A stretch of DNA of 64,000 nucleotides from a virus: the IMG/VR virus record IMGVR_UViG_3300035670_000118, positions 1 to 64,000 of that record; one strand, 5' to 3'. Under the pieces are notes generated by a model that did not search any database, had not been told where the DNA came from, and worked only from the letters and a program-made list of their open reading frames with translations. A program made the position numbers and the translations under genes. Position 1 is the first letter of the stretch. The number at the start of each line of letters is the position of its first letter. This document shows, piece after piece, positions 1 to 64,000 of the stretch.

Positions 1-893
1 GGAAATTGTTTTCCACTTTCAACCCCAGATTTTAATTGAGTTAAGATTCTCGCTGTGATTGTACGATCTTCTACCTCAGTAAATATACCTCTAAGGTTTC
101 TTAATAAAGCCATATGAGGGATAAGAATTGTATCCGCTATTTCCTTCCATGTTTTTCCTTCAGATCTTAGAGTTTCCCAGGTTTTTTCGGTCTCTTTTAC
201 TTTTAATGTACCGGTGGACATTAACTCATTAATGTCCTCTCCTTTTGCGTGAGATATACGTACAAGATCTATTAGTCTTTTTCCTTTGTACTTATTTAAT
301 TGATATCTGCTAAATTCACCAAGTTTTTCTGCCCATGTTCTTTTAACTAAAGACGAAAGGCCTTTTTTACCCCCATTCTTGTACATATAGTACTCAAATT
401 GATTTGTTAAATCATCAGGTCTAAGTGAGATAGACTTACCCACATTTTTCATGTATCCAGGGTTAGCTTCATTAAACTCTGTTCTGTTACTGTGCTGCGA
501 TGCTCTTATGAAGATAACCGCAGGATTAAGTCTCATGAAGAATTTATTTCTTAATTCTAAAGCAAGATCTAGGGTACCTTTAAAGTCATAGTCAAGGGCA
601 GAGTCTATCGCATTTTCGAAAATTTCAACCGATGTTAAATCCGATTTATACATCGAGGAAAATATAGAGTATCTAGAAAGAGTGCTAAGATTACTAGGTG
701 CTTTTAAACCGTCACGGTAATATTGGGGTTCTCCGAATATAGAGGAAGCCGCTACAATCCTTAATGTGTCTAATGGATTGATCTCATAGGATGTTCCTCC
801 CATAAAGTTCTCCACTGCAAAAGCTCCATAGAGTGAATTATGTGCAATTTGCATTGCTACTTTTTTATCTGCGTAATTACTCAACTTTGACAT
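1..893 (-). CDS. TROVE/Ro60-like RNA-binding protein (3' end outside window)
   Basis: Reading the minus strand from the ATG at 893 gives an uninterrupted frame of 297 codons to the window edge, so the C-terminus is missing. The start MSKLSNYADKKVAM, the central helical repeats and the segment MALLRNLRGIFTE resemble the TROVE module of Ro60/Rsr proteins, ring-shaped HEAT-like proteins that bind Y RNAs and misfolded RNA ends in quality control and, in bacteria, with exoribonucleases. Whether a vWA domain with a metal site follows cannot be seen. An intrinsic terminator lies only 28 bases before the start codon, and the 0.5 kb before that is structured and non-coding, the arrangement expected if a Y-like RNA gene sits next to its Ro gene. 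The family call is by recognition of sequence style, not by a search. Confidence 0.75.
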   Translation of the reverse strand, partial: MSKLSNYADKKVAMQIAHNSLYGAFAVENFMGGTSYEINPLDTLRIVAASSIFGEPQYYRDGLKAPSNLSTLSRYSIFSSMYKSDLTSVEIFENAIDSALDYDFKGTLDLALELRNKFFMRLNPAVIFIRASQHSNRTEFNEANPGYMKNVGKSISLRPDDLTNQFEYYMYKNGGKKGLSSLVKRTWAEKLGEFSRYQLNKYKGKRLIDLVRISHAKGEDINELMSTGTLKVKETEKTWETLRSEGKTWKEIADTILIPHMALLRNLRGIFTEVEDRTITARILTQLKSGVESGKQF

Positions 894-920
894 ATAGTTG
901 TTTTAAAAAGTTACTAAAAT

Positions 921-953
921 AAAAAAGGGTTCAGTCGCTTAGCGTCCAAACCC
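921..953 (-). terminator. Rho-independent terminator just upstream of the Ro-like gene
   Basis: On the minus strand GGGTTTGGACGC and GCGACTGAACCC pair around a TAA loop with one mismatch and two wobbles, followed by six Ts. It lies 28 bases before the Ro-like start. It probably ends the non-coding RNA(s), and the Ro mRNA would then come from read-through or attenuation. Confidence 0.8.
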
Positions 954-1007
954 CTTAGTGGTTGTTCTGAGAAAATTGATTTCGAGGGTTTCGAGTCTAA
1001 CAATATA

Positions 1008-1032
1008 TGAAGTATCTCAAAATCCCGCTTCA
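1008..1032 (-). repeat. Hairpin repeat copy 3
   Basis: On the minus strand TGAAG (1032-1028) pairs with CTTCA (1012-1008) around a 15-base loop that begins CGG and ends GATA. Part of its 5' arm can instead join a 7-bp stem between 1036-1030 and 970-964, so the two folds compete. Confidence 0.7.
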
Positions 1033-1090
1033 GAACATTTCTAAAAATCCGAGAATATTAGGGAAGAGGTTTTTTCTTTTGATTTCTTAT

Positions 1091-1115
1091 TGAAGTATCT
1101 CTTCTCACCGCTTCG
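1091..1115 (-). repeat. Hairpin repeat copy 2
   Basis: On the minus strand GAAG (1114-1111) pairs with CTTC (1095-1092) around a 15-base loop that begins CGG and ends GATA. Geometry is identical to copies 1 and 3. CTC/GAG and CCG/CGG can also pair locally here, an alternative fold. Confidence 0.7.
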
Positions 1116-1278
1116 GAGTTTATTTTTATATAATTTTTTTCTTGAGAAATCTTTAAAGAGTGGTCCCTCATTACGTGAGGTAATCGTTCCCTTATTTCTA
1201 GTCAGTGAATTAAACCAATCTACTGTAATTTTCTCCCCTAAGGAAGCGCTCTTCTGTAGAAGTACTAAGTCTTTAGAA

Positions 1279-1300
1279 ATAAACAGCCGGAGCTGTTTAT
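1279..1300 (-). other. Perfect 9-bp hairpin with UCCG tetraloop and a second copy of one arm
   Basis: On the minus strand ATAAACAGC, loop TCCG, GCTGTTTAT forms a perfect 9-bp stem closed by C-G around a UNCG-type tetraloop. This very stable loop type forms only on the minus-strand RNA, which fits the direction of the Ro-like gene. The 5' arm ATAAACAGC is repeated at 1314-1306, so two arms compete for one partner. No U-run follows, so it is not a terminator. Confidence 0.65.
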
Positions 1301-1319
1301 CGATCGCTGTTTATAAATT

Positions 1320-1346
1320 TTGAAGTAACCCTTTAAACCGCTTCAA
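1320..1346 (-). repeat. Hairpin repeat copy 1 (GAAG-CGG-N12-CTTC)
   Basis: On the minus strand TTGAAG pairs with CTTCAA around a 15-base loop that begins CGG and ends TTA. The stem arms and loop length match copies 2 and 3. It is the first copy in the direction of transcription, just after the thioredoxin gene. Confidence 0.7.
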
Positions 1347-1405
1347 GAAAAATATGTATGTTAAAGAACGTTTTATTAAAATATATCGCAAATATAGGTA
1401 AAGTT

Positions 1406-1726
1406 TCAATTTAAAACCTGATGTTCCTCTAGAAATTTTTTAATCTGATCCCCATTTTTTACACCAGAAAATCTAGCGATCTCCGTTTCGCCTTCTATAA
1501 GTACACAAGTAGGAATATTTTTTATGTTAAATTTCTTTGCGGATTCTCCCGCCTCCCCCACATCAGCTTTTACTATTTTTATAGAATTAGATAATTCCTC
1601 CTCTACTTTTTCAAGTGCTGGTTTAATTATCTTACATGGCCCACACCAGTCTGCAGAAAAGAGAACTAGAGTTTTTTCTCCGCTTTTGATTGATTCGTTT
1701 AGCTGTTCATCATTAATAATTTTCAT
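1406..1726 (-). CDS. trxA: Thioredoxin
   Basis: 106 residues, full thioredoxin length with no signal peptide, so cytoplasmic. The active site WCGPCK is at residues 27-32 and the cis-proline loop NIPTC at 70-74, with an extra Cys at 74. It reduces protein disulfides and in phages can support ribonucleotide reductase or serve as a DNA polymerase processivity factor. Neither partner is visible here. It lies at the end of a minus-strand run after 1817-2167 and immediately upstream of the structured RNA region. Confidence 0.95.
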   Translation of the reverse strand: MKIINDEQLNESIKSGEKTLVLFSADWCGPCKIIKPALEKVEEELSNSIKIVKADVGEAGESAKKFNIKNIPTCVLIEGETEIARFSGVKNGDQIKKFLEEHQVLN

Positions 1727-1768
1727 ATGATTTAATTATTTTTTGTATGGTATATAACCACCAAGGCA

Positions 1769-1798
1769 CAAAGAATCCCGCCTTAAGACGGGACTTTG
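1769..1798. other. Stem-loop between two minus-strand genes
   Basis: CAAAG/CTTTG and TCCCG/CGGGA form a two-part stem with an AA bulge around a CTTAAG-containing loop. The T-run (TTTTTATATT) follows on the plus strand, where no gene ends. On the minus strand it would follow gene 1817-2167 but without a good U-tract, so termination in that direction is uncertain. Confidence 0.45.
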
Positions 1799-1816
1799 TT
1801 TTTATATTTATTTATA

Positions 1817-2167
1817 TTAAATCTCGGAAGAAATAGGACCAGGATTTAAGTTTTCATCCTCTTTTTCTTCAAGAGTCTCAGATTCATTAACAGGTTCCTC
1901 CGTTTTATCTTCTTCGTATAAAGATGGACCCTCTTCTATACTATCAGAGGGATTGACATTTAGTTTTTTTATAAACTCCGGAGAAATTAATAATTCACCT
2001 CCCTCTCTAGTTTCTGATACTTCCCCAGAATTTTCTTGTGAAGCTTTCTGCTGATCCTCAATCATCTTTAAAAGCTTTTTCATCTGAGTTTTTGATAAAC
2101 CTTTTGGTTTCGGTTTGTACTTTACTGGTTTACCATTCTTTTTTCTTACGCGACTTTTAGTAGGCAT
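1817..2167 (-). CDS. Hypothetical protein, basic N-terminus and acidic tail
   Basis: 116 residues. The first 40 residues are rich in Lys and Arg (KSRVRKKNGKPVKYKPKPKG) and the last 40 are rich in Glu, Asp and Ser, so the protein is strongly charge-polarised and probably disordered, with one predicted helix around residues 26-42. I do not recognise a family. It sits between 2209-2814 and thioredoxin in the same direction. Confidence 0.7.
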   Translation of the reverse strand: MPTKSRVRKKNGKPVKYKPKPKGLSKTQMKKLLKMIEDQQKASQENSGEVSETREGGELLISPEFIKKLNVNPSDSIEEGPSLYEEDKTEEPVNESETLEEKEDENLNPGPISSEI

Positions 2168-2208
2168 ATTTTTTATTTATTTATAGAGAAATCTCCAAAT
2201 ATAGTTTC

Positions 2209-2814
2209 TTAATTTCCAACTATATCTAGATCATCCCACACCAATTCCCAATTGGATTTTGAATCACATTTATATGTGTTATTTTCTTTTTTGAAGTGTA
2301 TATAAGCACTTTCAAACACGTCGTTAACCAATATATTAGGTATACCCATTTTTTGTGCTATAAAGGCTCCATATCTCTCCATATACGAAGGCTTCTCACC
2401 TTCAGTTCTAACAAATACACCGGAAAGATTATGGGAGTAATTTGAAATTATATCTTCCACATAAATTCTGTTCTCTGTCTTTATTAGATCCAGCCTAGGA
2501 TTTAATGAAATATTTAGATCCCTGTCTTTTAAAAACCACCATCGATCAGTCTTTTCTTCGTGAATGTATACTCCTATTTTTTGAGATACATGTCTTAAGA
2601 AGAAAGCTTGCGTGTTTTTAGGATTATAGAAACTTTCTATAAAATCTGAGCCATCATAAGACATTTTGTATTTACTCTCATATAAAAATTCAGGATCACC
2701 GCTGAGATCTAACAATATCCCGTCAACATCAAAAAGACAATAATTTGATGGTAGATATTCTCTATGGCCTTCGGAGAAGGGATTAGATATTCCCCATTTT
2801 CTTTTTTTAGACAT
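2209..2814 (-). CDS. Hypothetical protein
   Basis: 201 residues, soluble, no signal peptide. The segment YCLFDVDGILLDL near residue 28 looks like the first motif of HAD phosphatases (DxDG), but the other HAD motifs are not apparent, so I do not assign that fold. A later segment (RYGAFIAQKMGIPNILVNDVFESAYI) is predicted helical. Same direction as the two downstream genes. Confidence 0.75.
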   Translation of the reverse strand: MSKKRKWGISNPFSEGHREYLPSNYCLFDVDGILLDLSGDPEFLYESKYKMSYDGSDFIESFYNPKNTQAFFLRHVSQKIGVYIHEEKTDRWWFLKDRDLNISLNPRLDLIKTENRIYVEDIISNYSHNLSGVFVRTEGEKPSYMERYGAFIAQKMGIPNILVNDVFESAYIHFKKENNTYKCDSKSNWELVWDDLDIVGN

Positions 2815-2860
2815 CTAAATTTTTATTGTATAGATAATACAAGTAAAATTAATGATTGTT

Positions 2861-3118
2861 TCAATAATTACTAGGAAGAATTCCCGCCTCATATTGGGAT
2901 TTACCATTTTTTAGTAAATACTCCAGTTGGATCCACTGTTTATTAGAAAGATACTTCTTAGTTGTTGCTTGTGTCCAAAGCTTTAAGAAAAACTGATTGT
3001 ATCTGTATCTCTCCGGAAGCCAATCCCATAATTTTTGGTAGTATTGGATTTCTGCGTCAGTAAAATATTTTCTATCCGCAGATGAACTAAAATTTTCGTA
3101 GATCTTAATGTGTTTCAT
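2861..3118 (-). CDS. Small protein with capsid-targeting-like leader
   Basis: I chose the ATG at 3118 (85 residues) rather than the upstream one at 3175, because it gives the leader MKHIKIYENF shared with over twenty proteins here and avoids overlap with the divergent gene at 3155. The IYE triplet would fit a T4-type prohead-protease site. The remainder (YYQKLWDWLPERYRYNQFFLKLW) is aromatic and helical and matches no family I know. Confidence 0.75.
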   Translation of the reverse strand: MKHIKIYENFSSSADRKYFTDAEIQYYQKLWDWLPERYRYNQFFLKLWTQATTKKYLSNKQWIQLEYLLKNGKSQYEAGILPSNY

Positions 3119-3154
3119 TAAAGTATATATTCCAAATCCGTAGATATATAAATT

Positions 3155-3913
3155 ATGGTTTCTGAGCAAATACAAGAATTAGTAGAATATCTTTCTAATA
3201 AAAACAAGGTCCTTTTTTTAACCACATCTAATAGATGGGAAGGTAGCAAAGAAATCCCCAAGTCCACACTATTGGCTATGGATATTAAATCTAGGCTTGA
3301 AGAGACAACAGAGGTTAATCTTTTAGAAATACCAAAATTAAAAATATACCCATGTGAAGGAAACGTATCCGGAGTAGAAGGAAACAATTGTGGAATAAAA
3401 GATTCTCTTCTAAAAGACACAGAAAAAGATCCCTCAGGAAATCATAGATGCTGGGCTTCATTAAACAATGAGGACGATGAATTATGGAAAGTAACCAAAG
3501 AGCTTTTCGAATCAGATGCAGTTGTTTTCTTTATAAGCGTAAGATGGGGTCAAGCAAATGCTTTCTATCAAAAACTTATAGAAAGACTAAATTGGATAGA
3601 AAACAGACACACAACTCTAGGTGAGGATAATATAGTATCTGGTATCGATGCAGGATGTGTTATAATAGGACAAAACTGGAACGGTGAGCAGGTATTAGAA
3701 ACTCAAAAACAAGTATACGAATTCTATGGGTTTAATGTACCAGATGAAATGTCATTATATTGGCAGTTCACTCAGGATTCAAATGACGAAACACAAGAAT
3801 CGTATAAAGAAGCTCCTAAAGTTTTTGGTAGAGAATTTGAAATATCTATAACGAAGCTTAAAGAATCCTTGAATAGGAGATTTAAAAATCTAAAGAGATT
3901 AATGGATTTCTAA
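3155..3913 (+). CDS. Flavodoxin-like NAD(P)H-dependent FMN reductase family protein
   Basis: 252 residues. The alternating strand/helix pattern, the early nucleotide-loop-like segment FLTTSNRWEGS, the cysteines at CEGN and NNCGI, and the later ISVRWGQANAFYQKLIERL resemble the flavodoxin-fold NADPH-dependent FMN reductase/iron-sulfur flavoprotein group. Such enzymes reduce quinones or other acceptors using bound FMN. It is one of few rightward genes in this part and is divergent from 2861-3118. Its role in infection is unknown, but it would fit redox support alongside thioredoxin. Confidence 0.75.
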   Translation: MVSEQIQELVEYLSNKNKVLFLTTSNRWEGSKEIPKSTLLAMDIKSRLEETTEVNLLEIPKLKIYPCEGNVSGVEGNNCGIKDSLLKDTEKDPSGNHRCWASLNNEDDELWKVTKELFESDAVVFFISVRWGQANAFYQKLIERLNWIENRHTTLGEDNIVSGIDAGCVIIGQNWNGEQVLETQKQVYEFYGFNVPDEMSLYWQFTQDSNDETQESYKEAPKVFGREFEISITKLKESLNRRFKNLKRLMDF

Positions 3914-4281
3914 GAAGGAAATTTTAATCCTCCTAAAGCTTTCCATACTACCTCAACTTTTTTCTCAAAGAAACCTATATTAAATTCTGCGCTCTCTTCA
4001 GTTTTGAAATCCCATTGGATAGCTTCTAATCCTATAATACCTAATCCTGCATTTATCTGAACTTCGAAAGAGAATTCAAACATCTCCGGATTCGGAACTA
4101 TATCATTTAGGTCATAGCAATAGCAATATATTGTATAATTAGAAGAACCCTCTGATTCAAAATCTTTAAAGTAGGCATCATAGCAAATCTGACCCTTAAT
4201 AGGCTTACCATCGAATTTATGGTATCCCAATTCTACTAGTTTTTTTCTAAAAGAATCTGAGACTGGTGTCCCTTTCTGCAT
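3910..4281 (-). CDS. Hypothetical protein
   Basis: I place the start at 4281 (MQKGTPVSDSF, 123 residues) because the upstream candidate at 4308 would overlap the preceding phosphoesterase stop. The protein is a mixed alpha/beta sequence ending FFEKKVEVVWKALGGLKFPS and has no motif I recognise. Its 3' end overlaps the flavoprotein gene by 4 bases on the opposite strand. Confidence 0.7.
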   Translation of the reverse strand: MQKGTPVSDSFRKKLVELGYHKFDGKPIKGQICYDAYFKDFESEGSSNYTIYCYCYDLNDIVPNPEMFEFSFEVQINAGLGIIGLEAIQWDFKTEESAEFNIGFFEKKVEVVWKALGGLKFPS

Positions 4282-4282
4282 A

Positions 4283-4945
4283 TTATTTATAGAGAGAAAA
4301 TTTTCCATCCTCGTATAAAACTTCTATCGGTTTATTAACTGGCGAATATCTCCTGTTTAGTAAACTACAATTCATAAAAATTGTTTGTCCATCATCGTAC
4401 GTACCATATCCCTCATGTATGTGTCCAAAAGCATTAATCTTAGGATTTACCCTCTTAATTGCTTTATAAAGGTCCTCACATCCAACATCTTCACCCTCAA
4501 GAACCATAGATAATCCGTTTTCCATATATGCAGGAGGACCATGTGTAATAAGAACATCAACTCCCTCTGGTATTTTATCCCAATGTGGCTGAATGGATGA
4601 TCCACGGAATCTATTAAAAGCCCAATTATGAAAATATGGTGTTATAGGAGATCCCCAGAATTTAATGCCTTCTAACTCTATTCCACTGTCTACCAGTAAA
4701 TGTATGTTTCTGGATTCGCAGTAATTTGATGAAGCTTCGTAGTATTCTTCAAAGAAAAAATCATGATTTCCTGGTATCATAATCTTGTGCTTATGTGGTA
4801 AAGCACAATACCAATCTAAAAATTTTTCGACCTCACTTCTATATCCTCTGCTTGAAACGTCACCACAGTGTATGATAAAATCACCATCTGGTATATTAAA
4901 CCGGTCATGTAGGGTATGAGTATCGGATATAAATACTAACTTCAT
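4283..4945 (-). CDS. Calcineurin-like metallophosphoesterase
   Basis: 220 residues with the metal-binding series of this superfamily in order: SDTH at 7-10, GD at 28-29, GNHD at 58-61, THGPP near 134 and GHIH near 177. The enzyme would hydrolyse a phosphomono- or diester with two metal ions; the substrate cannot be told. It is one of three phosphoesterases of this superfamily in the window (also 12901-13494 and 33490-34308). Confidence 0.92.
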   Translation of the reverse strand: MKLVFISDTHTLHDRFNIPDGDFIIHCGDVSSRGYRSEVEKFLDWYCALPHKHKIMIPGNHDFFFEEYYEASSNYCESRNIHLLVDSGIELEGIKFWGSPITPYFHNWAFNRFRGSSIQPHWDKIPEGVDVLITHGPPAYMENGLSMVLEGEDVGCEDLYKAIKRVNPKINAFGHIHEGYGTYDDGQTIFMNCSLLNRRYSPVNKPIEVLYEDGKFSLYK

Positions 4946-4947
4946 AA

Positions 4948-5109
4948 TTATTTTTTATCTTCTTGCTCTAATATATTAGATATTTCAAGATACGTTTTTT
5001 TCTTGTAGACTTCCATTAGAAGCTCAAACTTCATTGCTTCTTCTAATGTTTCTATTTTGATCTCATTTAAGTGGGAAATACATGAAGGTAAAATTATTGA
5101 ATTTTCCAT
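4948..5109 (-). CDS. Hypothetical small protein
   Basis: 53 residues from the ATG at 5109 (MENSIILPSC); the longer frame to 5253 would run over the divergent gene at 5190. It ends 2 bases before the phosphoesterase start codon, so the two are probably co-transcribed. Helical, charged C-terminus, no known family. Confidence 0.6.
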   Translation of the reverse strand: MENSIILPSCISHLNEIKIETLEEAMKFELLMEVYKKKTYLEISNILEQEDKK

Positions 5110-5189
5110 AGTCTTATTTATACTATTTTTATTGTAGGTATTAAATTTAGTTTCGGAACAAAATCTCTTTTGTATGGTATGAACTTTAT

Positions 5190-5501
5190 ATGATTGAAGA
5201 AATAGAAATGATAAATGAAGTTGATCCGGATCATTTGGAAGAATGGTTAACAAGAAATCCTGGTAAAGTTTATAAAAGATCCGTTGAAACTGCTCTTTAT
5301 TTAGCTAAAAATAAAGATCTTATAGAAGAATCTTTTATGGAGTTCTCGTGGGAAGATGAGGTTTACTCTAAAATATATATGAAAAGAAGTGATATTCCTA
5401 AAGCAATGGAGAAAGCTATAGAATATTTTGTCAATATGGAGCTATATGAGTATGCTCAGATGGCTAAAGAAGCAAAAGAACACTTCCAAAACCACCCATA
5501 A
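5190..5501 (+). CDS. Hypothetical protein
   Basis: 103 residues, acidic and mostly helical (SVETALYLAKNKDLIEE, DIPKAMEKAIEYF). No motif recognised. The upstream sequence TTTGTATGGTATGAACTTTATATG contains TTTTGTATGGTAT, which also occurs at 1742 near the thioredoxin gene. Confidence 0.7.
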   Translation: MIEEIEMINEVDPDHLEEWLTRNPGKVYKRSVETALYLAKNKDLIEESFMEFSWEDEVYSKIYMKRSDIPKAMEKAIEYFVNMELYEYAQMAKEAKEHFQNHP

Positions 5502-5617
5502 CTCGCTTTTTTTTAATGAAATAGTATAAAAAACACTGTTTATATTTTTTTTATTAACAATAAGATGTTAATTTAGCAGTATTAAAAGTTATTAAGTTTA
5601 ACTAAAATTTTAAAAAG
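5502..5617. promoter_or_regulatory. AT-rich intergenic region with a small inverted repeat
   Basis: The spacer before 5618 contains TTAAC-N7-GTTAA near 5555-5571 and no gene. It could be an operator or part of a promoter for 5618-5824, but nothing decides this. Confidence 0.25.
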
Positions 5618-5824
5618 ATGTTATCAAAAGGTTCCTCTAGAAAAGAGGGGATTAACGTAAGAGACGAAAAAGAATTTAAACTTTGGGTTAAATTCATAGC
5701 ATCTATCCAGAAAGATGGCGGGAATATTAGTAAGCCACTGGAGATTCTTTGGAATAGCGTAAAAGAAGAATTTGATTTGCTAGATGAAAGATCTAGTAGA
5801 AAGAGAAAAATGTATCAATCATAG
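5618..5824 (+). CDS. Hypothetical small basic protein
   Basis: 68 residues, rich in Lys, Arg and Ser, with WVKFIASIQKDGG and WNSVKEEFDLL segments suggesting two helices. No family recognised. It ends head-on against the glycosyltransferase-like gene. Confidence 0.6.
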   Translation: MLSKGSSRKEGINVRDEKEFKLWVKFIASIQKDGGNISKPLEILWNSVKEEFDLLDERSSRKRKMYQS

Positions 5825-6367
5825 CTAGTTAGTAAAACCCCCAACTTTTATTCCCTTAGACATATTTTCTAAGGATATATCAGAATCTGGACCTTCGGGG
5901 TTGTGGACTAAAATATTTAAGGATTCTTTATCAGCAAATATAGCGTTTATCTTCCTTTTATTTTTTAAGAATCTAGACATTAAGTCGTTTATAAAGTCCT
6001 CTTTTTTTAGATAAGCTACTGGATAATTTATTTTAGACATCTCGTTTAGTGAGGTAAAAAATAGATCAGGATCACTAAAAGTTGATCCGGGTACCATAAC
6101 TAATACATAAGGAGTGTGTACTAGATTATAGGCATCTTTTACCGTTTCTCCCTCCTCCATTTTTATAGACTCTATTCTGATAATTCTTATCATTTCATTT
6201 GATGCTTGTGCAGCATATTGATATGACCCGTCTATAGAACCAAAATCTAGGACTAAAACTCTCGTGTCCTTTATTTTTGTTTTTTTGGCTATATCGTTAA
6301 TCGTTTTTTTAAGTTCGATTACTGAGTTTTTACAGGGTATAATTATTGTTAAAAGAGTGCTTATCAT
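5825..6367 (-). CDS. GT2-like (GT-A fold) glycosyltransferase, short
   Basis: 180 residues starting with the family signature TIIIPCKNSVIELKKTIND and continuing to VLVLDFGSIDGSYQ, the nucleotide-sugar binding half of family 2 glycosyltransferases. The position of the usual DxD is taken by SDPD, and the acceptor half is shorter than normal (full enzymes are about 230 or more). It may be a minimal enzyme or a degenerated one. Possible role: sugar transfer to host surface or phage DNA. Confidence 0.65.
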   Translation of the reverse strand: MISTLLTIIIPCKNSVIELKKTINDIAKKTKIKDTRVLVLDFGSIDGSYQYAAQASNEMIRIIRIESIKMEEGETVKDAYNLVHTPYVLVMVPGSTFSDPDLFFTSLNEMSKINYPVAYLKKEDFINDLMSRFLKNKRKINAIFADKESLNILVHNPEGPDSDISLENMSKGIKVGGFTN

Positions 6368-6379
6368 TTATCTATTTTA

Positions 6380-6709
6380 TTAGCTATTAAAGAAAATATA
6401 ATGAACTGCAAAAGAAACAGACCAAACAAATACTATTCTAAATAACCTATTAACACTTAGGGATATTATAGATGAAACAAGATCTTTTTCTTTATCTTTT
6501 TCGTCTTCAGATCCTATTCTAATACGATTTCTTGTTATCATTATAATAAAGCTTATACCTAAAATCTGATAGTATTGAAATTTTATTAGATATGGTATTT
6601 CGTAAAGATTTATAATAGAATATACAGTCAAAGCTTCTAACATCGATAATGGAAGAGATACTATCAGTGAAAGAGCAATTGCTGAAAATAATTTTTTTAT
6701 AAATTCCAT
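6380..6709 (-). CDS. Small integral membrane protein
   Basis: 109 residues with three or four hydrophobic segments (about 8-30, 45-58 and 90-107) and a charged loop GSEDEKDKEKD between. No family recognised. It lies in a leftward run between the receiver-like gene and the glycosyltransferase. Confidence 0.65.
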   Translation of the reverse strand: MEFIKKLFSAIALSLIVSLPLSMLEALTVYSIINLYEIPYLIKFQYYQILGISFIIMITRNRIRIGSEDEKDKEKDLVSSIISLSVNRLFRIVFVWSVSFAVHYIFFNS

Positions 6710-6719
6710 ATACTATATA

Positions 6720-7133
6720 TTAAACCGTGTGGGGTATTTTATGTCTTGTGCAATTTTGTGGGAGCCTCTTGTTTTTAAGGTAGTTGTTTATATAACCCAT
6801 TATATTAGACGATCCTATAGGATTTGCACTGTGTACCATTATCAAAGGTAGATCTATCCCTTTATTCATACTTTCTTCTACTATCCATTTTGCACAGTCA
6901 TATCCAGTTTTTTCGTGAATATTATCATAATCTAAAATGTAATTTGTTTTTACATTCTTAAAATATTCCCTTATGGCAGTTTCTCCTAGGTCATGATCTA
7001 GTGATATCATATAGATGTTATTTAAGCCTATTTCATTGACTTTATCAACAAATTCATCGTAATCCCTACAAACGATCCAATCCTCTTCTATAGGGGTTCT
7101 AACGTCGTCTAAATACACTCTTACTTTTTCCAT
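6720..7133 (-). CDS. Cyclic-phosphate-processing receiver-like protein (cPPR family)
   Basis: 137 residues with YLDDVRTP at 7-14, SLDHDLG near 44-50, GYDCAKWIVEE and HSANPIGSSNI. This motif series belongs to the receiver-like domain described as cyclic-phosphate-processing (cREC/cPPR), which has been connected by comparative genomics to RNA repair and 2',3'-cyclic-phosphate ends. The conserved Asp pair and the His-Ser-x-Asn motif are intact. With a Ro-like protein in the same window, it supports a phage interest in RNA repair or surveillance, though that link is inference. Confidence 0.75.
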   Translation of the reverse strand: MEKVRVYLDDVRTPIEEDWIVCRDYDEFVDKVNEIGLNNIYMISLDHDLGETAIREYFKNVKTNYILDYDNIHEKTGYDCAKWIVEESMNKGIDLPLIMVHSANPIGSSNIMGYINNYLKNKRLPQNCTRHKIPHTV

Positions 7134-7139
7134 AATATT

Positions 7140-7559
7140 TTATTTATCATTCGGATCAGGTTGTTCGCCTATGATCCTATTTATTCTATTTCTACCCTTT
7201 TCACCTATCGGAATAGGATTACCCTCCTCATCTATATGAACGAAAGTTATATGTGTTTTTAAAACTAAAACTTGTTTACCAGTATAAACGTTATGAGCTC
7301 TAGCTTCCATATAAAGTGTAACAGAGCAATTCCCAACTTTAGTTGGATTTCCATATATTTTTAGAAGCTGGCTCTCCCTAGCAGGTTTTTCAAAATTACA
7401 CTTATCTATAGAAACTGTAACTACTCTGGGACTATCACAAAGTTGCATGCAATACCCAGCCGCGGCAGCATCTATCCATGCGAGAAGTTTTCCTCCGAAA
7501 AGATTTCCGTGGAACCCAAGATCGGATTTTTTAATTGGATGTGTGTTTAATAGTTCCAT
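7140..7559 (-). CDS. Hotdog-fold acyl-CoA thioesterase
   Basis: I use the start at 7559 (MELLNTHPIKKSD, 139 residues) because it forms a TAATG overlap with the upstream stop. The sequence GNLFGGKLLAWIDAAAAGYC is the hotdog helix with the catalytic Asp of the YciA/BACH acyl-CoA thioesterases, followed by VTVSIDKCNFEKPA and VTLYMEARA. Such enzymes hydrolyse acyl-CoA to free fatty acid and CoA in the cytoplasm. It is unusual in a phage and is a candidate auxiliary metabolic gene. Confidence 0.88.
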   Translation of the reverse strand: MELLNTHPIKKSDLGFHGNLFGGKLLAWIDAAAAGYCMQLCDSPRVVTVSIDKCNFEKPARESQLLKIYGNPTKVGNCSVTLYMEARAHNVYTGKQVLVLKTHITFVHIDEEGNPIPIGEKGRNRINRIIGEQPDPNDK

Positions 7560-7762
7560 TATTTTACTGATAGATAATTTTTTCCGTTTATATTTTTTAT
7601 AACCCAATCTATATTTGGATCTAGTGGAATATCGACTTTCATTGATTTTTTAATCTCCTCCTCTTTCCTTATTCTTTCGTCCTCTGCTCTTCTCGCAAGA
7701 GCACCCATAGGTTTTGAAGTGCTTTTCTCTGGAGTAATAGGAGGATATTTTTTATGATCCAT
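7559..7762 (-). CDS. Hypothetical small charged protein
   Basis: 67 residues, with a charged helical middle (RRAEDERIRKEEEIKKSM). It overlaps its neighbours on both sides through TAATG stop/start junctions, which supports translation and coupling in the run 8257-7140. No family recognised. Confidence 0.65.
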   Translation of the reverse strand: MDHKKYPPITPEKSTSKPMGALARRAEDERIRKEEEIKKSMKVDIPLDPNIDWVIKNINGKNYLSVK

Positions 7763-7953
7763 TATAATTTTGGTTTGATAGTTATAGTTAATTGAGGCTC
7801 CATAGAGGGCTCGAATATAGTTGTTATTTTTTCAATTCTATTCTTATCTATAGCAAAGCAATCTTCAATATATTCAAACCCGTCCTCTGGTGTTTTTAAA
7901 GATGACATTTCCATAAGCATTTCCCTGCTTATCTTAAATGATATTTTATTCAT
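7762..7953 (-). CDS. Hypothetical small protein
   Basis: 63 residues, mixed alpha/beta, ending PQLTITIKPKL. Joined to the downstream gene by a TAATG overlap and overlapping the upstream gene by 8 bases. No motif recognised. Confidence 0.65.
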   Translation of the reverse strand: MNKISFKISREMLMEMSSLKTPEDGFEYIEDCFAIDKNRIEKITTIFEPSMEPQLTITIKPKL

Positions 7954-8257
7954 AAGTTTCTTCCTTTAATTTTTCCATTTCATCTCTAAACATAGGAAAA
8001 ATAAATTCTTCCGCTATCTTATCACCGTATGGACTGTGCATTTGTTCACAAAGATCTGCAGTAAGAAAAATATCTTTAGATCCTACATCTTCCCAATTTA
8101 CATTAACTTTAACACCCAGTGCGCCAAGTGGTAAAAATTCTGTGGGGTCTGTTCTAGACATTTCATCATCTAAGATTTTAATAGTAACCCCTTCGATTAT
8201 GTTTTCAATAATTTTAATTCCAGATCTAATAACTGGAGAAATTTTTGGTTTTTCCAT
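7946..8257 (-). CDS. Hypothetical protein
   Basis: 103 residues; ends with an acidic helix FRDEMEKLKEETYE. It overlaps the next gene by 8 bases and follows the membrane coiled-coil gene by 1 base, so it belongs to the same transcription unit. No family recognised. Confidence 0.65.
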   Translation of the reverse strand: MEKPKISPVIRSGIKIIENIIEGVTIKILDDEMSRTDPTEFLPLGALGVKVNVNWEDVGSKDIFLTADLCEQMHSPYGDKIAEEFIFPMFRDEMEKLKEETYE

Positions 8258-8258
8258 T

Positions 8259-8507
8259 TTATTTTTGTTTTATTGAATCATATTTCATTCCCCAGAACTT
8301 TATTTCTATTTCACGATTTGAAATTTCATCTTCTAGTGTTTCTACCTCCGATTCAAGTTCATCTATTCTTAGCTGTTTTTCTTCCAGTTCGTTGGTTAGA
8401 ATTTCTTTTTCTTTTTCGTTACTAATTTTCCTATAGGAGGTAAAAAATAGTAAAGCTCCAGTTATTATTAAAAGTAAACCACAAATAATTAATCTTCCAC
8501 TTTTCAT
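8259..8507 (-). CDS. Single-span membrane protein with coiled coil
   Basis: 82 residues: one N-terminal hydrophobic segment (about 5-24, LIICGLLLIITGALLFFTSY) followed by a heptad-like coiled coil (ISNEKEKEILTNELEEKQLRIDELESEVETLEDEI). The shape resembles an inner-membrane spanin subunit, but no partner is adjacent, so lysis is only a possibility. Confidence 0.65.
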   Translation of the reverse strand: MKSGRLIICGLLLIITGALLFFTSYRKISNEKEKEILTNELEEKQLRIDELESEVETLEDEISNREIEIKFWGMKYDSIKQK

Positions 8508-8519
8508 ATTTAATAAATT

Positions 8520-8903
8520 TTATTGATCGACTTTTATCCACTTATTATCGTGATTATATTTAAAAGAACCAATGAATTCATAAGTCCATTCATTAGGTGA
8601 AACTAGTGATAAAAATACTTTACCCTCCTTATTGTAATAAAGGTGGTATGTTTTTCCTATCACTGGCTCAAAATTAAATTTTGCTTTATAGACAAGATCG
8701 TTCCATCTATATTCTTCAATAAGCTTTTCATATTCTTTTTTAAGCTCTAAAAACTTATCCTCAAATTGCTGATTAACTGAAATTACTCTAGGTCCTTTCC
8801 AATGTTGAACATCTGTAGGAGTTATCGCCGGTGCGCCAACATTACTCCCGTAGGGTAATATCCCAGGATTATCTGAAACGTTATCTGGTTTTTTTTTGCT
8901 CAA
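8520..8903 (-). CDS. DUF2452 family protein
   Basis: 127 residues with the family pattern NPGILPYGSNVGAPAITPTDVQHWKGP near the start, then YHLYYNKEGKVFLSLVSPNEW and FIGSFKYNHDNKWI. This family of unknown function is common in Bacteroidota and their relatives and is full length here. It stands alone between a membrane gene and an AT-rich spacer. Confidence 0.85.
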   Translation of the reverse strand: MSKKKPDNVSDNPGILPYGSNVGAPAITPTDVQHWKGPRVISVNQQFEDKFLELKKEYEKLIEEYRWNDLVYKAKFNFEPVIGKTYHLYYNKEGKVFLSLVSPNEWTYEFIGSFKYNHDNKWIKVDQ

Positions 8904-8968
8904 AATATTGATCTCTTTTTATGTATTATTGCTTTTGCTATTTTTTCGAAACTTAAAGATTCTATTAA

Positions 8969-9217
8969 TTAAATGTCTATTATATAAATTAAAAGTGCTC
9001 CCACACTATAACCAACGGAGGAAGCAAGAGCCATTTTTAATCTCTCGCCCCAAGTTTTAGATTCAACCATATAACCAACAAAAGGAAGCCCTAAAAATGG
9101 CCCTATAAAAGCCCAAAATATCATATACATACTTCTACTTGCCACAGTAGCTATATACATCGTAGAAGCAGTTTCTAATATGAATGCGGATAGAGATATT
9201 ATAATGTACTTCTTCAT
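8969..9217 (-). CDS. Small membrane protein
   Basis: 82 residues with two hydrophobic stretches (about 3-25 and 30-50) and a third near the C-terminus (SVGYSVGALLIYIIDI). Its start codon overlaps the thymidylate synthase stop, so it is probably translated after thyA. Family unknown. Confidence 0.65.
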   Translation of the reverse strand: MKKYIIISLSAFILETASTMYIATVASRSMYMIFWAFIGPFLGLPFVGYMVESKTWGERLKMALASSVGYSVGALLIYIIDI

Positions 9218-10431
9218 TAATTATTTAGTGGTGCTTTAATAGTTGGATGTGATTGATACCCAGCAAGCTGTATATCTTCTTCTATCAAACACTTACAGAA
9301 AGCTTCAGACATAACTGCTTGCATAAAAGGCTCATCCCACCATTCCATATTGAAATTTAACTTAGGGAGAGGATAAGGATCCCTTGTAGTTTTTGGAATC
9401 TTATGTGTCTCGTAATATTCGCTCATACCTCCACCAAAAGGAGCTAACTCATTTAATGCTTTATTATATTTACGCCAGCTCATTGCATCCTTGAGCATTG
9501 ATTCTCTTTCCTGTGGTGTGTATTTTTTACCGATCTGCTCTTTCGCCTGATCAATGTGATTAAAATACAAATGCGTATCACCTAAGTTACCAATCAACTC
9601 ATCAGGAATCATATTAACCTCCTTAGCAATGATTTCCAGAAGTAATCCATAGGAAGCTATATTAAAAGGAAGTCCTAAAAAAACGTCAACAGAACGCTGG
9701 TTCCACATCAGAGATATCGCTTTAGTTGGAACATTCCATTGATTTATTTCAGAATTAGATAACGATTCAGGTCCGCCTCCGTTATAAATCTGATTAAACA
9801 TATCAGGGCTAACGAGTTTTCTTCTTTCTTCTAAAGTTAAATCTCTTGTGTAAACTTGAAATCCATAATGACAAGGTGGAAGAACCATTTGGTCTAATTC
9901 ACCTACATTCCAAGCTGAAACCATTAATCGTCTTGAGTCTGGGTTTGTTTTAAGGTCATTGATTAGGTTTTGGATTTGATCGTTTATTACTGTCATTACT
10001 TTTCCATCTATTACCTTTATTTCTTTACCACCCCAATCTCTCCATTGCTTACCATACACGGGGCCTAAATCACCCCACTTCTTAGCAAACTCATCATCTG
10101 TTTTAATAAGTTCTATAAATCTTTCCATTGAGGTTTCCTCGTCCGTATAGTACGTAAATCTTTTATACGCATCACCATTCCAAATATGACAGTCATTGTC
10201 AACTAGAAACTTAATGTTCGTATCTCCCCGTAAGAACCATAGTAGTTCGGTTACAATTCCCTTCCAATACATTTTCTTTGTGGTGAGTAACGGAAATCCG
10301 TCTGACATTTTATGTCTTATTTGTCTACCAAAAACAGATAATGTTCCAGTGCCGGTACGATCCTGTTTTACAACTCCACTACTAATTATGTCTCTTAGTA
10401 GATCCTGATAATCTTTATCCAGGTTGTTCAT
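9217..10431 (-). CDS. thyA: Thymidylate synthase
   Basis: 404 residues. The N-terminus QDRTGTGTLSVFGRQIRH, the catalytic segment LPPCHYGFQVY with Cys at 187, and MWNQRSVDVFLGLPFNIASYG with the folate/dUMP-binding residues are all present. It converts dUMP to dTMP using methylene-tetrahydrofolate. It is much longer than the 264-residue E. coli enzyme because of insertions around 95-125, 140-155 and 200-225, typical of the longer phage and eukaryote-like forms. Its 5' end overlaps the upstream small gene by 17 bases. Confidence 0.96.
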   Translation of the reverse strand: MNNLDKDYQDLLRDIISSGVVKQDRTGTGTLSVFGRQIRHKMSDGFPLLTTKKMYWKGIVTELLWFLRGDTNIKFLVDNDCHIWNGDAYKRFTYYTDEETSMERFIELIKTDDEFAKKWGDLGPVYGKQWRDWGGKEIKVIDGKVMTVINDQIQNLINDLKTNPDSRRLMVSAWNVGELDQMVLPPCHYGFQVYTRDLTLEERRKLVSPDMFNQIYNGGGPESLSNSEINQWNVPTKAISLMWNQRSVDVFLGLPFNIASYGLLLEIIAKEVNMIPDELIGNLGDTHLYFNHIDQAKEQIGKKYTPQERESMLKDAMSWRKYNKALNELAPFGGGMSEYYETHKIPKTTRDPYPLPKLNFNMEWWDEPFMQAVMSEAFCKCLIEEDIQLAGYQSHPTIKAPLNN

Positions 10432-10678
10432 TTATTTTATGTTTTTCTAAAAGATTTATTAATGCTTGAACCTCACCAAAGCCATAAAATCTGATAGCTG
10501 GTGTGGATTCAAAAAATTCTACGTACCATTCTTCACCTTCCTTAATTTCATCACTAGCATTAGATATAAAATCTAATCCTTTAGTTACTTCATAGGTGTA
10601 ATAGTGATAAATTCCCCAATCTGGGTCATTTTGGACTTTTTGCTCAAATCCTAAAAGTTGTAGTTCTCTTTCCGTCAT
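10415..10678 (-). CDS. Hypothetical protein
   Basis: 87 residues beginning MTERELQLLGFEQKVQNDPDWGIYHYYTYEV, a pattern seen in many short proteins of Bacteroidota phages, but of unknown function. It overlaps both neighbours (thyA start and the 10675 stop), indicating a tight operon. Confidence 0.7.
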   Translation of the reverse strand: MTERELQLLGFEQKVQNDPDWGIYHYYTYEVTKGLDFISNASDEIKEGEEWYVEFFESTPAIRFYGFGEVQALINLLEKHKINEQPG

Positions 10679-10986
10679 ATTTCATCTTCTATATCGTCAT
10701 CCTCTATTTCTTCCCAATCTCCTCTTAAATAAATATTATAAATCTCAACCGTTGTATAGGTATTTCCCTTTCCGTCAGGAACTACCCAACAAGAAGATCC
10801 ATCCGTGTCATATCCATTTACTAGATTCTTTTTTAGTATCCAATCACCAAACTTAATAGCGGATTCTCTCTTATCCCTAAATGTTTTTGCTGCTCTATGA
10901 GCTCTGTTAGTTTCAGCTTTATGCTTTACTTTCTCCCATTCAGCATCAGTCATGCTTTCTATTATGATATCTAAGGTGTTTTCCAT
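10675..10986 (-). CDS. Hypothetical acidic protein
   Basis: 103 residues from MENTLDIIIESMTD at 10986; the longer frame to 11028 lies inside the upstream membrane gene. It has a basic middle (HKAETNRAHRAAKTFRDKRES) and an acidic tail (DWEEIEDDDIEDEI). No family recognised. Confidence 0.65.
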   Translation of the reverse strand: MENTLDIIIESMTDAEWEKVKHKAETNRAHRAAKTFRDKRESAIKFGDWILKKNLVNGYDTDGSSCWVVPDGKGNTYTTVEIYNIYLRGDWEEIEDDDIEDEI

Positions 10987-11327
10987 ACAAGTTGTATTAT
11001 TAATATACCAGCAGATAACAAAAGACACACTAGAGTTTTTAAAGTTATTGGTTCATTAAATACCTTCCAGCTAAGCCAAGTAAAAACCATTGCTCCTATG
11101 CTAAATCCTATTAATCTGGATGGCCACATCTGTCCATCAAATGCTATAATCATATTCTTTACTGAATACATGAATAACATTGATATCGGAATTCCCATTA
11201 AAACAGTTAACCAGTAGTGATTTTTAAACCAATCATATTTAATCGGTCCCTGTAGTTGAAAAAAAGTCATAACCTGTGCAATGAATCCAAATAAAATACC
11301 GATTATTAAAGCAATTGTATTTGTCAT
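10971..11327 (-). CDS. Four-helix integral membrane protein
   Basis: 118 residues with four hydrophobic segments (about 4-22, 38-55, 72-90 and 98-115). The size and arrangement resemble small EamA/SMR-type transporters, but key residues cannot be assigned. It overlaps the next gene by 16 bases. Confidence 0.65.
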   Translation of the reverse strand: MTNTIALIIGILFGFIAQVMTFFQLQGPIKYDWFKNHYWLTVLMGIPISMLFMYSVKNMIIAFDGQMWPSRLIGFSIGAMVFTWLSWKVFNEPITLKTLVCLLLSAGILIIQLVWKTP

Positions 11328-11335
11328 ATTTCCCT

Positions 11336-11686
11336 TTATTTTATGGGATTTAAATATTTTATCTCTATTCCATTCTTCTTAGCAAATTCAATTTCTGCAG
11401 TAACTCCTTTAGATTCTTCCCAACCAACCATAGTATTACAGACCAGAATCTCGTCGCATTTAGCTAGAAGCACAAGACAGAAATCCATCCAGAAATCCCA
11501 ATCTGTTGACATTTTAGTGTGCTCAGCTAATATGTGTCCATAAGTTATAGGCGATATTGCAACAGCTCCTCTGGATACTAGATCTCCTGCAATTTTAGTA
11601 ACTATTAAATAGTTCTCGTGTCTCACCCTCTCATCCGGATTGGTATAGGGGGATGCAATATAAATTAATTTTTTACCCATTTTCAT
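11336..11686 (-). CDS. DUF1937-like / nucleoside deoxyribosyltransferase-like protein
   Basis: 116 residues. IYIASPYTNPDERVRHENY at the start, ISPITYGHILAE in the middle and the C-terminal CDEILVCNTMVGWEESKGVTAEIEFAKKNG match the DUF1937/DUF4406 group, which shares the Rossmann-like fold of nucleoside 2-deoxyribosyltransferases. It may act on a nucleotide or nucleoside. It overlaps the upstream gene by 14 bases. Confidence 0.78.
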   Translation of the reverse strand: MKMGKKLIYIASPYTNPDERVRHENYLIVTKIAGDLVSRGAVAISPITYGHILAEHTKMSTDWDFWMDFCLVLLAKCDEILVCNTMVGWEESKGVTAEIEFAKKNGIEIKYLNPIK

Positions 11687-12182
11687 CGTCTTCTAGTTCT
11701 TCTTCACCAGAGCTAATGCCATGATCTACCTCCATTTGTTCTTTATATCTCAATGCTATCTGTAATAGACCATTCATATACTGCCATTTGGGAGCGGCTT
11801 CTGGATAGCTCGGAAATATCTCTTTTAAAACATCCTCCTGCCATTCCCTTTCCTCTGGAATTGGTGATAGCCATTGTCCATCAATTTTACTAAATTCTAA
11901 AAATCCTTTACTTACCCCTCCACCAAACATAAACCTAGCTAACTCCCCTCTGTTTGCCCTGTCTTTAGGAGCATAGTTTTTATATTTAATTTCCTTTCCA
12001 TCTGTATAGACCAGGGGATAATCATTAAATATGAAGTCTACAAATTTTTTGGGATTCAGTATATCTACTATTGAATCTTCGTTGTCATATAAAACATAGT
12101 CACCCTCATCAGCTCTTTTAACCTTCAGTATTGGGCCTTCTACATTTATGAGAACCAGATCTTTATCTTTTTTCGATTGCAT
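11673..12182 (-). CDS. Hypothetical protein
   Basis: 169 residues, soluble, beta-rich at first (LVLINVEGPILKVKRA, YVLYDNE) and ending in an acidic tail EEELEDDENG. No family recognised. Overlaps neighbours on both sides. Confidence 0.7.
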   Translation of the reverse strand: MQSKKDKDLVLINVEGPILKVKRADEGDYVLYDNEDSIVDILNPKKFVDFIFNDYPLVYTDGKEIKYKNYAPKDRANRGELARFMFGGGVSKGFLEFSKIDGQWLSPIPEEREWQEDVLKEIFPSYPEAAPKWQYMNGLLQIALRYKEQMEVDHGISSGEEELEDDENG

Positions 12183-12366
12183 CTTTAAATATATTTTCTT
12201 CGGGGTTGTGGGTTCCCAGATTATGTGTGGTGTAGACTTTTCTATCTTCTGAGTATAATCTCATCATAAGATAGCCAAGCTCCGATATATAAAATTTTTC
12301 AACCCTATAGATTTCGCCATCGATAACTATTTTAGGGCTAGGTTTAGCTTCTAGATGAGTACCCAT
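12163..12366 (-). CDS. Hypothetical small protein
   Basis: 67 residues, probably a small beta-barrel (KIVIDGEIYRVEKFYISELGYLMMRLY). No family recognised. It overlaps the upstream gene by 23 bases. Confidence 0.6.
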   Translation of the reverse strand: MGTHLEAKPSPKIVIDGEIYRVEKFYISELGYLMMRLYSEDRKVYTTHNLGTHNPEENIFKDAIEKR

Positions 12367-12544
12367 TTCTTAACATTTCATTTAATCCTTGTAGAGTCTT
12401 CTTTATGTAGGACACAAATCTTTTGAACCATCCTGGTTTTTTTCCATTAGGCTTTTTATATTTGTATTCGGTATCTATTTTTCTTTTAGGAGAAAGCTTT
12501 TGGTGCAGTTCCCAATTAATTATAGAATTTGTTTTATCTTTCAT
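12344..12544 (-). CDS. Hypothetical small basic protein
   Basis: 66 residues from MKDKTNSIINWEL at 12544; the longer frame starts inside the upstream gene. It is rich in Lys and has an amphipathic helix WFKRFVSYIKKTLQGLNEML. No family recognised. Confidence 0.55.
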   Translation of the reverse strand: MKDKTNSIINWELHQKLSPKRKIDTEYKYKKPNGKKPGWFKRFVSYIKKTLQGLNEMLRNGYSSRS

Positions 12545-12854
12545 TCCGCTTAAAATAGTTATTTTTAGTGAGATAAACATGAAGATCCTTTAAATTTTTA
12601 CAAATCTCTTTTTTATTGTCCCACGCTTTCATATCTTTTTTTGGGTTTCCCGATATGCCATCTTTTTCATAAAGATACCAGCCTAACCAATCCATTCCCT
12701 CTTCAGTCAATATCTCTTCAAATAAAATATTAATAGCTTTATCGTAAGAATCATGATAGTCTAATATGTCTATACCCAACTTATATGCTTCCATATTTTT
12801 ATTGTGTATTGATATTAAAATATCTATGCACTCTTTAAATTTGTGGAAAACCAT
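12534..12854 (-). CDS. Hypothetical protein
   Basis: 106 residues from MVFHKFKECIDIL at 12854, chosen because the longer start (12899) abuts the divergent phosphoesterase start at 12901. The C-terminus DMKAWDNKKEICKNLKDLHVYL resembles a family of short phage proteins of unknown function. Confidence 0.65.
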   Translation of the reverse strand: MVFHKFKECIDILISIHNKNMEAYKLGIDILDYHDSYDKAINILFEEILTEEGMDWLGWYLYEKDGISGNPKKDMKAWDNKKEICKNLKDLHVYLTKNNYFKRNER

Positions 12855-12900
12855 ATTAATTTTACATGAAATCTTACAAAAGTTCCGTAATATAAGCATT

Positions 12901-13494
12901 ATGATATATTTTACTTCAGATACCCACTATGGGCATAAAAACATAGTTTCGGGAATAAGCAAATGGGATGATAAATCCAGATGTAGAGATTTTAAAAATC
13001 TAGAAGATCACAATAATAAAATTGTTGATTCAATAAACTCAGTAGTTGGACAAGAGGACACTTTATACCATTTAGGAGATTGGAGTTTTGGGGGGGCTGA
13101 AAACATTTTTAGATTCAGGGAGAGAATCATATGTCAGAATGTTCATATTATACTGGGAAATCACGACGAGAATATCTATAAAAATAGGGACGGATGCCAC
13201 GAGGTTTTTGAGAGCGTGAGCTCTTATTTAGAAATAAAAATAGATGACGACCATATTGTACTTAGTCATTGGCCAATGAAAATATGGAACAACTACCATA
13301 AAGGAACCTGGCAATTGCACGGACACTGTCACAACAATCTTAAAGATGATGAATGGTGGACTAAATCAAAAAGAAGAAGAACTATGGATGTAGGTGTAGA
13401 CACCAATAATTATAAGCCATATTCTTATGAAGATCTTAAGAGAATAATGGAAAAGCTAAAAGACTATCCGACTGACCTTGATCACCACAAATAA
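12901..13494 (+). CDS. Calcineurin-like metallophosphoesterase
   Basis: 197 residues from the ATG at 12901; this start gives the motif SDTHYGH at residues 6-12 in the expected place. Then come HLGDWSFGG, ILGNHDEN, LSHWP and LHGHCHNN, the complete metal-ligand set of the superfamily. Substrate unknown. It is a lone rightward gene between two leftward ones. Confidence 0.9.
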   Translation: MIYFTSDTHYGHKNIVSGISKWDDKSRCRDFKNLEDHNNKIVDSINSVVGQEDTLYHLGDWSFGGAENIFRFRERIICQNVHIILGNHDENIYKNRDGCHEVFESVSSYLEIKIDDDHIVLSHWPMKIWNNYHKGTWQLHGHCHNNLKDDEWWTKSKRRRTMDVGVDTNNYKPYSYEDLKRIMEKLKDYPTDLDHHK

Positions 13495-14559
13495 TTAAAT
13501 CTCTAGGTTTATAGAATCTATCAGGTTAACTGGATTTTTTCTTTCAATGCTATCCCATATTTTTTGTGGGCTTGCGCTAGAATCATTAGTCATATATAGA
13601 GATTTATCACACCATTCGCTCTTAACTATAAAATTTAAAGCCTGTATTTCTTTAGTTGCTTGTATTGAATCTTTTACTAAAGCTTTGTTTATACTTTTTA
13701 TGGCTTTGTTTATTAAATAAGAACAGCAAGTCTCATGGTTTTTTTGCTGATTAGTCACGTGAAATTTAAAGAAATCATCTGTGTAATTTATTGATTCCTG
13801 CCCATTCACTTTAGTGAGAAGATAATTTGCTATTTCCTTATATGTTTGGGTTTTATTAGGTATTATTTCCCCCTCCATATTTGATTTTAAAGCCCCTATA
13901 AGATCAGAATATATTTCTATAATGGTATTTATTGCTTGGACCTCCTTAGCTCCTTCTACGTCGTCCAATGTGATCCTAACATGATCGCTATTAAATAAAA
14001 ATCCCTTGTCTATATTAGGTATACTTATATTTGTAAGGTGCGATATATTATCGATAACTAGATCCATCGCTTCTTCTGGAGTTCTGGTAGGTGTGCAGTC
14101 CCAAATATGACTGGCAATGTGTGTGATTGGGGTTATTGCTCTATACTTATGAAAAAATGCGGAGTCTATTCTGTATTGTCCCATATAAGGAAGACCGTTG
14201 ACCGAATCTATACCTCCGTCAACAATAATATAACCATCTCCGAAACTTCTCGGAACATTAAATGCTCCCTTCGAATCAGTTTTAGTAAATGTTTTATTTC
14301 CGTTTTGGTAAAAAAATGTGACATTGGAGCCAATTAAAGCGGCGTCGGAAACTATCCCATGCGTTCCATCTATATCTAAGCTACCCGAATAAGATGCCCC
14401 CTCGTCTCCCTCATCATCCTCTTTAAAAGGATTTCGTCTTCTTCTCTCGATAGACTCCCTGAGTTGTTTTTCTCTCTCTTTCTCTTTCTCCCAGATTTTA
14501 TACTTGATTCTTATCTGTTCTTCAGTAAGCCCTGGAAATTTATCTCTAAAACTCTTCAT
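13495..14559 (-). CDS. Probable virion protein with carboxypeptidase-regulatory-like domain
   Basis: 354 residues: a charged coiled N-terminus (about 15-50), then a beta segment ALIGSNVTFFYQNGNKTFTKTDSKGAFNVPRSFGDGYIIVDGG (residues about 74-116) typical of carboxypeptidase-regulatory-like Ig folds found in surface and virion proteins, then a helical C-terminal half. An exact GGATATATAA late-type motif lies 15 bases upstream, which supports late expression. A structural role is inference. Confidence 0.6.
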   Translation of the reverse strand: MKSFRDKFPGLTEEQIRIKYKIWEKEKEREKQLRESIERRRRNPFKEDDEGDEGASYSGSLDIDGTHGIVSDAALIGSNVTFFYQNGNKTFTKTDSKGAFNVPRSFGDGYIIVDGGIDSVNGLPYMGQYRIDSAFFHKYRAITPITHIASHIWDCTPTRTPEEAMDLVIDNISHLTNISIPNIDKGFLFNSDHVRITLDDVEGAKEVQAINTIIEIYSDLIGALKSNMEGEIIPNKTQTYKEIANYLLTKVNGQESINYTDDFFKFHVTNQQKNHETCCSYLINKAIKSINKALVKDSIQATKEIQALNFIVKSEWCDKSLYMTNDSSASPQKIWDSIERKNPVNLIDSINLEI

Positions 14560-14573
14560 TTGTTAGTCTTAGA

Positions 14574-14583
14574 TTATATATCC
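14574..14583 (-). promoter_or_regulatory. Late-promoter-like GGATATATAA
   Basis: Exact copy of the recurrent 10-mer on the minus strand, 14 bases before the start of 13495-14559. Confidence 0.65.
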
Positions 14584-14587
14584 CGCA

Positions 14588-15607
14588 TTATGATTTTCCG
14601 AAACCTATTCCAGATTTTCTTTTCCCTCCTTTAATTTTAGGTCTCTCCGAGAGTGCATCTAAAGCAGATAGTGATTCATCAAAGTCTTTTCCCATCACAA
14701 TAACAGAAATCACCATCTCTTTTAAATGTGATAATGACATGTTCTCTGATGCGTCTAGCCATTCCTCCATGTTAATTGTCTTTAAGTCATCATCAGTTAG
14801 CTTGTTTTTGATGTATGCTTCTCTAATTTCTCTCGATGGCATTTGAACCTCATACCTTCTATCAAATCTGGAAGGTCTGTTGGTAATTCTTTCCTGTAAT
14901 TTTTCAGGGTAATTTGTTGTTGCTATATAAACAACATTCTCTATCTGTTTAACACCGTCTAGTATGTTTAAGAGTTTAGTTGTTGAGTACCGGTCCTCTC
15001 CAGCTAGGGAGTCGATATCCTCTAATATAACAATAAGAGGTCTTTCTGGCTCTATTGTTCTTATAGTAGGAACAAATTCTAAGAAGGCTTTAAAATCCTC
15101 ATCCTCTTTTATGTTTATTACGATTCCGGATTCTTCCTCTATTAAGCTTTTAACACAAAGCTGTATGATTCCGGATTTTCCACATCCTGGATCTCCGTAA
15201 AGAAGTATACCCCTCTTATGAACAAAATTGTAATCCCTATAAACTCCTCTCTTTTTCCAAAAAAGCCTAATATCGTTAAGTATACTTTCTATTTCAGGGG
15301 ATGGTAGTTCATATAGCTCGTCTATATTTAGAGCTTGCTTTGCTAAAACCCAAGTTTGCATAGGAGAGTTCCATTTCATCTCATATAAACCACTAGGAAC
15401 TCTAGAAACTGAAACATATGATGGCGCAAATTGATCGTTTTGAAGAACTGACCATTGGGTATGTTTATGCGTATCAACTAATCCTAAATCATCATCGTCA
15501 TCTGTCATGTCAACGTATCTGTTCTCGTTTCTTTTCATCATTCTATTTGATATATTAATTAAATTTTTTATTCTTTTCCTAACATCCGAATTGGATTTTT
15601 CTGACAT
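14588..15607 (-). CDS. AAA+ ATPase
   Basis: 339 residues. Walker A GDPGCGKS at 138-145, Walker B ILEDID at 194-199, sensor region VYIATTNYPEKL and the second region of homology ITNRPSRFDRR with its arginine fingers identify a classical AAA ATPase of the BCS1/FtsH/proteasomal style. It should remodel or unfold a protein or complex as a hexamer. The N-terminal 100 residues are not recognisable and probably bind the target. T4-like phages carry few such proteins, so the target is open. Confidence 0.9.
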   Translation of the reverse strand: MSEKSNSDVRKRIKNLINISNRMMKRNENRYVDMTDDDDDLGLVDTHKHTQWSVLQNDQFAPSYVSVSRVPSGLYEMKWNSPMQTWVLAKQALNIDELYELPSPEIESILNDIRLFWKKRGVYRDYNFVHKRGILLYGDPGCGKSGIIQLCVKSLIEEESGIVINIKEDEDFKAFLEFVPTIRTIEPERPLIVILEDIDSLAGEDRYSTTKLLNILDGVKQIENVVYIATTNYPEKLQERITNRPSRFDRRYEVQMPSREIREAYIKNKLTDDDLKTINMEEWLDASENMSLSHLKEMVISVIVMGKDFDESLSALDALSERPKIKGGKRKSGIGFGKS

Positions 15608-15610
15608 AAA

Positions 15611-16090
15611 CTATAAGATTTTTAATTCTTTAAAAAATTTTCTAAGAAAAAATATTTTATTTATTTCTTCTTCACTGTTACCAAATTTTGATCTCCAGTA
15701 ATTATAGGGAATCTGAGAAGGCTCTTTTCCATGCTTGTCTATAAATGGCCCGTCGTAGTCATTAAATTTTTCGGTGTCCCATATCCTTTCATCTAGTAAT
15801 AAACAAATACAAGTTAGTTGGTCTCCTAAATCTTTCTCATAAAAAGAAACCAATTCTATTTTATGTTTATCTAACTCATCTAAGTATCTGTTCATTGATC
15901 CAATATATTTTCCATCGAATCTTCTTGAATTAGTACTTCCACCATCATAGAGCATTACTTGTTTATCCCCGCTAGCCCATTTTTTATACTGGTCATTGCT
16001 GCCATACTTAGTTGCATATTCAACAATAGATTTACCAAATTGGATACCCTTCTGTAAAGAACTTATATTGTTACAAACAATTCCATACAT
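15611..16090 (-). CDS. Possible peptidyl-tRNA-hydrolase-II-like protein
   Basis: 159 residues from the ATG at 16090, chosen because an AAGGAG sequence lies 7 bases upstream, one of the few clear Shine-Dalgarno sites here. The N-terminal pattern MYGIVCNNISSLQKGIQFGKSIVEYA resembles the first strand and helix of PTH2-like proteins found in phages (hydrophobic strand, then QxGxA/S), but the rest diverges, so enzymatic activity is uncertain. Confidence 0.55.
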   Translation of the reverse strand: MYGIVCNNISSLQKGIQFGKSIVEYATKYGSNDQYKKWASGDKQVMLYDGGSTNSRRFDGKYIGSMNRYLDELDKHKIELVSFYEKDLGDQLTCICLLLDERIWDTEKFNDYDGPFIDKHGKEPSQIPYNYWRSKFGNSEEEINKIFFLRKFFKELKIL

Positions 16091-16091
16091 T

Positions 16092-16649
16092 TTATATCTC
16101 CTTTTCATCAGGGCTATTTTCTTTTTTTAATCTTTTTTCTATATAGTCTGCTATAATTATAACAGCCTCGTCTTGTATCCACCAATGTTCTTTTCCGTTT
16201 ATAGTGATTGAAAAATCGCCATCGGTTGGATCTAGTACCACATTATTTATAGTTAAAACAGGGTTTTGGTTTCTTTTCTTTTTTTTATCGGACTTCATAA
16301 GTAGCTCCGAAATCATACCTCTGCCGTATTCTTTCTTTCTTATTTTTTCTTTGTAAGAGTAATAGTATGTTTTTTCTCCAGTTGGCCCATGTTTAACAAC
16401 CACTTCTAAATCACTCCAATCCTTAACCTTTTCCCAGTTATTAAAAATGTAGCTCTTTGCTATATTTGAAATGTGAGACATTGCTGCTATGTGTTTTTCG
16501 TATTCCTCGCGGAAATCTTTTTCTATATAAAATATTGAAGACTTATATCCATTCTCGAATTCTTCCTCTGTCATAAAGCAAGGGCTAAAGATAGAGCCAT
16601 GAATTAGAGTTGGATAATCTTTTTTTCTTTTCATATTTTTTATAGTCAT
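16092..16649 (-). CDS. Hypothetical protein
   Basis: 185 residues; the start could also be MKRKKDYPTL at 16634. It is Lys-rich, with GHMSHISNIAKSYIF-like helix and a beta-hairpin VLTINNVVLDPTDGDFSITING near the C-terminus. Ends one base before the start of the PTH2-like gene. No family recognised. Confidence 0.6.
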   Translation of the reverse strand: MTIKNMKRKKDYPTLIHGSIFSPCFMTEEEFENGYKSSIFYIEKDFREEYEKHIAAMSHISNIAKSYIFNNWEKVKDWSDLEVVVKHGPTGEKTYYYSYKEKIRKKEYGRGMISELLMKSDKKKKRNQNPVLTINNVVLDPTDGDFSITINGKEHWWIQDEAVIIIADYIEKRLKKENSPDEKEI

Positions 16650-16710
16650 GCAAACCTAGAAAATTCATTTGTTTAAAAAAAATGTTTTTATAGAGTTGGA
16701 TAAATACATT

Positions 16711-17295
16711 ATGAAATTACCCAAGAAGTATCTTACTAAAAATCCTAACGTGATGCGGAGGGAAATAAAAAAACACGCTCATAAAAGAGACGATGATTCT
16801 TCCGCTTATGGCCCATGGGATGCAGATTATAAATCGCGCAAAGCGGGCGTGGGTAAGAAGGTGGGGACTAAAACCAGCAAATACACAAAAAAATACAAAC
16901 AAATGTTTGGAGAAAACCTAATTACAGATCCTTACGAATTCATGAGTATATTAGAGGATCTAGAAAATGAATTTATAGAGTTCCTCGATCATTTAACAGA
17001 ATCAGAACTATTAGAATTCGAGGGCTTTTTAAATGAAGGGGTATCTTCTCCAACTAGTCCTGTCAGAAAAGCACTTAAAAAGAAGTCAGATAAAACAGGA
17101 TTCCCACAGGGAATACTCACACAAGTTTGGAAGAGAGGATATGCTGCTTGGAAAACTGGTCACATTCCAGGAACAAATCCACAGCAATGGGCAATGGCTA
17201 GAGTAAACTCTTTCGTAACTGGAGGAAAGACTACAAAAATGCACGACAAAAAACTCTACCAACAAGCTAAAGCTAATAGAAAGAAAAGAAAATAA
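16711..17295 (+). CDS. DUF5872-like basic protein
   Basis: 194 residues from MKLPKKYLTKNP; an upstream ATG at 16669 would add 14 residues. The first 65 residues are very basic, the middle is acidic and helical (MSILEDLENEFIEFLDHLTESELLEFEGFLNE), and the end has the DUF5872 pattern PVRKALKKKSDKTG, LTQVWKRGYAAWKTGHIPGT and QWAMARVNSF. The family is phage-associated and of unknown function. FEGFLNEG resembles the packaged-protein leader core but is internal. Confidence 0.7.
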   Translation: MKLPKKYLTKNPNVMRREIKKHAHKRDDDSSAYGPWDADYKSRKAGVGKKVGTKTSKYTKKYKQMFGENLITDPYEFMSILEDLENEFIEFLDHLTESELLEFEGFLNEGVSSPTSPVRKALKKKSDKTGFPQGILTQVWKRGYAAWKTGHIPGTNPQQWAMARVNSFVTGGKTTKMHDKKLYQQAKANRKKRK

Positions 17296-17323
17296 ATCTT
17301 TTTTTATTCCTCTAAATTTTTTC

Positions 17324-17331
17324 TAAATTTG
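17324..17331 (+). promoter_or_regulatory. Possible host-type -7 element TAAATTTG
   Basis: TAAATTTG matches the Bacteroidota -7 consensus TAnnTTTG and lies 15 bases before the next gene. I see no clear -33 TTG, so this is tentative. Confidence 0.3.
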
Positions 17332-17346
17332 CATAAAATTCTTTAT

Positions 17347-17812
17347 GACTAATAAATTAGAAGAAAAAAAGGTTGAGGAGCTTATTCTTTATATAGAGGG
17401 CCTCGAAGACGAGAATCAAGAATTAAATCAAACAAAAGAAGACTACCTATCTGAACTTTTGGAAGCAAAGGAGAGGATTGAGTATTTAGAGCGAGACCTC
17501 GATAATCTAAAATCAAAATTTGAAGACCTAGAGGAGGAAAACTCTAATCTATATGAAAGGGCAGAATTACTAGACTGCCTAGAAAATTGGAGAGAAATCA
17601 TAGCAGATAGAAATGATGGCAGAAGCACAGAAATATATGATCGCCTATGTGATCTTATAAAATCGTTTAATGAATATCCTTTAGAAATGGCTAGGCTATA
17701 TAGGGAAAATCCGAGGGAAGAACTAGATAAAGTGCTAGACGAAAAAATATTAGAAGCACTAAGATGTAAAGGTGCGGCTTTACTTAACCGTTTTGGACTT
17801 AGCTCTACTTAA
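17347..17812 (+). CDS. Coiled-coil protein with C-terminal KGAxLLNRFG motif
   Basis: About 155 residues. Residues 5-75 form a long heptad coiled coil (EELILYIEGLEDENQELNQ and onward). The last residues are KGAALLNRFGLSST, a motif also found at the C-termini of 44423-44815, 45116-45799 and 55437-56333. It has no N-terminal capsid-targeting-like leader. Function unknown; oligomeric by the coiled coil. Confidence 0.75.
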
Positions 17813-18131
17813 AAAATGGATTATCCTGAAGCGACTCTATAATGTGTTCTGCTTCTTCACAATACTTTATAAATCCAAACACCTGTTCGTCACTTAGATA
17901 AAAAAACTCGTTCCCTGATAATGTCCTTTGACTTATAAATTTTCGGTGTAGAATTTTTTCCACCTTTTTATAGTGCTTGCTCTTATAAAGTTTAAGGATA
18001 TCTAGCTGATTTGAATTACCCGTTTTTAATTTCTTAAGTCTTTTCTGGGGGTCGTTCTTAGTTACTCCTATCTTGTACTTCTCTTCCCCATTATGATCAC
18101 CCTCAACAATCAGATAAACATATCCTTCCAT
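17805..18131 (-). CDS. GIY-YIG superfamily protein (T5orf172/Mug113 type)
   Basis: 108 residues with GYVYLIVEGDHNG, YKIGVTKNDPQKRLKKLKTGN and a later LHRKFISQRTLSGNEFFYL, the pattern of the T5orf172/Mug113 branch of the GIY-YIG nuclease superfamily. Catalytic Tyr, Arg and Glu equivalents appear present. It could be a small DNA nuclease. Convergent with the coiled-coil gene, overlapping by 8 bases. Confidence 0.8.
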   Translation of the reverse strand: MEGYVYLIVEGDHNGEEKYKIGVTKNDPQKRLKKLKTGNSNQLDILKLYKSKHYKKVEKILHRKFISQRTLSGNEFFYLSDEQVFGFIKYCEEAEHIIESLQDNPFFK

Positions 18132-18192
18132 CTTATATTTATCTCTTATTTTTACAGAAGAAACTTAAACCTTCATTTTTAGTATAAATTTT

Positions 18193-18672
18193 ATGAAAAC
18201 AAAGGAAAAGCAAAAGATTAAACCATTGAGCGACTGGGAATGGGATCTTACTTGGTCTTCTCTGAGATACTTCTGCGGAAGATACACAATAGCATCTGCA
18301 ATGTACCCGTCGGATCTAGTTAGAAACTTTGGTAAAAGACTTTCAGAACAACAAGGGAAATCTCTAGCAGAGGAGATACAAAGACAGATTGATTATGCGA
18401 TGAATCACGACGACAACATGTGGCTCTCACACGATATGGAAGCATGGAGCGCTCTAAGAAATTATCTAGAGAAATCAACTTGGAAAGAGCTTTTTTGTCA
18501 AGGACCTGACATAGAAGACACGAATATAGTAGCATTTCCATGTGAAAGAAAAGAAGGAGACACTATGGAGACAAGATGGATTCCTGTAGACAAATACGAA
18601 AACACCGGATCAACTAGAACAACAGTATACGAAGCATACATAAAACAAATAAAAGAATATGAACCTAAATGA
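18193..18672 (+). CDS. Hypothetical protein
   Basis: 159 residues, Trp-rich (DWEWDLTWSSLRYFCGRYT, MWLSHDMEAWSALRNYL). Helical, soluble. The pattern occurs in phage proteins of unknown function as far as I can recall. Overlaps the next gene by 14 bases. Confidence 0.68.
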   Translation: MKTKEKQKIKPLSDWEWDLTWSSLRYFCGRYTIASAMYPSDLVRNFGKRLSEQQGKSLAEEIQRQIDYAMNHDDNMWLSHDMEAWSALRNYLEKSTWKELFCQGPDIEDTNIVAFPCERKEGDTMETRWIPVDKYENTGSTRTTVYEAYIKQIKEYEPK

Positions 18673-18934
18673 AATGAAGCTAACTGCTATGTTAGCAGAG
18701 AAATTTAACTCTATGGATTCTGAATCTATAGAAAAAGAATGGAAAGATATAGAGGCAAAAGGTGAGGAGGCATCTCCCGAAGTTGTCGAGGATGTTTTAA
18801 AAAGAACTCCGGGTTTTACTGCAGTAGATCTTATAAACTTTGGTGAATATTGCAGGAAAGGTTTCACTGATTATGAGTGGGACGAATTAACTATTGATGA
18901 ACATTTAGCTAATTGGCTTTTAAAGATAAAATAA
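18659..18934 (+). CDS. Hypothetical protein
   Basis: 91 residues, acidic, helical. It ends in a TAATG junction with the next gene, so translation is probably coupled. No family recognised. Confidence 0.68.
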   Translation: MNLNEMKLTAMLAEKFNSMDSESIEKEWKDIEAKGEEASPEVVEDVLKRTPGFTAVDLINFGEYCRKGFTDYEWDELTIDEHLANWLLKIK

Positions 18935-19269
18935 TGGACGAGTATATTTTATGTGCTGCTGTTTGGTACAAGGATCTTCCCTTAAAGAAACCAGATATTT
19001 TAGAACATAGAGGTTTTAGACCATACAATGTCGATAGGGGTGTTGTTGTATCCGGGTGGAGACACGGCAATTGCATATATCAAATGGTTGCAATTACAGG
19101 GTTAAGAGACATACCAGGTGAAGTTGGAGAATCAATCCAAGGATTTCTAACTAATAAAAATCGTTTTGTTGATAGAGAAGAAGGATATAATATTGCTGAA
19201 TCCGCGGGTCAACTGAATGACAGATCAAGAGGTGGAAGTAGAACTTTATATAGTGAGGATCTTTATTAA
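18934..19269 (+). CDS. Conserved phage hypothetical protein
   Basis: 111 residues from the ATG that overlaps the previous stop (TAATG). The pattern ILCAAVWYKDLPLKKP, RPYNVDRGVVVSGWRHGNCIYQM and QGFLTNKNRFVDREEGYNIA is typical of a family spread among phages of diverse hosts. Function unknown. Confidence 0.72.
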   Translation: MDEYILCAAVWYKDLPLKKPDILEHRGFRPYNVDRGVVVSGWRHGNCIYQMVAITGLRDIPGEVGESIQGFLTNKNRFVDREEGYNIAESAGQLNDRSRGGSRTLYSEDLY

Positions 19270-19275
19270 TAAATT

Positions 19276-19524
19276 ATGAATCCAGAGAAATATAAATCTC
19301 CATATTGTTCAGTTTGTGATGCTTGTGGAGAAGACGGATGCTGTTCAGCAATTTCTTGTAAGCAAAGTCCAAATGGGGATTATTGCGAGGGATATCTAAA
19401 GGATCTAAAATTTGCTTATCTTATGTATAAGGATCTAATGGGATTGTTAGAAGATGATCCAAATCATAAGGAAACTATTGATAAAATGTTTGATAAAAAC
19501 TGGGATATCGTATTTAAAAAATGA
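19276..19524 (+). CDS. Small cysteine-rich protein
   Basis: 82 residues. Seven cysteines within the first 45 residues (YCSVCDACGEDGCCSAISC and DYCEG) suggest a metal-binding knuckle; the rest is helical. Family known to me only as hypothetical phage protein. It overlaps the next small gene by ATGA. Confidence 0.65.
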   Translation: MNPEKYKSPYCSVCDACGEDGCCSAISCKQSPNGDYCEGYLKDLKFAYLMYKDLMGLLEDDPNHKETIDKMFDKNWDIVFKK

Positions 19525-19673
19525 GCAAGATAAAATTAATATACGATTTCTTTAGACTCTGGATTAAATGGAGAGACAGAAAAGAAGCATGGGAAGATGC
19601 TAAATTTATCAATGATAAGAAAATTCAATCTGAATTAAAAGAGATGGACAAAGAAGAAACATGGGAAGAATAA
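19521..19673 (+). CDS. Very small protein (50 residues)
   Basis: A 50-residue frame starting in an ATGA overlap with the preceding stop. MSKIKLIYDFFRLWIKW gives an amphipathic, aromatic helix, and the rest is charged. The overlap and the absence of another gene in this gap support it. Confidence 0.55.
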   Translation: MSKIKLIYDFFRLWIKWRDRKEAWEDAKFINDKKIQSELKEMDKEETWEE

Positions 19674-19744
19674 TCCAAAAATTTTTACTCTGGATTTCTT
19701 TTAAATTTCCAAAAAAGAAGAGAAAAAGTATTTGGGATTTATAA
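19661..19744 (+). CDS. Possible 27-residue peptide
   Basis: A short frame overlapping the previous one by 13 bases, with FLLWISFKFPKKKRK, hydrophobic then basic. The LWI segment echoes the previous small protein. It may be a membrane-active peptide or just a chance frame. Confidence 0.25.
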   Translation: MGRIIQKFLLWISFKFPKKKRKSIWDL

Positions 19745-19756
19745 AAATAAAAATAA

Positions 19757-20533
19757 ATGAAAGAAACATTAACATTAGCTCAAGCTCAGGAGAAATACGG
19801 AAAATCCGAAGGAGCACCATTTCAAAGACTACACAAAATATTTGATGTAGCGATAGACGGAAAACTATATCCAGTATATTCCATCCCTGGATACGAACAC
19901 GAACTTGGTAAATCCAATGGATGTCCAGATACATGGTGGTTAGATTGGTCAGACTACGAAGCTATTTCTGACGAGGATGGAGATATTCACGAGCCTTGTA
20001 TAAGAGAGCTAATTCCTTATATAGATAAAGGAGCTCATAGAATATGCTGGGAAATCAGATATCGTCAATACAACACCATGAAATATAAATGGGATGAGTG
20101 GGATATGAGAAATGGTGGAAAATGTGAGATGTATGCAAACGGAAAATTGGTATACTCATTCTTTTCTAGAGAAATCGGATATGCTCTCTCCCGCGCTCAA
20201 TCTTTAGAAACTATACTATTAGAACACCCATTCGATTTCTTAAACCAAGAAAAGGAAAACGGTAGAAAGATCTGGTATTATGGACTACCTGCAACAGTTA
20301 GACTCAATGATTCATATCCTGGAGAAATAGGAATAGTTCCTGATTACTCTTATATTGATAAAAAAGATTGGTGGAAAGAATTAAAAAAGAAAAAAGAAAG
20401 AATAACTCCTAGCGATTATAGAAAAGACGAGGATGATATATTAGATAAAGAATATTTCGAAGAAGAACGTGCTCCTTGGATCAATCACGGGGATGCTCTT
20501 TGGGACGGAATGATTTGGTGGTTTAGAGATTAA
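19757..20533 (+). CDS. Hypothetical protein
   Basis: 258 residues, Trp- and Tyr-rich, acidic (PDTWWLDWSDYEAISDEDGD; CWEIRYRQYNTMKYKWDEWD; HGDALWDGMIWWFRD). Probably a beta-rich globular protein. No family recognised. It is the last gene before the packaged-protein cluster. Confidence 0.72.
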   Translation: MKETLTLAQAQEKYGKSEGAPFQRLHKIFDVAIDGKLYPVYSIPGYEHELGKSNGCPDTWWLDWSDYEAISDEDGDIHEPCIRELIPYIDKGAHRICWEIRYRQYNTMKYKWDEWDMRNGGKCEMYANGKLVYSFFSREIGYALSRAQSLETILLEHPFDFLNQEKENGRKIWYYGLPATVRLNDSYPGEIGIVPDYSYIDKKDWWKELKKKKERITPSDYRKDEDDILDKEYFEEERAPWINHGDALWDGMIWWFRD

Positions 20534-20547
20534 GAATATCTAGGATC

Positions 20548-20556
20548 GATATATAG
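20548..20556 (+). promoter_or_regulatory. Late-promoter-like GATATATAG
   Basis: A one-off variant of the recurrent GGATATATAA motif, 4 bases before the start of the PAP2 gene. Confidence 0.45.
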
Positions 20557-20560
20557 CTAT

Positions 20561-21283
20561 ATGAAGTATATAAGCTATTTTAAAGAATTAAATAATTCTA
20601 TAATTCTTGAGCAATCTTTAAATAAGTCAGAAAAAACCGTTGATATTAATCAAATAGTTTATGGAAATGCACCGATTGAATTCAAGGAGATCATAGAAGA
20701 TAAGAATGATCCCATAAGAAAATGGTTCGAAAAAGAGGGGCTAATAGAAAAGATCATAAAAGAAGCTCCTTTGAACGACAGCGAAACTACAAGAAAAGAC
20801 CTAGAAGAATTACTAGAATTAACATCAAATGCAACGGGAGATGATGTTACATTTGCTAGATACGCTGATGACCAGAGCAATCTACCAAACATTTTTATAG
20901 ATTTTTTAAATTCAAAAGGATACGAAGAGACTATGGATGGATATTTTAGGATAGACAACCAAACGGACGCGATTCTTAATTATTTGAAGGACGTCATTAA
21001 TAGGCCTAGGCCATATCAGTTAGCTAAAGCTTATGACATTCCATTGTATCCATTAATAAGAACTGATGCCATGACCGCAGCTTACCCGAGCGGGCACGCA
21101 CTCACTGCATTTACAATGGCAGAGCATTATGCAAGAAAACATCCTGAAATTGCGTCCGAGGTTAGAGAAGTAGGAGAAAAAATTGCAAGAAGCAGGGAGG
21201 TGGTTGGCATCCACTATCCATCGGATACAAAAATCTCAAGATACATATGTGATATTATGTTTCAGAATGATCTAATCAAATAA
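20561..21283 (+). CDS. PAP2-type acid phosphatase with packaged-protein-like leader
   Basis: 240 residues. The three PAP2 motifs are present in order: K-x-x-x-x-x-RPRP (LKDVINRPRPYQ), PSGHALTAF and SREVVGIHYPSD with the catalytic His. Such enzymes hydrolyse phosphomonoesters, often lipid phosphates or nucleotides. No transmembrane segments, so it is a soluble class A-like enzyme. The first residues MKYISYFKELNNSIILEQ fit the leader shared by other proteins here, with ILE as a possible protease site. Possibly delivered with the DNA. Confidence 0.88.
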   Translation: MKYISYFKELNNSIILEQSLNKSEKTVDINQIVYGNAPIEFKEIIEDKNDPIRKWFEKEGLIEKIIKEAPLNDSETTRKDLEELLELTSNATGDDVTFARYADDQSNLPNIFIDFLNSKGYEETMDGYFRIDNQTDAILNYLKDVINRPRPYQLAKAYDIPLYPLIRTDAMTAAYPSGHALTAFTMAEHYARKHPEIASEVREVGEKIARSREVVGIHYPSDTKISRYICDIMFQNDLIK

Positions 21284-21293
21284 GGATATATAA
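21284..21293 (+). promoter_or_regulatory. Late-promoter-like GGATATATAA
   Basis: Exact 10-mer on the plus strand ending 5 bases before the start of 21299-21871. If it is a -10 box, the transcript would be nearly leaderless. Confidence 0.6.
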
Positions 21294-21298
21294 TTTAT

Positions 21299-21871
21299 AT
21301 GAAGCATATAAGCGATTTTAACGCATTTAATAATAATTCCTTATCTGAGAACTTATCTTATCACTTTAACAACGGTATAGGCTTACTAGAAAGCGTTTTT
21401 AGGGTGGAATCAGAAGCGTGGTTAGATCTTGTTAACGAAGCTAGAATATTATTTAATGAAGGAAATATTGGACTAACTGAAGATGAAATCTGGTTGGTTG
21501 GTACTGATGCTGGCAAAAGGGGAATATATGAGGGAAGAGAGGTTTTTCTCGACATACCTTTTGAAGATGTAGAAGAGCTACATGAGGCAGAATATAGGGG
21601 TAGAAAAGTAAACCTCAATAGACCTTTCAGAACACCTTCAGGTCCTAGGAAATTTGGTGTATACACAAAAAATCAAAGCGGTAACATTGTTAAGGTTGGA
21701 TTCGGTGAACCAGGAATGAGAGTTAATAATGCAGATCCTAAAAAAGCAAGATCGTTTCAAAAAAGAATGCGCTGTGATCAACCTGGGCCTAAATGGAAAG
21801 CTAAATACTGGTCGTGCAATATCTCACGTTATCGTAAATTGATAGGTATTAAATCTAGCAATCCTTGGTAA
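21299..21871 (+). CDS. Packaged-protein candidate with conserved C-terminal phage domain
   Basis: 190 residues. Leader MKHISDFNAFNNNSLSEN with LSE as possible cleavage site. The C-terminal 75 residues (RPFRTPSGPRKFGVYTKN, KVGFGEPGMRVNNADPKKARSFQKRM, KAKYWSCNISRY) match a domain I recall from many marine and T4-like phage structural or prohead-linked proteins; its function is unknown to me. It follows the PAP2 gene by 15 bases. Confidence 0.75.
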   Translation: MKHISDFNAFNNNSLSENLSYHFNNGIGLLESVFRVESEAWLDLVNEARILFNEGNIGLTEDEIWLVGTDAGKRGIYEGREVFLDIPFEDVEELHEAEYRGRKVNLNRPFRTPSGPRKFGVYTKNQSGNIVKVGFGEPGMRVNNADPKKARSFQKRMRCDQPGPKWKAKYWSCNISRYRKLIGIKSSNPW

Positions 21872-21882
21872 AAATATAAAAT

Positions 21883-22557
21883 ATGCAGGTTTATATAATA
21901 ACTAATATATTAGACGGCAAAATATACATAGGTAAAGATACACTTTCTAATAAAAATTATATGGGTTCGGGTGTATTAATTAAAAGAGCTATAAAAAAAT
22001 ATGGAATAGAATATTTTCAAAAAGAAATAATATACGAAACAGATAATTACGAGGATCTATCTAATTCTGAAAAATATTGGATAGAATTTTATAAATCTAA
22101 TGATAGGAATATAGGATATAATATATCTAAAGGCGGCGACGGAGGAGATACAATGAGCAATAATCCTAAATTGGATGAAATAAAAAATAAAATTAGTAAA
22201 GCACTTAAAAATAGGGAATTCTCTTTAGACCACAAGGAAAAATTATCAAAGAATCACGACAGCACAAAAAGGAAAAAAGGAAAATCTTTAGAAGAAATAT
22301 ACGGTTTAGAAAAAGCAGAAAATATAAAAATAAATTTAAAAAAATCAAGATCCAAATATAAAAACGAAAGACAAAGATTCGGTGAAAATTACGAAAGTAT
22401 AATAAATGGATATAGGGAAAGATTTTCAGGCGATAATAATCCAATGAGAAAAAAGAATTATAAATGGTATTACAATCCTGTATTGCTAGAAAACAAAAGA
22501 ATACCCGAGGGGGAAAAAATACCAGATGGTTTTAAAACAGGAAGATGTAAAAAATAA
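21883..22557 (+). CDS. GIY-YIG homing endonuclease with NUMOD3-like region
   Basis: 224 residues. The N-terminal 90 residues form a GIY-YIG nuclease (VYIITNILDGKIYIGKD, GSGVLIKRAIKKYGIEYF, EKYWIEFY, YNISKGGDGG). Basic repeats such as KISKALKNREF and RKKGKSLEEIYGLEKAENI resemble NUMOD3 DNA-binding modules. The gene is free-standing, more A-rich than its neighbours, and sits between two packaged-protein genes, typical of a mobile seg-like endonuclease. Confidence 0.88.
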   Translation: MQVYIITNILDGKIYIGKDTLSNKNYMGSGVLIKRAIKKYGIEYFQKEIIYETDNYEDLSNSEKYWIEFYKSNDRNIGYNISKGGDGGDTMSNNPKLDEIKNKISKALKNREFSLDHKEKLSKNHDSTKRKKGKSLEEIYGLEKAENIKINLKKSRSKYKNERQRFGENYESIINGYRERFSGDNNPMRKKNYKWYYNPVLLENKRIPEGEKIPDGFKTGRCKK

Positions 22558-22558
22558 A

Positions 22559-22900
22559 ATGAATTATATAGAACTATACGAAAATTTCAACCAAAGGACT
22601 ATGATTCTTAAGCATAGGAATTTTGGTGAGATAAAAGTTGAACTTCAAGGAAGTCAAATAACGGATGTCGTTAATAACTCAAATACAAATTTTCCGTTTA
22701 TGACAGGTTCATCATGGAACAGATCAATAGAATCTTGGGCTTGTAATAATAACTTTGTTAAAATAGAGACCTGGATGAACAATCGAATGGTTAGAGAAAT
22801 GGATCCATGCCCAGAAGAAAAGATATTCGGTGTAAGAGCAAAGGACATTCCACAAGGTCACGAGTGGAGAAGAATGTTTCCTAATAAATTTAGAAGATAA
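22559..22900 (+). CDS. Packaged-protein candidate, unknown
   Basis: 113 residues from the ATG at 22559, which gives the leader MNYIELYENFNQR; an in-frame upstream start lies inside the endonuclease gene. LYE could be the protease site. The rest is beta-rich (FGEIKVELQGSQITDVVNN) with no known family. The start is only one base after the endonuclease stop. Confidence 0.7.
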   Translation: MNYIELYENFNQRTMILKHRNFGEIKVELQGSQITDVVNNSNTNFPFMTGSSWNRSIESWACNNNFVKIETWMNNRMVREMDPCPEEKIFGVRAKDIPQGHEWRRMFPNKFRR

Positions 22901-22901
22901 T

Positions 22902-23729
22902 TTAAGCTAAATTATTTTGACCTAAATCTGCAATACTAAATTGCTTAGCCATATCCTTAGCCTTATTTAAGCTAGTTGCTAGAAACGGAGAATTCATATT
23001 AGATCCCCATCCAGCATTTGCATGAACCATAGCTTTAACTGCTGTTTCCTCGTCTTTGAATCCGTTTAGATCCTTAACACCATATTTCTTGTTCATTTCT
23101 GGGGAAGAAGCCCTGTCTATAAAATAAAGCACTGCAGATTCTGCAGCAACATCTATATCATTAATGACATCTGGATTAGCCACTAGATCAACCTTTCTAT
23201 CCAGCTTTCCAATCCGATTCATGAGATCATTCATTTTTTGGTAAACCCCTTTGAATGTTATACCATTAAATCCTCTACCTCTATATTTGTATCCCTCATT
23301 AGGAGCATTTCCGTATCTTCCGCCGTACAGGTAATTATAGAAAGCTTCATCGTTCTTTTTTAACTGATCAATCTGTGCATCAGTCATTTTACTAACTCTT
23401 TCACCAAATATACTTCTTATTCTAGCAGAAGAAGTGGTAGAGTATGATGTCTCATTTTGAGGTATGAACCCGCACTCTTTACCAATTACACCTAGTATTG
23501 CTTTTTGTGTGTAAGGGTTTGTTATTCCATGCTTATTCATAGAATTTATCACTGCTTGTGCATTTTTGGCTTTATCCCCTGATATAGCTCCTCCTTTTAT
23601 TGTTACTGATCCTTCTACAGGAGAATCCTGAAGTTTACCTCCGCTTAAGAGTTTCATTAATGCTTCGCCATCTTTAAATAGCTGCTCATTAACTATTCTA
23701 AACTCTTCTAATGATTTAAGATGTCTCAT
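22902..23729 (-). CDS. Packaged GH19-like peptidoglycan hydrolase
   Basis: 275 residues. Residues 1-30 (MRHLKSLEEFRIVNEQLFKDGEALMKLL) are an extended leader shared with 39715, 38937 and 61009. From about 55 on it is a GH19 chitinase/lysozyme fold: VIGKECGFIPQNE with the likely catalytic Glu at 85, then YKYRGRGFNGITFKGVYQ and AVLYFIDRAS. It would cut the glycan or peptidoglycan backbone. As a probable virion-internal enzyme it could act at entry rather than lysis. Confidence 0.85.
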   Translation of the reverse strand: MRHLKSLEEFRIVNEQLFKDGEALMKLLSGGKLQDSPVEGSVTIKGGAISGDKAKNAQAVINSMNKHGITNPYTQKAILGVIGKECGFIPQNETSYSTTSSARIRSIFGERVSKMTDAQIDQLKKNDEAFYNYLYGGRYGNAPNEGYKYRGRGFNGITFKGVYQKMNDLMNRIGKLDRKVDLVANPDVINDIDVAAESAVLYFIDRASSPEMNKKYGVKDLNGFKDEETAVKAMVHANAGWGSNMNSPFLATSLNKAKDMAKQFSIADLGQNNLA

Positions 23730-23746
23730 TTTTGTCTCTATTATCT

Positions 23747-23756
23747 TTATATATCC
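23747..23756 (-). promoter_or_regulatory. Late-promoter-like GGATATATAA
   Basis: Exact 10-mer on the minus strand, 17 bases before the packaged GH19 start. Confidence 0.65.
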
Positions 23757-23791
23757 TTTTGCTTTTTAATTTATTTATTAAATTAGCAGAT

Positions 23792-24109
23792 ATGAATAAT
23801 AAGAAAGCTTACATAATAAGAGGATCTGTAATTGAAGAAGGGTCTAGAAAAGAGTGGATTGAAAAAATAACAATCTCTAAAGAAAGAGCGGAAAAAATAA
23901 AAAAAGATCTAAATAACTCTCTCGTAAAAAAGATAGAGAAAGGCAAAGATGTTTTCGATCTCTATTTAAAAGACAAGAATAATAAAGTTCTGTGGGATGA
24001 AATGGAGTTCCACACTGACAAAATGAACGAAGAAGAATTTGATCATTTTTGTATGTACAGATACGGAACTAAATTGCCTTTTAGAATAGAGGAAATGGAA
24101 CTAGCTTAA
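23792..24109 (+). CDS. Hypothetical basic protein
   Basis: 105 residues from MNNKKAYIIRG; an upstream start at 23732 would add a hydrophobic run but overlaps the divergent promoter region. Helical and Lys-rich, alternating with acidic patches. Overlaps the sigma gene's stop by 4 bases. Confidence 0.65.
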   Translation: MNNKKAYIIRGSVIEEGSRKEWIEKITISKERAEKIKKDLNNSLVKKIEKGKDVFDLYLKDKNNKVLWDEMEFHTDKMNEEEFDHFCMYRYGTKLPFRIEEMELA

Positions 24110-24987
24110 TCGAAGAATAATTCTTTTATTTTTCTTCTCCTAATAATAGCCTTCATCCTCATTTCAGCTTTCTTAGAAATAATCCTAGCCCATTCTGTTG
24201 TTTTTTCTAGCTTCTCCCCTATAGCTTTATAGCTCATAGGTTCTTTTGAGTCTCCAAGTCCGTATTTTAAAATAGTAACTTCCCTTTCCATAGGCTTTAA
24301 CTCTGAAAGAACTCGCAAGATAATATTCCTGATATCGTCACTCAATGTTATACCATCACTATTTTCAGATGATTGCAACCAACTTAGAGGAGAGCCAATC
24401 TCGTCATTTTCTTTTCCGTAATTTTCGAGAGGAATAGATAACGGGGTGTTTTTAATTGTATCTATTGTGGCGTTAGAAATCTGGATCCCATATTCAGGAT
24501 TTTCTATTATCTCTAGCATCTCATCTATTGAAGGTTCCCTACCATTATAAGAGATAAAAGATTCCTCTATAGCATGATATTTTCGCATCTCATTATTTAC
24601 GTTAGAAGGGATTCTTATGGATCTTGTGTGATTATTAAGATATACAAGTATGTTTTTCCTAATATGCCAAACAGCATAACTAATAAATTTGAATCCGGTA
24701 GTCGGATCGAAATTTTCGACTGCTTCTACTAATCCTTTGTTTCCTTCAGATATAAGATCTTCCAGTGGGGAGTTGCCAGAAACATACGATTTTGCAACAG
24801 AAATAACAAATCTTAGATTAGATTTTAATATTGCTTCTTTAGCTTTTTCGTCACCAGCCTTAGCTTTAAAAGCAAGTTCAGCCTCTTTCTCAGCACTTAA
24901 TAATTCATATTTTGATATTTCATTGAAGTATCGGTTTAGATTATCAGAGGTATTTGTTATCCGGTTAATTATTTTAAAATCCCGCAT
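24106..24987 (-). CDS. Sigma-70 family factor (sigma 1)
   Basis: 293 residues. Region 1.2-like DNLNRYFNEISKYELLSAEKEAEL, region 2 NLRFVISVAKSYVSGNSPLEDLISEGNKGLVEAVENFDPTTGFKFISYAVWHIRKNI (given in pieces: core binding 2.1, -10 recognition 2.3/2.4), region 3 and a region 4 helix-turn-helix (LKPMEREVTILKYGLGDSKEPMSYKAIGEKL). It should direct host RNA polymerase to a phage promoter class. It diverges more from housekeeping sigma than 47921-48781, so it is the better candidate for recognising the GGATATATAA motif. Confidence 0.92.
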   Translation of the reverse strand: MRDFKIINRITNTSDNLNRYFNEISKYELLSAEKEAELAFKAKAGDEKAKEAILKSNLRFVISVAKSYVSGNSPLEDLISEGNKGLVEAVENFDPTTGFKFISYAVWHIRKNILVYLNNHTRSIRIPSNVNNEMRKYHAIEESFISYNGREPSIDEMLEIIENPEYGIQISNATIDTIKNTPLSIPLENYGKENDEIGSPLSWLQSSENSDGITLSDDIRNIILRVLSELKPMEREVTILKYGLGDSKEPMSYKAIGEKLEKTTEWARIISKKAEMRMKAIIRRRKIKELFFD

Positions 24988-25038
24988 TAATACATTTTTA
25001 ATGGATTATAAACTTCTTACGGTCTAAAGCCAGATTAG

Positions 25039-25239
25039 TTACAAAGGATTTTGATTTTTATTCTTATCCATCCACATTTTAGCACCGTGCCCTAACATAT
25101 CGAATATCTCATCGGATGGCATCTGAGATTGTTGCATTTGTTTTTTAAGCTCCCTGTCTGCTTCTGGGTTAACTCCAGCAACTTTATTTAAAGAGTCTAG
25201 TTTCTTTTTTATGTTTTCAAGGTATTCTCTATAGTCCAT
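25039..25239 (-). CDS. Hypothetical small protein
   Basis: 66 residues, helical, with Gln- and Met-rich centre (ELKKQMQQSQMPSDEIFDML). No family recognised. Confidence 0.6.
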   Translation of the reverse strand: MDYREYLENIKKKLDSLNKVAGVNPEADRELKKQMQQSQMPSDEIFDMLGHGAKMWMDKNKNQNPL

Positions 25240-25301
25240 ATTTTATCTTTATTTATCCTATTGAGAACGAAATTTTTTTACAATAAATATCTAGAAATAA
25301 T

Positions 25302-25871
25302 ATGGAAAAAAATATAAAAGTTGATATTAGAGATTCAATATTTGAAAAAATAGAATCTCTTCAGAGAGGACCAAAAACAATTAAAAAGTTTTTTCCTTTT
25401 ACTATAGAGGATCTTATAGAGGACTATGAGGGATGTATCGAAGTTATCGAGGATTACATACATACACACAAAGACAAGATCATGGATTTTGAATTTGAGT
25501 CTTGGATAGATGAAGTTTCTATGACCCCGGTTCTTATGATGAAAATGTATCTAGTTCCTACTATTGCATCGCATTTATCAAATGTAGTATATCTTAATAA
25601 TTTGCTTCCCTCTAGTGTTGAATCGGATATAATTAGAGAGGAAATAACAAACATTATTTCTGAATATCAATGGGAATTCAATGACGAAAAAACAAGATCA
25701 GATTTAGCAAATAGAATAAAATTCAAACTAGGAGCTGACGATGTCATAGATAGAACGACCGATGAGGAAGCGGATAATAATAAATATACTCTGTTTGTAA
25801 GTAAAGGAGGAAAAGAACTAGAACTGAACGAATATTTAAATTCTATAGCGGAAGAAAAAAGATTTGAATAA
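25302..25871 (+). CDS. Hypothetical acidic protein
   Basis: 189 residues, helical in the first 110 residues, then mixed (YQWEFNDEKTRSDLANRIKFKLGADDVIDRTTDE). No family recognised; the last part could be a virion component but I cannot support it. It ends base-to-base with the convergent signalling operon. Confidence 0.65.
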   Translation: MEKNIKVDIRDSIFEKIESLQRGPKTIKKFFPFTIEDLIEDYEGCIEVIEDYIHTHKDKIMDFEFESWIDEVSMTPVLMMKMYLVPTIASHLSNVVYLNNLLPSSVESDIIREEITNIISEYQWEFNDEKTRSDLANRIKFKLGADDVIDRTTDEEADNNKYTLFVSKGGKELELNEYLNSIAEEKRFE

Positions 25872-26549
25872 CTATTTACTTTCCTTTTCAGATGCGTATT
25901 TTACACCCATTATAGTACCAACTATGCTAAATGAGTTGGTCAATAGTATACCAACTATATTTGACCAAGTTGATCCAATAACTGCAGTATCAACTCCAGT
26001 AAAAAGAGCTATAAGATAAACCATAGTTGTTACAACACCTACTCCAAGAATTACCCAAAGAGCAACTCTAATAATAGTTCCTATTAATTCAAACTGCGTT
26101 TTTTTCTGTATCAGATCTAGATCATTTTCTGCAGCGTTTTTAGCATTTTCTGCTTCTTCTCTAGCTATTTCAGCTTCTTCTTTAGCAGATTGAGCTTCTA
26201 ACATTGAAGCTTCTGCTTCTTCTTTGGCTTTTTCTGCTTCTTCTCTGAGTCTTTCTGACTCCTGCATTGACTCCTCAGTTTTTTTAAGAGAATCTAGAAG
26301 TTCTTTTTGTATCTTTTCATTCTCTTCTTTCCAAACTATTAGCTCATCATTTTGTGATTGCACCTTCTTAGTAACATCCAGTCTTTTTCTTCTAACTTCG
26401 TTGTCTCTTTGGATAGATTCGTCTAAATATTTTTTCAGCTCCTCGTCACCATCAGCATCTATAACCTTTAGGATATTACCACTTAGACTTATTTTTCTTT
26501 TCTTCCATAAATCTAGAAGCTGTCCCCTAGTTTCTTTGTTTAGCTTCAT
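25872..26549 (-). CDS. Coiled-coil membrane protein of the signalling operon
   Basis: 225 residues. Residues 45-150 are a long Ala/Glu-rich heptad coil with repeats of the EEAE(K/A)AKEEAE type, followed by two transmembrane segments (about 155-180 and 192-215) and a short charged tail. It is the last gene of the five-gene unit beginning at 30792 and follows the receiver by 5 bases, so it may be the output or a scaffold of the pathway. No known family. Confidence 0.75.
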   Translation of the reverse strand: MKLNKETRGQLLDLWKKRKISLSGNILKVIDADGDEELKKYLDESIQRDNEVRRKRLDVTKKVQSQNDELIVWKEENEKIQKELLDSLKKTEESMQESERLREEAEKAKEEAEASMLEAQSAKEEAEIAREEAENAKNAAENDLDLIQKKTQFELIGTIIRVALWVILGVGVVTTMVYLIALFTGVDTAVIGSTWSNIVGILLTNSFSIVGTIMGVKYASEKESK

Positions 26550-26554
26550 ATATT

Positions 26555-26986
26555 CTATTTATAAACCTTGAACGAATTTGTTCTGTTTTTATATCCCTCA
26601 TAATCTTTTTTAAAATCCTCTAACCTAGGTTCTATGTCGTCGGATTTTATTATCCAAAACTGAGCTCCGGCCTGTAAAGCTTTTGATTGTTCCTCTGGTT
26701 CGTTTGATGAGGAGATAATACCGATAACAACATGATTACCGTATTCAAAATTTATTTTTCTTATTAGCTCTATGCCATCGAAAGAAGAACCTATTATATT
26801 AAGATCTACAAACACACACTCAGGTTTTCCATCGGCTTCTTTGTGCCATGCTTTAAACAGTTTCTCTGCTTCATCAGCAGAAGTTAGACTTTCAAGAGAA
26901 AGTGTTATATCCAAAAGACTGCAGGCATCTTCAAAAACTAAGTGGAATAAATCCTCATCATCAACTAATAGTATAGAATTAATCAT
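26555..26986 (-). CDS. CheY-like response regulator receiver
   Basis: 143 residues, a single receiver domain with no DNA-binding part. The acidic pair D9/D10, phospho-acceptor D61 (FVDLN), the Ser/Thr position at ISSSNE (91-96) and K114 (IIKSDD) are all in place. It should be phosphorylated by the adjacent histidine kinases and act by protein contact. It starts 2 bases after the kinase stop. Confidence 0.93.
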   Translation of the reverse strand: MINSILLVDDEDLFHLVFEDACSLLDITLSLESLTSADEAEKLFKAWHKEADGKPECVFVDLNIIGSSFDGIELIRKINFEYGNHVVIGIISSSNEPEEQSKALQAGAQFWIIKSDDIEPRLEDFKKDYEGYKNRTNSFKVYK

Positions 26987-26987
26987 T

Positions 26988-28427
26988 TTATATTTTTATT
27001 TTCATTTTTGTGCCATTCTCAACTTTCTCACAAAAGATGGAATAGCCATGTTCTTCAATAATTGCTTTTGTAATACTTAATCCAATACCGGTATCAGATT
27101 CTGTATCAATGCCTTTTTTGATTAATTCTTCGAATTTTTTAGACGTTAATCCTATACCATTATCTTCAACAACTATTACATCTACTTCCTTATATATCTT
27201 AACACATTTGTCGTTTTTCTCGTTGTATTTGAGGCCATTTTTAATCAGATTATCTATTGCATTACAAAACAATTGCTCATTAGCATTTACCAAACCAAGA
27301 TCATCTATTACAACTTGATTTCTGTATGAGGTGTTAGCTAGATATTTCTCCAAAGCCTCCTTTAGATCTATTTCTTTAGTACTAAAATCTGCCTTAACTT
27401 TTACGAGATTTGTAAATTCATATACATTTTTATATACCTTTTGGGTGTGTGCTAATCCCTCTGAAATCATCTTTAAAGAAGGACCGATCTTTAGTTCATC
27501 GATTTTTTCCTGATCCATTCTTTTCTGTAGAGAGGAAAGGCCTCTAGGCATATAAGTATTAATACCACTGTGCATATCATGTCTAATAATTCTAGCAGCA
27601 TATTCAAGATAAGTATTTTTCTTATTGATATCATCTAACTGCTTTTCTAGCTCTACGTCTTTTACTCTTATTGTTTTCCTTTGTAGTAGAGCTATTATTG
27701 CTAAAATAGCTATAATAATTCCTATAACGGATCCTATTAAATATTTCCTTAATACTTTTTTATCGTCTTCTAAGTCAACTACTTCTACCTCTAAATCTTC
27801 TTTTTCTATAGATAGGTCTATGATTTCTTTTTCTTTTCCTAAAGATCCTATAGCAGCATCCTTAGCATCTATAACAGATTTAGGAGCATTTCTTTTTAAT
27901 AAAGCTTCTTTTTCTGCAATGAGCTTTTTTATTTGGTCTTCAATTTGGTCCGCTAACTTTTTCATGTCACCGGGAGAAACGTTGTCGTAACTTTTAGGAA
28001 GATTTTGTAAAAATTCCTTGTCCGCTTCTAGACTTTTTATATCATCTATAGAAACATCCTCCTCTTCCTCTTCCTGCTTGGGTGTTTCAAAAACCACCTC
28101 CGGCTCGAGTTCTACAACCTCAACGTATCCTCTGACTCTTTCTAAATACCAGTCAGCAGCTTCATACATTCCCCTATTGTAAAAAGCAATCCCTATCTCC
28201 CTACACAATTTAGCTTCATTCTTATCAATAGGTTTTTTATTATTTCTTAGATTATCAAATCCAACTTTGTCGATAAGTGAAGATATGTATTTGTCATCAG
28301 GACAAACTGGTATTCCTTGATCCCAAACAGCTTCAACTATAGATTTTTTATTCGGGGTTATTCCTTGAGCGGTAGAAAAGCTCTGGAAAGAGAATAGTAT
28401 TACTACTAAAAGCACTATTTTTTTCAT
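26988..28427 (-). CDS. Sensor histidine kinase 2 (signal peptide, coiled coil, HATPase)
   Basis: 479 residues. Signal peptide 1-20, a periplasmic part with an acidic and coiled region (about 100-225), one transmembrane segment (about 229-248), then a dimerisation helix with RHDMHSGIN (phospho-acceptor H283), N-box DNLIKNGLKY with N393/N397, G1 DNGIG at 422-426 and G2 GIGL at 447-450. The F-box loop is shortened. The core from KKNTYLEYAARII onward is closely parallel to kinase 1. Autophosphorylation should be possible. Confidence 0.92.
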   Translation of the reverse strand: MKKIVLLVVILFSFQSFSTAQGITPNKKSIVEAVWDQGIPVCPDDKYISSLIDKVGFDNLRNNKKPIDKNEAKLCREIGIAFYNRGMYEAADWYLERVRGYVEVVELEPEVVFETPKQEEEEEDVSIDDIKSLEADKEFLQNLPKSYDNVSPGDMKKLADQIEDQIKKLIAEKEALLKRNAPKSVIDAKDAAIGSLGKEKEIIDLSIEKEDLEVEVVDLEDDKKVLRKYLIGSVIGIIIAILAIIALLQRKTIRVKDVELEKQLDDINKKNTYLEYAARIIRHDMHSGINTYMPRGLSSLQKRMDQEKIDELKIGPSLKMISEGLAHTQKVYKNVYEFTNLVKVKADFSTKEIDLKEALEKYLANTSYRNQVVIDDLGLVNANEQLFCNAIDNLIKNGLKYNEKNDKCVKIYKEVDVIVVEDNGIGLTSKKFEELIKKGIDTESDTGIGLSITKAIIEEHGYSIFCEKVENGTKMKIKI

Positions 28428-29029
28428 CTTACATATTGACTTATTTTGATATCTACTGGTAAATTATTAACTATCGGCCTATCTTCCTCTGGATATTTTA
28501 ATTCCCAGTTAATGGAGGGGCTTTCTCTTCTTGTGTGGTTTATTCCTTTCCAGGTATAAAATTCATCATTAGGACCTCTCCTAACCATTCTTATCGTTCC
28601 TGTTTGCATACTGCAATGAACAGTATATAATGTTAGGTCCACCGATTTAATTTTAGAATCCTGCCATGACATATAGAGGTAAGAGTTATCGATTGATGCT
28701 TTTACTAACCAACTTTCTATTGTGTGTAATTTTTTTTCCAAGCTATCTTGATTTTTTTGAACTAATCTTAAGCTATCAATCAAGTACAGTTGCGCAGCTA
28801 CTATTTTTTCTAAACTGTCTGTTTTTCCTAGATAGTGCTCATATTTGCTCTTATAGCTTACATTTAATGATTTTTGATTCTGTATCATTAGATTTATATC
28901 TTGAGACTGTTCTAGCGTGTATATAACAACAGAATCTCCTTTTAAAATTGTTTGTATCGGATAAAAGTTTTGAGAAAAGCAAAATCCCCTTATCCCCAAT
29001 AGGATAATAATTAAAAATATTTTTTTCAT
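28424..29029 (-). CDS. Secreted protein within the signalling operon
   Basis: 201 residues with an N-terminal signal peptide (MKKIFLIIILLGIRGFCFSQ), a coiled segment (about 55-105) and a beta-rich C-terminal part (TGTIRMVRRGPNDEFYTWKG). It is joined to both kinases by ATGA overlaps. It may be a periplasmic ligand-binding or regulatory partner of the kinases. No family recognised. Confidence 0.8.
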   Translation of the reverse strand: MKKIFLIIILLGIRGFCFSQNFYPIQTILKGDSVVIYTLEQSQDINLMIQNQKSLNVSYKSKYEHYLGKTDSLEKIVAAQLYLIDSLRLVQKNQDSLEKKLHTIESWLVKASIDNSYLYMSWQDSKIKSVDLTLYTVHCSMQTGTIRMVRRGPNDEFYTWKGINHTRRESPSINWELKYPEEDRPIVNNLPVDIKISQYVR

Positions 29030-30792
29030 TTATCTAACTTTATTTTTATTCTAGATCCGCCTTCAACCTTTTTTTCACAATCGACTGAAAATCCGTGTTC
29101 TTTGAGTATTGATATACATATATTTAATCCTAAGCCAGTACCGGTTTCTTTTTGACCCTCCTTCCTAGTATATGGTTTAGAAAGAGTCTTAAATTCTTCA
29201 GATGTTAAGCCTCTACCATTGTCTTCAACATAAATAATATTTCCTATTCTTGATATTTTTACAGATTTGTTGTTACTATCATTATATTTAAGTCCGTTCC
29301 TTATTAAATTATCAATTGCAGTGCAAAAAAGAGCCTCATTGACACTAAACTTTCCTAAGTTTGATATATCAACCTGGCTTTTATAAGCAGTCGAAGAAAG
29401 ATAATCGTCGAGGATATACTTTAGATCTATTTCATCCTTGTTAAGGGCTGCGTCCTTTTTAACAAGATTAGTAAACTCATAAACTCCTTTATATACCTTT
29501 TGAGTATGTCTAAGCCCTTCTTTAATCATTTTTAATGGAGCTTCTATTTTAAGATTTTTTATATCTTCGTCGGAAAGTCTTCTTTCTAGTGAGCTAATCC
29601 CCCTTGGAATATAGGTGTTTATTCCCGAGTGCATGTCATGTCTAATTATTTTAGCAGCATGTTCTAAATAAGTATTTTTCTTGTCTATCTCTTGTAATGT
29701 ATATACTATTTTACTTACATCCTGCCTGATAGAAATAAATCCTATTAGATCTCCAGTCTCCGTGTCGAATTCCGCTTTTATATAAGTGTCCACATGGTAT
29801 AAATGTCCATCTTTTGCTTTGTTTGTAATAACCCTATTCCAAATATTTTTATCTACTAAAACACTCTTATACATTTCTGCCCACATTTCCTTGGGATGTT
29901 CACCTGAATTAACTATATTGTGGTCCTTACCTATTACTTCTTTCAGACTCCATCCTGATACCTCCTCGAATTTTTTATTCACATATACAATTTTTCCCTT
30001 TGCGTCTGTTTTAGAAACAAGGGCAGCTTCATCTATAAAATTATTAATGTCATCTATTTTTTGATCTTGTTTTTTGTTTTCTTTTACTGAATAAGAAAAA
30101 GTATATAAGGAAGAGAGCAACTTGGAAAAATTAATCTCGAATTCACACCATTCTTTTTTTACTAAGCTCTCTATACATATTACTCCTATTACATCACCTT
30201 TAAACAGGATAGGTACATCTAACATCGATTTTATGCCCAATGGTTTTAAATAAACTTCACTAAAGCAAGATGTAGAGGGATGTTTCTCTGCATTATTTGC
30301 TACAATGACAGGATTATTTTTCAAAGCATCAAAATAGGGCCTAAAGTCTTTCTCGAGTAATTCAGATCCCTGATACCAAGTGTACTCTGACTTAATATAA
30401 AGCTGTTGGCAAACTATTGATGTTTTATCCCTATTGTATAGCCAAACTGAGCATCTCTCAACATTAATGGATTGTGTGACCTCTTTAGTTAATTCTTTAG
30501 CAGCCTCTGATAGATTTCCATTATAGAATAATCTATTATGCGACTGCTTCACAAGAACGTCATTTAATTTTTTACCATAGATATTTAATTTAATACTCCT
30601 CTTATTTTTTATTATAAACTCTCTAACAACTATCGAAAAAAGTGGGACAAATAAAACGAAACATCCATATTCAAATCTACCCAAAGATTCCGTATAATCG
30701 ATATAATTGAAAACTAATAGAGATTGTATACTAAAATAAATAGACATTATTAAAGCAGATAATACCAGAGAGATTTTAGATAGAGTAGACAT
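29026..30792 (-). CDS. Sensor histidine kinase 1 (2 TM, GAF, PAS, HATPase)
   Basis: 588 residues. Two transmembrane segments (about 5-28 and 41-58), a GAF-like domain (about 90-235), a PAS domain (about 250-360, KIVYVNKKFEEVSGWSLKEVIGKDHNIVNSG), then H-box RHDMHSGIN with H385, an N-box DNLIRNGLKY, G1 VEDNGRGL and G2 GTGLGLNI. All catalytic motifs are intact. The gene is the first of the operon and has a GGAATATATAAT motif 13 bases upstream. A full GAF-PAS kinase is very unusual in a phage. Confidence 0.94.
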   Translation of the reverse strand: MSTLSKISLVLSALIMSIYFSIQSLLVFNYIDYTESLGRFEYGCFVLFVPLFSIVVREFIIKNKRSIKLNIYGKKLNDVLVKQSHNRLFYNGNLSEAAKELTKEVTQSINVERCSVWLYNRDKTSIVCQQLYIKSEYTWYQGSELLEKDFRPYFDALKNNPVIVANNAEKHPSTSCFSEVYLKPLGIKSMLDVPILFKGDVIGVICIESLVKKEWCEFEINFSKLLSSLYTFSYSVKENKKQDQKIDDINNFIDEAALVSKTDAKGKIVYVNKKFEEVSGWSLKEVIGKDHNIVNSGEHPKEMWAEMYKSVLVDKNIWNRVITNKAKDGHLYHVDTYIKAEFDTETGDLIGFISIRQDVSKIVYTLQEIDKKNTYLEHAAKIIRHDMHSGINTYIPRGISSLERRLSDEDIKNLKIEAPLKMIKEGLRHTQKVYKGVYEFTNLVKKDAALNKDEIDLKYILDDYLSSTAYKSQVDISNLGKFSVNEALFCTAIDNLIRNGLKYNDSNNKSVKISRIGNIIYVEDNGRGLTSEEFKTLSKPYTRKEGQKETGTGLGLNICISILKEHGFSVDCEKKVEGGSRIKIKLDK

Positions 30793-30804
30793 AGTGTTAG
30801 TTGT

Positions 30805-30816
30805 ATTATATATTCC
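30805..30816 (-). promoter_or_regulatory. Late-promoter-like GGAATATATAAT
   Basis: Variant of the recurrent motif (one extra A) on the minus strand, 12 bases before the first gene of the signalling operon. Confidence 0.5.
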
Positions 30817-30845
30817 TTCGTGGCCTTAAAAAAGATATATAAATT

Positions 30846-31112
30846 ATGGAAGATTTACCCTTCGGAGAGGAATGGATTTCAGAGAAAGAATCCATCAGGA
30901 TATTTAAAGAATCTTTATTTGACGAGGAGCTTAAATGGCACTTCGATGAAGAGGACAGGATAATAGAAGCTATAGGAGAAACTGATTGGAAATTTCAATT
31001 TGATAATCTTCTCCCGATCGAACTAAAAGGGCCTATACAAATAAAAAGAGGCGAATATCATCGCCTCATAAAAGGATCTAAAGATCTTAAAATATTGATA
31101 AAAAGAATATAG
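30846..31112 (+). CDS. Hypothetical small acidic protein
   Basis: 88 residues, acidic N-terminal half and basic C-terminal end. Divergent from the kinase operon. No family recognised. Confidence 0.6.
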   Translation: MEDLPFGEEWISEKESIRIFKESLFDEELKWHFDEEDRIIEAIGETDWKFQFDNLLPIELKGPIQIKRGEYHRLIKGSKDLKILIKRI

Positions 31113-31113
31113 A

Positions 31114-31722
31114 TTAAACTATATCCGTAGATTCTAATAGAGTATAAGAGAACTTATTCCCGTGAATTTTAGAAGCTTTTCTACAAATAGCCATAAAAGC
31201 ATCAAAATCCTTAACTCTTTTAAATACTTGACACCCCTCTGACCAATTTTCTACCCATGTAGAATCTTGTCCTGCTTTGTGTATGTTAATACCAAACATA
31301 CCAGTGTCTGTTACTTTTTCTTCAAAAAGCAAATCTCTATTAGCATCTCTCCAAACAGTTACGTTTCCGTTTCTTTGACAAAGAGCATCGTATTTGCCCT
31401 GGTGTTTGTCTATTTTCCAAACCCCTCTATATTGACCGGGTACTAATCTAGCAACTCCTTTATTGTTATGAAACTCCATAACCCCTTTTTTACCCGGGTC
31501 ACAAGTTCCCATCCAGCAGAAGAATTGCCATGCAGCAGCTTCGTCTTTATAAGAGATTGTTAAACAGTCATCAAAAACATTAGTTACCTTATCAGCAACA
31601 CTTGGTGCATTATTTCTAACACCAACTATGTTTACGTCGTATGTTTTGTTTGCATCATCCGCGAACCAAACATATCCTTTTGCTTTAACAGCCTTTTCTA
31701 TTTGTTCTCTAGTATAACACAT
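31114..31722 (-). CDS. YkuD-like L,D-transpeptidase-type protein
   Basis: 202 residues, no signal peptide. The segment GINIHKAGQDSTWVENWSEGCQVFK has the His, then Ser-x-Gly-Cys arrangement of the YkuD active site. The N-terminus (CYTREQIEKAVKAKGYVWF) resembles a small peptidoglycan-related fold. It lies next to the GH19 endolysin, so a role in cell-wall cleavage or cross-link change at lysis is likely. It could instead be a related catalytic family acting on another peptide bond. Confidence 0.65.
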   Translation of the reverse strand: MCYTREQIEKAVKAKGYVWFADDANKTYDVNIVGVRNNAPSVADKVTNVFDDCLTISYKDEAAAWQFFCWMGTCDPGKKGVMEFHNNKGVARLVPGQYRGVWKIDKHQGKYDALCQRNGNVTVWRDANRDLLFEEKVTDTGMFGINIHKAGQDSTWVENWSEGCQVFKRVKDFDAFMAICRKASKIHGNKFSYTLLESTDIV

Positions 31723-31747
31723 ATTATAAATTATTTTACTGTATATA

Positions 31748-32560
31748 TTATTTAAGCAAAGAATAATACTCTTTAAAATGTTTAATCCTATCAGATAATC
31801 CTATAGTTCCTCCGTTTACTCTTTTTGTAACAGCAGTAACCGTTGCATCATCCGCGCCCTTATCACAAATAGTCCATAGACCATTTTTATTGAAAAACCA
31901 AGCTGCTGACATTAGAGGGTATTTGGTTGCAACTAAATCTGGATTACCTAATATGTCATCATCTACAAATTTGTCGAATGCTTCGTAATTAGATTTTCCT
32001 GTTAATTGGATGTATCCTCTTCCTCTAAATTTCCATCCGTCTTTGGAAGCTTCATCGCCATTTCCCATTCTACTTCCGTAAACTCTAGCAGCAATTTTTT
32101 CTGGTTGTCTAGCATATGACTCATTAAGATTACCAGGGAAATATTTTCCAAATATCTTTTTTAAACCATCGGCTGAATAGTTAAGATTTTCTGATACTGC
32201 CTTAAAACCTCCAGACTCGTGCCCACACTGTGCAAGAAAATGCGAAAGTCTAAGCACGTTTGTTATTCCAAATTTAGCTGCGGTATCTGGTATTTGAGCT
32301 ATAACAGAATCGGGAATATGTCCTTTTAACTTATCAAGTTTAAAAGAAGAAGTAGGAACAGGGATATCGGATTCTAGGATTATACCCATTTTTTTAAGAG
32401 TGATTGGTCCTGCTATACCATCATCTTTTAATCCGTTTGATTTTTGCCAAGTTTTTAAAGCTTTATCTACGCTTTCGTCGAAATTTCCATTGATCGGTAC
32501 ACCTAAAAAATTCTGTAGTTTTTCTACCGCTGTACCTTTGGAGCCTAATTTAAGTATCAT
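31748..32560 (-). CDS. GH19 endolysin with N-terminal peptidoglycan-binding domain
   Basis: 270 residues. Residues 1-58 are a PG_binding_1 domain (GSKGTAVEKLQNFLG, DESVDKALKTWQKSNGLKDDGIAGP). From about 75 on it is a GH19 domain: LSHFLAQCGHESGGF with the catalytic Glu at 115, and WKFRGRGYIQLTGKSNY. It degrades cell-wall glycan at lysis. It has no export signal, so a holin should release it; none is recognised here. Confidence 0.93.
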   Translation of the reverse strand: MILKLGSKGTAVEKLQNFLGVPINGNFDESVDKALKTWQKSNGLKDDGIAGPITLKKMGIILESDIPVPTSSFKLDKLKGHIPDSVIAQIPDTAAKFGITNVLRLSHFLAQCGHESGGFKAVSENLNYSADGLKKIFGKYFPGNLNESYARQPEKIAARVYGSRMGNGDEASKDGWKFRGRGYIQLTGKSNYEAFDKFVDDDILGNPDLVATKYPLMSAAWFFNKNGLWTICDKGADDATVTAVTKRVNGGTIGLSDRIKHFKEYYSLLK

Positions 32561-32577
32561 GGGATATAATTTTTACA

Positions 32578-32587
32578 TTATATATCC
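32578..32587 (-). promoter_or_regulatory. Late-promoter-like GGATATATAA
   Basis: Exact 10-mer on the minus strand, 17 bases before the endolysin start. Confidence 0.65.
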
Positions 32588-32606
32588 CAAAATAAAAACC
32601 TAAATT

Positions 32607-32849
32607 TTACTTGTAATAGACTATAGTCATTTTAACTGTGTCACCAACTTGATAATTTTCTCTAGAGCTAAAAAATTTTCCACAATCTGTTTCGATCATA
32701 TATTTAGTAGGATTCATCTCGTCATGAATAGATTTCTTTGGTATCGCCTCAGATTTAGTGACAACGCAATCTATCTCCTTAGTTCCGTTTTTAATAGCAC
32801 ACGAACAAAGAACAGATACGATAGCAGGAATAAATAATGTTTTTCTCAT
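32607..32849 (-). CDS. Small lipoprotein
   Basis: 80 residues with a signal peptide ending in a lipobox (VLCSC; lipidated Cys at about 15 or 17). The mature part is a short beta-rich domain with Cys pairs (IDCVV, TDCGKFFSS). It may be an outer-membrane spanin or a surface exclusion lipoprotein; the location beside lysis genes favours the first. Confidence 0.7.
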   Translation of the reverse strand: MRKTLFIPAIVSVLCSCAIKNGTKEIDCVVTKSEAIPKKSIHDEMNPTKYMIETDCGKFFSSRENYQVGDTVKMTIVYYK

Positions 32850-33052
32850 TTGTTTTTAATTTTTAAGCTAAAGATACTTTCAAGATAATAATCGATCCTA
32901 CTTTCATGTAATTCTTGACAAAGATCCATTTGTGCCTCTTTTTTTCCTTTAGGATATAGAATTCTCATATTATCGAAAAGCTGTTTTCTTTTACCAGCTA
33001 AGGTAGGAATATCTATCTCTTTTTCCCTGATGATTTCTTGTTTTTTTTTCAT
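32846..33052 (-). CDS. Hypothetical small charged protein
   Basis: 68 residues, helical, Lys/Glu-rich, joined to the lipoprotein gene by an ATGA overlap. No family recognised. Confidence 0.6.
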   Translation of the reverse strand: MKKKQEIIREKEIDIPTLAGKRKQLFDNMRILYPKGKKEAQMDLCQELHESRIDYYLESIFSLKIKNK

Positions 33053-33104
33053 AGCGAATAAATATATTATAGGCTAACTAAAAACAAAAATTTCAAAAAT
33101 ATTA

Positions 33105-33121
33105 CACGGCTTAGGACCGTG
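33105..33121 (-). terminator. Hairpin with T-rich tail
   Basis: CACGG and CCGTG pair around a 7-base loop; on the minus strand TAATATTTTTG follows. It could end transcription of 33173-33493. Confidence 0.45.
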
Positions 33122-33140
33122 ATGTTACGCAAGTATCATC

Positions 33141-33174
33141 GAAAGCCGGGGAAATCGCAACCACCCCGGCTTTC
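33141..33174. terminator. Strong 11-bp GC-rich hairpin
   Basis: GAAAGCCGGGG (33141-33151) pairs perfectly with CCCCGGCTTTC (33164-33174) and overlaps the stop codon of 33173-33493. Neither flank has a good T-run, so it may be a terminator working with the adjacent hairpin, or an mRNA end-protecting structure. Confidence 0.6.
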
Positions 33175-33493
33175 ATTTGTAATATATTTTTTCTGGATAT
33201 TTACCAAAAACAAATTCAGTAACATAACAAAGCCAAACCGTTGATGGCCCGTGCCAAGCGTCATTGTTGTAATAGCCCGCAGTAGATTCGTTATAGTCAT
33301 AAGAAAGAATCTTAGCTTCGTCAAATGGCTCGTCACTAAAAGTAACATAGCAATAGTCAGAACCTCCAGAAAGAATGTCTAATAGAATGTCTGCACCCAT
33401 TACCATTTCAAGATCTTCTTTTTCCCCCTCCCACTCGGGTAATTCTACAAACCATCTATTGTCTTCCTTATCGAACTTAAACTTTCTTGTCAT
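33173..33493 (-). CDS. DUF6717-like protein
   Basis: 106 residues starting KFKFDKEDNRWFVELPEWEGEKEDLEMVMGADILLDIL, the pattern of a short Bacteroidota family (DUF6717 as I recall it) of unknown function. Single domain, full length. It follows the phosphoesterase gene with a 4-base overlap. Confidence 0.75.
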   Translation of the reverse strand: MTRKFKFDKEDNRWFVELPEWEGEKEDLEMVMGADILLDILSGGSDYCYVTFSDEPFDEAKILSYDYNESTAGYYNNDAWHGPSTVWLCYVTEFVFGKYPEKIYYK

Positions 33494-34308
33494 TTTTCTA
33501 TATCTAGAACTAAAACATCATCACAATCGTCAAAAAGGCAGTCTACTAAATAATGAGTAACATCTCCACACTTAATATGCTCGACAGTTTTTTGCGGTGT
33601 GTGTCCAACTATCTGATTAATACCTTCTAGAGGATAATTATTTAGAATTGTTGGTCTAACCCAAAAAGGACCAGCCCACAAGCTATAACCACCACTATGT
33701 GCATCTACATTAAATATATTATCAACTCTGAGTTCAAATAGATCGTTTATAAATTTCTCCAGATCATTAGGATCAAAGTCTTTAGCTATTTCATAGTGCC
33801 TATATCTTGGATTATTAATATCCTTACAAACATCTTTTAGCCATCCATTAGTAACACCTGCATGTGTCCAAAGATACTTAATACCGGTATTATCTTTTTC
33901 TAAATGAGCAACTTTAAAACATTCTTTATTCTCTGTAAATAACTGATAAAGATCCGGTTTCATTTCTGCTCTATATCCGCTGCATATTTCATTAGGAACA
34001 AAATATTGAATATCATGATTTCCCAATAAAAGAACTACTTTATCTGGTAATGCTTTTTTAAAAAACAATATCTTTTTAAGATTGTCTAGGATTGTAACAT
34101 TGCTAATATCAAAGCTGTCAACATAGTCTCCAATAAAAACAATTTTGTCATATTGTAAATATGGCATTTCTTTCCAGAATTCTACATCATCCGCGGGGAC
34201 CCCTTTTCCAATCATAGTCATCCAATTATTAAACTCATAAGGGCTTCCATGGGTGTGAAACATCCATCTATCTCTTCCGTGCACATCTCCCAACGTCAAT
34301 ACTTTCAT
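33490..34308 (-). CDS. Metallophosphoesterase (PPP-like)
   Basis: 272 residues with GDVHGRDRW at 8-16, GDYVDSFD, LLGNHDIQYF, THAGVTNGW and a C-terminal VGHTPQKTV. The GDxHG, GDxxD, GNHD series is that of protein-phosphatase/Ap4A-hydrolase type enzymes. It probably removes phosphate from a protein or nucleotide, as lambda phosphatase does; substrate unproven. Confidence 0.9.
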   Translation of the reverse strand: MKVLTLGDVHGRDRWMFHTHGSPYEFNNWMTMIGKGVPADDVEFWKEMPYLQYDKIVFIGDYVDSFDISNVTILDNLKKILFFKKALPDKVVLLLGNHDIQYFVPNEICSGYRAEMKPDLYQLFTENKECFKVAHLEKDNTGIKYLWTHAGVTNGWLKDVCKDINNPRYRHYEIAKDFDPNDLEKFINDLFELRVDNIFNVDAHSGGYSLWAGPFWVRPTILNNYPLEGINQIVGHTPQKTVEHIKCGDVTHYLVDCLFDDCDDVLVLDIEK

Positions 34309-34348
34309 GATATAAAAATAGAAATTCTACTAAAGAATAAAAAAGGAT

Positions 34349-34816
34349 TTATTTAGATTTAGAAAATCTACAAGGTTTACAAAGATTGTATATCCATCCT
34401 TTCCCTACGCTTCTAACTTTTTCTTTTCCCCCACATTTTTCACAAGTGCGGTAACAGTTATCCTCTGCTTTCTCTATTATCTTTTCTATCTCCTCATGAA
34501 AATGTCCATATATTCTAAGAGTAGCAAACTTGTCTTTAATATCAGTTACCATTTGACCCCTTGTTAGCTTAGTTCTTATCTTATACCAAAATCTACTTCT
34601 AACCCTAACCACACTGTTTCCTGTAGCTAGATAGTGTATCCATCTTTTAACAAACAATGGAATCCATCTAGGCCACATTTTTCTTTCTATCTCTACTATT
34701 GTCTTCTCAACTATAGGCTTCCATCCGCTAGGTACTCCAGGATACGAATACCCTATATGTCTATATTTTTCCGATGTCTTCATCCTCTTTTTTATTTTTA
34801 CATTATTCATAATCAT
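34349..34816 (-). CDS. Zinc-ribbon protein
   Basis: 155 residues, basic. The C-terminus CEKCGGKEKVRSVGKGWIYNLCKPC contains two CxxC pairs, a probable zinc ribbon. The front part is rich in Arg and Trp (RKMWPRWIPLFVKRWIHYLATG). May bind nucleic acid. Overlaps the upstream membrane gene by 14 bases. Confidence 0.7.
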   Translation of the reverse strand: MIMNNVKIKKRMKTSEKYRHIGYSYPGVPSGWKPIVEKTIVEIERKMWPRWIPLFVKRWIHYLATGNSVVRVRSRFWYKIRTKLTRGQMVTDIKDKFATLRIYGHFHEEIEKIIEKAEDNCYRTCEKCGGKEKVRSVGKGWIYNLCKPCRFSKSK

Positions 34817-35147
34817 CCATATCTATTTCATTATTTAGACATGATATACATTTAAGCCAGACTGCTATAGATATGACAGATGATAAATCTCTAAAAAATT
34901 CAGCTCCATATCCTATCAAAAGAAATACAAAATAGAGTAAAGAAAAAATACCTATGATGCCCAATCCAGGAGGCCAGACATATCTTTTTACTGCGGAAAA
35001 ATTAAATATTAATATCAATAAACCCACCGTATAAATTAAGGATAATTCAGGTATAGAAAATCTCAATAAAACAACCAGTTCGTGAGATATGCCTATCGCA
35101 AAAAATATTGCTAATAGGTGTTTTATTTTAGAATCGTTTAAGTACAT
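34803..35147 (-). CDS. Integral membrane protein
   Basis: 114 residues with four hydrophobic segments (about 7-28, 33-48, 58-78 and 82-100). No family recognised. Its start overlaps the end of the helicase gene by 20 bases. Confidence 0.6.
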   Translation of the reverse strand: MYLNDSKIKHLLAIFFAIGISHELVVLLRFSIPELSLIYTVGLLILIFNFSAVKRYVWPPGLGIIGIFSLLYFVFLLIGYGAEFFRDLSSVISIAVWLKCISCLNNEIDMDDYE

Positions 35148-36555
35148 ATAATTTTTTACTTGATCTTGTGTATGCTGTGTATTTTATTCTATTTCTCTCC
35201 ACGATATTAGTGTTGACATCTATATCATCTTCGAGAACGAAAGCAGTGTTATACGTACTCCCTTGAGATTTATGGGCAGTTATAGCATAGGCATAACTAA
35301 CATCTGCGAACCTTCTAAGAAAATCATAATATTTTATCCACGATTTTTCTTTGCCTCTTTTTTCTATAGCTATCTTTTTAAGCTTACTCGCTAAAACATT
35401 AAAATATGATTCGCTGTCTTCGTGTAGTATGTCTATATAATAACAAACTTTCTTGTCGTCATCATTTAAATAGGTAACTCTAGTTTCATAATACTTCAAA
35501 GTGCCTTCCTCGCCATCTACCTTAACTTTTTCTTTTTTTATTTCGAAGTTCTCCACACTAAACTCGTCATTGGTATTAAAAAGTATCTGATTCATATCCA
35601 TAATAGGATTATTGGCTATAAGCTTTTCTCCTATTAATATTTTAGATCCGATATTTTCTTCTCCGTAAATAACCTTCCTAACAAGATTATTCATAGTTTC
35701 TACTGTTTTATTCCTCCAAGCTATTATTTTAGAGTATTCGGAATCCTCCTTAAACTCTTCAGTTTTAAAATAGCTAGAAAGTATATCCGAGAAAGTAACC
35801 CTTCGATCGCTAGAGTTTATATTTATTATCTCTATTCCTTCCCCCCTATCATTTAATTTAGATGTGTTACCTGTGTCAACATAGGGATTTTCTAAATCAT
35901 TTCTTATATTAACTGAAGTGTCTATAATAGGATTATCTCCTTTTTGCCTCATTATTGTTTTAAGCTCTATAGTTTTTATTCCATACATTTCAGCAAATTC
36001 GTCTCTAAAGGGAATACAATCAGGTTTTCCGACTGGAGGGATTTGTGCGGGATCACCCATACATATAATCTTGACTCTGTCTCTATATCTTAATATTTCA
36101 TGAAACAAGTCATCATTAAGCATAGACACTTCATCTATAATAAGAAGTTTGACTTTTTCTATTTGAGGAACAAAATCCCCTTGATTAACAAATTCCTGTT
36201 GCCCGTCCTGTGTTATTCTTTCTGTTAGACCGAGCATTTTATGAACAGTCTGGAAAATAACTCTAGGATTTTTTATCCCAGTTGTTTTCTTAATTACCCT
36301 AACAGACTTATTAGTTGGCCCAGTAACTGCTATCTTATACCAATTTTTATCGGGATAAATAACATCAAGAACATATCTAACAAGTACACTAACACAATAG
36401 GTCTTTCCCGTTCCTGCCCAACCTTTTAGGACATAAATATCATCATCTTTTCTATTGTATATAAAATTCTTAAGCTTATCAAAAGCTTCTTTCTGATCTT
36501 TATTTAAAGACGAAAGATCTATAATAGGCTTAGGAATTATTTTAGGTTCTTCCAT
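35128..36555 (-). CDS. dda: Dda-like SF1B DNA helicase
   Basis: 475 residues, close to the size of T4 Dda. Walker A GWAGTGKT at 45-52, LLIIDEVSML (motif II), GDPAQIPPVG (motif III), IMRQ (motif IV), and the C-terminal AITAHKSQGSTYN and YTAYTRSSKKL (motifs V/VI). A 5'-3' helicase of the RecD2/Pif1/Dda group, likely involved in origin firing, fork restart or recombination. Confidence 0.92.
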   Translation of the reverse strand: MEEPKIIPKPIIDLSSLNKDQKEAFDKLKNFIYNRKDDDIYVLKGWAGTGKTYCVSVLVRYVLDVIYPDKNWYKIAVTGPTNKSVRVIKKTTGIKNPRVIFQTVHKMLGLTERITQDGQQEFVNQGDFVPQIEKVKLLIIDEVSMLNDDLFHEILRYRDRVKIICMGDPAQIPPVGKPDCIPFRDEFAEMYGIKTIELKTIMRQKGDNPIIDTSVNIRNDLENPYVDTGNTSKLNDRGEGIEIININSSDRRVTFSDILSSYFKTEEFKEDSEYSKIIAWRNKTVETMNNLVRKVIYGEENIGSKILIGEKLIANNPIMDMNQILFNTNDEFSVENFEIKKEKVKVDGEEGTLKYYETRVTYLNDDDKKVCYYIDILHEDSESYFNVLASKLKKIAIEKRGKEKSWIKYYDFLRRFADVSYAYAITAHKSQGSTYNTAFVLEDDIDVNTNIVERNRIKYTAYTRSSKKLYVLKRF

Positions 36556-37127
36556 TAAGATATTATTTCATCTATTATTTTTAATTTAATTGCTTGTTCT
36601 GATGTAATATACCAGTCTTTTTTCCCTCTATATGCTTTCTCTAGCATCTTTTTTGTTATAGCAGTACTTTCTAGTGTTATCTCCTCCACTGCTTGCTGTA
36701 ATCTTAAAATCTCAGCAAGTTCTTCTTCCATGTCCTTCACCTTTCCAAAAGCACCTCCTGCAACTTGGTGATATAAATATGTAGATCTAAGATGTCCAAA
36801 TCTTTTGTGTCCCGATATAGCTATCAAAAATCCCGAAGACATTGCACACCCAGTAACTATTGTATGAATAGGAGTTTTAGAGGATCTCATTATACCAACT
36901 AAACCTAGACACTGGTAAACATATCCTCCATAAGAATCGATATAGATCTTAATTGGTTTAGGAGTATAGTTTAAGTCGTGAGCATCATAGATTTTTTTAA
37001 TGTATTCGTCATGCTCGTTAATTTCTATGATATCTTTCGAAAGGGTATTTACAGAACTTTGTGAGACCTGTTTGTCAAAGAAAAGGTTTCTTTCTTTAGG
37101 GTTTGGTAAGTTAATTGTGTCTGCCAT
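36555..37127 (-). CDS. ClpP-like serine protease
   Basis: 190 residues. The Ser nucleophile region TGCAMSSGF (Ser97), YLYHQV (His120) and a later acidic position match the ClpP catalytic triad, and IDSYGGYVYQCLGLVGIM corresponds to the ClpP substrate groove. No Clp ATPase is adjacent; it may use the host ClpX or work as head-maturation protease. Joined to the helicase gene by a one-base overlap. Confidence 0.85.
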   Translation of the reverse strand: MADTINLPNPKERNLFFDKQVSQSSVNTLSKDIIEINEHDEYIKKIYDAHDLNYTPKPIKIYIDSYGGYVYQCLGLVGIMRSSKTPIHTIVTGCAMSSGFLIAISGHKRFGHLRSTYLYHQVAGGAFGKVKDMEEELAEILRLQQAVEEITLESTAITKKMLEKAYRGKKDWYITSEQAIKLKIIDEIIS

Positions 37128-37640
37128 TTATTTATTTATTTGTATTTTTAGCTTGTATAAGCAGTCTTTTTCATATAAGTTAAATATAGGTATGGATAAG
37201 CTTTTTGCGATCCTTAAAGCTTGTCCTGTGCCCCCTGATATCTTTCCTCCTGGTGTCCAACACACAACAAAAGAAGCTGGACTTTCTAGATCTTTACCTA
37301 GAATCTGAAAAGTGTTCCTGATCATAAGTTTTCTTCCTCCATCGGATAAAAAGTTCCAAGAGGGATGAAATTTCTTTGCGATCTCTTTGGATCTCTCTAT
37401 AATTCCAGGATCCATATTATCTAAATAAAGATCTGAGGTGTTTTTATTAAATCCTTTCCAGGGAAGATATATTTCTTTTTCACCCTCACAATATTTTTCG
37501 AACATAAAATCAGATCCATCTGCTCCACCAGAGCGGAGAACATATCCAAATTTAGTAAGGATCTTAACTATTTCCTCTATCATAGGTTCAATACCCGGAG
37601 GGGTTTCTCTTGAGCCTATCCCAGCATAATATTTAATCAT
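37128..37640 (-). CDS. SLOG/DprA-like Rossmann protein
   Basis: 170 residues. YAGIGSRETPPG at 5-16, VLRSGGADGSDFMFE and TPGGKISGGTGQALRIA are the nucleotide-contacting loops of the SLOG superfamily (DprA, LOG, TIR-partner sensors). In phages the role is unknown; such proteins may bind or cleave signalling nucleotides. Followed immediately by the ClpP gene and preceded by a 46-residue gene via ATGA. Confidence 0.8.
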   Translation of the reverse strand: MIKYYAGIGSRETPPGIEPMIEEIVKILTKFGYVLRSGGADGSDFMFEKYCEGEKEIYLPWKGFNKNTSDLYLDNMDPGIIERSKEIAKKFHPSWNFLSDGGRKLMIRNTFQILGKDLESPASFVVCWTPGGKISGGTGQALRIAKSLSIPIFNLYEKDCLYKLKIQINK

Positions 37641-37777
37641 TTACGATGTTCATTATTTTCCCCGTCTTTTACTACAGAACTAAACATCTCCCTTATTTTC
37701 TTACCAAGCTCGTAATCGTTTGGATACTTCTTAATAAGATTGGTAATATCTTTAATAACGTCTTTATCTTTTTCCAT
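37637..37777 (-). CDS. Small protein (46 residues)
   Basis: A 46-residue frame from MEKDKDVIKDITNLIKKY, helical and charged, whose stop overlaps the SLOG start through ATGA. The coupling is good evidence that it is real. No family recognised. Confidence 0.6.
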   Translation of the reverse strand: MEKDKDVIKDITNLIKKYPNDYELGKKIREMFSSVVKDGENNEHRK

Positions 37778-37812
37778 ATAGACTTTACTTATTATAGAGT
37801 AGGAGTTAGAAT

Positions 37813-38319
37813 TTATTTCACGAGACTTTCGGCTGCTTTATTATAGTCCAACAAATTGTCTCCGCCCTTTTTACCCCCTGTATCCACTTTTTGTGTGTAC
37901 CAATATTTTTCTAATGTCTCACTAGAAAAAAATCCCTTAGGAAAAACTTCTAAGCACAGTGCCTCCATATCTAAAAATTCTATTCCTAATTCCTTCATTT
38001 TGTATGCTAAGTAGTAAGTGTACATCACAACTTCTCCTGGGGATTTACATGAGTATGTAATTAATATCTTAACCCCATTATCAGTTTTGCAGTTAATAGA
38101 TTTTAGACGGTCCTCCAGTATAAGTGAGAGATAGTTATCGCTCTTTAGCTTCTCGTACATGTAGTCGGTTTTCTCTTTAGACGAAACCATTGCTAGAGTT
38201 ATAATCTGGATTTGTATATCATCTAATCCAACTCTTTCTCCTCTTTCATCCAGAGGCTTACAAAAAAGATTCTCTATGCTATCTGGTAGCTCTGTTACTT
38301 TATAATCTAGATATTTCAT
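37813..38319 (-). CDS. Hypothetical protein
   Basis: 168 residues, mixed alpha/beta, with strand VKILITYSCKSPGEVVMYTYYLAY in the centre. No family recognised. Confidence 0.68.
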   Translation of the reverse strand: MKYLDYKVTELPDSIENLFCKPLDERGERVGLDDIQIQIITLAMVSSKEKTDYMYEKLKSDNYLSLILEDRLKSINCKTDNGVKILITYSCKSPGEVVMYTYYLAYKMKELGIEFLDMEALCLEVFPKGFFSSETLEKYWYTQKVDTGGKKGGDNLLDYNKAAESLVK

Positions 38320-38326
38320 TTTAATT

Positions 38327-38674
38327 TTATTGGGTTTTAAAATTTTCTGGATATTCGGCCTTTGCTAAATTGATGTATTTTTTCGCATCATCTTTCCCGT
38401 CTATATTTGCAACCATTAAACAAGTACTAAGTGAGTAGTCCATCCATCCGAATGCAAATACCCACGAATAATATTCGTCCTGAAAAGACTTCTCTAAAAT
38501 GACTTCTTGCCTAAATCCTTTGATCTCATCGTAAGCATCCTTAAATTGAACGGAAGGAAATCTTTCTCTAAGGGTTTCTATAAATTCTTTTTCCTCCTTC
38601 TGTGCATTGTTTGCTTTTTCCCCATAGTGATCATGTCCAAAGTAGACCAGATCCGTAAATTTACTGTTCTCCAT
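38327..38674 (-). CDS. Hypothetical protein
   Basis: 115 residues, acidic, helical, with FGHDHYGEKANNAQKEEKEFIETL near the start. No family recognised. Overlaps the upstream gene by 14 bases. Confidence 0.65.
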   Translation of the reverse strand: MENSKFTDLVYFGHDHYGEKANNAQKEEKEFIETLRERFPSVQFKDAYDEIKGFRQEVILEKSFQDEYYSWVFAFGWMDYSLSTCLMVANIDGKDDAKKYINLAKAEYPENFKTQ

Positions 38675-38885
38675 TCCTATCGAATTTAAGTTCCCCGTCT
38701 ACATATACCCTGATTATAGATTCATCCTTAGTAATTCTCCTGATATATGCGCCCGGATTTTTAATCTTATCGTAAACTAATCTTATACCTTTATCGTTAA
38801 AGGTTTCCACTACGGATCCGCCAGGAATGTGGCTTTCCGGATTCGTTCGGTAATTGTCTTTTACCTTGATTACTTTTTCTCCCAT
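38661..38885 (-). CDS. Hypothetical small protein
   Basis: 74 residues, probably beta-rich (SVVETFNDKGIRLVYDKI, IIRVYVDGELKFD). No family recognised. Confidence 0.62.
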   Translation of the reverse strand: MGEKVIKVKDNYRTNPESHIPGGSVVETFNDKGIRLVYDKIKNPGAYIRRITKDESIIRVYVDGELKFDRNGEQ

Positions 38886-38936
38886 AAATGATTTTTGTCC
38901 AAATATAGAGATTAAAGCACCAATAAAAAAATGATT

Positions 38937-39713
38937 CTATGCTACTGGTTTTTCCGTTTTACCCCAGGTGTTTTTATAGGGTCCTTTATATCTAAAAGAA
39001 GCAGTTTGCTGTGGATTTCTATTAGCAACACTTTGCCATGTGTTTAGATTATAGTTTAGCTCGATCTGTCCTTTTTTATCTCCTTGGAATCCTCCAGAAG
39101 AATTTGATATAATGTTACCTCCCTCTACAACAACACCCACGTGTCCTGCTTTAGACCCTCTAGATGTTAATATTATATCTCCAGGCTGTGAGTCAGTCTT
39201 CCAATTAGTTATTTTCTGCCAAACTCCGCTGGGATTTCTGCTTTCTTTTTCAAAATGGTTCCACATGTGAGCGGTGCCTAGTGTGATAGCTCCAGAACCA
39301 GCTATTGCGTATCCAGTAGCTCTATAAAATATAATGGAAACTGCTGCTGCACAACCTAAATTACCTCCGAGAGTCCCTGGTATTTTTCTAGTTGAAACAT
39401 TTAAGTTAGCATAAGCTGAATTTACTATATTTCCTAAAGGCCCTCTTGCTGGCTGCTGTAATGGAGCATTATCTCCTTTTTCACTAATCCCAACAGTTGA
39501 TCCATATTCATCTAACTGACTGGTGTTAAGTTTAACAACAGAAGCAAAGGCTGACCCTGAACCAGAAGGATTTTCAGCAGGAGATATATTTGGTTCCTCC
39601 ATACCGGTTTCTTCCACTGATATACCCATCAATTTGTTAAATTTTGCAATATCAGCAGCAAATAACTGTTCATAAAGGTGATTAAATTCTTGTATGTTCT
39701 TTATGTGTTTCAT
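38937..39713 (-). CDS. Packaged CHAP/NlpC-P60-like peptidase
   Basis: 258 residues from MKHIKNIQEFNHLYEQLFAAD at 39713; a longer frame starts in the upstream gene. The leader matches 39715, 22902 and 61009. From about 115 it has a Cys-peptidase pattern: GNLGCAAAVSIIFYRATGY with the nucleophile Cys, SQPGDIILTSRGSKAGHVGVVVEGG with the His, typical of CHAP/NlpC cell-wall amidases or endopeptidases. Another cell-wall enzyme probably carried in the virion. Confidence 0.8.
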   Translation of the reverse strand: MKHIKNIQEFNHLYEQLFAADIAKFNKLMGISVEETGMEEPNISPAENPSGSGSAFASVVKLNTSQLDEYGSTVGISEKGDNAPLQQPARGPLGNIVNSAYANLNVSTRKIPGTLGGNLGCAAAVSIIFYRATGYAIAGSGAITLGTAHMWNHFEKESRNPSGVWQKITNWKTDSQPGDIILTSRGSKAGHVGVVVEGGNIISNSSGGFQGDKKGQIELNYNLNTWQSVANRNPQQTASFRYKGPYKNTWGKTEKPVA

Positions 39714-39714
39714 T

Positions 39715-40446
39715 TTATAATTTATTTGATAGATCAGAGACGGCATCTGTGTTTGTTGCCATATGATTGTTTTGATCATTTGACTTGTAGAAGTTCAGAG
39801 TTTTAATTAAACTGTTTTTTGCATCTGCATTTTGAGCTCCGTCTCCGCTATAAAAATACCTAACCTTACCTCTATTATTCTCTGCTAAATTTTTATAAAA
39901 GGAAGCAACTTTTGAATTACCCATCCAAATATCAACTAGATATATTAAGTCGAACTCTGAAGCCGAAACACTATTTAATAATTCCATTCCTGGTTTATAT
40001 CCTCCAGAAAAAAGATATAATATTTTTTTAGAAGGCGATATCGATTTTTCAGACAATTTATCTTTGACTGCTTTGTATGATCCTTTGCCATCTACTTTGT
40101 GATCCTTTGCCACAAAAATATTAGCGGAGCTTCCTATTTTTCCTAAATAGTCATACATATATTCTCCACTCTTTTTGCCTCCTACATCTATACCTCCATA
40201 AACCATAATTAGAGGAGCATTTTTCTTAGATGCTTCACTAAATTTACCATAATTACCAAGTTCTGTTTTGGCAGAAATTGATGAGGATGCTCCAGAAGAA
40301 TCTGTCCCTCCTGAAGATGAATCTTTATTATCACTTGAGTCTTTAGATGGTGAATCTAATCCGAAGAGCTTAGAAAATTTATTAGCGTCAGAAAAAAGCT
40401 GTTCATTTGCTATTTTAAATTCATCTATACTTTTAAGATGCTTCAT
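39715..40446 (-). CDS. Packaged-protein candidate, alpha/beta fold
   Basis: 243 residues from MKHLKSIDEFKIANEQLFSDANKFSKLFGL at 40446; an upstream frame adds a hydrophobic stretch but loses the leader. A low-complexity Ser/Gly/Asp linker (about 35-60) follows. The rest alternates strands and helices (APLIMVYGGIDVGGKKSGEYM; KKILYLFSGGYKPGMELL; LIYLVDIWMG), like an alpha/beta hydrolase core, but I cannot place a triad. Confidence 0.7.
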   Translation of the reverse strand: MKHLKSIDEFKIANEQLFSDANKFSKLFGLDSPSKDSSDNKDSSSGGTDSSGASSSISAKTELGNYGKFSEASKKNAPLIMVYGGIDVGGKKSGEYMYDYLGKIGSSANIFVAKDHKVDGKGSYKAVKDKLSEKSISPSKKILYLFSGGYKPGMELLNSVSASEFDLIYLVDIWMGNSKVASFYKNLAENNRGKVRYFYSGDGAQNADAKNSLIKTLNFYKSNDQNNHMATNTDAVSDLSNKL

Positions 40447-40542
40447 TTTTTCTTTTTTTATGTTGATATAGCCTGCTAATAAAATAACTATAGAGAATAT
40501 CAATAGGCCGTATATCTCTTTCATCTAATATATATTCAAACT

Positions 40543-41523
40543 CTATTTATTTAATATCCATGAAAAAATCAGGGGAGCAACTATTGTGGCATCCGATTCT
40601 ACAATAAATTTAGGGGTGTCTGCGTCCAATTTGCCCCAAGTAATCTTTTCATTTGGTACTGCTCCTGAATAAGAACCATAAGATGTTGTTGAATCCGAAA
40701 TTTGACAGAAATAAGACCAAAATGGTACATCCTCCCATTCAAGATCTTGGTACATCATAGGTACAACACAGATAGGAAAATCCCCGGCAATTCCCCCACC
40801 TATCTGGAAGAATCCTATTCCTGGCTCTTGACAATTTTCCCTGTACCAATGGCTTAAAGAAACCATATACTCTATCCCGTTTTTTACAGTGTCGTGCTTC
40901 AAGTCACCTTTTATTACATACGAAGCAAAGATGTTTCCTAAGGTGGAATCTTCCCACCCTGGAACAACCATAGGTAAATTCACCTCTGCTGCTGCAACCA
41001 TCCATGAATCCTTAGGATCAATTTCATAGTACTGCTCTAACACTCCGCTATTTATTAATTCGTACATGTATTTGTGTGGAAAGTGTCTTTCTCCTCTGCT
41101 TTCTGCTTTTTTCCATATATCATATATGTGATTCTGTAGTCTTCTGAATGCTTCTTCCTCCGGAATGCAAGTATCTGTAACTCTATTAAGTCCATTGTCT
41201 AATAAATCACGCTCCTCTTTTGGGGTAAGATCTCTGTAATTAGGTATTCTCTTGTAATGTGAATGTGCTACAAGATTCATGAGATCTTCTTCTAGGTTGG
41301 CACCAGTACAAGAAATAATATCAACTTTACCAGCTCTAATCATTTCAGCAAGAGAAATACCAAGTTCTGCTGTGCTCATTGCACCAGCAAGAGAGACCAG
41401 CATTTTTCCTCCACCGTCGATGTGTGTTTCATATCCTATAGCAGCATCTTTTAGAGCTGCTGCATTAAAGTGTTTATAGTTTCTTTCTATAAACATACTG
41501 ATAGGTCCTTTTTTCTTTACCAT
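40543..41523 (-). CDS. Deoxyhypusine synthase-like / homospermidine synthase-like enzyme
   Basis: 326 residues, full length for the family. VSLAGAMSTAELGISLAEMIR, ISCTGANLEEDLMNL, and the C-terminal KITWGKLDADTPKF match the NAD-dependent deoxyhypusine synthase fold; K298 in TWGK aligns with the catalytic Lys. In bacteria such proteins often transfer an aminobutyl group between polyamines. With SpeD at 43321 it suggests phage control of polyamines. Confidence 0.88.
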   Translation of the reverse strand: MVKKKGPISMFIERNYKHFNAAALKDAAIGYETHIDGGGKMLVSLAGAMSTAELGISLAEMIRAGKVDIISCTGANLEEDLMNLVAHSHYKRIPNYRDLTPKEERDLLDNGLNRVTDTCIPEEEAFRRLQNHIYDIWKKAESRGERHFPHKYMYELINSGVLEQYYEIDPKDSWMVAAAEVNLPMVVPGWEDSTLGNIFASYVIKGDLKHDTVKNGIEYMVSLSHWYRENCQEPGIGFFQIGGGIAGDFPICVVPMMYQDLEWEDVPFWSYFCQISDSTTSYGSYSGAVPNEKITWGKLDADTPKFIVESDATIVAPLIFSWILNK

Positions 41524-41568
41524 TCTATTTTTATTTAATTATAGTTAATAATTGGTTTTTATTTCTTG

Positions 41569-41577
41569 ATATATAAT
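41569..41577 (+). promoter_or_regulatory. Late-promoter-like GATATATAA
   Basis: TTGATATATAATC on the plus strand ending 2 bases before the start of 41580-41936; differs from the consensus at the first G. The spacing implies a leaderless message if it is a promoter. Confidence 0.45.
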
Positions 41578-41579
41578 CT

Positions 41580-41936
41580 ATGATAAAAAAATACAAGGAT
41601 TTCTTGTCAATAAATGAACATCACCCCGGTGCTATTCCTGTCCAAGATATGATACGAGAAGGTATAAAAAAATTGATGGATGGAGGATTTACTATACCAG
41701 TTATTATGGAGGCTTTATCTTTCTATTTAGATTTTTATAAAATAAATAAAGCAACAGCTTATAGTGACAGAGACATTATGGATTTTAAAGAAAAAAAAGG
41801 TATTTCTATAGGAACGGACTTAAACTCCGCCATAAATTCACTAAGACAAAAATTTATATTAGCTGAGGAAGATTGGTACGACGAGGATCTAATAATGAAG
41901 GAGATAGAGAATATTATAAAAGAATACTCATTTTAA
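41580..41936 (+). CDS. Packaged-protein candidate A of a tandem pair
   Basis: 118 residues. Leader MIKKYKDFLSINEHHPG with INE as possible protease site; the leader and the helical remainder (GIKKLMDGGFTIPVIMEALSFYLDFY) parallel the next gene, so the two are tandem paralogs. No known family. Confidence 0.72.
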   Translation: MIKKYKDFLSINEHHPGAIPVQDMIREGIKKLMDGGFTIPVIMEALSFYLDFYKINKATAYSDRDIMDFKEKKGISIGTDLNSAINSLRQKFILAEEDWYDEDLIMKEIENIIKEYSF

Positions 41937-41937
41937 A

Positions 41938-42252
41938 ATGCTAACTAAATACAAAGAATTTTTAAAATTATACGAATTCCATCCAGGATCAGAAGATCCT
42001 TACACAGCTATTTCTAAAAAAATAAATAAAGCTATAGAACTTGGCGCGGATCTTTATGTTTTAAAATCCACAATCAAAGATATACTAAACTACTATAATG
42101 GTCAAGAAAACACTCCTAAATTTAATCGTAGAAGCGAGGAGTATAAATACATCTCAATAATAAGTGATGCTATAGAAAATTCTAAAGATGATGGATACCC
42201 CGAAGACTGGATTGTTGGGGATTTGCAAAAAATATACAACCAGATGAAATAA
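41938..42252 (+). CDS. Packaged-protein candidate B of a tandem pair
   Basis: 104 residues. Leader MLTKYKEFLKLYEFHPG with LYE as possible protease site. It begins one base after the previous stop and resembles the previous protein throughout. No known family. Confidence 0.72.
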   Translation: MLTKYKEFLKLYEFHPGSEDPYTAISKKINKAIELGADLYVLKSTIKDILNYYNGQENTPKFNRRSEEYKYISIISDAIENSKDDGYPEDWIVGDLQKIYNQMK

Positions 42253-42279
42253 AACCAGAATCATCTGGTATAAAATATT

Positions 42280-42495
42280 ATGAGAGCATACGAAAAAAAA
42301 GTTGAAGAGCTAGGCAAAGAAATAGCAGAGGAAATCATCAACAAGGAAAAAGATCCCAGATGGGAGATAATTCTCGATCAAAACAAAGTAGCAAGATCCC
42401 TTTCTAACATATACGATAAAGGATTAAGAACAACTTCTGAGGATTTAGATAAGTCAGTCAGAAAAAATCTTTTCCGTATGAGGAATTCAAGTTAA
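42280..42495 (+). CDS. Hypothetical small protein
   Basis: 71 residues, helical and charged (EKKVEELGKEIAEEIINKEKD). No leader and no known family. Confidence 0.6.
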   Translation: MRAYEKKVEELGKEIAEEIINKEKDPRWEIILDQNKVARSLSNIYDKGLRTTSEDLDKSVRKNLFRMRNSS

Positions 42496-42512
42496 GGATC
42501 TGTTATCTATTT

Positions 42513-42821
42513 CTAGATGTCTCTAACAAGTCTAACGTAATACAGGTTAGTTTTATCTATGATGTGTGGAGAATATCCCACGCTAAGATCATAATACCAA
42601 GCTTTATTAAGATACGATGAGTATGACCAATATCGTGATGGCTTAAATCCACCAATACCAAGTTTATATAGCTGGAAGATCTCTAAAAATTCACTTTCAT
42701 AAGGAAGTCTCCATCCATTTCCCCCTAATAACTCTAATTGAGCAGGAACACTGGTCCATGACATCTTACCAGGAAGATCCTGTCCCATTATTTCTAAATT
42801 TCCTTTAATTATATTGGCCAT
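42513..42821 (-). CDS. DUF1566 / Lcl-like domain protein
   Basis: 102 residues with NGWRLPYESEFLEIFQLY, then YWSYSSYLNKAWYYDLS and YVRLVRDI, the pattern of the DUF1566 (C-type-lectin-like, formylglycine-enzyme-like) domain. Could be a receptor-binding or display domain of the virion or a small surface protein. No signal peptide. Confidence 0.75.
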   Translation of the reverse strand: MANIIKGNLEIMGQDLPGKMSWTSVPAQLELLGGNGWRLPYESEFLEIFQLYKLGIGGFKPSRYWSYSSYLNKAWYYDLSVGYSPHIIDKTNLYYVRLVRDI

Positions 42822-42861
42822 ATGAGTATATATTAAGAATCAGCAAATAACAACTAAAAAT

Positions 42862-43320
42862 ATGTTTAAATATATTGCAGAGATCTTAGCCCAGTTTTCA
42901 ACCCCGCAAAAGGTGATAGCTCTTTCACTTATTTTATTCTCCATAGTGGTAATCACGATAGGTCCTTCTATAATAGAAAGTAAAGATGAACTAAAGGAGG
43001 AAGTAGAGGCAAAAACAAATAAAATAAAGTCATTAGAGACTGAATTAAACGAAAAAGATACTAAGATAAGGGAAGAACAAAAAAGTTGTACCAACGAAAT
43101 ATTAGAAAGGGAAAAAGAATTTGTGACAATGCTCGACTATCTAAAGGACAAAGCTAAAAAAGAGGATAACAAGATATTAAGTCAAATGAATATGGAAACA
43201 TTGAAAAAAGTTGACTCCTCCTCCACTTCGGTAAGAAACACATCAACAGTGATAGTTAAGAATGATATGAAAAATATCATAAGCGAGATTGAAGAGATGA
43301 AAAGAAAATTTAAAAAATAA
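42862..43320 (+). CDS. Single-span membrane protein with coiled coil
   Basis: 152 residues. One transmembrane segment (about 18-38, VIALSLILFSIVVITIGPSII) followed by a long coiled coil (about 40-90) and a Ser/Thr-rich tail. Topology suits an inner-membrane spanin or a tethered regulator. A single Cys lies in the coil. Confidence 0.65.
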   Translation: MFKYIAEILAQFSTPQKVIALSLILFSIVVITIGPSIIESKDELKEEVEAKTNKIKSLETELNEKDTKIREEQKSCTNEILEREKEFVTMLDYLKDKAKKEDNKILSQMNMETLKKVDSSSTSVRNTSTVIVKNDMKNIISEIEEMKRKFKK

Positions 43321-43695
43321 CTATCTAGGAAAATCTTTTCCCCTTTTAACTATATTAATTTCTGAGTCAGTAGGTTTAAAAGTATCCAATGTTATTTGTA
43401 TAGCTCTTTCTACATCCATATCTTTACAAGAGAAAATATCAATAAAGCAATATCCTTTCTCTTCAAATGAATGTACAGATATATGGCTCTCGGCTATTAT
43501 AACTATTCCAGTTATACCTTTATCCTCTGGAACCAATCCAGAATAAGGAAACACATAAGGCTGTGTTATTGGTGTCATACTTATTAATTCCGGAAGATTC
43601 TTAAGATAATTAAAATGTAACTCGTAGTTAGATAATGTTTCTTTAGGACATCCTTTTAGATCAATAGTTATGTGAGGGCCAAATTCTTCCATCAA
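43321..43695 (-). CDS. speD: S-adenosylmethionine decarboxylase proenzyme
   Basis: 124 residues, the short single-domain form of SpeD. ESHISVHSFEEKGYCFIDIFSCK places the pyruvoyl-forming Ser at 70, His at 75 and Cys at 90, the same spacing as the known triad of the short Thermotoga-type enzyme. It makes decarboxylated SAM, the aminopropyl donor for spermidine synthesis. A GGATATATAA motif lies upstream, so late expression is likely. Together with 40543-41523 it forms a polyamine module. Confidence 0.93.
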   Translation of the reverse strand: MMEEFGPHITIDLKGCPKETLSNYELHFNYLKNLPELISMTPITQPYVFPYSGLVPEDKGITGIVIIAESHISVHSFEEKGYCFIDIFSCKDMDVERAIQITLDTFKPTDSEINIVKRGKDFPR

Positions 43696-43713
43696 TTAGT
43701 AATTATTTACTGG

Positions 43714-43723
43714 TTATATATCC
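43714..43723 (-). promoter_or_regulatory. Late-promoter-like GGATATATAA
   Basis: Exact 10-mer on the minus strand, 18 bases before the speD start. Confidence 0.65.
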
Positions 43724-43750
43724 CCCCGCCTTAAAAAAACCCGCAAAAAA

Positions 43751-43774
43751 AGCCGGCTTAATGTGAAGCCGGCT
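43751..43774 (-). terminator. Rho-independent terminator
   Basis: AGCCGGCTT and AAGCCGGCT form a perfect 9-bp stem around a 6-base loop, followed on the minus strand by seven Ts. It ends gene 43799-44272. Confidence 0.88.
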
Positions 43775-43798
43775 AATATTTTATTAACAAGAAAATAC

Positions 43799-44272
43799 TT
43801 ATAACTTAGAATTTATAAGTGAATCGAAATTTCCCCATATATGGAAAAACTTATTCAAAACATCCCCTGGATTAATTTGTATCTTTTTTCCGTCATCTAA
43901 TAAAAGAGTTATTTCATGTTTTCTTCTTCTGTTACCTTTCCATCTAACATCCTTATAAGCCTTTACTATTTTAACAATAGGATCTCTTCCGTTTTTCCAA
44001 TCGCTGATGCTCATTTTTCTAGGTGGATAAAACATCATTTCAAAAAACCTTTTGATTAATAGAAGATCTCTTTCTTCTGTAACTTCCTCATTAACTTCTA
44101 ATTTTAATAGCAGTTCCTCATAGGCATTTCTAATTCGATAAGTAGTAAGGAACATGTCCCTATTTTCGTCACTGTCCTTGAAAAGAACATGATTAGGACC
44201 AATCCATGCTTTTACTGACTTGTCATTCTTTAAAGCCAAAAGTGCTTCAATTTTTGCTTCTCTTTTTTCCAT
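43799..44272 (-). CDS. Hypothetical protein
   Basis: 157 residues, helical and charged at first (EKREAKIEALLALKNDKSVK), with a basic segment RWKGNRRRKHEITLLLDDGKKIQINPGD near the C-terminus that could bind nucleic acid. Bounded by its own terminator. No family recognised. Confidence 0.68.
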   Translation of the reverse strand: MEKREAKIEALLALKNDKSVKAWIGPNHVLFKDSDENRDMFLTTYRIRNAYEELLLKLEVNEEVTEERDLLLIKRFFEMMFYPPRKMSISDWKNGRDPIVKIVKAYKDVRWKGNRRRKHEITLLLDDGKKIQINPGDVLNKFFHIWGNFDSLINSKL

Positions 44273-44374
44273 AATTAAAAATTTAAATTGTTTTTATTTT
44301 ATACTTATATTATATGCAGGGGTTTTAAAAAAGTTTATATTTTTTTGAAAAAATAGGAAAAAAAATTCATAAAA

Positions 44375-44394
44375 AAAACCCGTTACCGGGTTTT
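44375..44394 (-). terminator. Rho-independent terminator
   Basis: AAAACCCG and CGGGTTTT form a perfect 8-bp stem with a 4-base loop, and an eight-T run covers the minus-strand side. It ends 44423-44815 and the upstream packaged genes. Confidence 0.85.
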
Positions 44395-44422
44395 AATATT
44401 TTTTAATATGTATAACTTATAA

Positions 44423-44815
44423 TTACTTGTCGAATAATCCGAATCTGTTCATCATTGAAGCTCCCTTCCCAAATGAATCAAGAGATGCTGCACTTATTCC
44501 TTTCACATCATTAATCTTGTTAAACTCGCTATCAAACATTGCCGATTCTAATAACAAAGGATTTGTTGAAGTGGTTACATATCTAGTAAATCCCCCAGCA
44601 GGATTTTTTTTATGCGCAATATACAAACCTACTTTACCTATCTCCGGATTAGCGTTGCAATACTCTATAAGTTTCTGTGGAGTTATTTCTGTAGGGACTG
44701 AAGAATTAATTGGATTATTAACTTCCGTATCAAAGGGAATCCAATCAAATAATAATCCAGATGAGTCTACTGTTTTATCCTGGTCGAAATTTTCAAATAA
44801 TCGTATATGTCTCAT
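44423..44815 (-). CDS. Packaged-protein candidate with C-terminal NRFG motif
   Basis: 130 residues. Leader MRHIRLFENFD with LFE as possible protease site, and the C-terminal KGASMMNRFGLFDK shared with 45116, 55437 and 17347. It therefore carries both terminal signatures. The middle (IGKVGLYIAHKKNPAGGFTRYV) is beta-rich. No known family. Confidence 0.78.
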   Translation of the reverse strand: MRHIRLFENFDQDKTVDSSGLLFDWIPFDTEVNNPINSSVPTEITPQKLIEYCNANPEIGKVGLYIAHKKNPAGGFTRYVTTSTNPLLLESAMFDSEFNKINDVKGISAASLDSFGKGASMMNRFGLFDK

Positions 44816-44823
44816 AAAGGTTT

Positions 44824-45081
44824 TTAATTACCTTCTATATATCCTTTTTTCTTTTTTTTCTCGATAGTTGGTAATGATTCAACAAGAATAATTACTGGTT
44901 TTTTCTCAGGTAGATTTTGTTCTAGCTCCCAAGAATAAGCAATTAGCCTTCCCGACGGGTCATTTAGAAGCCAGAGAGTATCCCTATTAGGGGAAACAAC
45001 AGATAATTTGTTGAATTTATAATCTTGCGAAAAAGATAATAAAGAAACAAATAAAGATAGAGCTAAAAATATATTTTTCAT
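44824..45081 (-). CDS. Small secreted protein
   Basis: 85 residues with an N-terminal signal peptide (MKNIFLALSLFVSLLSFSQ, cleavage after about 19) and a Lys-rich C-terminal tail. Inserted between two packaged-protein genes. No family recognised. Confidence 0.65.
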   Translation of the reverse strand: MKNIFLALSLFVSLLSFSQDYKFNKLSVVSPNRDTLWLLNDPSGRLIAYSWELEQNLPEKKPVIILVESLPTIEKKKKKGYIEGN

Positions 45082-45115
45082 TTTAAGGATTTAACTATCC
45101 TTATACTAATAAATT

Positions 45116-45799
45116 CTAGTTTGTTCCCAAAATTCCAAATCTGTTCAGCAAATTACCACCTTTTACTGAATCCGGATGATTCTTTCTAATTTCTTGACAC
45201 TTGTCCATTAATCTTTGTGGAATAAAAGGCTTATGAGTATCCGTATTATCATCAGCTTCTATTCTTTGAGCTGCGGCATACTCTATTATGTTAGTTAGAT
45301 CTTTTTTTGTTAGAATGTCAGATTTAAAAATATAAGAGTTATCAGAAAAATTTATTTCCGTCTCCTCTTTGGAATCTAAATAGTAAGCAGAATCAAATTC
45401 TATTGAATCAAGGATAGGTTCACCCCCTTCGTCTGGCTCCATATATCCACCTCTTCTAATTTGGGTGAAATGTCCTTTGCCTGTAACATCAATAGAAAAT
45501 ATACAATTTTCTTTGTTCTTTGATGGTATTTCATAATAGAGTTCAAAATTAGAAATTCCATCTTCATCGTCATAAGAATCCGGTTCTAATTCATAACTTT
45601 TATAATCGGTTTTTATAGGAAAAAGCAGATCTTCTGTACTTCTGTTATAGGGAAGATTTTTGTTGTATTCTACAATTGAAACATAAAGAGCTAAAAAACA
45701 TATTTCTTCTGGATGAAGTTCTTCTATCCACAGCGCCGCTTCAGGCCATAAGTACTTCCCTTCATTGTCAAAATTTTCAAAAAGTTTTATCCTCTTCAT
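45116..45799 (-). CDS. Packaged-protein candidate with C-terminal NRFG motif
   Basis: 227 residues from MKRIKLFENFD at 45799; a longer frame starts in a neighbouring gene. Leader with LFE and the C-terminal KGGNLLNRFGILGTN. The middle is acidic with a beta segment and an acid-rich stretch. An exact GGATATATAA lies 4 bases before the start codon. No known family. Confidence 0.78.
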   Translation of the reverse strand: MKRIKLFENFDNEGKYLWPEAALWIEELHPEEICFLALYVSIVEYNKNLPYNRSTEDLLFPIKTDYKSYELEPDSYDDEDGISNFELYYEIPSKNKENCIFSIDVTGKGHFTQIRRGGYMEPDEGGEPILDSIEFDSAYYLDSKEETEINFSDNSYIFKSDILTKKDLTNIIEYAAAQRIEADDNTDTHKPFIPQRLMDKCQEIRKNHPDSVKGGNLLNRFGILGTN

Positions 45800-45803
45800 A
45801 GAT

Positions 45804-45813
45804 TTATATATCC
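45804..45813 (-). promoter_or_regulatory. Late-promoter-like GGATATATAA
   Basis: Exact 10-mer on the minus strand, 4 bases before the 45799 start codon. If a -10 box, the transcript is nearly leaderless. Confidence 0.6.
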
Positions 45814-46010
45814 TTTCTTCCCTTCTGGTATTTATTGTAAAAATAGGCATAAATCCATATAAAAACAAGACTTATTGGCCAAAATACATATCCTATTAGG
45901 GATAGAATTGGCTTTTCTACCTTTCCAGTAAACATCGATACTACCCAAAAGAAAATTCCAGATGCTATTATAAGGGTAAATAAGATGACAGAAATTGTAT
46001 ATGCTATCAT
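45804..46010 (-). CDS. Small membrane protein
   Basis: 68 residues with two transmembrane segments (about 4-27 and 36-56). Its 3' end covers the late-promoter motif of the next gene. No family recognised. Confidence 0.62.
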   Translation of the reverse strand: MIAYTISVILFTLIIASGIFFWVVSMFTGKVEKPILSLIGYVFWPISLVFIWIYAYFYNKYQKGRKDI

Positions 46011-46046
46011 ATATAATTAAACGGGGTCATTAATAATCTTGTTATC

Positions 46047-46078
46047 GCTATCTATTACAATGCGGATAATAGATAAGC
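46047..46078. other. Stem-loop after the 46083 gene
   Basis: ATCTATTA (46050-46057) and TAATAGAT (46067-46074) pair perfectly, extended by GCT/AGC with one mismatch. No T-run follows on either strand, so termination is uncertain. Confidence 0.4.
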
Positions 46079-46082
46079 TAGA

Positions 46083-47687
46083 CTAGATGAATTCTAAATC
46101 ATCAAAAGAACCAATATATTTATTTTCCCAGACTTGTGATTCTTTAACTTTTTTAATTCCTTTATTTACCTTAGAAGCATATTTGGCATCCTTTTTTTCA
46201 ATCTCTACAGTTCCCATTTTAAATAAGGGCTTGCCTTTAGATTTTGGAATTTCTCCGTGTTTTTTATTGTCCGCCCCTTTTCCATGACCCCCGTGTGCTT
46301 TTTCCATTTCTGCATCTAAGAGTTTTTTAGCAGCAATCTGTCTTTGTATAAATTTTCGTGATTTATCAACTAATGGTTTAAAATATTTTTCACATATTTT
46401 AGCTAAATAAGATGTCATAGGCTTAACTATAGCACTTAACCCTTTAGCTATTATCTTCGATAAAAATCCATCTGCAACTTTAGAAAATTTATCAATCGCA
46501 TCCGTTAATTTTTTAGGTATGTCGAGAAGCCAATTTATTCCTTTAAGTATCGAATCACTACTTTTAAGCATAAATTCATAAAGCCACCCACAAACATCGG
46601 TAAAGAATTTAGCACCAAGGATTGTAATTCCCCCGACTACACCCGCGCCAACTGCTGCGCCAACTTTAGGATTAGCAAAGAAATTTTTAAGAAATCCACC
46701 TAATACTTTTTCTATAGTGTGGCCCAGATTTCCTAACCAAGATTTTGAAGCAGCTTTAGCAGTTTCTTTAACCCCTGCGGCAATAGATCCTGCTGCTGGA
46801 TTTGCTAGTGCTTCTGTTAATCCGTGGCTTATATCATAAAATCCAAGAGGAAGAAATAATAATCCTAGGAAAAGATCAGGACCAGCTTTAATCATACCTG
46901 CCGCAAATTTAGCAATAGGATCTACCGGTACATCCTTAGATATCTCAGTTGCGTGATGAATTTTATGGAATCCTTCATATATGTGTATACCACCATTTAT
47001 AGCCATAATACCCCCAGCAATTGCTGTAAGTATAGGTCCTATTCCTACTGCTGTTAAAAGTCCTCCAGCTATTCCTAAAACTGAACCAAGTACAGTAAGA
47101 ACAATCGTTATTGTTTCTAAGTTATCTCCTACAAATTTAGCGCTGGCCGATACTGCTGTTTTCATCCATTCCCATGCTTTTTTAGCACCATCTGACATTT
47201 TATCCCAAGACTTAGCAACAAATTCCTTAGCGTTGCTTATTTTTTTCTTAGCATAATCAACAGCTTTATCCTTTAATTTGTGATATGCTTTTTTAAGATC
47301 ACTAAACGAAAACATTTTAAACTCATTAAGATTGTTATTCTGTACATAGTCTAAAGTTTTCTTTTCTATAATAAAAGCCTCTGAATTTTTAACTAGTATA
47401 ACGTGTGTTTCTGCGTCTACATAATGAATATCCCCTTCGGTTTCTCCCCACGAAGATCTAGCTTCAGAAAGCATTGCGATTTCGTAGTATGCGTGAGCTT
47501 CATTTAAAGAATCATCATCCATATATTCTTCTGACTCGTTTAGATAGGAAGAAAATAAATTCTTGAATTCTTCGCATGTATATTTAGGCATACAGCTCTG
47601 ATTTAAAGAGAATAATTCGTTAATGTTAGCACCTCCATCATTAGGAGCAAAGTTGTAGAAGGATTCGAAAGTTTCTATGTAATTCAT
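46083..47687 (-). CDS. Large packaged membrane-active protein candidate
   Basis: 534 residues. Leader MNYIETFESFYNF without a clear I/L-x-E site. Residues about 150-350 hold several Gly/Ala-rich hydrophobic segments (TIVLTVLGSVLGIAGGLLTAVGIGPILTAI; KVGAAVGAGVVGGITILGA), like pore-forming or tape-measure proteins; the C-terminus is Lys-rich. If packaged, it could form a channel during DNA entry. An ordinary tape measure is less likely because it is short. Confidence 0.72.
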   Translation of the reverse strand: MNYIETFESFYNFAPNDGGANINELFSLNQSCMPKYTCEEFKNLFSSYLNESEEYMDDDSLNEAHAYYEIAMLSEARSSWGETEGDIHYVDAETHVILVKNSEAFIIEKKTLDYVQNNNLNEFKMFSFSDLKKAYHKLKDKAVDYAKKKISNAKEFVAKSWDKMSDGAKKAWEWMKTAVSASAKFVGDNLETITIVLTVLGSVLGIAGGLLTAVGIGPILTAIAGGIMAINGGIHIYEGFHKIHHATEISKDVPVDPIAKFAAGMIKAGPDLFLGLLFLPLGFYDISHGLTEALANPAAGSIAAGVKETAKAASKSWLGNLGHTIEKVLGGFLKNFFANPKVGAAVGAGVVGGITILGAKFFTDVCGWLYEFMLKSSDSILKGINWLLDIPKKLTDAIDKFSKVADGFLSKIIAKGLSAIVKPMTSYLAKICEKYFKPLVDKSRKFIQRQIAAKKLLDAEMEKAHGGHGKGADNKKHGEIPKSKGKPLFKMGTVEIEKKDAKYASKVNKGIKKVKESQVWENKYIGSFDDLEFI

Positions 47688-47707
47688 ATTTATTTTTTTT
47701 GTTCTTT

Positions 47708-47908
47708 CTATATATCTTTATTCTTTTTCCATTCTTTATAAGATAGGTAAAAACCAGCACCAACAATAATATTCATCCCTAAAGAACAAAGGACCTCATA
47801 GAGATCCCCGTAAATGTTCATGGTAAGATGTATATGTCCAACTATCCAAAAAGGAATGGATAAGTTCTCACTTATCCACACCACTAGATATTTTAAAAAA
47901 TCTTTCAC
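47708..47908 (-). CDS. Small membrane protein
   Basis: 66 residues with two hydrophobic segments (about 6-25 and 40-58). Family unknown. Confidence 0.6.
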   Translation of the reverse strand: MKDFLKYLVVWISENLSIPFWIVGHIHLTMNIYGDLYEVLCSLGMNIIVGAGFYLSYKEWKKNKDI

Positions 47909-47920
47909 ATATTATTTATC

Positions 47921-48781
47921 CTAGAGATATTGTTTTAGTGTTTTGCTTCTAGATTCAACCCTTAGCTTTCTAAGACCCTTTTCTCTAATCTGTCTTACTC
48001 TTTCCTTAGTCAGAGAGTATTTTTCACCAATCTCATCTAATGATTTAGGATGTGTGTATCCTATTCCGTAGTTTAATTTTATTATCTCTCTACATTTAGG
48101 ATCTAAGGCGGAGAGACTTCTTTCAATATCAACCCTTAAGGATTCCTCTATCATTATAGAATCTGTTGAGGGGAAATCGTTGCTTAGTACTTCTATCATT
48201 GAGGAGTTTTCTTGGTCACCCCCCATTGGAGCGTCGTAGGATACATGATTTCTCGAACTGCTTAAAGTGTCTTTGACTTTCTGTTCTGGGAGATCCAGTT
48301 CATCTGCTATCTCTTCAGAGGATGGAGCTCTACCTAGATCCTGCTCTAATCTAGCATATGCCTTGTTTATTTTACTTAAAACACCAACTTGATTTAAAGG
48401 TATTCTTATAACTCTCGCTTTCTCTGAAAGAGCTTCCATTATTGCTTGTCTAATCCACCAAACAGCATACGATATAAACTTAAATCCCCTTGTCTCATCG
48501 AATTTTTTAGCAGCTTTTATCAGTCCAACATTTCCCTCGTTTATTAGATCAACCAGGGGAAGACCTTGATGTTGATATTGCTTGGCAACTGACACAACGA
48601 ATCTTAAGTTTGCTCTAACCATTTTATCTAAAGCCTCCTGGTCCCCATCTTTTATTCTTCTGGTTAAATGTGTTTCCTCGTCGGCAGTAATCATTTCCTC
48701 CTTTGAAATATCTTGTAAATATTTTTCTAAAGCTTTATCTTCCCTACTTGTAATACTCGATGTGATCTTAAGTTGTCTCAT
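47921..48781 (-). CDS. RpoD-like primary sigma factor (sigma 2)
   Basis: 286 residues. All sigma-70 regions from 1.2 to 4.2 are present and read like the Bacteroidota housekeeping sigma: start MRQLKITSSITSREDKALEKYLQDI, region 2 GFKFISYAVWWIRQAIMEALSEKARVIRIPLNQVG, region 4 YSLTKERVRQIREKGLRKLR, end SRSKTLKQYL. As in that sigma, region 1.1 is absent. It could compete with the host sigma or keep transcription of host-type promoters going. Much closer to the host factor than sigma 1. Confidence 0.95.
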   Translation of the reverse strand: MRQLKITSSITSREDKALEKYLQDISKEEMITADEETHLTRRIKDGDQEALDKMVRANLRFVVSVAKQYQHQGLPLVDLINEGNVGLIKAAKKFDETRGFKFISYAVWWIRQAIMEALSEKARVIRIPLNQVGVLSKINKAYARLEQDLGRAPSSEEIADELDLPEQKVKDTLSSSRNHVSYDAPMGGDQENSSMIEVLSNDFPSTDSIMIEESLRVDIERSLSALDPKCREIIKLNYGIGYTHPKSLDEIGEKYSLTKERVRQIREKGLRKLRVESRSKTLKQYL

Positions 48782-48849
48782 TCTTTATATTTTTAATTTA
48801 AATTGTCTGCTAAGTTAGAATATTGGATCTTTATAAAAAAAGGATTTCT

Positions 48850-49464
48850 TTATTTTTTGTCTTTTTTTCGATAAACTGAACAATAATCATTCAATCCGAA
48901 CCATTTAGGAATCGCTAGATCATCAATCTCCTCAAATTGATCGCTAAGATATTGGAAAAATTCGTCGTCTCCGTTGCATCCTCCCCATCCTTCTCCGACA
49001 TATATCAAGACTGATCCGGGCATCATATTTAAAGCTACATTATAAGCCATGTCTGTATCATAAGGAGGCCAAGCCATAAATACATTCCGTTCTTTATATT
49101 TCTTGACTGCAGAAACTGCATCTATTTCTTCGACATCACAAAAGAACTCGCCATCTCTACACCACGCATTTTCTTTGTTCGGTTTTAAATCCGTTGCTAT
49201 AATATCTGCCCCTTGTTCTTTGGCTATACTTTCTGTGTATGCAAATCCACTTCCCACAGAAACTAAAGGAGAATGTAATTTAAGTAAATCTACAAGAGAT
49301 TGAGTTGGAACATGCCAAGAAACACCGCTCCTAAATTTTTCTCTAGAATCGTATCTTTTGTAGAGCTCCATTCCTTTATCTCTTAAAGCCATAAGATGAG
49401 AAAAAGAATCTCTTTGTTTAGAAACCATATCAATTAGATCCTCGGGTAAAAAAATCTTATCCAT
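48850..49464 (-). CDS. SAM-dependent methyltransferase-like protein
   Basis: 204 residues. LVSVGSGFAYTESIAKEQGADIIATDLKPN is the class I methyltransferase motif I and acidic loop; AWPPYDTDMAYNVALNMMPGSVLIYVGEGWGGCNG resembles motif IV onward. The target is unknown; the WPPY segment is reminiscent of amino-methyltransferase NPPY but not the same. Confidence 0.75.
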   Translation of the reverse strand: MDKIFLPEDLIDMVSKQRDSFSHLMALRDKGMELYKRYDSREKFRSGVSWHVPTQSLVDLLKLHSPLVSVGSGFAYTESIAKEQGADIIATDLKPNKENAWCRDGEFFCDVEEIDAVSAVKKYKERNVFMAWPPYDTDMAYNVALNMMPGSVLIYVGEGWGGCNGDDEFFQYLSDQFEEIDDLAIPKWFGLNDYCSVYRKKDKK

Positions 49465-49750
49465 TTTTAGAACAATTTAAACATCCATTAGTATTATTGG
49501 GATTCTCTCTTTCCCCGCCAGATCCTTTGTATTTTATCCAATTTCCGGGAGGATCTCCTGATCCATCCCATTTATTAAGGGCATCTAGAGCCTCTTGCCT
49601 AGTTTTATAACAGTACCTTCCGAAATAGCCAATCCTGTCCATTCCTATCACAAGTCCTGTAGTGAACATAAAATCCATCAATCCGCAGATTCCCCTGGAA
49701 TTAATTTCTCTTATTTCGTAGTATCCCTGGGATTTTAGATAATCTATCAT
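49457..49750 (-). CDS. Conserved phage hypothetical protein
   Basis: 97 residues. The pattern GICGLMDFMFTTGLVIGMDRIGYFGRYCYKTRQEALDALNKWDGSGDPPGNWIKYKGSGGERENP (core in the middle) belongs to a family I know in many tailed phages as hypothetical. Ends with CLNCS. Confidence 0.75.
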   Translation of the reverse strand: MIDYLKSQGYYEIREINSRGICGLMDFMFTTGLVIGMDRIGYFGRYCYKTRQEALDALNKWDGSGDPPGNWIKYKGSGGERENPNNTNGCLNCSKNG

Positions 49751-49806
49751 TCTGTTTTCTACTAAGATAGAGAAAAATGATATTTATAAAAAAGGATTTA
49801 TTAATT

Positions 49807-50019
49807 TTATTCAGGAAGAGATTCTAGATATTCCCAAACTGTGTTATATAGATCTTCATGCGCGTCTCCGTCCTCGTCGTCCGAAATATCTTCAATATCC
49901 TCATCCAACATGTAATCTACTATGATTTCAACTTTTTCTTCGAAAGGAAAACCTTCCATATCTGCTGATTCATACTTTTTTATTATAAATTCCTTCTGAT
50001 CATCAGTTAATTTCATCAC
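49807..50019 (-). CDS. Hypothetical small acidic protein
   Basis: 70 residues, very acidic in the middle (EDIEDISDDEDGDAHEDL). May be a DNA-mimic-like or regulatory protein, but only by composition. Confidence 0.6.
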   Translation of the reverse strand: MMKLTDDQKEFIIKKYESADMEGFPFEEKVEIIVDYMLDEDIEDISDDEDGDAHEDLYNTVWEYLESLPE

Positions 50020-50209
50020 TCTCTCTTTTTAATTTTTTTTCTATTACTATCTCTATATCATTAACACCTAAAACCTGGGACATATAAAAAACAGCTGAAT
50101 CTATGTTATCGTGTTTTTTATATGGGGGATTAGGTAATTTTCCACATCCTCTTTCGTAGATGTGTATCTTATTACTACAGCTGAATGTTACTATTCTATT
50201 TGTTTCCAT
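50003..50209 (-). CDS. Hypothetical protein
   Basis: 68 residues from METNRIVTFSCSN at 50209; the longer frame lies in the upstream gene. Ends with a basic helix EKKLKRESDEIN. Overlaps neighbours on both sides. Confidence 0.58.
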   Translation of the reverse strand: METNRIVTFSCSNKIHIYERGCGKLPNPPYKKHDNIDSAVFYMSQVLGVNDIEIVIEKKLKRESDEIN

Positions 50210-50435
50210 TATGAATAGGATTTTTACAATTACCTTTATGAGATCCCCATCTAGTATTTCCATATCCAACTACAATATATTCACACCCTTCAAGTGTATA
50301 AACTTTGTAGTTCTGGTCGTAGTATTGGGATGTAGAATCTAATTCCATTCTTTTTGAATCAGGAGCTTTAGATCCTCTTCTTTCTGAGCAAGAGGCAAAA
50401 ATTGCTACTAATAAAATTATAATTAATCTATTCAT
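50196..50435 (-). CDS. Small lipoprotein, DUF6440-like
   Basis: 79 residues with signal peptide and lipobox IFASC. The mature part VYTLEGCEYIVVGYGNTRWGSHKGNCKNPIH is the pattern of a short family in Bacteroidota phages, of unknown role. Likely on the outer membrane; superinfection exclusion is a possibility. Confidence 0.75.
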   Translation of the reverse strand: MNRLIIILLVAIFASCSERRGSKAPDSKRMELDSTSQYYDQNYKVYTLEGCEYIVVGYGNTRWGSHKGNCKNPIHNGNK

Positions 50436-50635
50436 TTTCCCCTTACTAAAGTGCTTGTTGTGGTTAATCTTTTACCCTTCTTTTTGCCTTTCATATATTC
50501 TTCTGCAAGAATTTTTCTTTCCGCTTCGTGTAAATTATCATGCTGGTTTAACATCCAGGATTTAAATTCAGCATCAGATAGTAGATTGAATTGTTCAAAT
50601 ATTCTTTCTACTGGACTTTGTTTATTATCTTTCAT
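50432..50635 (-). CDS. Hypothetical small protein
   Basis: 67 residues, helical, basic C-terminus (MKGKKKGKRLTTTSTLVRGK). Overlaps both neighbours by 4 and 11 bases. No family recognised. Confidence 0.6.
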   Translation of the reverse strand: MKDNKQSPVERIFEQFNLLSDAEFKSWMLNQHDNLHEAERKILAEEYMKGKKKGKRLTTTSTLVRGK

Positions 50636-50963
50636 AACTATTCATTTTATCTAAAACGATCATACCAACTTCGGGATGATATTCAATGGAGCATTCGTAT
50701 TCTTCGCAAAGTGCATACATTTTTTCGAGAAACTCTCTATGTTTAAGATCAGTATTATTGTCCAATTGTATTCTCTGCCCCTGTGGGGATGCTTCGTTTA
50801 ATCCTATTTCAATGCCAATTCTAGCACCCCTATGAAATGTTTCTCGCATGTCAGTATCGGAATATTTTCTAGGGAAAATTGCCCCTAGTAAGGATGGCTT
50901 ATCCATAAAGGATTTATCGTTTTTAAATTCCCTATGAAAAATGTATTCAACTCTTGATCTCAT
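50625..50963 (-). CDS. Hypothetical protein
   Basis: 112 residues, helical, ending MYALCEEYECSIEYHPEVGMIVLDKMN. The pattern resembles a short phage family of unknown function. Confidence 0.62.
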   Translation of the reverse strand: MRSRVEYIFHREFKNDKSFMDKPSLLGAIFPRKYSDTDMRETFHRGARIGIEIGLNEASPQGQRIQLDNNTDLKHREFLEKMYALCEEYECSIEYHPEVGMIVLDKMNSYER

Positions 50964-51009
50964 ACTAAATGTTTTAAAAATTCACACTTTTTTCTGATTC
51001 ATTAAATAC

Positions 51010-51135
51010 TTATTTTATTGGAAGTATTTCATTTGTTATACTTTTGACTAATAATGACCAGGTTATCATTAATAATAAAATTATTATTATCTCAACTACA
51101 TTTTGCCATTTGTTTGGTGTTTTTCTTACCCACAT
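51010..51135 (-). CDS. Small single-span membrane protein (41 residues)
   Basis: MWVRKTPNKWQNVVEIIIILLLMITWSLLV gives a basic N-terminus and one transmembrane helix, followed by a short tail to a TAA stop. Plausible as a real small membrane protein. Confidence 0.5.
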   Translation of the reverse strand: MWVRKTPNKWQNVVEIIIILLLMITWSLLVKSITNEILPIK

Positions 51136-51149
51136 AATATTTAATTTAG

Positions 51150-51275
51150 TAGTCAGGACAGGATTCGAACCTGTATGATAACTTATGAGCTATACTTATG
51201 GGTATTTCAAGGTTACTCTACGTTATCCTTACTGTTAACCTTTATTTATGCGTCTACCAATTCCGCCACCTGACT
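51150..51275 (-). tRNA. tRNA-Leu-like gene with about 42 extra bases in the middle
   Basis: On the minus strand the acceptor arm AGTCAGG/CCTGACT pairs perfectly, the D arm TGGCGGAATTGGTAGACGC is that of class II Leu tRNAs, and the T arm ACAGG-TTCGAAT-CCTGT is perfect. But 75 bases lie between D stem and T stem, where a Leu tRNA has about 33. The middle can form AAGGTTA/TAACCTT and GATAAC/GTTATC stems and does not show a normal 5-7-5 anticodon arm, so I cannot name the anticodon. Not long enough for a group I intron. It could be a degenerate tRNA, one with a small insertion, or a tRNA-like RNA. Confidence 0.7.
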
Positions 51276-51284
51276 AAAGATCTT

Positions 51285-51626
51285 TTACAGATCCTTAAAA
51301 ACAGTAAACACCTCAGAAATAGGCGTAGTGTTGTCGAACTCATGGAGAGTGTCACCATTCATAGTTCTCTCACGAAGTTCTATCTTAACATTAGCATGAT
51401 TGTAGTACATTGCATACCTACTACCGCTAGTGTTGAACCAAAGGATATTACCCATCCCCTCGTTTTTAACAGACTTAACTTCTATGTCGCCATCAGCTTT
51501 CCAGATGACAGCACCTAATAGAGCTAGTGAAATTTCTTGAACACCCTGAGCGTGATGATCGGCTCTACTTAGAACCCCATTAAAGTACTCTTTCAGCAAA
51601 TCTGCTGATTCCATTTTAACAGCCAT
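51285..51626 (-). CDS. Conserved hypothetical protein
   Basis: 113 residues, MAVKMESADLLKEYFNGVLSRADHHAQGVQEISLALLGAVIWKADGDIEVKS (core). The pattern is that of a widespread bacterial and phage family of unknown function, full length. Ends 10 bases before the tRNA-like gene and probably shares its transcript. Confidence 0.7.
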   Translation of the reverse strand: MAVKMESADLLKEYFNGVLSRADHHAQGVQEISLALLGAVIWKADGDIEVKSVKNEGMGNILWFNTSGSRYAMYYNHANVKIELRERTMNGDTLHEFDNTTPISEVFTVFKDL

Positions 51627-51696
51627 AATTGAACTTTTTATTGATTTTAATTATAATACAAAAATAAACACAAAAATAAAAATACGAGGGAGAAAA

Positions 51697-52173
51697 TTAT
51701 CTGTAAGATTCTCTAATATCCTCCCATATTTTTCCCAAATGATTTTCTCCTATCCATGCCCCATTCTCCATTAGAGCTCCCCAGAATAGATTACTACCTC
51801 TTTTACCACGTGAAGTAACATCCTCGTATATTTTGGAGCCTCCAGTCTTTAATAACTCGCTAAGTAAATGAGGGTGCTGTTCCAATTTAAGTCTAATACA
51901 CATTCTCATATTTTCCAAATCAGTATCAGAAAGAGGGGAAACGCAAACCTTAGATGGATCTAATTTCATAAGAGACTTAGCTTTTAATTTAGCCCCCATT
52001 GGACTTTTCTCGTTTCTTATAGCTTCTTTTATAGAATCATCGTTGAACCGAAGAGCCTGAAAGAGAGCTTCTGTTGTCCTCCAGATCTTACCATCGTATT
52101 TTACTGGATAAGGTGACATGTTTCCTAGCCATCCATAAGGTAGATCTACTTTAGTAAAGGATATATAAGTCAT
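51697..52173 (-). CDS. NADAR-family protein
   Basis: 158 residues. LPYGWLGNMSPYPVKYDGKIWRTTEALFQALRF is the family signature, with a later GSNLFWGALMENGAWIGENHLGKIWEDIR. NADAR proteins (YbiA/RibX relatives) act on N-glycosidic bonds of ADP-ribosylated bases or riboflavin intermediates; some reverse ADP-ribosylation of nucleic acid. In a phage this could counter host DarT-like or ADP-ribosylating defences, by inference. Confidence 0.88.
   Translation of the reverse strand: MTYISFTKVDLPYGWLGNMSPYPVKYDGKIWRTTEALFQALRFNDDSIKEAIRNEKSPMGAKLKAKSLMKLDPSKVCVSPLSDTDLENMRMCIRLKLEQHPHLLSELLKTGGSKIYEDVTSRGKRGSNLFWGALMENGAWIGENHLGKIWEDIRESYR
52159..52168 (+). promoter_or_regulatory. Late-promoter-like GGATATATAA within the NADAR start
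   Basis: Exact 10-mer on the plus strand, inside the first codons of the NADAR gene and 58 bases before the start of 52227-53822. It could serve that gene. Confidence 0.5.
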
Positions 52174-52226
52174 ATTCTATTTTTTGTAAAGGTAGAGATT
52201 ATAAAGTAAATAAAAAAAAGATTCCG

Positions 52227-53822
52227 ATGAATCATCTTAAAAATTTCCTACAGTTTATAAACGAGGGTGCTTGGTACGATAGTGAGGGGAAAACATATTT
52301 ATCTGTAAAAAACGATCCAAGTAACCCCAATGAGCTACTAAAAACAATAAATCCAAACAATCTTAATTTTTCGGAAAGAGGTATAGCAAATATAAAAATA
52401 TATTTTGGTCTTTATCCAAGAACTCCATATGTTGCTGACACAGAGGAAGGTGATAATGCTAAGAAATTTATAATGGATCCTTTAAAAGATGACCGTTTTT
52501 CGATGGCTCCTGGTGAAACCTTGGAGGATTTTTTTAGATACACCTTCACAAATAATATAGAGGGAAATATAGACTACATAGTAACCATAGGAAGTAGCAG
52601 GGATCTTGTTAAGAAAATGGAGGGATCTTTTTTAAATATCTATCCAAATGCTACAGTAATCAGTATACCAAAAATAAAATATACAGATGTTATGCAGGCT
52701 GTAGACTGGGATTCATATAACAGAAAAATAGAATCAGAGCTTGATATACCCAGAGGATACTACGAGAAAGATGTAATCAATAAAAGGACTGGCAAAGTAA
52801 TACACAGAAAAGGAGACGAGAAACCTAGATATTCACCCACTATGCGAAGGGTAGAGCCATGGATAGATGGAATGATAGCTAATCTATCAATACAAGCACA
52901 AGAAGGGAAAGATCCTAGCTTTGAAATAAGATCCTCCGGGGAAATGGGAGGAATAAGAAGCTCGCTAAGACCAAAATATAACACAGCAACAGAAGCATTT
53001 ATAAGCGCTGTACACCATTGTGGATTAGGGGATAATGCTGGCAACTTCGGAAAAATGATCATCATAGACGATAATATAAATCAAGGAGTAGACCTAAGAG
53101 ATATCTCCAATAAAATAGTTGAAATTCTATCAGGCATTGTAGACATAACAAAAAATATAACTGAGGAAAGATTAAAAGGATCTGACATCTTCTCTAAAAT
53201 CGCCAAAGAATCAATAAAAAAAATAAATGAAAATATATTTTGTTACGCCCTATACAATTTTGGACCAAGCGGTAAAAAATACGAGCCGGACGAAAGATAT
53301 AAAGTTAATCTCCTTAAAAAATCTTTCTTAGATGCAGTAGCAGATATGCAGGGAACATCAGCGGAAAGCATAGAGAGAAGAATGTGGAGACCAGGAGGTT
53401 ATTTATTAAAAGAACCAACCCCAATAATTATTAATGCTGGCGAGAAAAAAATATTATTGAACTCAGTACTTGACTATGCTACAAATGAATTGAAAAAAAT
53501 ATCCCAGGATCCAGAAGTGGAAATAAGAGCAGATCTAGAGAAAATATTAAAAAATAAAATAAATAAAATTTTACTAGTTGTAGAGGAAGAGCCAGAGAAA
53601 GAAATCTCTTCTAAATACCCACATTTAGATTACATAAAAATAGGGGATAGAGTAAGTTCAGGAAATTCCGAAGGAGTAATCCACGACTTAGATAGACAAA
53701 GGGGGACGTACAGAGTAATGGGAACTTCTGGTAGTGCAACAGGAAAGATTACTATTCCTTTCGATCTCAGAACTCTGGAAGACTCATGGGCTGGAGCAAT
53801 AAGCTGGAAATTAAAGAAATGA
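52227..53822 (+). CDS. Large packaged-protein candidate with PRTase-like segment
   Basis: 531 residues. Leader MNHLKNFLQFINEGAWYDS with INE as possible protease site. The segment MIIIDDNINQGVDLRDIS around 275-295 looks like a phosphoribosyltransferase PRPP loop (IIxDDxxxxGxxL), and HHCGLGDNAGNFGKM precedes it. C-terminal beta domain DRVSSGNSEGVIHDLDRQRGTYRVMG. Might act on nucleotides or ADP-ribose; tentative. Confidence 0.72.
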   Translation: MNHLKNFLQFINEGAWYDSEGKTYLSVKNDPSNPNELLKTINPNNLNFSERGIANIKIYFGLYPRTPYVADTEEGDNAKKFIMDPLKDDRFSMAPGETLEDFFRYTFTNNIEGNIDYIVTIGSSRDLVKKMEGSFLNIYPNATVISIPKIKYTDVMQAVDWDSYNRKIESELDIPRGYYEKDVINKRTGKVIHRKGDEKPRYSPTMRRVEPWIDGMIANLSIQAQEGKDPSFEIRSSGEMGGIRSSLRPKYNTATEAFISAVHHCGLGDNAGNFGKMIIIDDNINQGVDLRDISNKIVEILSGIVDITKNITEERLKGSDIFSKIAKESIKKINENIFCYALYNFGPSGKKYEPDERYKVNLLKKSFLDAVADMQGTSAESIERRMWRPGGYLLKEPTPIIINAGEKKILLNSVLDYATNELKKISQDPEVEIRADLEKILKNKINKILLVVEEEPEKEISSKYPHLDYIKIGDRVSSGNSEGVIHDLDRQRGTYRVMGTSGSATGKITIPFDLRTLEDSWAGAISWKLKK

Positions 53823-53826
53823 AAAA

Positions 53827-54222
53827 ATGAAAAATTTAATATTATTTGAAAATTTCTTTACGAAAGATCCTGCTCCTATAACAAGAAGTGAGCTAGAATA
53901 CCTGATTACAAAAACCGGTAAAACTCCTTTTATTTTTGCTATTGATGATTTAATTGATCCCTATTTAATATCCCAAGAGGAATGGAAATATCCAGGATCT
54001 GTTTCGATGGCTTCAGTTAATCAATTTTCTAAAATATTAAATAGAGAGATAGTAATGAGTCCTAGTGGATACGTGAGGGAAAAGCCTATAGCGGTTCTTG
54101 TCTCTAAAAGAGATCTTTCAAGACTTCCCGAATCTATAATAGGAAGAGCGTATAATTTTATAATAGATGACAACATCTATGGGGTGATAACGAATGGAAT
54201 AGATTACTACGAATTAAGATAA
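53827..54222 (+). CDS. Packaged-protein candidate
   Basis: 131 residues. Leader MKNLILFENFFTKDPAP with LFE. It begins 4 bases after the previous stop. The rest is mixed alpha/beta. No known family. Confidence 0.7.
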   Translation: MKNLILFENFFTKDPAPITRSELEYLITKTGKTPFIFAIDDLIDPYLISQEEWKYPGSVSMASVNQFSKILNREIVMSPSGYVREKPIAVLVSKRDLSRLPESIIGRAYNFIIDDNIYGVITNGIDYYELR

Positions 54223-54223
54223 T

Positions 54224-54391
54224 CTAGAACTCTAGGATCTTTCCGTGTTTGTTAATCCAATCCATTTTATCCTCATATTTTAGTCTTATCCAGTCTTTTT
54301 CTTCTGGATTAGGATTTTCCATCACTCGTCTTTTTAAATTGTTGTACGCGTAAAAAGAATTAGATTGTTTGTTTTTTTCCTTCTTGTGCAT
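54224..54391 (-). CDS. Small charged protein (55 residues)
   Basis: 55-residue frame MHKKEKNKQSNSFYAYNNLKRRVMENPNPEEKDWIRLKYEDK (core), starting in a TAATG junction with the DUF3846-like gene. Very basic N-terminus. Family unknown. Confidence 0.6.
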   Translation of the reverse strand: MHKKEKNKQSNSFYAYNNLKRRVMENPNPEEKDWIRLKYEDKMDWINKHGKILEF

Positions 54392-54681
54392 TAATCTACG
54401 TATTTAAGATCTATTAAAAGAGCATCGCCTACTATGTGGTCGCTTATACCCTGTTCTCTTATTAACTTAGTGGCAGTAAGATTATCTGGTAATCCTGTTA
54501 TTTTTCCATCCTCATTAACTACGAGAATTTTATTATCCTTAAGCCAAACGAATTCAATGTATCCGCCAACACAATCCTGCATTTCTTTTAGTGTGACCAT
54601 TTTTTTAGAAAATTGCAAATCCTTAACGATCCCATCTGAGGTAATAAGTTTGCCGAATGCTTTATCTTTATTCATTTCCAA
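54391..54681 (-). CDS. DUF3846-like protein
   Basis: 96 residues. VTLKEMQDCVGGYIEFVWLKDNKILVVNEDGKITGLPDNLTATKL and HIVGDALLI match the DUF3846 family, common in phages and plasmids, of unknown function. Confidence 0.75.
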   Translation of the reverse strand: MEMNKDKAFGKLITSDGIVKDLQFSKKMVTLKEMQDCVGGYIEFVWLKDNKILVVNEDGKITGLPDNLTATKLIREQGISDHIVGDALLIDLKYVD

Positions 54682-54865
54682 CTAGATTTTTAACTGTCGC
54701 GTAGACAAATTTATAAAATTTAATCAAAGCCCACGTGCCTAATGATATTATGCCTACCAAAAGAATAAAAGACATTATAGTTGGACTTATTAACAAAAAG
54801 TACAAAATTGAAAGCACTGTTGCTACTACAAGAATGGTTATCAGATGTAATTTCATTTTTCTCAC
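54668..54865 (-). CDS. Small membrane protein
   Basis: 65 residues with two hydrophobic segments (about 6-25 and 28-48), overlapping the DUF3846-like start by 14 bases. Family unknown. Confidence 0.58.
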   Translation of the reverse strand: MRKMKLHLITILVVATVLSILYFLLISPTIMSFILLVGIISLGTWALIKFYKFVYATVKNLVGNE

Positions 54866-54916
54866 TTAATTTATTTTTACAAATGTAGAAATTAAACTAA
54901 AGTGAAAAAAACAATT

Positions 54917-55420
54917 TTACCATTTAAGGAGCGATTTTAATTTATCTGCTCCTCCCTCTACCGCTTTCATGACATTGTGCCCTGCTTCTTTTGCTGAATC
55001 GAGTACATCACTCAAATCTATATCCATTTCTTCCGCAGTAACTTTTATGTTAGCAACATTATCTGCAGATTTTTCACATCCGGTTTTACATGTCAGCGTG
55101 AGTGATGCACCAGGAAGATCGAACTTTATTTTAGACTTCCCTAAATTTTCCTTGATGGATTTAATTGTTGTCCCTTCTTTAGAAAGAGGACTAGTTATGC
55201 TTTTACCTAAAGCACTAACTAGAATAGAATTACCCTCTGGGAAATCCTTAACTTTTATCCCAACTACACCTGCACTAACAACGTAAACATAAGTTTTATT
55301 AGCAGCAGTGTCCACTACTTGTATCTCACCGTCTTTTGTTGCACTCATTTTATAGTTATCAACAACAAAGTCGGATTCATTTATAGGATCAAAGTTTTCA
55401 AAAAGTTTAATATGTTTCAT
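54917..55420 (-). CDS. Packaged-protein candidate
   Basis: 167 residues. Leader MKHIKLFENFDPINESDF with two candidate sites (LFE and INE). The middle is beta-rich with two Cys (TCKTGCEK) and the end is helical. No known family. Confidence 0.75.
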   Translation of the reverse strand: MKHIKLFENFDPINESDFVVDNYKMSATKDGEIQVVDTAANKTYVYVVSAGVVGIKVKDFPEGNSILVSALGKSITSPLSKEGTTIKSIKENLGKSKIKFDLPGASLTLTCKTGCEKSADNVANIKVTAEEMDIDLSDVLDSAKEAGHNVMKAVEGGADKLKSLLKW

Positions 55421-55436
55421 TAATTCATTTTATTTT

Positions 55437-56333
55437 TTAAATAACACCGAATCTTCCCAGCATTCTCGCTCCCTTTATTGTGCTAATTATTTTAGAGTTT
55501 CCTTCTTCTTGTAATCTTTGTATTATCTCCTTATATAATTGGCTTGCCGTTTGTTTTGAAAGGAAATTTTTAATTAATTGAGTAATTATCTCAGTTCTAT
55601 CACTATTTAATATCTTTAATAGGACATCAATAATTGGTAATTGTAGATCCTGCTTCATTAACCCTGTCTCTAAGAATTCATATTTATGATTTCCTGCATC
55701 TGACCATGTATACAAAATATCAGAATCATTATTATAACACAAATTAAAAGGACACTCATCGAAGAAATCATCGAAGCAAGGAGAAGTGTTATGTATAGCA
55801 TCCTGACCATAAAGTTCAGGATCTAGACTTTCTGGAGAAAGAACTAAAAAATTCCATGCTTTTTTTCCGAATTCTCCAAAATAATCACCATCAAATTGAA
55901 TTCTCATATTTGAGTTGAACTTAGATACTGTTTCGTTCCAATATGAGTTGTCCCCCTCATACGAATCCGCTAGTTTCTCTGGATCCGTCCCATCTATACC
56001 TAAAGTGTCTAGCCAAGAATCTATACCTTCCAAATTTTCTTCAGATCTATCCTCTAAATAATATTCAACTGCATCAACAAGGTCCCCAAAACCATCAATC
56101 CCATTCATAGGCCCATGTTCAGCATCCATATACTCTTCAAATAAATCATCCACATCAGGAGCATCAAGAAGATTCCCATCGACGTCGAAAAGATCTCCAC
56201 TCTCCTTTAAAACAAAAATTGGATATCCATACTCCTCAGCTGCTTCTATAAATATAGAATATGTATAGCTTTGATTATTTCCAGAGGAGGTGCTTTCAAA
56301 AAATTGTGTGAAACTCTTTACTCTTTTTTCCAT
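55437..56333 (-). CDS. Packaged-protein candidate with C-terminal motif
   Basis: 298 residues. Variant leader MEKRVKSFTQFFESTSS (FFE) and a C-terminal KGARMLGRFGVI related to the NRFG motif. The middle is very acidic (about 60-130 and 145-200). An exact GGATATATAA lies 15 bases upstream. No known family. Confidence 0.75.
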   Translation of the reverse strand: MEKRVKSFTQFFESTSSGNNQSYTYSIFIEAAEEYGYPIFVLKESGDLFDVDGNLLDAPDVDDLFEEYMDAEHGPMNGIDGFGDLVDAVEYYLEDRSEENLEGIDSWLDTLGIDGTDPEKLADSYEGDNSYWNETVSKFNSNMRIQFDGDYFGEFGKKAWNFLVLSPESLDPELYGQDAIHNTSPCFDDFFDECPFNLCYNNDSDILYTWSDAGNHKYEFLETGLMKQDLQLPIIDVLLKILNSDRTEIITQLIKNFLSKQTASQLYKEIIQRLQEEGNSKIISTIKGARMLGRFGVI

Positions 56334-56348
56334 TTTATAAATATAATA

Positions 56349-56358
56349 TTATATATCC
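56349..56358 (-). promoter_or_regulatory. Late-promoter-like GGATATATAA
   Basis: Exact 10-mer on the minus strand, upstream of 55437-56333 and immediately before the divergent gene at 56360. Confidence 0.62.
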
Positions 56359-56359
56359 T

Positions 56360-56890
56360 ATGATTATAGACTTTGTGTTAAGGTGGCAGATACTAGGGGT
56401 TAAAACATACCTTACAAATTGCACAGGAAAAATAGGAAACATCAAACACACAAAAGGATTACTCGAAGTTGATATAGAAGATCCTATTAATCCCTTATGG
56501 TCCACTTATAATTTTATTGGGATAGATCTAAGCGACTCCGGTATATCTTGCCTTGATATAGAGGGAACAAAAAATTCGGTAGAAGAATTCAAAAGAAGAT
56601 TAGAATCAAACAAAATAGATCTGGATTCTTTATTCTGGGAAAAAAGCATGAGGGGCATTCACGTGTATTTTAGGAGGAAAGAGATATCTCGTATAAAGAG
56701 TTTTAAAGGACTTTCAGATGGCGATATAAGGTTTGATATTCTAAACTCCGGTAAAGCCTTTACAACGCCTTCTAAATTCAAAAAATGGGAGTATCAGTGG
56801 GGCAAGAACACACCATTTACCATATCTTCTCTAGAAGAAATACCAGAAGTTCCTGAATGGTTAAATAAGATTTTTAGACTTGAATTCTGA
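56360..56890 (+). CDS. Prim-pol-like (archaeo-eukaryotic primase) domain protein
   Basis: 176 residues, single domain. The pattern GLLEVDIEDPINPLWSTYNFIGIDLSDSGISCLDIEGTKNS, then MRGIHVYFRR, and IRFDILNSGKAFTTPSKFKKWEYQWGKNTPF resembles the bifunctional primase/polymerase (prim-pol) domain with its D-x-E/D and His-x-x-F motifs. It has no attached helicase and may start or repair DNA synthesis. Confidence 0.72.
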   Translation: MIIDFVLRWQILGVKTYLTNCTGKIGNIKHTKGLLEVDIEDPINPLWSTYNFIGIDLSDSGISCLDIEGTKNSVEEFKRRLESNKIDLDSLFWEKSMRGIHVYFRRKEISRIKSFKGLSDGDIRFDILNSGKAFTTPSKFKKWEYQWGKNTPFTISSLEEIPEVPEWLNKIFRLEF

Positions 56891-57070
56891 AAATTTAGAG
56901 CTTGTGAGTTTTTTATAAGCGTATTCCCATGTTTCTTTTACACTTTTGTATTTGTGATGATCTTGAAATTTCATTTTTTCAATTTGTGTATAAAAATCAT
57001 CCACGATCCCTTTCGCTCTTATATCGTGGTACACATCATAAAAAAAATCCTCATTGCTGCTCATACTCAA
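56861..57070 (-). CDS. Hypothetical small protein
   Basis: 69 residues, helical, charged. Convergent with the prim-pol gene, overlapping by 30 bases. No family recognised. Confidence 0.58.
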   Translation of the reverse strand: MSMSSNEDFFYDVYHDIRAKGIVDDFYTQIEKMKFQDHHKYKSVKETWEYAYKKLTSSKFSEFKSKNLI

Positions 57071-57104
57071 GTCGATTATTTATTAGATAAAAATATATAT
57101 CTCA

Positions 57105-57476
57105 ATGATACACATTAAACTTTTCGAAGAACACTATCTTGATTTAGCTCATCTCGATCTTGTTTTAGTGGAAGAAGCACCACAATACAAATCCTTTGCA
57201 ATTTATTTTAATAACAGAAAAGCTGGTATATTAGATGTCGGGTTTTACAAGGAAAATCTTAGATATGATGAGGCCGAGATCGCAGGGATTCATGTATACG
57301 AAGAATTTCGAGGGAAAGGGATAGGTAGACTAGCAATAAGAAGATTGTTTGATAAATTTCCCAGCGTGAACTACTTCCTAGCAATGCCCACACAGGAGAG
57401 TATGGATTTTTGGAAAAGTATAGGTGCTGAATATCACGAGGATGGGTATCTGTCTATAAAAAGAGGATCTATTTAG
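57105..57476 (+). CDS. Packaged GNAT acetyltransferase
   Basis: 123 residues. Leader MIHIKLFEEHYLDL with LFE, followed by a GNAT domain: IAGIHVYEEFRGKGIGRLAIRRLF holds the acetyl-CoA loop RGKGIG, and FWKSIGAEYHEDGYL is the last motif. It should acetylate a small molecule or a protein. If packaged, it could modify a host target at entry, by analogy with Alt and other T4 injected enzymes. Confidence 0.85.
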   Translation: MIHIKLFEEHYLDLAHLDLVLVEEAPQYKSFAIYFNNRKAGILDVGFYKENLRYDEAEIAGIHVYEEFRGKGIGRLAIRRLFDKFPSVNYFLAMPTQESMDFWKSIGAEYHEDGYLSIKRGSI

Positions 57477-57807
57477 ATTTAAAAATCATAAAGGAATTAT
57501 TGGATATAAACATAGAGGCGTAACGTTCAGATCTGACCATTAATTTTTCTTTATCCATATCTTCCATTCCCATTTTTCTGTAATCGTCCACCACCTCACT
57601 TATCAGATCGTCTGTTAGCTTTGTTTGTTTGTAGATTAATGCTTTTTTATTTATAGCATTTATAGCTCCTAAAATTTTTGCGCATTCCTCATAAAGTTCT
57701 AGTGTTTCAAATTTCTGAAGTAGTATAAGTGTAGGGATTATACCAAAGTTGATTATAAATTTCTGATAATCCTCTTTGTCGGTTTTAAACATTATCAGCT
57801 CCTTCAT
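57469..57807 (-). CDS. Hypothetical protein
   Basis: 112 residues; MFKTDKEDYQKF at 57792 is an alternative start. Helical (FGIIPTLILLQKFETLELYEECAKIL). Convergent with the acetyltransferase. No family recognised. Confidence 0.6.
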   Translation of the reverse strand: MKELIMFKTDKEDYQKFIINFGIIPTLILLQKFETLELYEECAKILGAINAINKKALIYKQTKLTDDLISEVVDDYRKMGMEDMDKEKLMVRSERYASMFISNNSFMIFKSK

Positions 57808-57834
57808 AAAAATTAAATTATCTAGGATCTTTTT

Positions 57835-58266
57835 TCATAACGATCTAACTAAAAAAAATACAGAACTTTCATTAGTCCAGTCATCTATTCTACTAGAACC
57901 CCTCGTGAATTCACTTTCGTCTCCGTCGTTATCATATCCCAAGGCAGGCTCTCCCTCGTGGAATTTAACAATCTCAATCGGATCATCTATGATGGCTTCT
58001 CTGTAAGCTCCAGTACCATAAGGATCATATCTTACAACTATTTCAGTTACGAAAGTGTAATAATATTCAGTCAAGTATTGGGATACTTTTAATTTTTTAA
58101 ATTCTGTCAGAAGATAATTAGCCTCCTTATATTTAGCTATTCTTATTCCTTCGCTATTAGGTGTATCCCTAGAATAATCATTAAGAAATTCCAGATAATT
58201 TTCATATTGTTTTACCTTAGGTAAAACCTCGAAAGTCCCAATATTTAATGGTCTCTTTGCTATCAT
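57835..58266 (-). CDS. Hypothetical protein
   Basis: 143 residues, mixed alpha/beta. It starts in a TAATG junction with the upstream gene and has no leader. No family recognised. Confidence 0.65.
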   Translation of the reverse strand: MIAKRPLNIGTFEVLPKVKQYENYLEFLNDYSRDTPNSEGIRIAKYKEANYLLTEFKKLKVSQYLTEYYYTFVTEIVVRYDPYGTGAYREAIIDDPIEIVKFHEGEPALGYDNDGDESEFTRGSSRIDDWTNESSVFFLVRSL

Positions 58267-59207
58267 TACTTTATTGTAACATCAACCCCAACATATCCCC
58301 TAGGCAAATTCTCGGTCGTTATCCTTGCGCCAGGAAAGTTCTTTACTATATAGGCTTTGTAAAGATTAAGTCTTCTTCTATCATCCTCATAAGATATACT
58401 AGGAACAAAAGAAAAAGTTTTAACCTCTGGATTATTACTAAGATAATCTTTTAGAATCCCGATAATAGTTCCCATTATTGTAAATGGATGCCCAGCATTA
58501 GTAATATCGTCACGATTACCGTCGCATGAGAAATACATAGTTATGTTTTCTAAAGATTTTCTTTCTATATGTACTTCGTAAAGTTCTGGCCCAAAATAGA
58601 AACTATAGAGAGCTTCTTTTTTGTTACTATATACAACGTTCCATGGAAGATGTTCTATGTTTGCTTCACCTATTTCATTAATCATAGATTCATAAACAAA
58701 AAAATCGTCATAAAATTTAGAGTACTTAAGAATATTCCCATGCTTGTGTTTTTCTTCCAGTCCAGCGATTTCATTCTTTTTGAAAATATCATTGAATGAA
58801 TCAGGTAATAAATTAATATATCCTCCAGAAATTTTTCTTAGATATACACCTAAACCTGTGTACATAGTAGAAGAAAAAGGTATAGGAGAAGTCAATAAAA
58901 TAATAGCATAAGGGGCTAGCTTAGGAATTTCTTTTAATTGTTCCAGTGCATTTTTAAATTCATCCTCTGTTGGTTGATCCCCTCTGGTATCTAGTCTGAG
59001 TTTTTTTCTTAGATGATAATTGAAAACCCTCATCATCTCTGTGGTTTCTCTTCCCTCAGTTTTAAAGGCATTGAAAACGTTATAAGCAATTTCCTTAGCT
59101 CTTTTATAAGCAAGTCTTATACCTTCAAATGAAGTACCCTCATCTATTTTTAAGTTGTCCTTATTTTTTTTGAGGAAATCACCATTATTTTTTAGGAAGG
59201 ATGTCAT
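58266..59207 (-). CDS. Hypothetical protein, possible LETM1-like segment
   Basis: 313 residues. The segment FKNALEQLKEIPKLAPYAIILLTSPIPFSSTMYTGLGVYL followed by INLLPDSF resembles the LETM1-like domain in some Bacteroidota phage proteins; the C-terminal part (HPFTIMGTIIGILKDYL, DRRRLNLYKAYIVKNFPGA) reads like a GNAT-type fold. The N-terminus MTSFLKNNGDFLKKNKDNLKIDEG is only weakly like the packaged leader. Confidence 0.6.
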   Translation of the reverse strand: MTSFLKNNGDFLKKNKDNLKIDEGTSFEGIRLAYKRAKEIAYNVFNAFKTEGRETTEMMRVFNYHLRKKLRLDTRGDQPTEDEFKNALEQLKEIPKLAPYAIILLTSPIPFSSTMYTGLGVYLRKISGGYINLLPDSFNDIFKKNEIAGLEEKHKHGNILKYSKFYDDFFVYESMINEIGEANIEHLPWNVVYSNKKEALYSFYFGPELYEVHIERKSLENITMYFSCDGNRDDITNAGHPFTIMGTIIGILKDYLSNNPEVKTFSFVPSISYEDDRRRLNLYKAYIVKNFPGARITTENLPRGYVGVDVTIK

Positions 59208-59892
59208 AGATTCCGTAAGGTATTGTCTTAAAATTATTCTCCTTTCTAAATTCCCCTAACATTTTAACAAATTTTTCAACATAAGGCTTAGGTAATTGGA
59301 TACAGATTCTTTTTATATCTACAGGTATGTTATCATCCTTATCTAAAGAATTTTTAAAAAGCTCAGGACGATAAACGTTAGTGTTATCTCCTTCTACTCC
59401 AGTCACAGGAACATTTAAGCTTCCAGTTCCAGAAATGTCAACACTAACAAATTGTTCAGCTTCTGCCTCTTTTGAGTCTTTGACCGTAGATTTACCAACA
59501 ATCGCCTTACCTGCGGTAAATTTAATTCTGCTTGGGTCAATGAATGGATAGTTTTTAAGAGCTTTTATAGTGTTATCTCTTCTTCTTTCAGCAAGACCTT
59601 GATTATCATATCTTCCCTGTCCTACTGCAGAGGCTCCAGCACTAACAGTAACGTTAACAGTTCCTTTAGAGTTTTGAAGTAGATCATTAATTAATTGGAC
59701 TATATCTAAGAATTTTTTAGATTTAGGATCTAATGAGTCTACGCCAATTTCAAAAGCTCCCGTCCCTTTTGCTGTGATACTCCGTGGTATTTCTATGCCT
59801 TTAGGATATTTAGCTTTCATTCTATCGATGCTGCTTGTATCTCTGCCTCCGAGATGTTCGTTTATTTCTTCAAAAGATCTAAGGTGTCTCAT
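59185..59892 (-). CDS. Packaged-protein candidate with OmpA-like domain
   Basis: 235 residues. Leader MRHLRSFEEINEHLGG with INE. The middle VNVTVSAGASAVGQGRYDNQGLAERRRDNTIKALKNY is an OmpA-C-like signature, which binds peptidoglycan. An exact GGATATATAA lies upstream. It might anchor to the cell wall during entry or lysis. Confidence 0.75.
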   Translation of the reverse strand: MRHLRSFEEINEHLGGRDTSSIDRMKAKYPKGIEIPRSITAKGTGAFEIGVDSLDPKSKKFLDIVQLINDLLQNSKGTVNVTVSAGASAVGQGRYDNQGLAERRRDNTIKALKNYPFIDPSRIKFTAGKAIVGKSTVKDSKEAEAEQFVSVDISGTGSLNVPVTGVEGDNTNVYRPELFKNSLDKDDNIPVDIKRICIQLPKPYVEKFVKMLGEFRKENNFKTIPYGIYDILPKK

Positions 59893-59909
59893 TTTTTATC
59901 TAATATTTT

Positions 59910-59919
59910 TTATATATCC
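59910..59919 (-). promoter_or_regulatory. Late-promoter-like GGATATATAA
   Basis: Exact 10-mer on the minus strand, 17 bases before the 59892 start codon. Confidence 0.65.
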
Positions 59920-59923
59920 GAAA

Positions 59924-60001
59924 ATAAACTATTTGCTTATTACCGTTACAAACTTTTCTGTGAGACTACCCGATTTGTGCTTGGTCTCCTCGTATCCTTC
60001 C
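59924..60001 (-). repeat. 78-bp direct repeat copy A, remnant of a packaged-protein C-terminus
   Basis: Matches 61004-61081 with two mismatches (59983 and 59985). Read on the minus strand it still encodes YEETKHKSGSLTEKFVTVISK and the stop, the tail of gene 61009-61653, but in a frame different from the gene just upstream (60008-60997). It lies 1080 bases from copy B. Confidence 0.9.
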
Positions 60002-60007
60002 CTGCCT

Positions 60008-60997
60008 TTATATGGATATCCATTTATTAAGATCCGAAGATGATACATTTTTTATGTAAGGTCCTCCTTTAGGATCAAAACATGTGTTTACGTTCTTTTG
60101 GATAGGAAGATCCCATTTATATGTTCCAATTAATGAGTTTTCTATTTTGAAATTATTATTAGAAACCCAAGCCCAAACAACCCCAAGATCATAGATCTTT
60201 GTTGATATGTTTAATAATGGAGGATATATCTGTATTTGAGAGAATTTATAAAACCAAACGTTCTGCTCGAAATCTATCGAAAGATCATCGCCTATTCCCT
60301 TTTCCCCTATAATATGGGCAAAAAATTTAAGATCAACAGTCCCTTTTAGTTTACCTTTAACATATCCATCTGCTTTAAACTCTGTGGGAGCAGTGAATGT
60401 AGCGTCTTTTATTTTTATTGATTTAATTTCAACACTAAGACCCGCACTAAAGCAAACCTCCTTAGAGGAAACTAGATAATTTACTGTATAGCACTTTTCA
60501 AATTTAGGCGGGATAGCGGAATCAACCTTATCATTTATAAAAGGTAACGTTGAAGGAAATATCGAGTTTAAGAACCCTATTACTTGTTTTTTTTGCGACG
60601 TATATTTAGCTAAATAATCGGTCTCGTTCTCTTCACTTATAAAATTCTCATTAGCTTTAGCATTTTTTATGGGAGATTTTTCACCCGGTATAGTAGGGGT
60701 TTCTTTGGAGAGATTATTAGTGTTATCTGGTTCTTCACCTTTTAACCCGGAAAGAATAGTTCTGTGATCTAAATTACCATCCTCTTTTATTCCTCTTTTT
60801 TTCTGAAATTGCTTGATGTCTTCTTTAGCAAGTTCTTTATCATTAGATACACCAAGGATCTTTTTGATCTTCGATAAAAATCTAGGCTTTAGTCTTAAAA
60901 ATTTAGTGGATGTTTTTAAATTTTCTTTAGCATTTTCATTAATATCAATAGCATTAGAAAAATTTTCAAACAATAAAATATATTTAAGATCTTTCAT
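60008..60997 (-). CDS. Packaged-protein candidate with peptidoglycan-binding-like segment
   Basis: 329 residues. Leader MKDLKYILLFENFSNAID with LFE. Residues about 30-88 (LSKIKKILGVSNDKELAKEDIKQFQKKRGIKEDGNLDHRTIL) resemble a PG_binding_1 domain. The remaining beta-rich part is unrecognised. The gene is bracketed by the 78-bp direct repeats, as if gained as a cassette. Confidence 0.75.
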   Translation of the reverse strand: MKDLKYILLFENFSNAIDINENAKENLKTSTKFLRLKPRFLSKIKKILGVSNDKELAKEDIKQFQKKRGIKEDGNLDHRTILSGLKGEEPDNTNNLSKETPTIPGEKSPIKNAKANENFISEENETDYLAKYTSQKKQVIGFLNSIFPSTLPFINDKVDSAIPPKFEKCYTVNYLVSSKEVCFSAGLSVEIKSIKIKDATFTAPTEFKADGYVKGKLKGTVDLKFFAHIIGEKGIGDDLSIDFEQNVWFYKFSQIQIYPPLLNISTKIYDLGVVWAWVSNNNFKIENSLIGTYKWDLPIQKNVNTCFDPKGGPYIKNVSSSDLNKWISI

Positions 60998-61003
60998 ACT
61001 AGT

Positions 61004-61081
61004 ATAAACTATTTGCTTATTACCGTTACAAACTTTTCTGTGAGACTACCCGATTTGTGCTTAGCCTCCTCGTATCCTTCC
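61004..61081 (-). repeat. 78-bp direct repeat copy B (3' end of 61009-61653)
   Basis: The functional copy, encoding the last residues of the 61009 protein. See copy A. Confidence 0.9.
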
Positions 61082-61653
61082 ATTTTTTTATATTTCATTA
61101 GTCCAGTAAAATCCCCTCCATGACCTAATCCTCCTCTTCTTGCTATAAGATAGTGGACGCCTTCGGGAACCTTAACAAGAGGAACAGAAACACTTAATTT
61201 ACTTCCCACCATTTCCATCTTAATATTTTTCACGTCAGGCTTGACACTTATAGTTTTAAGGTACTCATTAAGCTCTAATGTTAGAACATTTAATAACTGA
61301 TGGATAGTATCTCCTTTACCCCCTTTGGCATGTTTAAGTAGAAATCCCGAAGCAGGTCCATCATAATTAATATTAAAAGATGTTGGAGATTTTTGGATTG
61401 TTATCTTTGGTACTGTTCTACCTCCTATTTGACTTGTTCCGTTCCAAAAAGCATCCTTACCAAAGTGAGTCCAGCAGTCGTAGTTTGGGCACGATGCCTC
61501 GTCATTTCGGGAAGTGGAAACTGGTCCGCTGGGAGAGTCTGAGCCAGAAGCACCTGCCTCACCTCCTCCTAAACCTAGTAATTTAGCAAATCTATTAGCA
61601 TCAGAAAATAGCTGCTCGTTTATAAATTGATCTATTGATTTAATATATCTCAT
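61009..61653 (-). CDS. Packaged-protein candidate
   Basis: 214 residues. Leader MRYIKSIDQFINEQLFSDANRFAKLLGLGG belongs to the EQLF-type extended group. A Ser/Gly linker follows (about 28-50), then a mixed alpha/beta domain with two close Cys (CPNYDCW). No known family. The gene's 3' end is duplicated beyond the next gene. Confidence 0.75.
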   Translation of the reverse strand: MRYIKSIDQFINEQLFSDANRFAKLLGLGGGEAGASGSDSPSGPVSTSRNDEASCPNYDCWTHFGKDAFWNGTSQIGGRTVPKITIQKSPTSFNINYDGPASGFLLKHAKGGKGDTIHQLLNVLTLELNEYLKTISVKPDVKNIKMEMVGSKLSVSVPLVKVPEGVHYLIARRGGLGHGGDFTGLMKYKKMEGYEEAKHKSGSLTEKFVTVISK

Positions 61654-61656
61654 CTG

Positions 61657-61944
61657 TTAAGGTACGAGTTTTTCTACCGATAGTACGGAATATTTTTTAC
61701 CTTCCCCGTACTGATTTCCTGGCGTCTCGTTTAAAGTGACCTTAAAATAATATCCAGGAACAGCATTACTTTTAAGTGCGTAAACTAATTCAGACTTTTG
61801 ATTTATATAATCTACACTTTGCATTCCCATTTTACTAGCAACAGTGTCGCTAGAAACTATTGCCTTGATCTTTTCGGCGGAGGAATAAAAAGGAGCTTGG
61901 TATTCATCTAATCTCCCGTATTTATAATCATTGAATGTTTTCAT
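61657..61944 (-). CDS. Packaged-protein candidate, small
   Basis: 95 residues. Leader MKTFNDYKYGRLDEYQAPF starts like T4 MKTY; LDE is a possible site. Beta-rich end (YFKVTLNETPGNQYGEGKKYSVLSVEKL). No known family. Confidence 0.65.
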   Translation of the reverse strand: MKTFNDYKYGRLDEYQAPFYSSAEKIKAIVSSDTVASKMGMQSVDYINQKSELVYALKSNAVPGYYFKVTLNETPGNQYGEGKKYSVLSVEKLVP

Positions 61945-61959
61945 TTTTTGCCTTTTATT

Positions 61960-62700
61960 TTACCACATTTCTGTGCTATAAACAGATATTTCTCTCAATA
62001 TACCATTTCCTGGTCTTGCAAAGGCATATCCCATCCCAGAGATGCTTACCCAAATAGCCTCTTTTAACCTATTTCTATCGTCTAATAAATTTGTTTCTGG
62101 AAGTTCCCCTCCTTCAATCAAAGGAAGCTTAACACCATTTTTTACCCAACTAGGAGTTTTCTTTCCCATTATAAACAGAGGGTCCGAATGTTCTTCTGCC
62201 CAAGCTTCTAGATCCAATTCATAAAAACTAAGTGTTAAATCTTTTCCTATATGAGACTGCATTTCTCTGTTAATATCATCCTCCAAATCATCAATTTCAC
62301 TCAAACGCTGACTTTGTTGTAAAGGAATTGGGTTTTTCTCATATTGATCCGTTCCCCTATTATAATAATGTCCATAAAAATCGATAGGAATATTATTTAC
62401 TGTACCACCGTATGTTGATCCTTTATATGTAGGAAAAACCTTAATTTTTCTAGGTGTTATAACATAGCTATCTCTCCCTTTTGATATTAAATCTCCCGAA
62501 ATATCAATAACAAAAGAAGCATCCCAGCTGGTTTCATAAGTTATATTTATCTGTGAATGTGTAGCGGATTTTAAATAAGAGTCTTTACTCTTATCCGGTG
62601 AATAACCAAAGCTAGGAGGCATTTCTTTCTTACTTCTAAAGATGTCAAATATCCCCTCATTTAAAGAGAAATCGTCAAAAGATTTAAGGTGCTTTTTCAT
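61960..62700 (-). CDS. Packaged-protein candidate
   Basis: 246 residues. Leader MKKHLKSFDDFSLNEGIFDIFRSKKE with LNE. Beta-rich middle (INITYETSWDASFVIDISGDLI). An exact GGATATATAA lies 17 bases upstream of the ATG. No known family. Confidence 0.75.
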   Translation of the reverse strand: MKKHLKSFDDFSLNEGIFDIFRSKKEMPPSFGYSPDKSKDSYLKSATHSQINITYETSWDASFVIDISGDLISKGRDSYVITPRKIKVFPTYKGSTYGGTVNNIPIDFYGHYYNRGTDQYEKNPIPLQQSQRLSEIDDLEDDINREMQSHIGKDLTLSFYELDLEAWAEEHSDPLFIMGKKTPSWVKNGVKLPLIEGGELPETNLLDDRNRLKEAIWVSISGMGYAFARPGNGILREISVYSTEMW

Positions 62701-62717
62701 TTTTTTATTATTTACTA

Positions 62718-62727
62718 TTATATATCC
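62718..62727 (-). promoter_or_regulatory. Late-promoter-like GGATATATAA
   Basis: Exact 10-mer on the minus strand, 17 bases before the 62700 start codon and abutting the stop of 62727-63194. Confidence 0.65.
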
Positions 62728-63194
62728 TATTTTATAAGATTCTTTAATGGATTAAAACATATTCTATATCTTCTCATTAATTCTATGTTATAAAAGAAGT
62801 GGCGGTTGTTGCTATTTATACTGTCACCGCTTACGAAATAATCCTCGTCATAATATGTAAAGTAGTACTCATCATATTCAGTGTTAGTGTCATCGTCCAT
62901 ATAACTCTTAAATCTATAATAGCTATCTGCTATAGTTTTATAGAACTCACAAGGAGAATTTATTCTTCCAATCTTGTTAACCTCATAATGATCATCCTCC
63001 CCATGTTGAACAAAAGAAACATCAGGTATCCCATCTATAATCATACGAGCGTGTTCTCTTTCAAATTCTAGATCGAAAAGGATATCCTCTATTTTTTTTC
63101 TACATTCCTCGTCGCTCTTGTATCCGATAAGATAATAGCCATAACTAGCCCTTCCGTAAGTGGTATCAAAATGTGAAGCTTCTAATAAATACAT
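62727..63194 (-). CDS. Hypothetical acidic protein
   Basis: 155 residues, Tyr- and Asp-rich (YMDDDTNTEYDEYYFTYYDEDYF). No leader. Lies between two packaged-protein genes. No family recognised. Confidence 0.65.
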   Translation of the reverse strand: MYLLEASHFDTTYGRASYGYYLIGYKSDEECRKKIEDILFDLEFEREHARMIIDGIPDVSFVQHGEDDHYEVNKIGRINSPCEFYKTIADSYYRFKSYMDDDTNTEYDEYYFTYYDEDYFVSGDSINSNNRHFFYNIELMRRYRICFNPLKNLIK

Positions 63195-63198
63195 ACAC

Positions 63199-63924
63199 TT
63201 ATTGTTCCATTATCCAAACTGTGGGATCTATGTGATTATAGAAGTGCCAGAACATTCTTCTTCTACCTCCTATTGTGTAGTAATTACCTCTATACAATAT
63301 AAACTGTGTACATGGTAATTGTCCTCCACTTTCTTCAACACGGTTAAAGTGTGCTATGGATCCTTTTATGTAAGTCGCCCAGAATTGAGCCATGTTTATA
63401 GCAATGTCTGGATATTTTTTTACAAGCCCTAATGTATTACCAAGGGTATAGTCGTCTAATCCTGCTTCGATTGCTTTATTGTATTCGCTCTCACATTTAC
63501 CTAAATAATCCGGATCTTTCTCTAAAATATCCCAATCATGATTTTTAAATGTAGTAGCTAATCCTCTCCTTAAATAATCAAGAGGAATCTTTTCCATTTC
63601 CCCACATTCAAATAATTCACGACACCAAAGAATAAAAGGAACAAATCTTGGATCTCTTTCCTCAGCTATATCTAAGAGTTCATCAGTTGTTATTTCGCCC
63701 GGTTTGCTAGGCGGATCCACGTGGTTTTCTAACCATTTTGGCTCTCCCCCAAATCCATCTTCTCTAATATCAAATATATCTTGGTCTATCTCCGAGGGGA
63801 GAAGCTCTCTTAACTCTGGATAAGATTTAAAAGCCCTATAGAACTCTTTAAATTCATACTCAGGTTTTTTATAGTTAGGATTTTTCTTAGCTATAAACGA
63901 TTCAAATAATTTTAAATGTCTCAT
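63199..63924 (-). CDS. Packaged-protein candidate
   Basis: 241 residues. Leader MRHLKLFESFIAKKNPN with LFE. The rest is helical and charged (EFYRAFKSYPELRELLPSEID; DYTLGNTLGLVKKYPDIAINMAQF). No known family. Confidence 0.73.
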   Translation of the reverse strand: MRHLKLFESFIAKKNPNYKKPEYEFKEFYRAFKSYPELRELLPSEIDQDIFDIREDGFGGEPKWLENHVDPPSKPGEITTDELLDIAEERDPRFVPFILWCRELFECGEMEKIPLDYLRRGLATTFKNHDWDILEKDPDYLGKCESEYNKAIEAGLDDYTLGNTLGLVKKYPDIAINMAQFWATYIKGSIAHFNRVEESGGQLPCTQFILYRGNYYTIGGRRRMFWHFYNHIDPTVWIMEQ

Positions 63925-63925
63925 T

Positions 63926-64000
63926 CTATTTTAATAATTTTTTTATTTCATCAACTAACAAATTGGAGGGCTTATCCTTATTATAAATTATGTGATTAGC
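63926..64000 (-). CDS. 3' end of a gene running out of the window
   Basis: An open minus-strand frame ends at the TAG at 63926 and reads ANHIIYNKDKPSNLLVDEIKKLLK up to the window edge. The product cannot be identified from 24 residues. Confidence 0.5.
   Translation of the reverse strand, partial: ANHIIYNKDKPSNLLVDEIKKLLK

Follow-up and report, generated by a model that had tools for sequence, protein, structure and literature searches.

In the capsid-targeting sequence (CTS) of phage T4, residues 4 and 7 direct targeting and residues 8 and 10 direct cutting; a D at residue 10 blocks cutting and leaves targeting intact, targeting being independent of cutting (passages of PMC9026906). T4 itself has Alt and three internal proteins (IPs), and the number of IPs reported among its relatives is at least 10 (excerpts of PMC9026906 and PMC12373910), the three IPs of T4 being restriction enzyme inhibitors (excerpt of PMC12373910). 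Many proteins are likewise housed in the heads of the very large phages phiKZ and SPN3US, where some are cut after E by a gp21-related protease (passages of PMC10052503 and PMC13282480). The N-terminal propeptides of SPN3US comprise 20-254 residues, all but two of them more than 110 (PMC10052503, in part), and nine substrates stand beside 42 head proteins judged uncut (PMC10052503 and PMC13282480, in part). A short leader common to many unrelated proteins does not appear in the excerpts of these two accounts drawn on here.

The window, that is, the whole stretch of 64,000 nucleotides analysed, had been proposed in a preliminary description to hold 23 genes that begin with variants of one such leader. 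All 23 have an ATG-started open frame whose product begins with that peptide or one of its variants; for five of them (2861, 22559, 38937, 39715 and 45116), the start was taken at an ATG inside a longer ORF. Scores in the following list come from a weight matrix built from 121 leaders on other IMG/VR contigs, with a score of at least 2 as the threshold.

2861..3118, minus strand: leader MKHIKIYENF; 85 aa; body of no known type; no later I/L/V-x-E; score 20.4
20561..21283, plus strand: leader MKYISYFKELNNSIILE; PAP2/acid phosphatase body; score -8.8; site ILE retained in relative G034
21299..21871, plus strand: leader MKHISDFNAFNNNSLSE; body common to phages of Flavobacterium, Methylophilales, Pelagibacter and Roseobacter
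22559..22900, plus strand: leader MNYIELYENF; 113 aa; score -3.0; the G034 start MNHLELYENF scores at least 2
22902..23729, minus strand: leader MRHLKSLEEFRIVNEQLF; endolysin-like body
38937..39713, minus strand: leader MKHIKNIQEFNHLYEQLF; CHAP body
39715..40446, minus strand: leader MKHLKSIDEFKIANEQLF; low-confidence linker, then a predicted alpha/beta-hydrolase-like fold
41580..41936, plus strand: variant leader MIKKYKDFLSINE; 118 aa; score -12.3
41938..42252, plus strand: variant leader MLTKYKEFLKLYE; 104 aa; score -15.4
44423..44815, minus strand: leader MRHIRLFENF; C-terminal tag KGASMMNRFG
45116..45799, minus strand: leader MKRIKLFENF; C-terminal tag KGGNLLNRFG
46083..47687, minus strand: leader MNYIETFESF...INE, site at residues 22-24; 534 aa; weak family matches only
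52227..53822, plus strand: leader MNHLKNFLQFINE; 531 aa; weak NttE match, below cut-off
53827..54222, plus strand: leader MKNLILFENF; 131 aa
54917..55420, minus strand: leader MKHIKLFENFDPINE; 167 aa; matches the search pattern exactly
55437..56333, minus strand: variant leader MEKRVKSFTQFFE; C-terminal tag KGARMLGRFG; score 0.8; no I/L/V-x-E
57105..57476, plus strand: leader MIHIKLFEEHY; GNAT acetyltransferase body from residue 22
59185..59892, minus strand: leader MRHLRSFEEINE; 235 aa; no family match
60008..60997, minus strand: leader MKDLKYILLFENFSNAIDINE; PG_binding_1 match below cut-off
61009..61653, minus strand: leader MRYIKSIDQFINEQLF; 214 aa; score -3.9
61657..61944, minus strand: weakest member MKTFNDYKYGRLDE; 95 aa; score -29.4; included solely for LDE
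61960..62700, minus strand: leader MKKHLKSFDDFSLNE; 246 aa
63199..63924, minus strand: leader MRHLKLFESF; 241 aa; matches the search pattern exactly

The matrix gave a score of at least 2 to 16 of the 23 genes. Five of the seven lower scorers (20561, 41580, 41938, 61009 and 61657) have an I/L/V-x-E site, the others being 22559 and 55437; 61657 is the least convincing leader of all. Leaders also occur beyond the window: in the 206,617-base record enclosing it, 31 of 312 gene starts score at least 2, whereas the controls, 758 internal Met and 1,486 ATG-led open stretches taken from the reversed sequence, include none, and further leaders lie past the window end, at record positions 63926-78293. 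Each of 18 chosen records holds 6 to 50 leader-pattern matches, and a search for the host among genome contigs gave 26 stretches spread over mixed taxa, of which 7 carry a Bacteroidota title. In other phages the threshold was reached by 0 of 221 gene starts in Flavobacterium phage immuto, by 1 of 114 in two stretches of Tenacibaculum phage PTm1 and by 0 of 37 in two stretches of T4. The doubled leader consensus had no tblastn match among named phages; among the open-licence papers searched, none on the leader was found, and four literal leader strings were absent from their texts. A tRNA scan found none. As a separate observation, a C-terminal tag of the form KGxxMLxRFG occurs on nine protein families, and three window genes (44423, 45116 and 55437) bear both leader and tag.

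The leader resembles the N-termini of T4 IPI-IPIII in being a short peptide common to unrelated bodies. With T4 IPII and IPIII (MKTYQEFIAEA) it shares the spacing aromatic-x-x-F-[IL]-x-E; MKHIKLFEQFINE followed by A is spaced exactly as MKTYQEFIAE followed by A, and, as a matter of sequence pattern only, two spaced hydrophobic or aromatic residues precede the site like T4 residues 4 and 7. Unlike the T4 IPs, the consensus MKHIK(L)FE.F(INE) has three extra residues before the motif, and unlike T4 with its three IPs, dozens of leader genes occur per record and encode enzymes of many kinds. Leader and site, where the latter is present, span about 25 residues or fewer, and not the more than 100 residues of a phiKZ/SPN3US-type propeptide. 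Two other T4-like phages have leaders of like architecture but other letters on several of their proteins: LR756500 (MKYIKEYEEFILEA), whose genome has an S77 match, and immuto (MENFDLKKFLVENKLT and MKKSQLRQIIKEAL), in which a prohead protease is annotated. This architecture is enriched at gene starts over internal Met in the window's record (25/312 vs 13/776), in LR756500 (38/523 vs 19/1,330) and in immuto (20/221 vs 3/673), and not in PTm1 (two stretches, 100 of 225 kb). Every lineage seems to have its own leader; a CTS of the T4 type being already known, what is new here is most likely the leader's own wording and its scale.

The putative cut site has a preferred position. Of the 125 distinct leader proteins from IMG/VR, 65 have [ILV]xE at residues 11-13, and no other position in the range 8-59 has it in more than 8, the search pattern having ended at residue 10 and left later residues unselected; the set includes a few proteins from L088/L104, inside G024, and the count without these and without bodies of fewer than 30 aa is 65/119. 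The site had been described as following the leader in most cases, which holds within residues 9-26 for 15 of the 23 window leaders (97/272 other genes; Fisher p=0.007), but eight lack it there and the motif is frequent by chance. Whereas the T4 IPs are cut by gp21, those eight leaders offer no site in this range. That early LFE and late INE sites substitute for each other was considered and left as unproven (p=0.057 in G024; 0.83 and 0.19 in IMG/VR leaders).

The bodies are indeed unrelated, as had been claimed: 51 leader proteins fall into 48 families, in a set for which 20 broad-motif G024 genes had been chosen by hand and which is therefore no blind count. Of the names earlier given to them, PAP2, GNAT and CHAP stand above Pfam cut-offs; the supposed GH19 gene (22902) matches phage endolysins but no Pfam family, the peptidoglycan-binding match is present but only below cut-off, and the name OmpA-like (59185) was not confirmed, with no family matched. 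Leader proteins of the wider record also include P-loop and AAA+ ATPases. The 52227 protein had no tblastn match among named phages, the structure model of the 38937 protein has a mean pLDDT of 30, too low to be of use, and the 39715 family retains the leader and varies in the linker. One body type occurs both with and without the leader: the protein encoded at window positions 6720-7133 is 44% identical to a leader protein, the alignment starting at residue 4 of the former and residue 20 of the latter. In a comparison of 79 G024 genes with a G034 match (19 of them leader genes; at least three pairs, 58505, 60712 and 135845, matched a paralog), conservation of the leader residues does not exceed that of the body residues (0.51 vs 0.61, p=0.12).

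Locating a gp21-like protease elsewhere in the genome had been proposed as a check. Profile searches found no S77 prohead protease in the 85,958-base record, the 206,617-base record or relative G034, and no gp23 in the first two; these records are probably fragments. S77 is present in 19 of 33 large leader-bearing records (16/23, 14 of them above cut-off, plus 3/10), and neither gp23 nor S77 was found in ten (G003, G004, G006, G008, G020, G024, G028, G029, G032 and G033). In G025 and G027, gp23 is adjoined by an ORF whose start resembles proteases by eye and which is not called as S77, so the profiles miss divergent genes. At 10 of the 19 protease loci the protease is immediately preceded by a leader ORF, which begins 389-576 bases ahead of it, in the place of T4 gene 68 (gp68); at the other nine, the 0.4-1.5 kb of upstream sequence examined contains no leader ORF. 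Among wider capsid loci (50 of 80 chosen, with upstream flank present), an MKHIK-type leader stands beside the protease in just 2 of the 44 with a recognised protease, and the remaining six hold 1-5 leader ORFs each. [ILV]xE occurs near the N-terminus of all 19 S77 proteases (the start codon of G010 being uncertain) and, near residues 17-20 and 39-44, in 9/9 capsid proteins.

Judged from sequence, the leader is probably (at about 0.8) a T4-type capsid-targeting propeptide, and its bearer a huge phage related to T4. This reading, already put forward in the preliminary description, gains from the architecture, the fixed-position motif, the head-cluster leader ORFs, S77 in 19 of the 33 large leader-bearing records and a promoter-like signal; it is limited by the 86-kb and 207-kb records, in which no protease was found, and by the eight leaders without a site in residues 9-26. 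The accompanying claim of a load far larger than that of T4 stands for gene count and is confined to it. Late in infection, the leader would bind the prohead scaffold core, probably through two spaced aromatics at positions 7 and 10 of MKHIKLFEQF, the putative counterparts of the T4 targeting residues, and shell formation would enclose each leader-bearing protein. Where [ILV]-x-E follows, an S77 (gp21-type) protease is predicted to cut after E, freeing the body in the head; proteins without such a site, or with D in its last place, would be loaded and then left uncut or cut elsewhere. The leader proteins would thus be present in virions, and the cargo would leave the head with the DNA: in the window, candidate cargo comprises cell-wall hydrolases, a phosphatase, an acetyltransferase, an alpha/beta-hydrolase-like protein and many proteins of no known type, and in the wider record P-loop and AAA+ ATPases.

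The proteins that phages inject with their DNA are mostly uncharted. From a leader readable in raw sequence, one could list the candidate injected proteins of uncultured huge phages and predict where each mature protein begins; such leaders could also serve as new signals when foreign proteins are to be loaded into a phage head. A tentative extension, with somewhat less than an even chance of being right, is that one huge phage loads about 50 to 100 different proteins by a single lineage-specific leader, among them enzymes and ATPases that would act in the first minutes after infection, in cut and uncut classes, and that in this lineage the KGxxMLxRFG tag may direct additional proteins to that place in the virion or to a different one. 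Were this true, the sequence of such uncultured phages would suffice to tell which proteins they inject.

Cargo delivery is not the only fate open to proteins taken to the prohead core. Most could be assembly factors destroyed or expelled at maturation, as are T4 gp22, gp67 and gp68, and the leader ORF upstream of the protease in 10 of 19 records does occupy the site of the core proteins gp67/gp68. This is nevertheless unlikely: bodies such as PAP2, GNAT, CHAP, endolysin and P-loop protein are whole enzymes, superfluous for a scaffold, and up to 50 matches per record (6 at the least, in the 18 chosen) argue in the same direction. Cell-wall hydrolases are tail-borne in other phages. Several leader proteins belong to this class and 10 of the 33 leader-bearing records lack both gp23 and S77, as might be expected if the leader sorted proteins to the tail or baseplate, a membrane or a replication compartment. 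The fixed [ILV]xE, the head-cluster position and the architecture in common with T4 IP propeptides make such an address quite improbable, and the missing calls count for less given the divergent genes of G025 and G027.

Common descent is a very improbable source of the likeness. Paralogs do exist in G024 (23285/47757; 58505/60712/149811), as do four LRR leader proteins in LR756500, but diverged copies of one family that retained only the N-terminus are at odds with the 48 families and their differing known folds, and with a cyclic-phosphate receiver protein that is found both with and without the leader. There is scarcely more to be said for a DNA signal, promoter or translation start, extending into the coding sequence. 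The promoter-like ATATATA(A/G) is enriched immediately upstream, at 16 of 31 leader genes compared with 12 of 246 others (p=1e-10), and two leader codons depart from body usage (H3 CAT, 0.46 vs 0.72; K5 AAA, 0.93 vs 0.74). Such a signal would, however, leave [ILV]xE at residues 11-13 unaccounted for, and synonymous codons are mixed at all leader positions tested, with usage as in the bodies at F10 (TTT, 0.71 vs 0.72) and E13 (GAA, 0.80 vs 0.77). The leader is under protein-level constraint.

The short N-terminal leader (consensus MKHIK(L)FE.F(INE)) that the preliminary description had reported on 23 genes of the window is present, as such or as a variant, at the start of all 23. A weight matrix was trained on 121 leaders from other IMG/VR records, leaving out those of G024 (IMGVR_UViG_3300036770_006296, 206,617 bases), which wholly contains, at 99.994% identity, the 85,958-base virus record whose first 64,000 bases form the window. 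Scores of at least 2 were obtained at 31/312 G024 starts, compared to 0/758 internal methionines and 0/1,486 ATG-led stretches of reversed sequence. This score is reached by 16 of the 23 listed genes, by 16/155 starts of the close relative G034, and by 0/221, 1/114 and 0/37 starts in other phages. The bodies behind the leader are unrelated, as had been claimed: 51 G024 leader proteins, including 20 hand-picked broader variants, fall into 48 sequence families.

At the DNA level, a degenerate pattern encoding M[KR]H[ILFM][KR]xFExF is matched by at least 119 IMG/VR stretches and by 26 in a collection of bacterial and archaeal genomes. When two mismatches were allowed, 298 matches were found in 18 records (149-482 kb) picked by hand among those already known to have an exact match, with 6 to 50 in each and the maximum in the 482-kb record G002; the backward-read pattern gave 2. 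The 28 matches in the record G025 derive mostly from one repeated variant. At 61424-68130 and 183146-191746 of this record, many successive ORFs begin with MKHIKPYKIF in long arrays; these are probably paralogs in tandem that bear a variant of the leader.

Comparisons with relatives indicate that the leader is an added module. The cyclic-phosphate receiver protein (PF20274) at 6720-7133 has no leader, and its relative in the IMG/VR leader locus L086 carries MKHIKTFESFLNES in front, the alignment starting at residue 4 versus 20 with 44% identity. Pfam domains start at residue 17 in the P-loop protein spanning the window's end and at residue 22 in the acetyltransferase. The product of 39715 shares MKHLKSIDEFK..NEQLF with both relatives found, followed by a stretch of differing length; its structural model (mean pLDDT 75) consists of a helix at 7-27, a low-confidence stretch at 29-56 and a well-predicted, hydrolase-like alpha/beta domain (best Foldseek E 1.7e-5; TM 0.41-0.57 in the best 20 rows). 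The extended start ...NEQLF or YEQLF is common to 22902, 38937, 39715 and 61009, whose bodies are unrelated, and forms a second layer of the N-terminal module. Between G024 and G034, leader residues are not better conserved than bodies.

The T4 internal proteins IPII and IPIII start with MKTYQEFIAEA, and alignment on the cut site places Y-Q-E-F-I-A-E over F-E-Q-F-I-N-E of the leader. In T4, residues 4 and 7 are needed for targeting and residues 8 and 10 for cutting, and gp21 cleaves after L/I-x-E (PMC9026906, sections 9 and 10). By far the best reading is a T4-type capsid-targeting leader, new in its wording and in the number of its clients; the presence of all 23 proteins in the virion, their cutting and their delivery are predictions. 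Leaders of this kind are already known from T4, and the interest lies in the scale and in the readability from sequence.

The search pattern set residues 1-3, 7, 8 and 10 almost fully and residues 4-5 partly, leaving those after 10 free. Of 125 distinct leader bodies, 65 have the putative cut motif [ILV]xE at residues 11-13, and no other position between 8 and 59 has it in more than 8. Position 13 is occupied by E in 80 bodies and by D in 14. When the equivalent T4 residue is an aspartate, cutting is blocked and targeting is not (PMC9026906, section 10). The site is looser in the window than in these IMG/VR bodies. The preliminary description had placed it after the leader in most cases; it occurs within residues 9-26 in 15/23 listed genes, and also in 97/272 other genes (p=0.007). 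Two window classes therefore emerge, leaders with and without the site. Anywhere in residues 4-26, the motif occurs in 22/23 listed genes versus 114/272 others, an excess partly due to LFE within the consensus, and a test for complementarity of early and late sites was not significant.

A general architecture, hydrophobic-x-x-hydrophobic-[ILV]-x-E within the first 17 residues, was compared between starts and internal methionines. It is enriched at starts in G024 (25/312 versus 13/776), in the uncultured huge phage LR756500 (38/523 versus 19/1,330), in Flavobacterium phage immuto (20/221 versus 3/673) and in T4 stretches (4/37 versus 1/99, p=0.02), and is not in stretches of Tenacibaculum phage PTm1 (3/114 versus 5/392). 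In 400 of the 462 kb of LR756500, 33 starts have the form M[KE][YFH][IVL]xx[YF], typically MKYIKEYEEFILEA, 19 of them with [ILV]xE at 11-13; an S77 (gp21-type) protease is present. In immuto, whose annotation includes a prohead protease, MENFDLKKFLVENKLT... and MKKSQLRQIIKEAL... stand at the head of several proteins. Since both phages have leaders of their own, one architecture with lineage-specific wording seems to be in use. Four leucine-rich-repeat proteins of LR756500 (W01; 13446-15077, 180972-181730, 198758-199531) combine an MKYIKEYEEF-type leader with a common second segment.

Synonymous codons are mixed at each leader position tested and match body use at F10 and E13, which points to constraint mainly at the protein level; codon use deviates at H3 and K5. 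ATATATA(A/G) occurs within 40 bases upstream of 16/31 leader genes (p=1e-10) and 13/35 broad-motif genes (p=4e-7), each versus 12/246 others, which include the listed gene 55437. Within 40 bases of leader-gene starts, for example before 21299, 22902 and 59185, lies a GGATATATAA-like box that is probably the late promoter of the window's phage. The T4 late promoter has a similar AT-rich box.

A scan of ten G024 proteins gave PHROGs matches to single-strand DNA binding protein, helicase, primase, two DNA polymerase parts, topoisomerase II and ribonucleotide reductase. T4 has a replication set of this sort. Profiles of the capsid protein gp23 and of S77 found no match in the 206,617 bases of G024, which is judged from this lack of head genes to be probably a fragment. 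The closest named record, judged on one AAA protein (45% identity), is LR756500 (462,018 bases).

Among large leader-bearing records, S77 was detected in 16/23 (14 over the cut-off) and 3/10 more, and gp23 in 17/24, counting the window's own record, and 5/10; profile searches found neither in 10 of these 33 records. In G025 and G027, an ORF adjoining the capsid gene starts, by eye, like the other proteases and was missed by the S77 profile. A leader ORF (112-173 aa) begins 389-576 bases upstream of the protease in 10/19 S77 records, a locus count that includes the near copies G014 and G023; in the other nine, none is seen in the 0.4-1.5 kb of upstream sequence covered. The site between portal and protease is occupied in T4 by the core proteins gp67 and gp68. 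G011 has an additional leader ORF between the genes for protease and capsid protein. Each of the 19 proteases itself carries [ILV]xE close to its N-terminus (start codon uncertain in G010), like T4 gp21 with LIE-9. The motif also lies around residues 17-20 and 39-44 in all nine capsid proteins examined. These sites suggest that the proteases may retain T4 specificity. A wider set was taken from 80 capsid loci retrieved with the capsid protein of LR756500. Of the 50 loci used, 44 have a rule-recognised protease, and an MKHIK-type leader stands beside it in only 2/44, which counts against a general rule; the leader of LR756500 itself is of another type.

A C-terminal tag, KGxxMLxRFG, lies within six residues of the stop in 12 G024 ORFs of nine body families, four of them in the window:
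17345-17812, plus strand, tagged ORF
44423-44815, minus strand, tagged ORF
45116-45799, minus strand, tagged ORF
55437-56333, minus strand, tagged ORF
Several tagged proteins also have the N-terminal leader or a variant. Five further G024 copies are internal or N-terminal, and the reversed genome has none. As its codons vary, the tag is judged to act at the peptide level. Two G034 orthologs finish in diverged versions, and the C-terminal tag had no match in LR756500 (400 kb), G034, immuto, PTm1 or T4 stretches, or other leader loci.

Two sigma-70-type factors (Pfam) are encoded at 24106-24987 and 47921-48781, both on the minus strand, and a third such ORF was seen by eye at 84578-85423 of the record. 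A deoxyhypusine synthase family protein (40543-41523, minus strand; PF01916, E 6e-40), odd for a phage, adjoins two leader genes, and the relative L350 has such a gene beside the same leader pair. Histidine-kinase-like ORFs at 26988-30792 (minus strand; HATPase_c by Pfam in 26988-28427, and 29026-30792 by eye) and a nearby receiver-like ORF at 26555, also by eye, possibly form a phage-borne two-component set.
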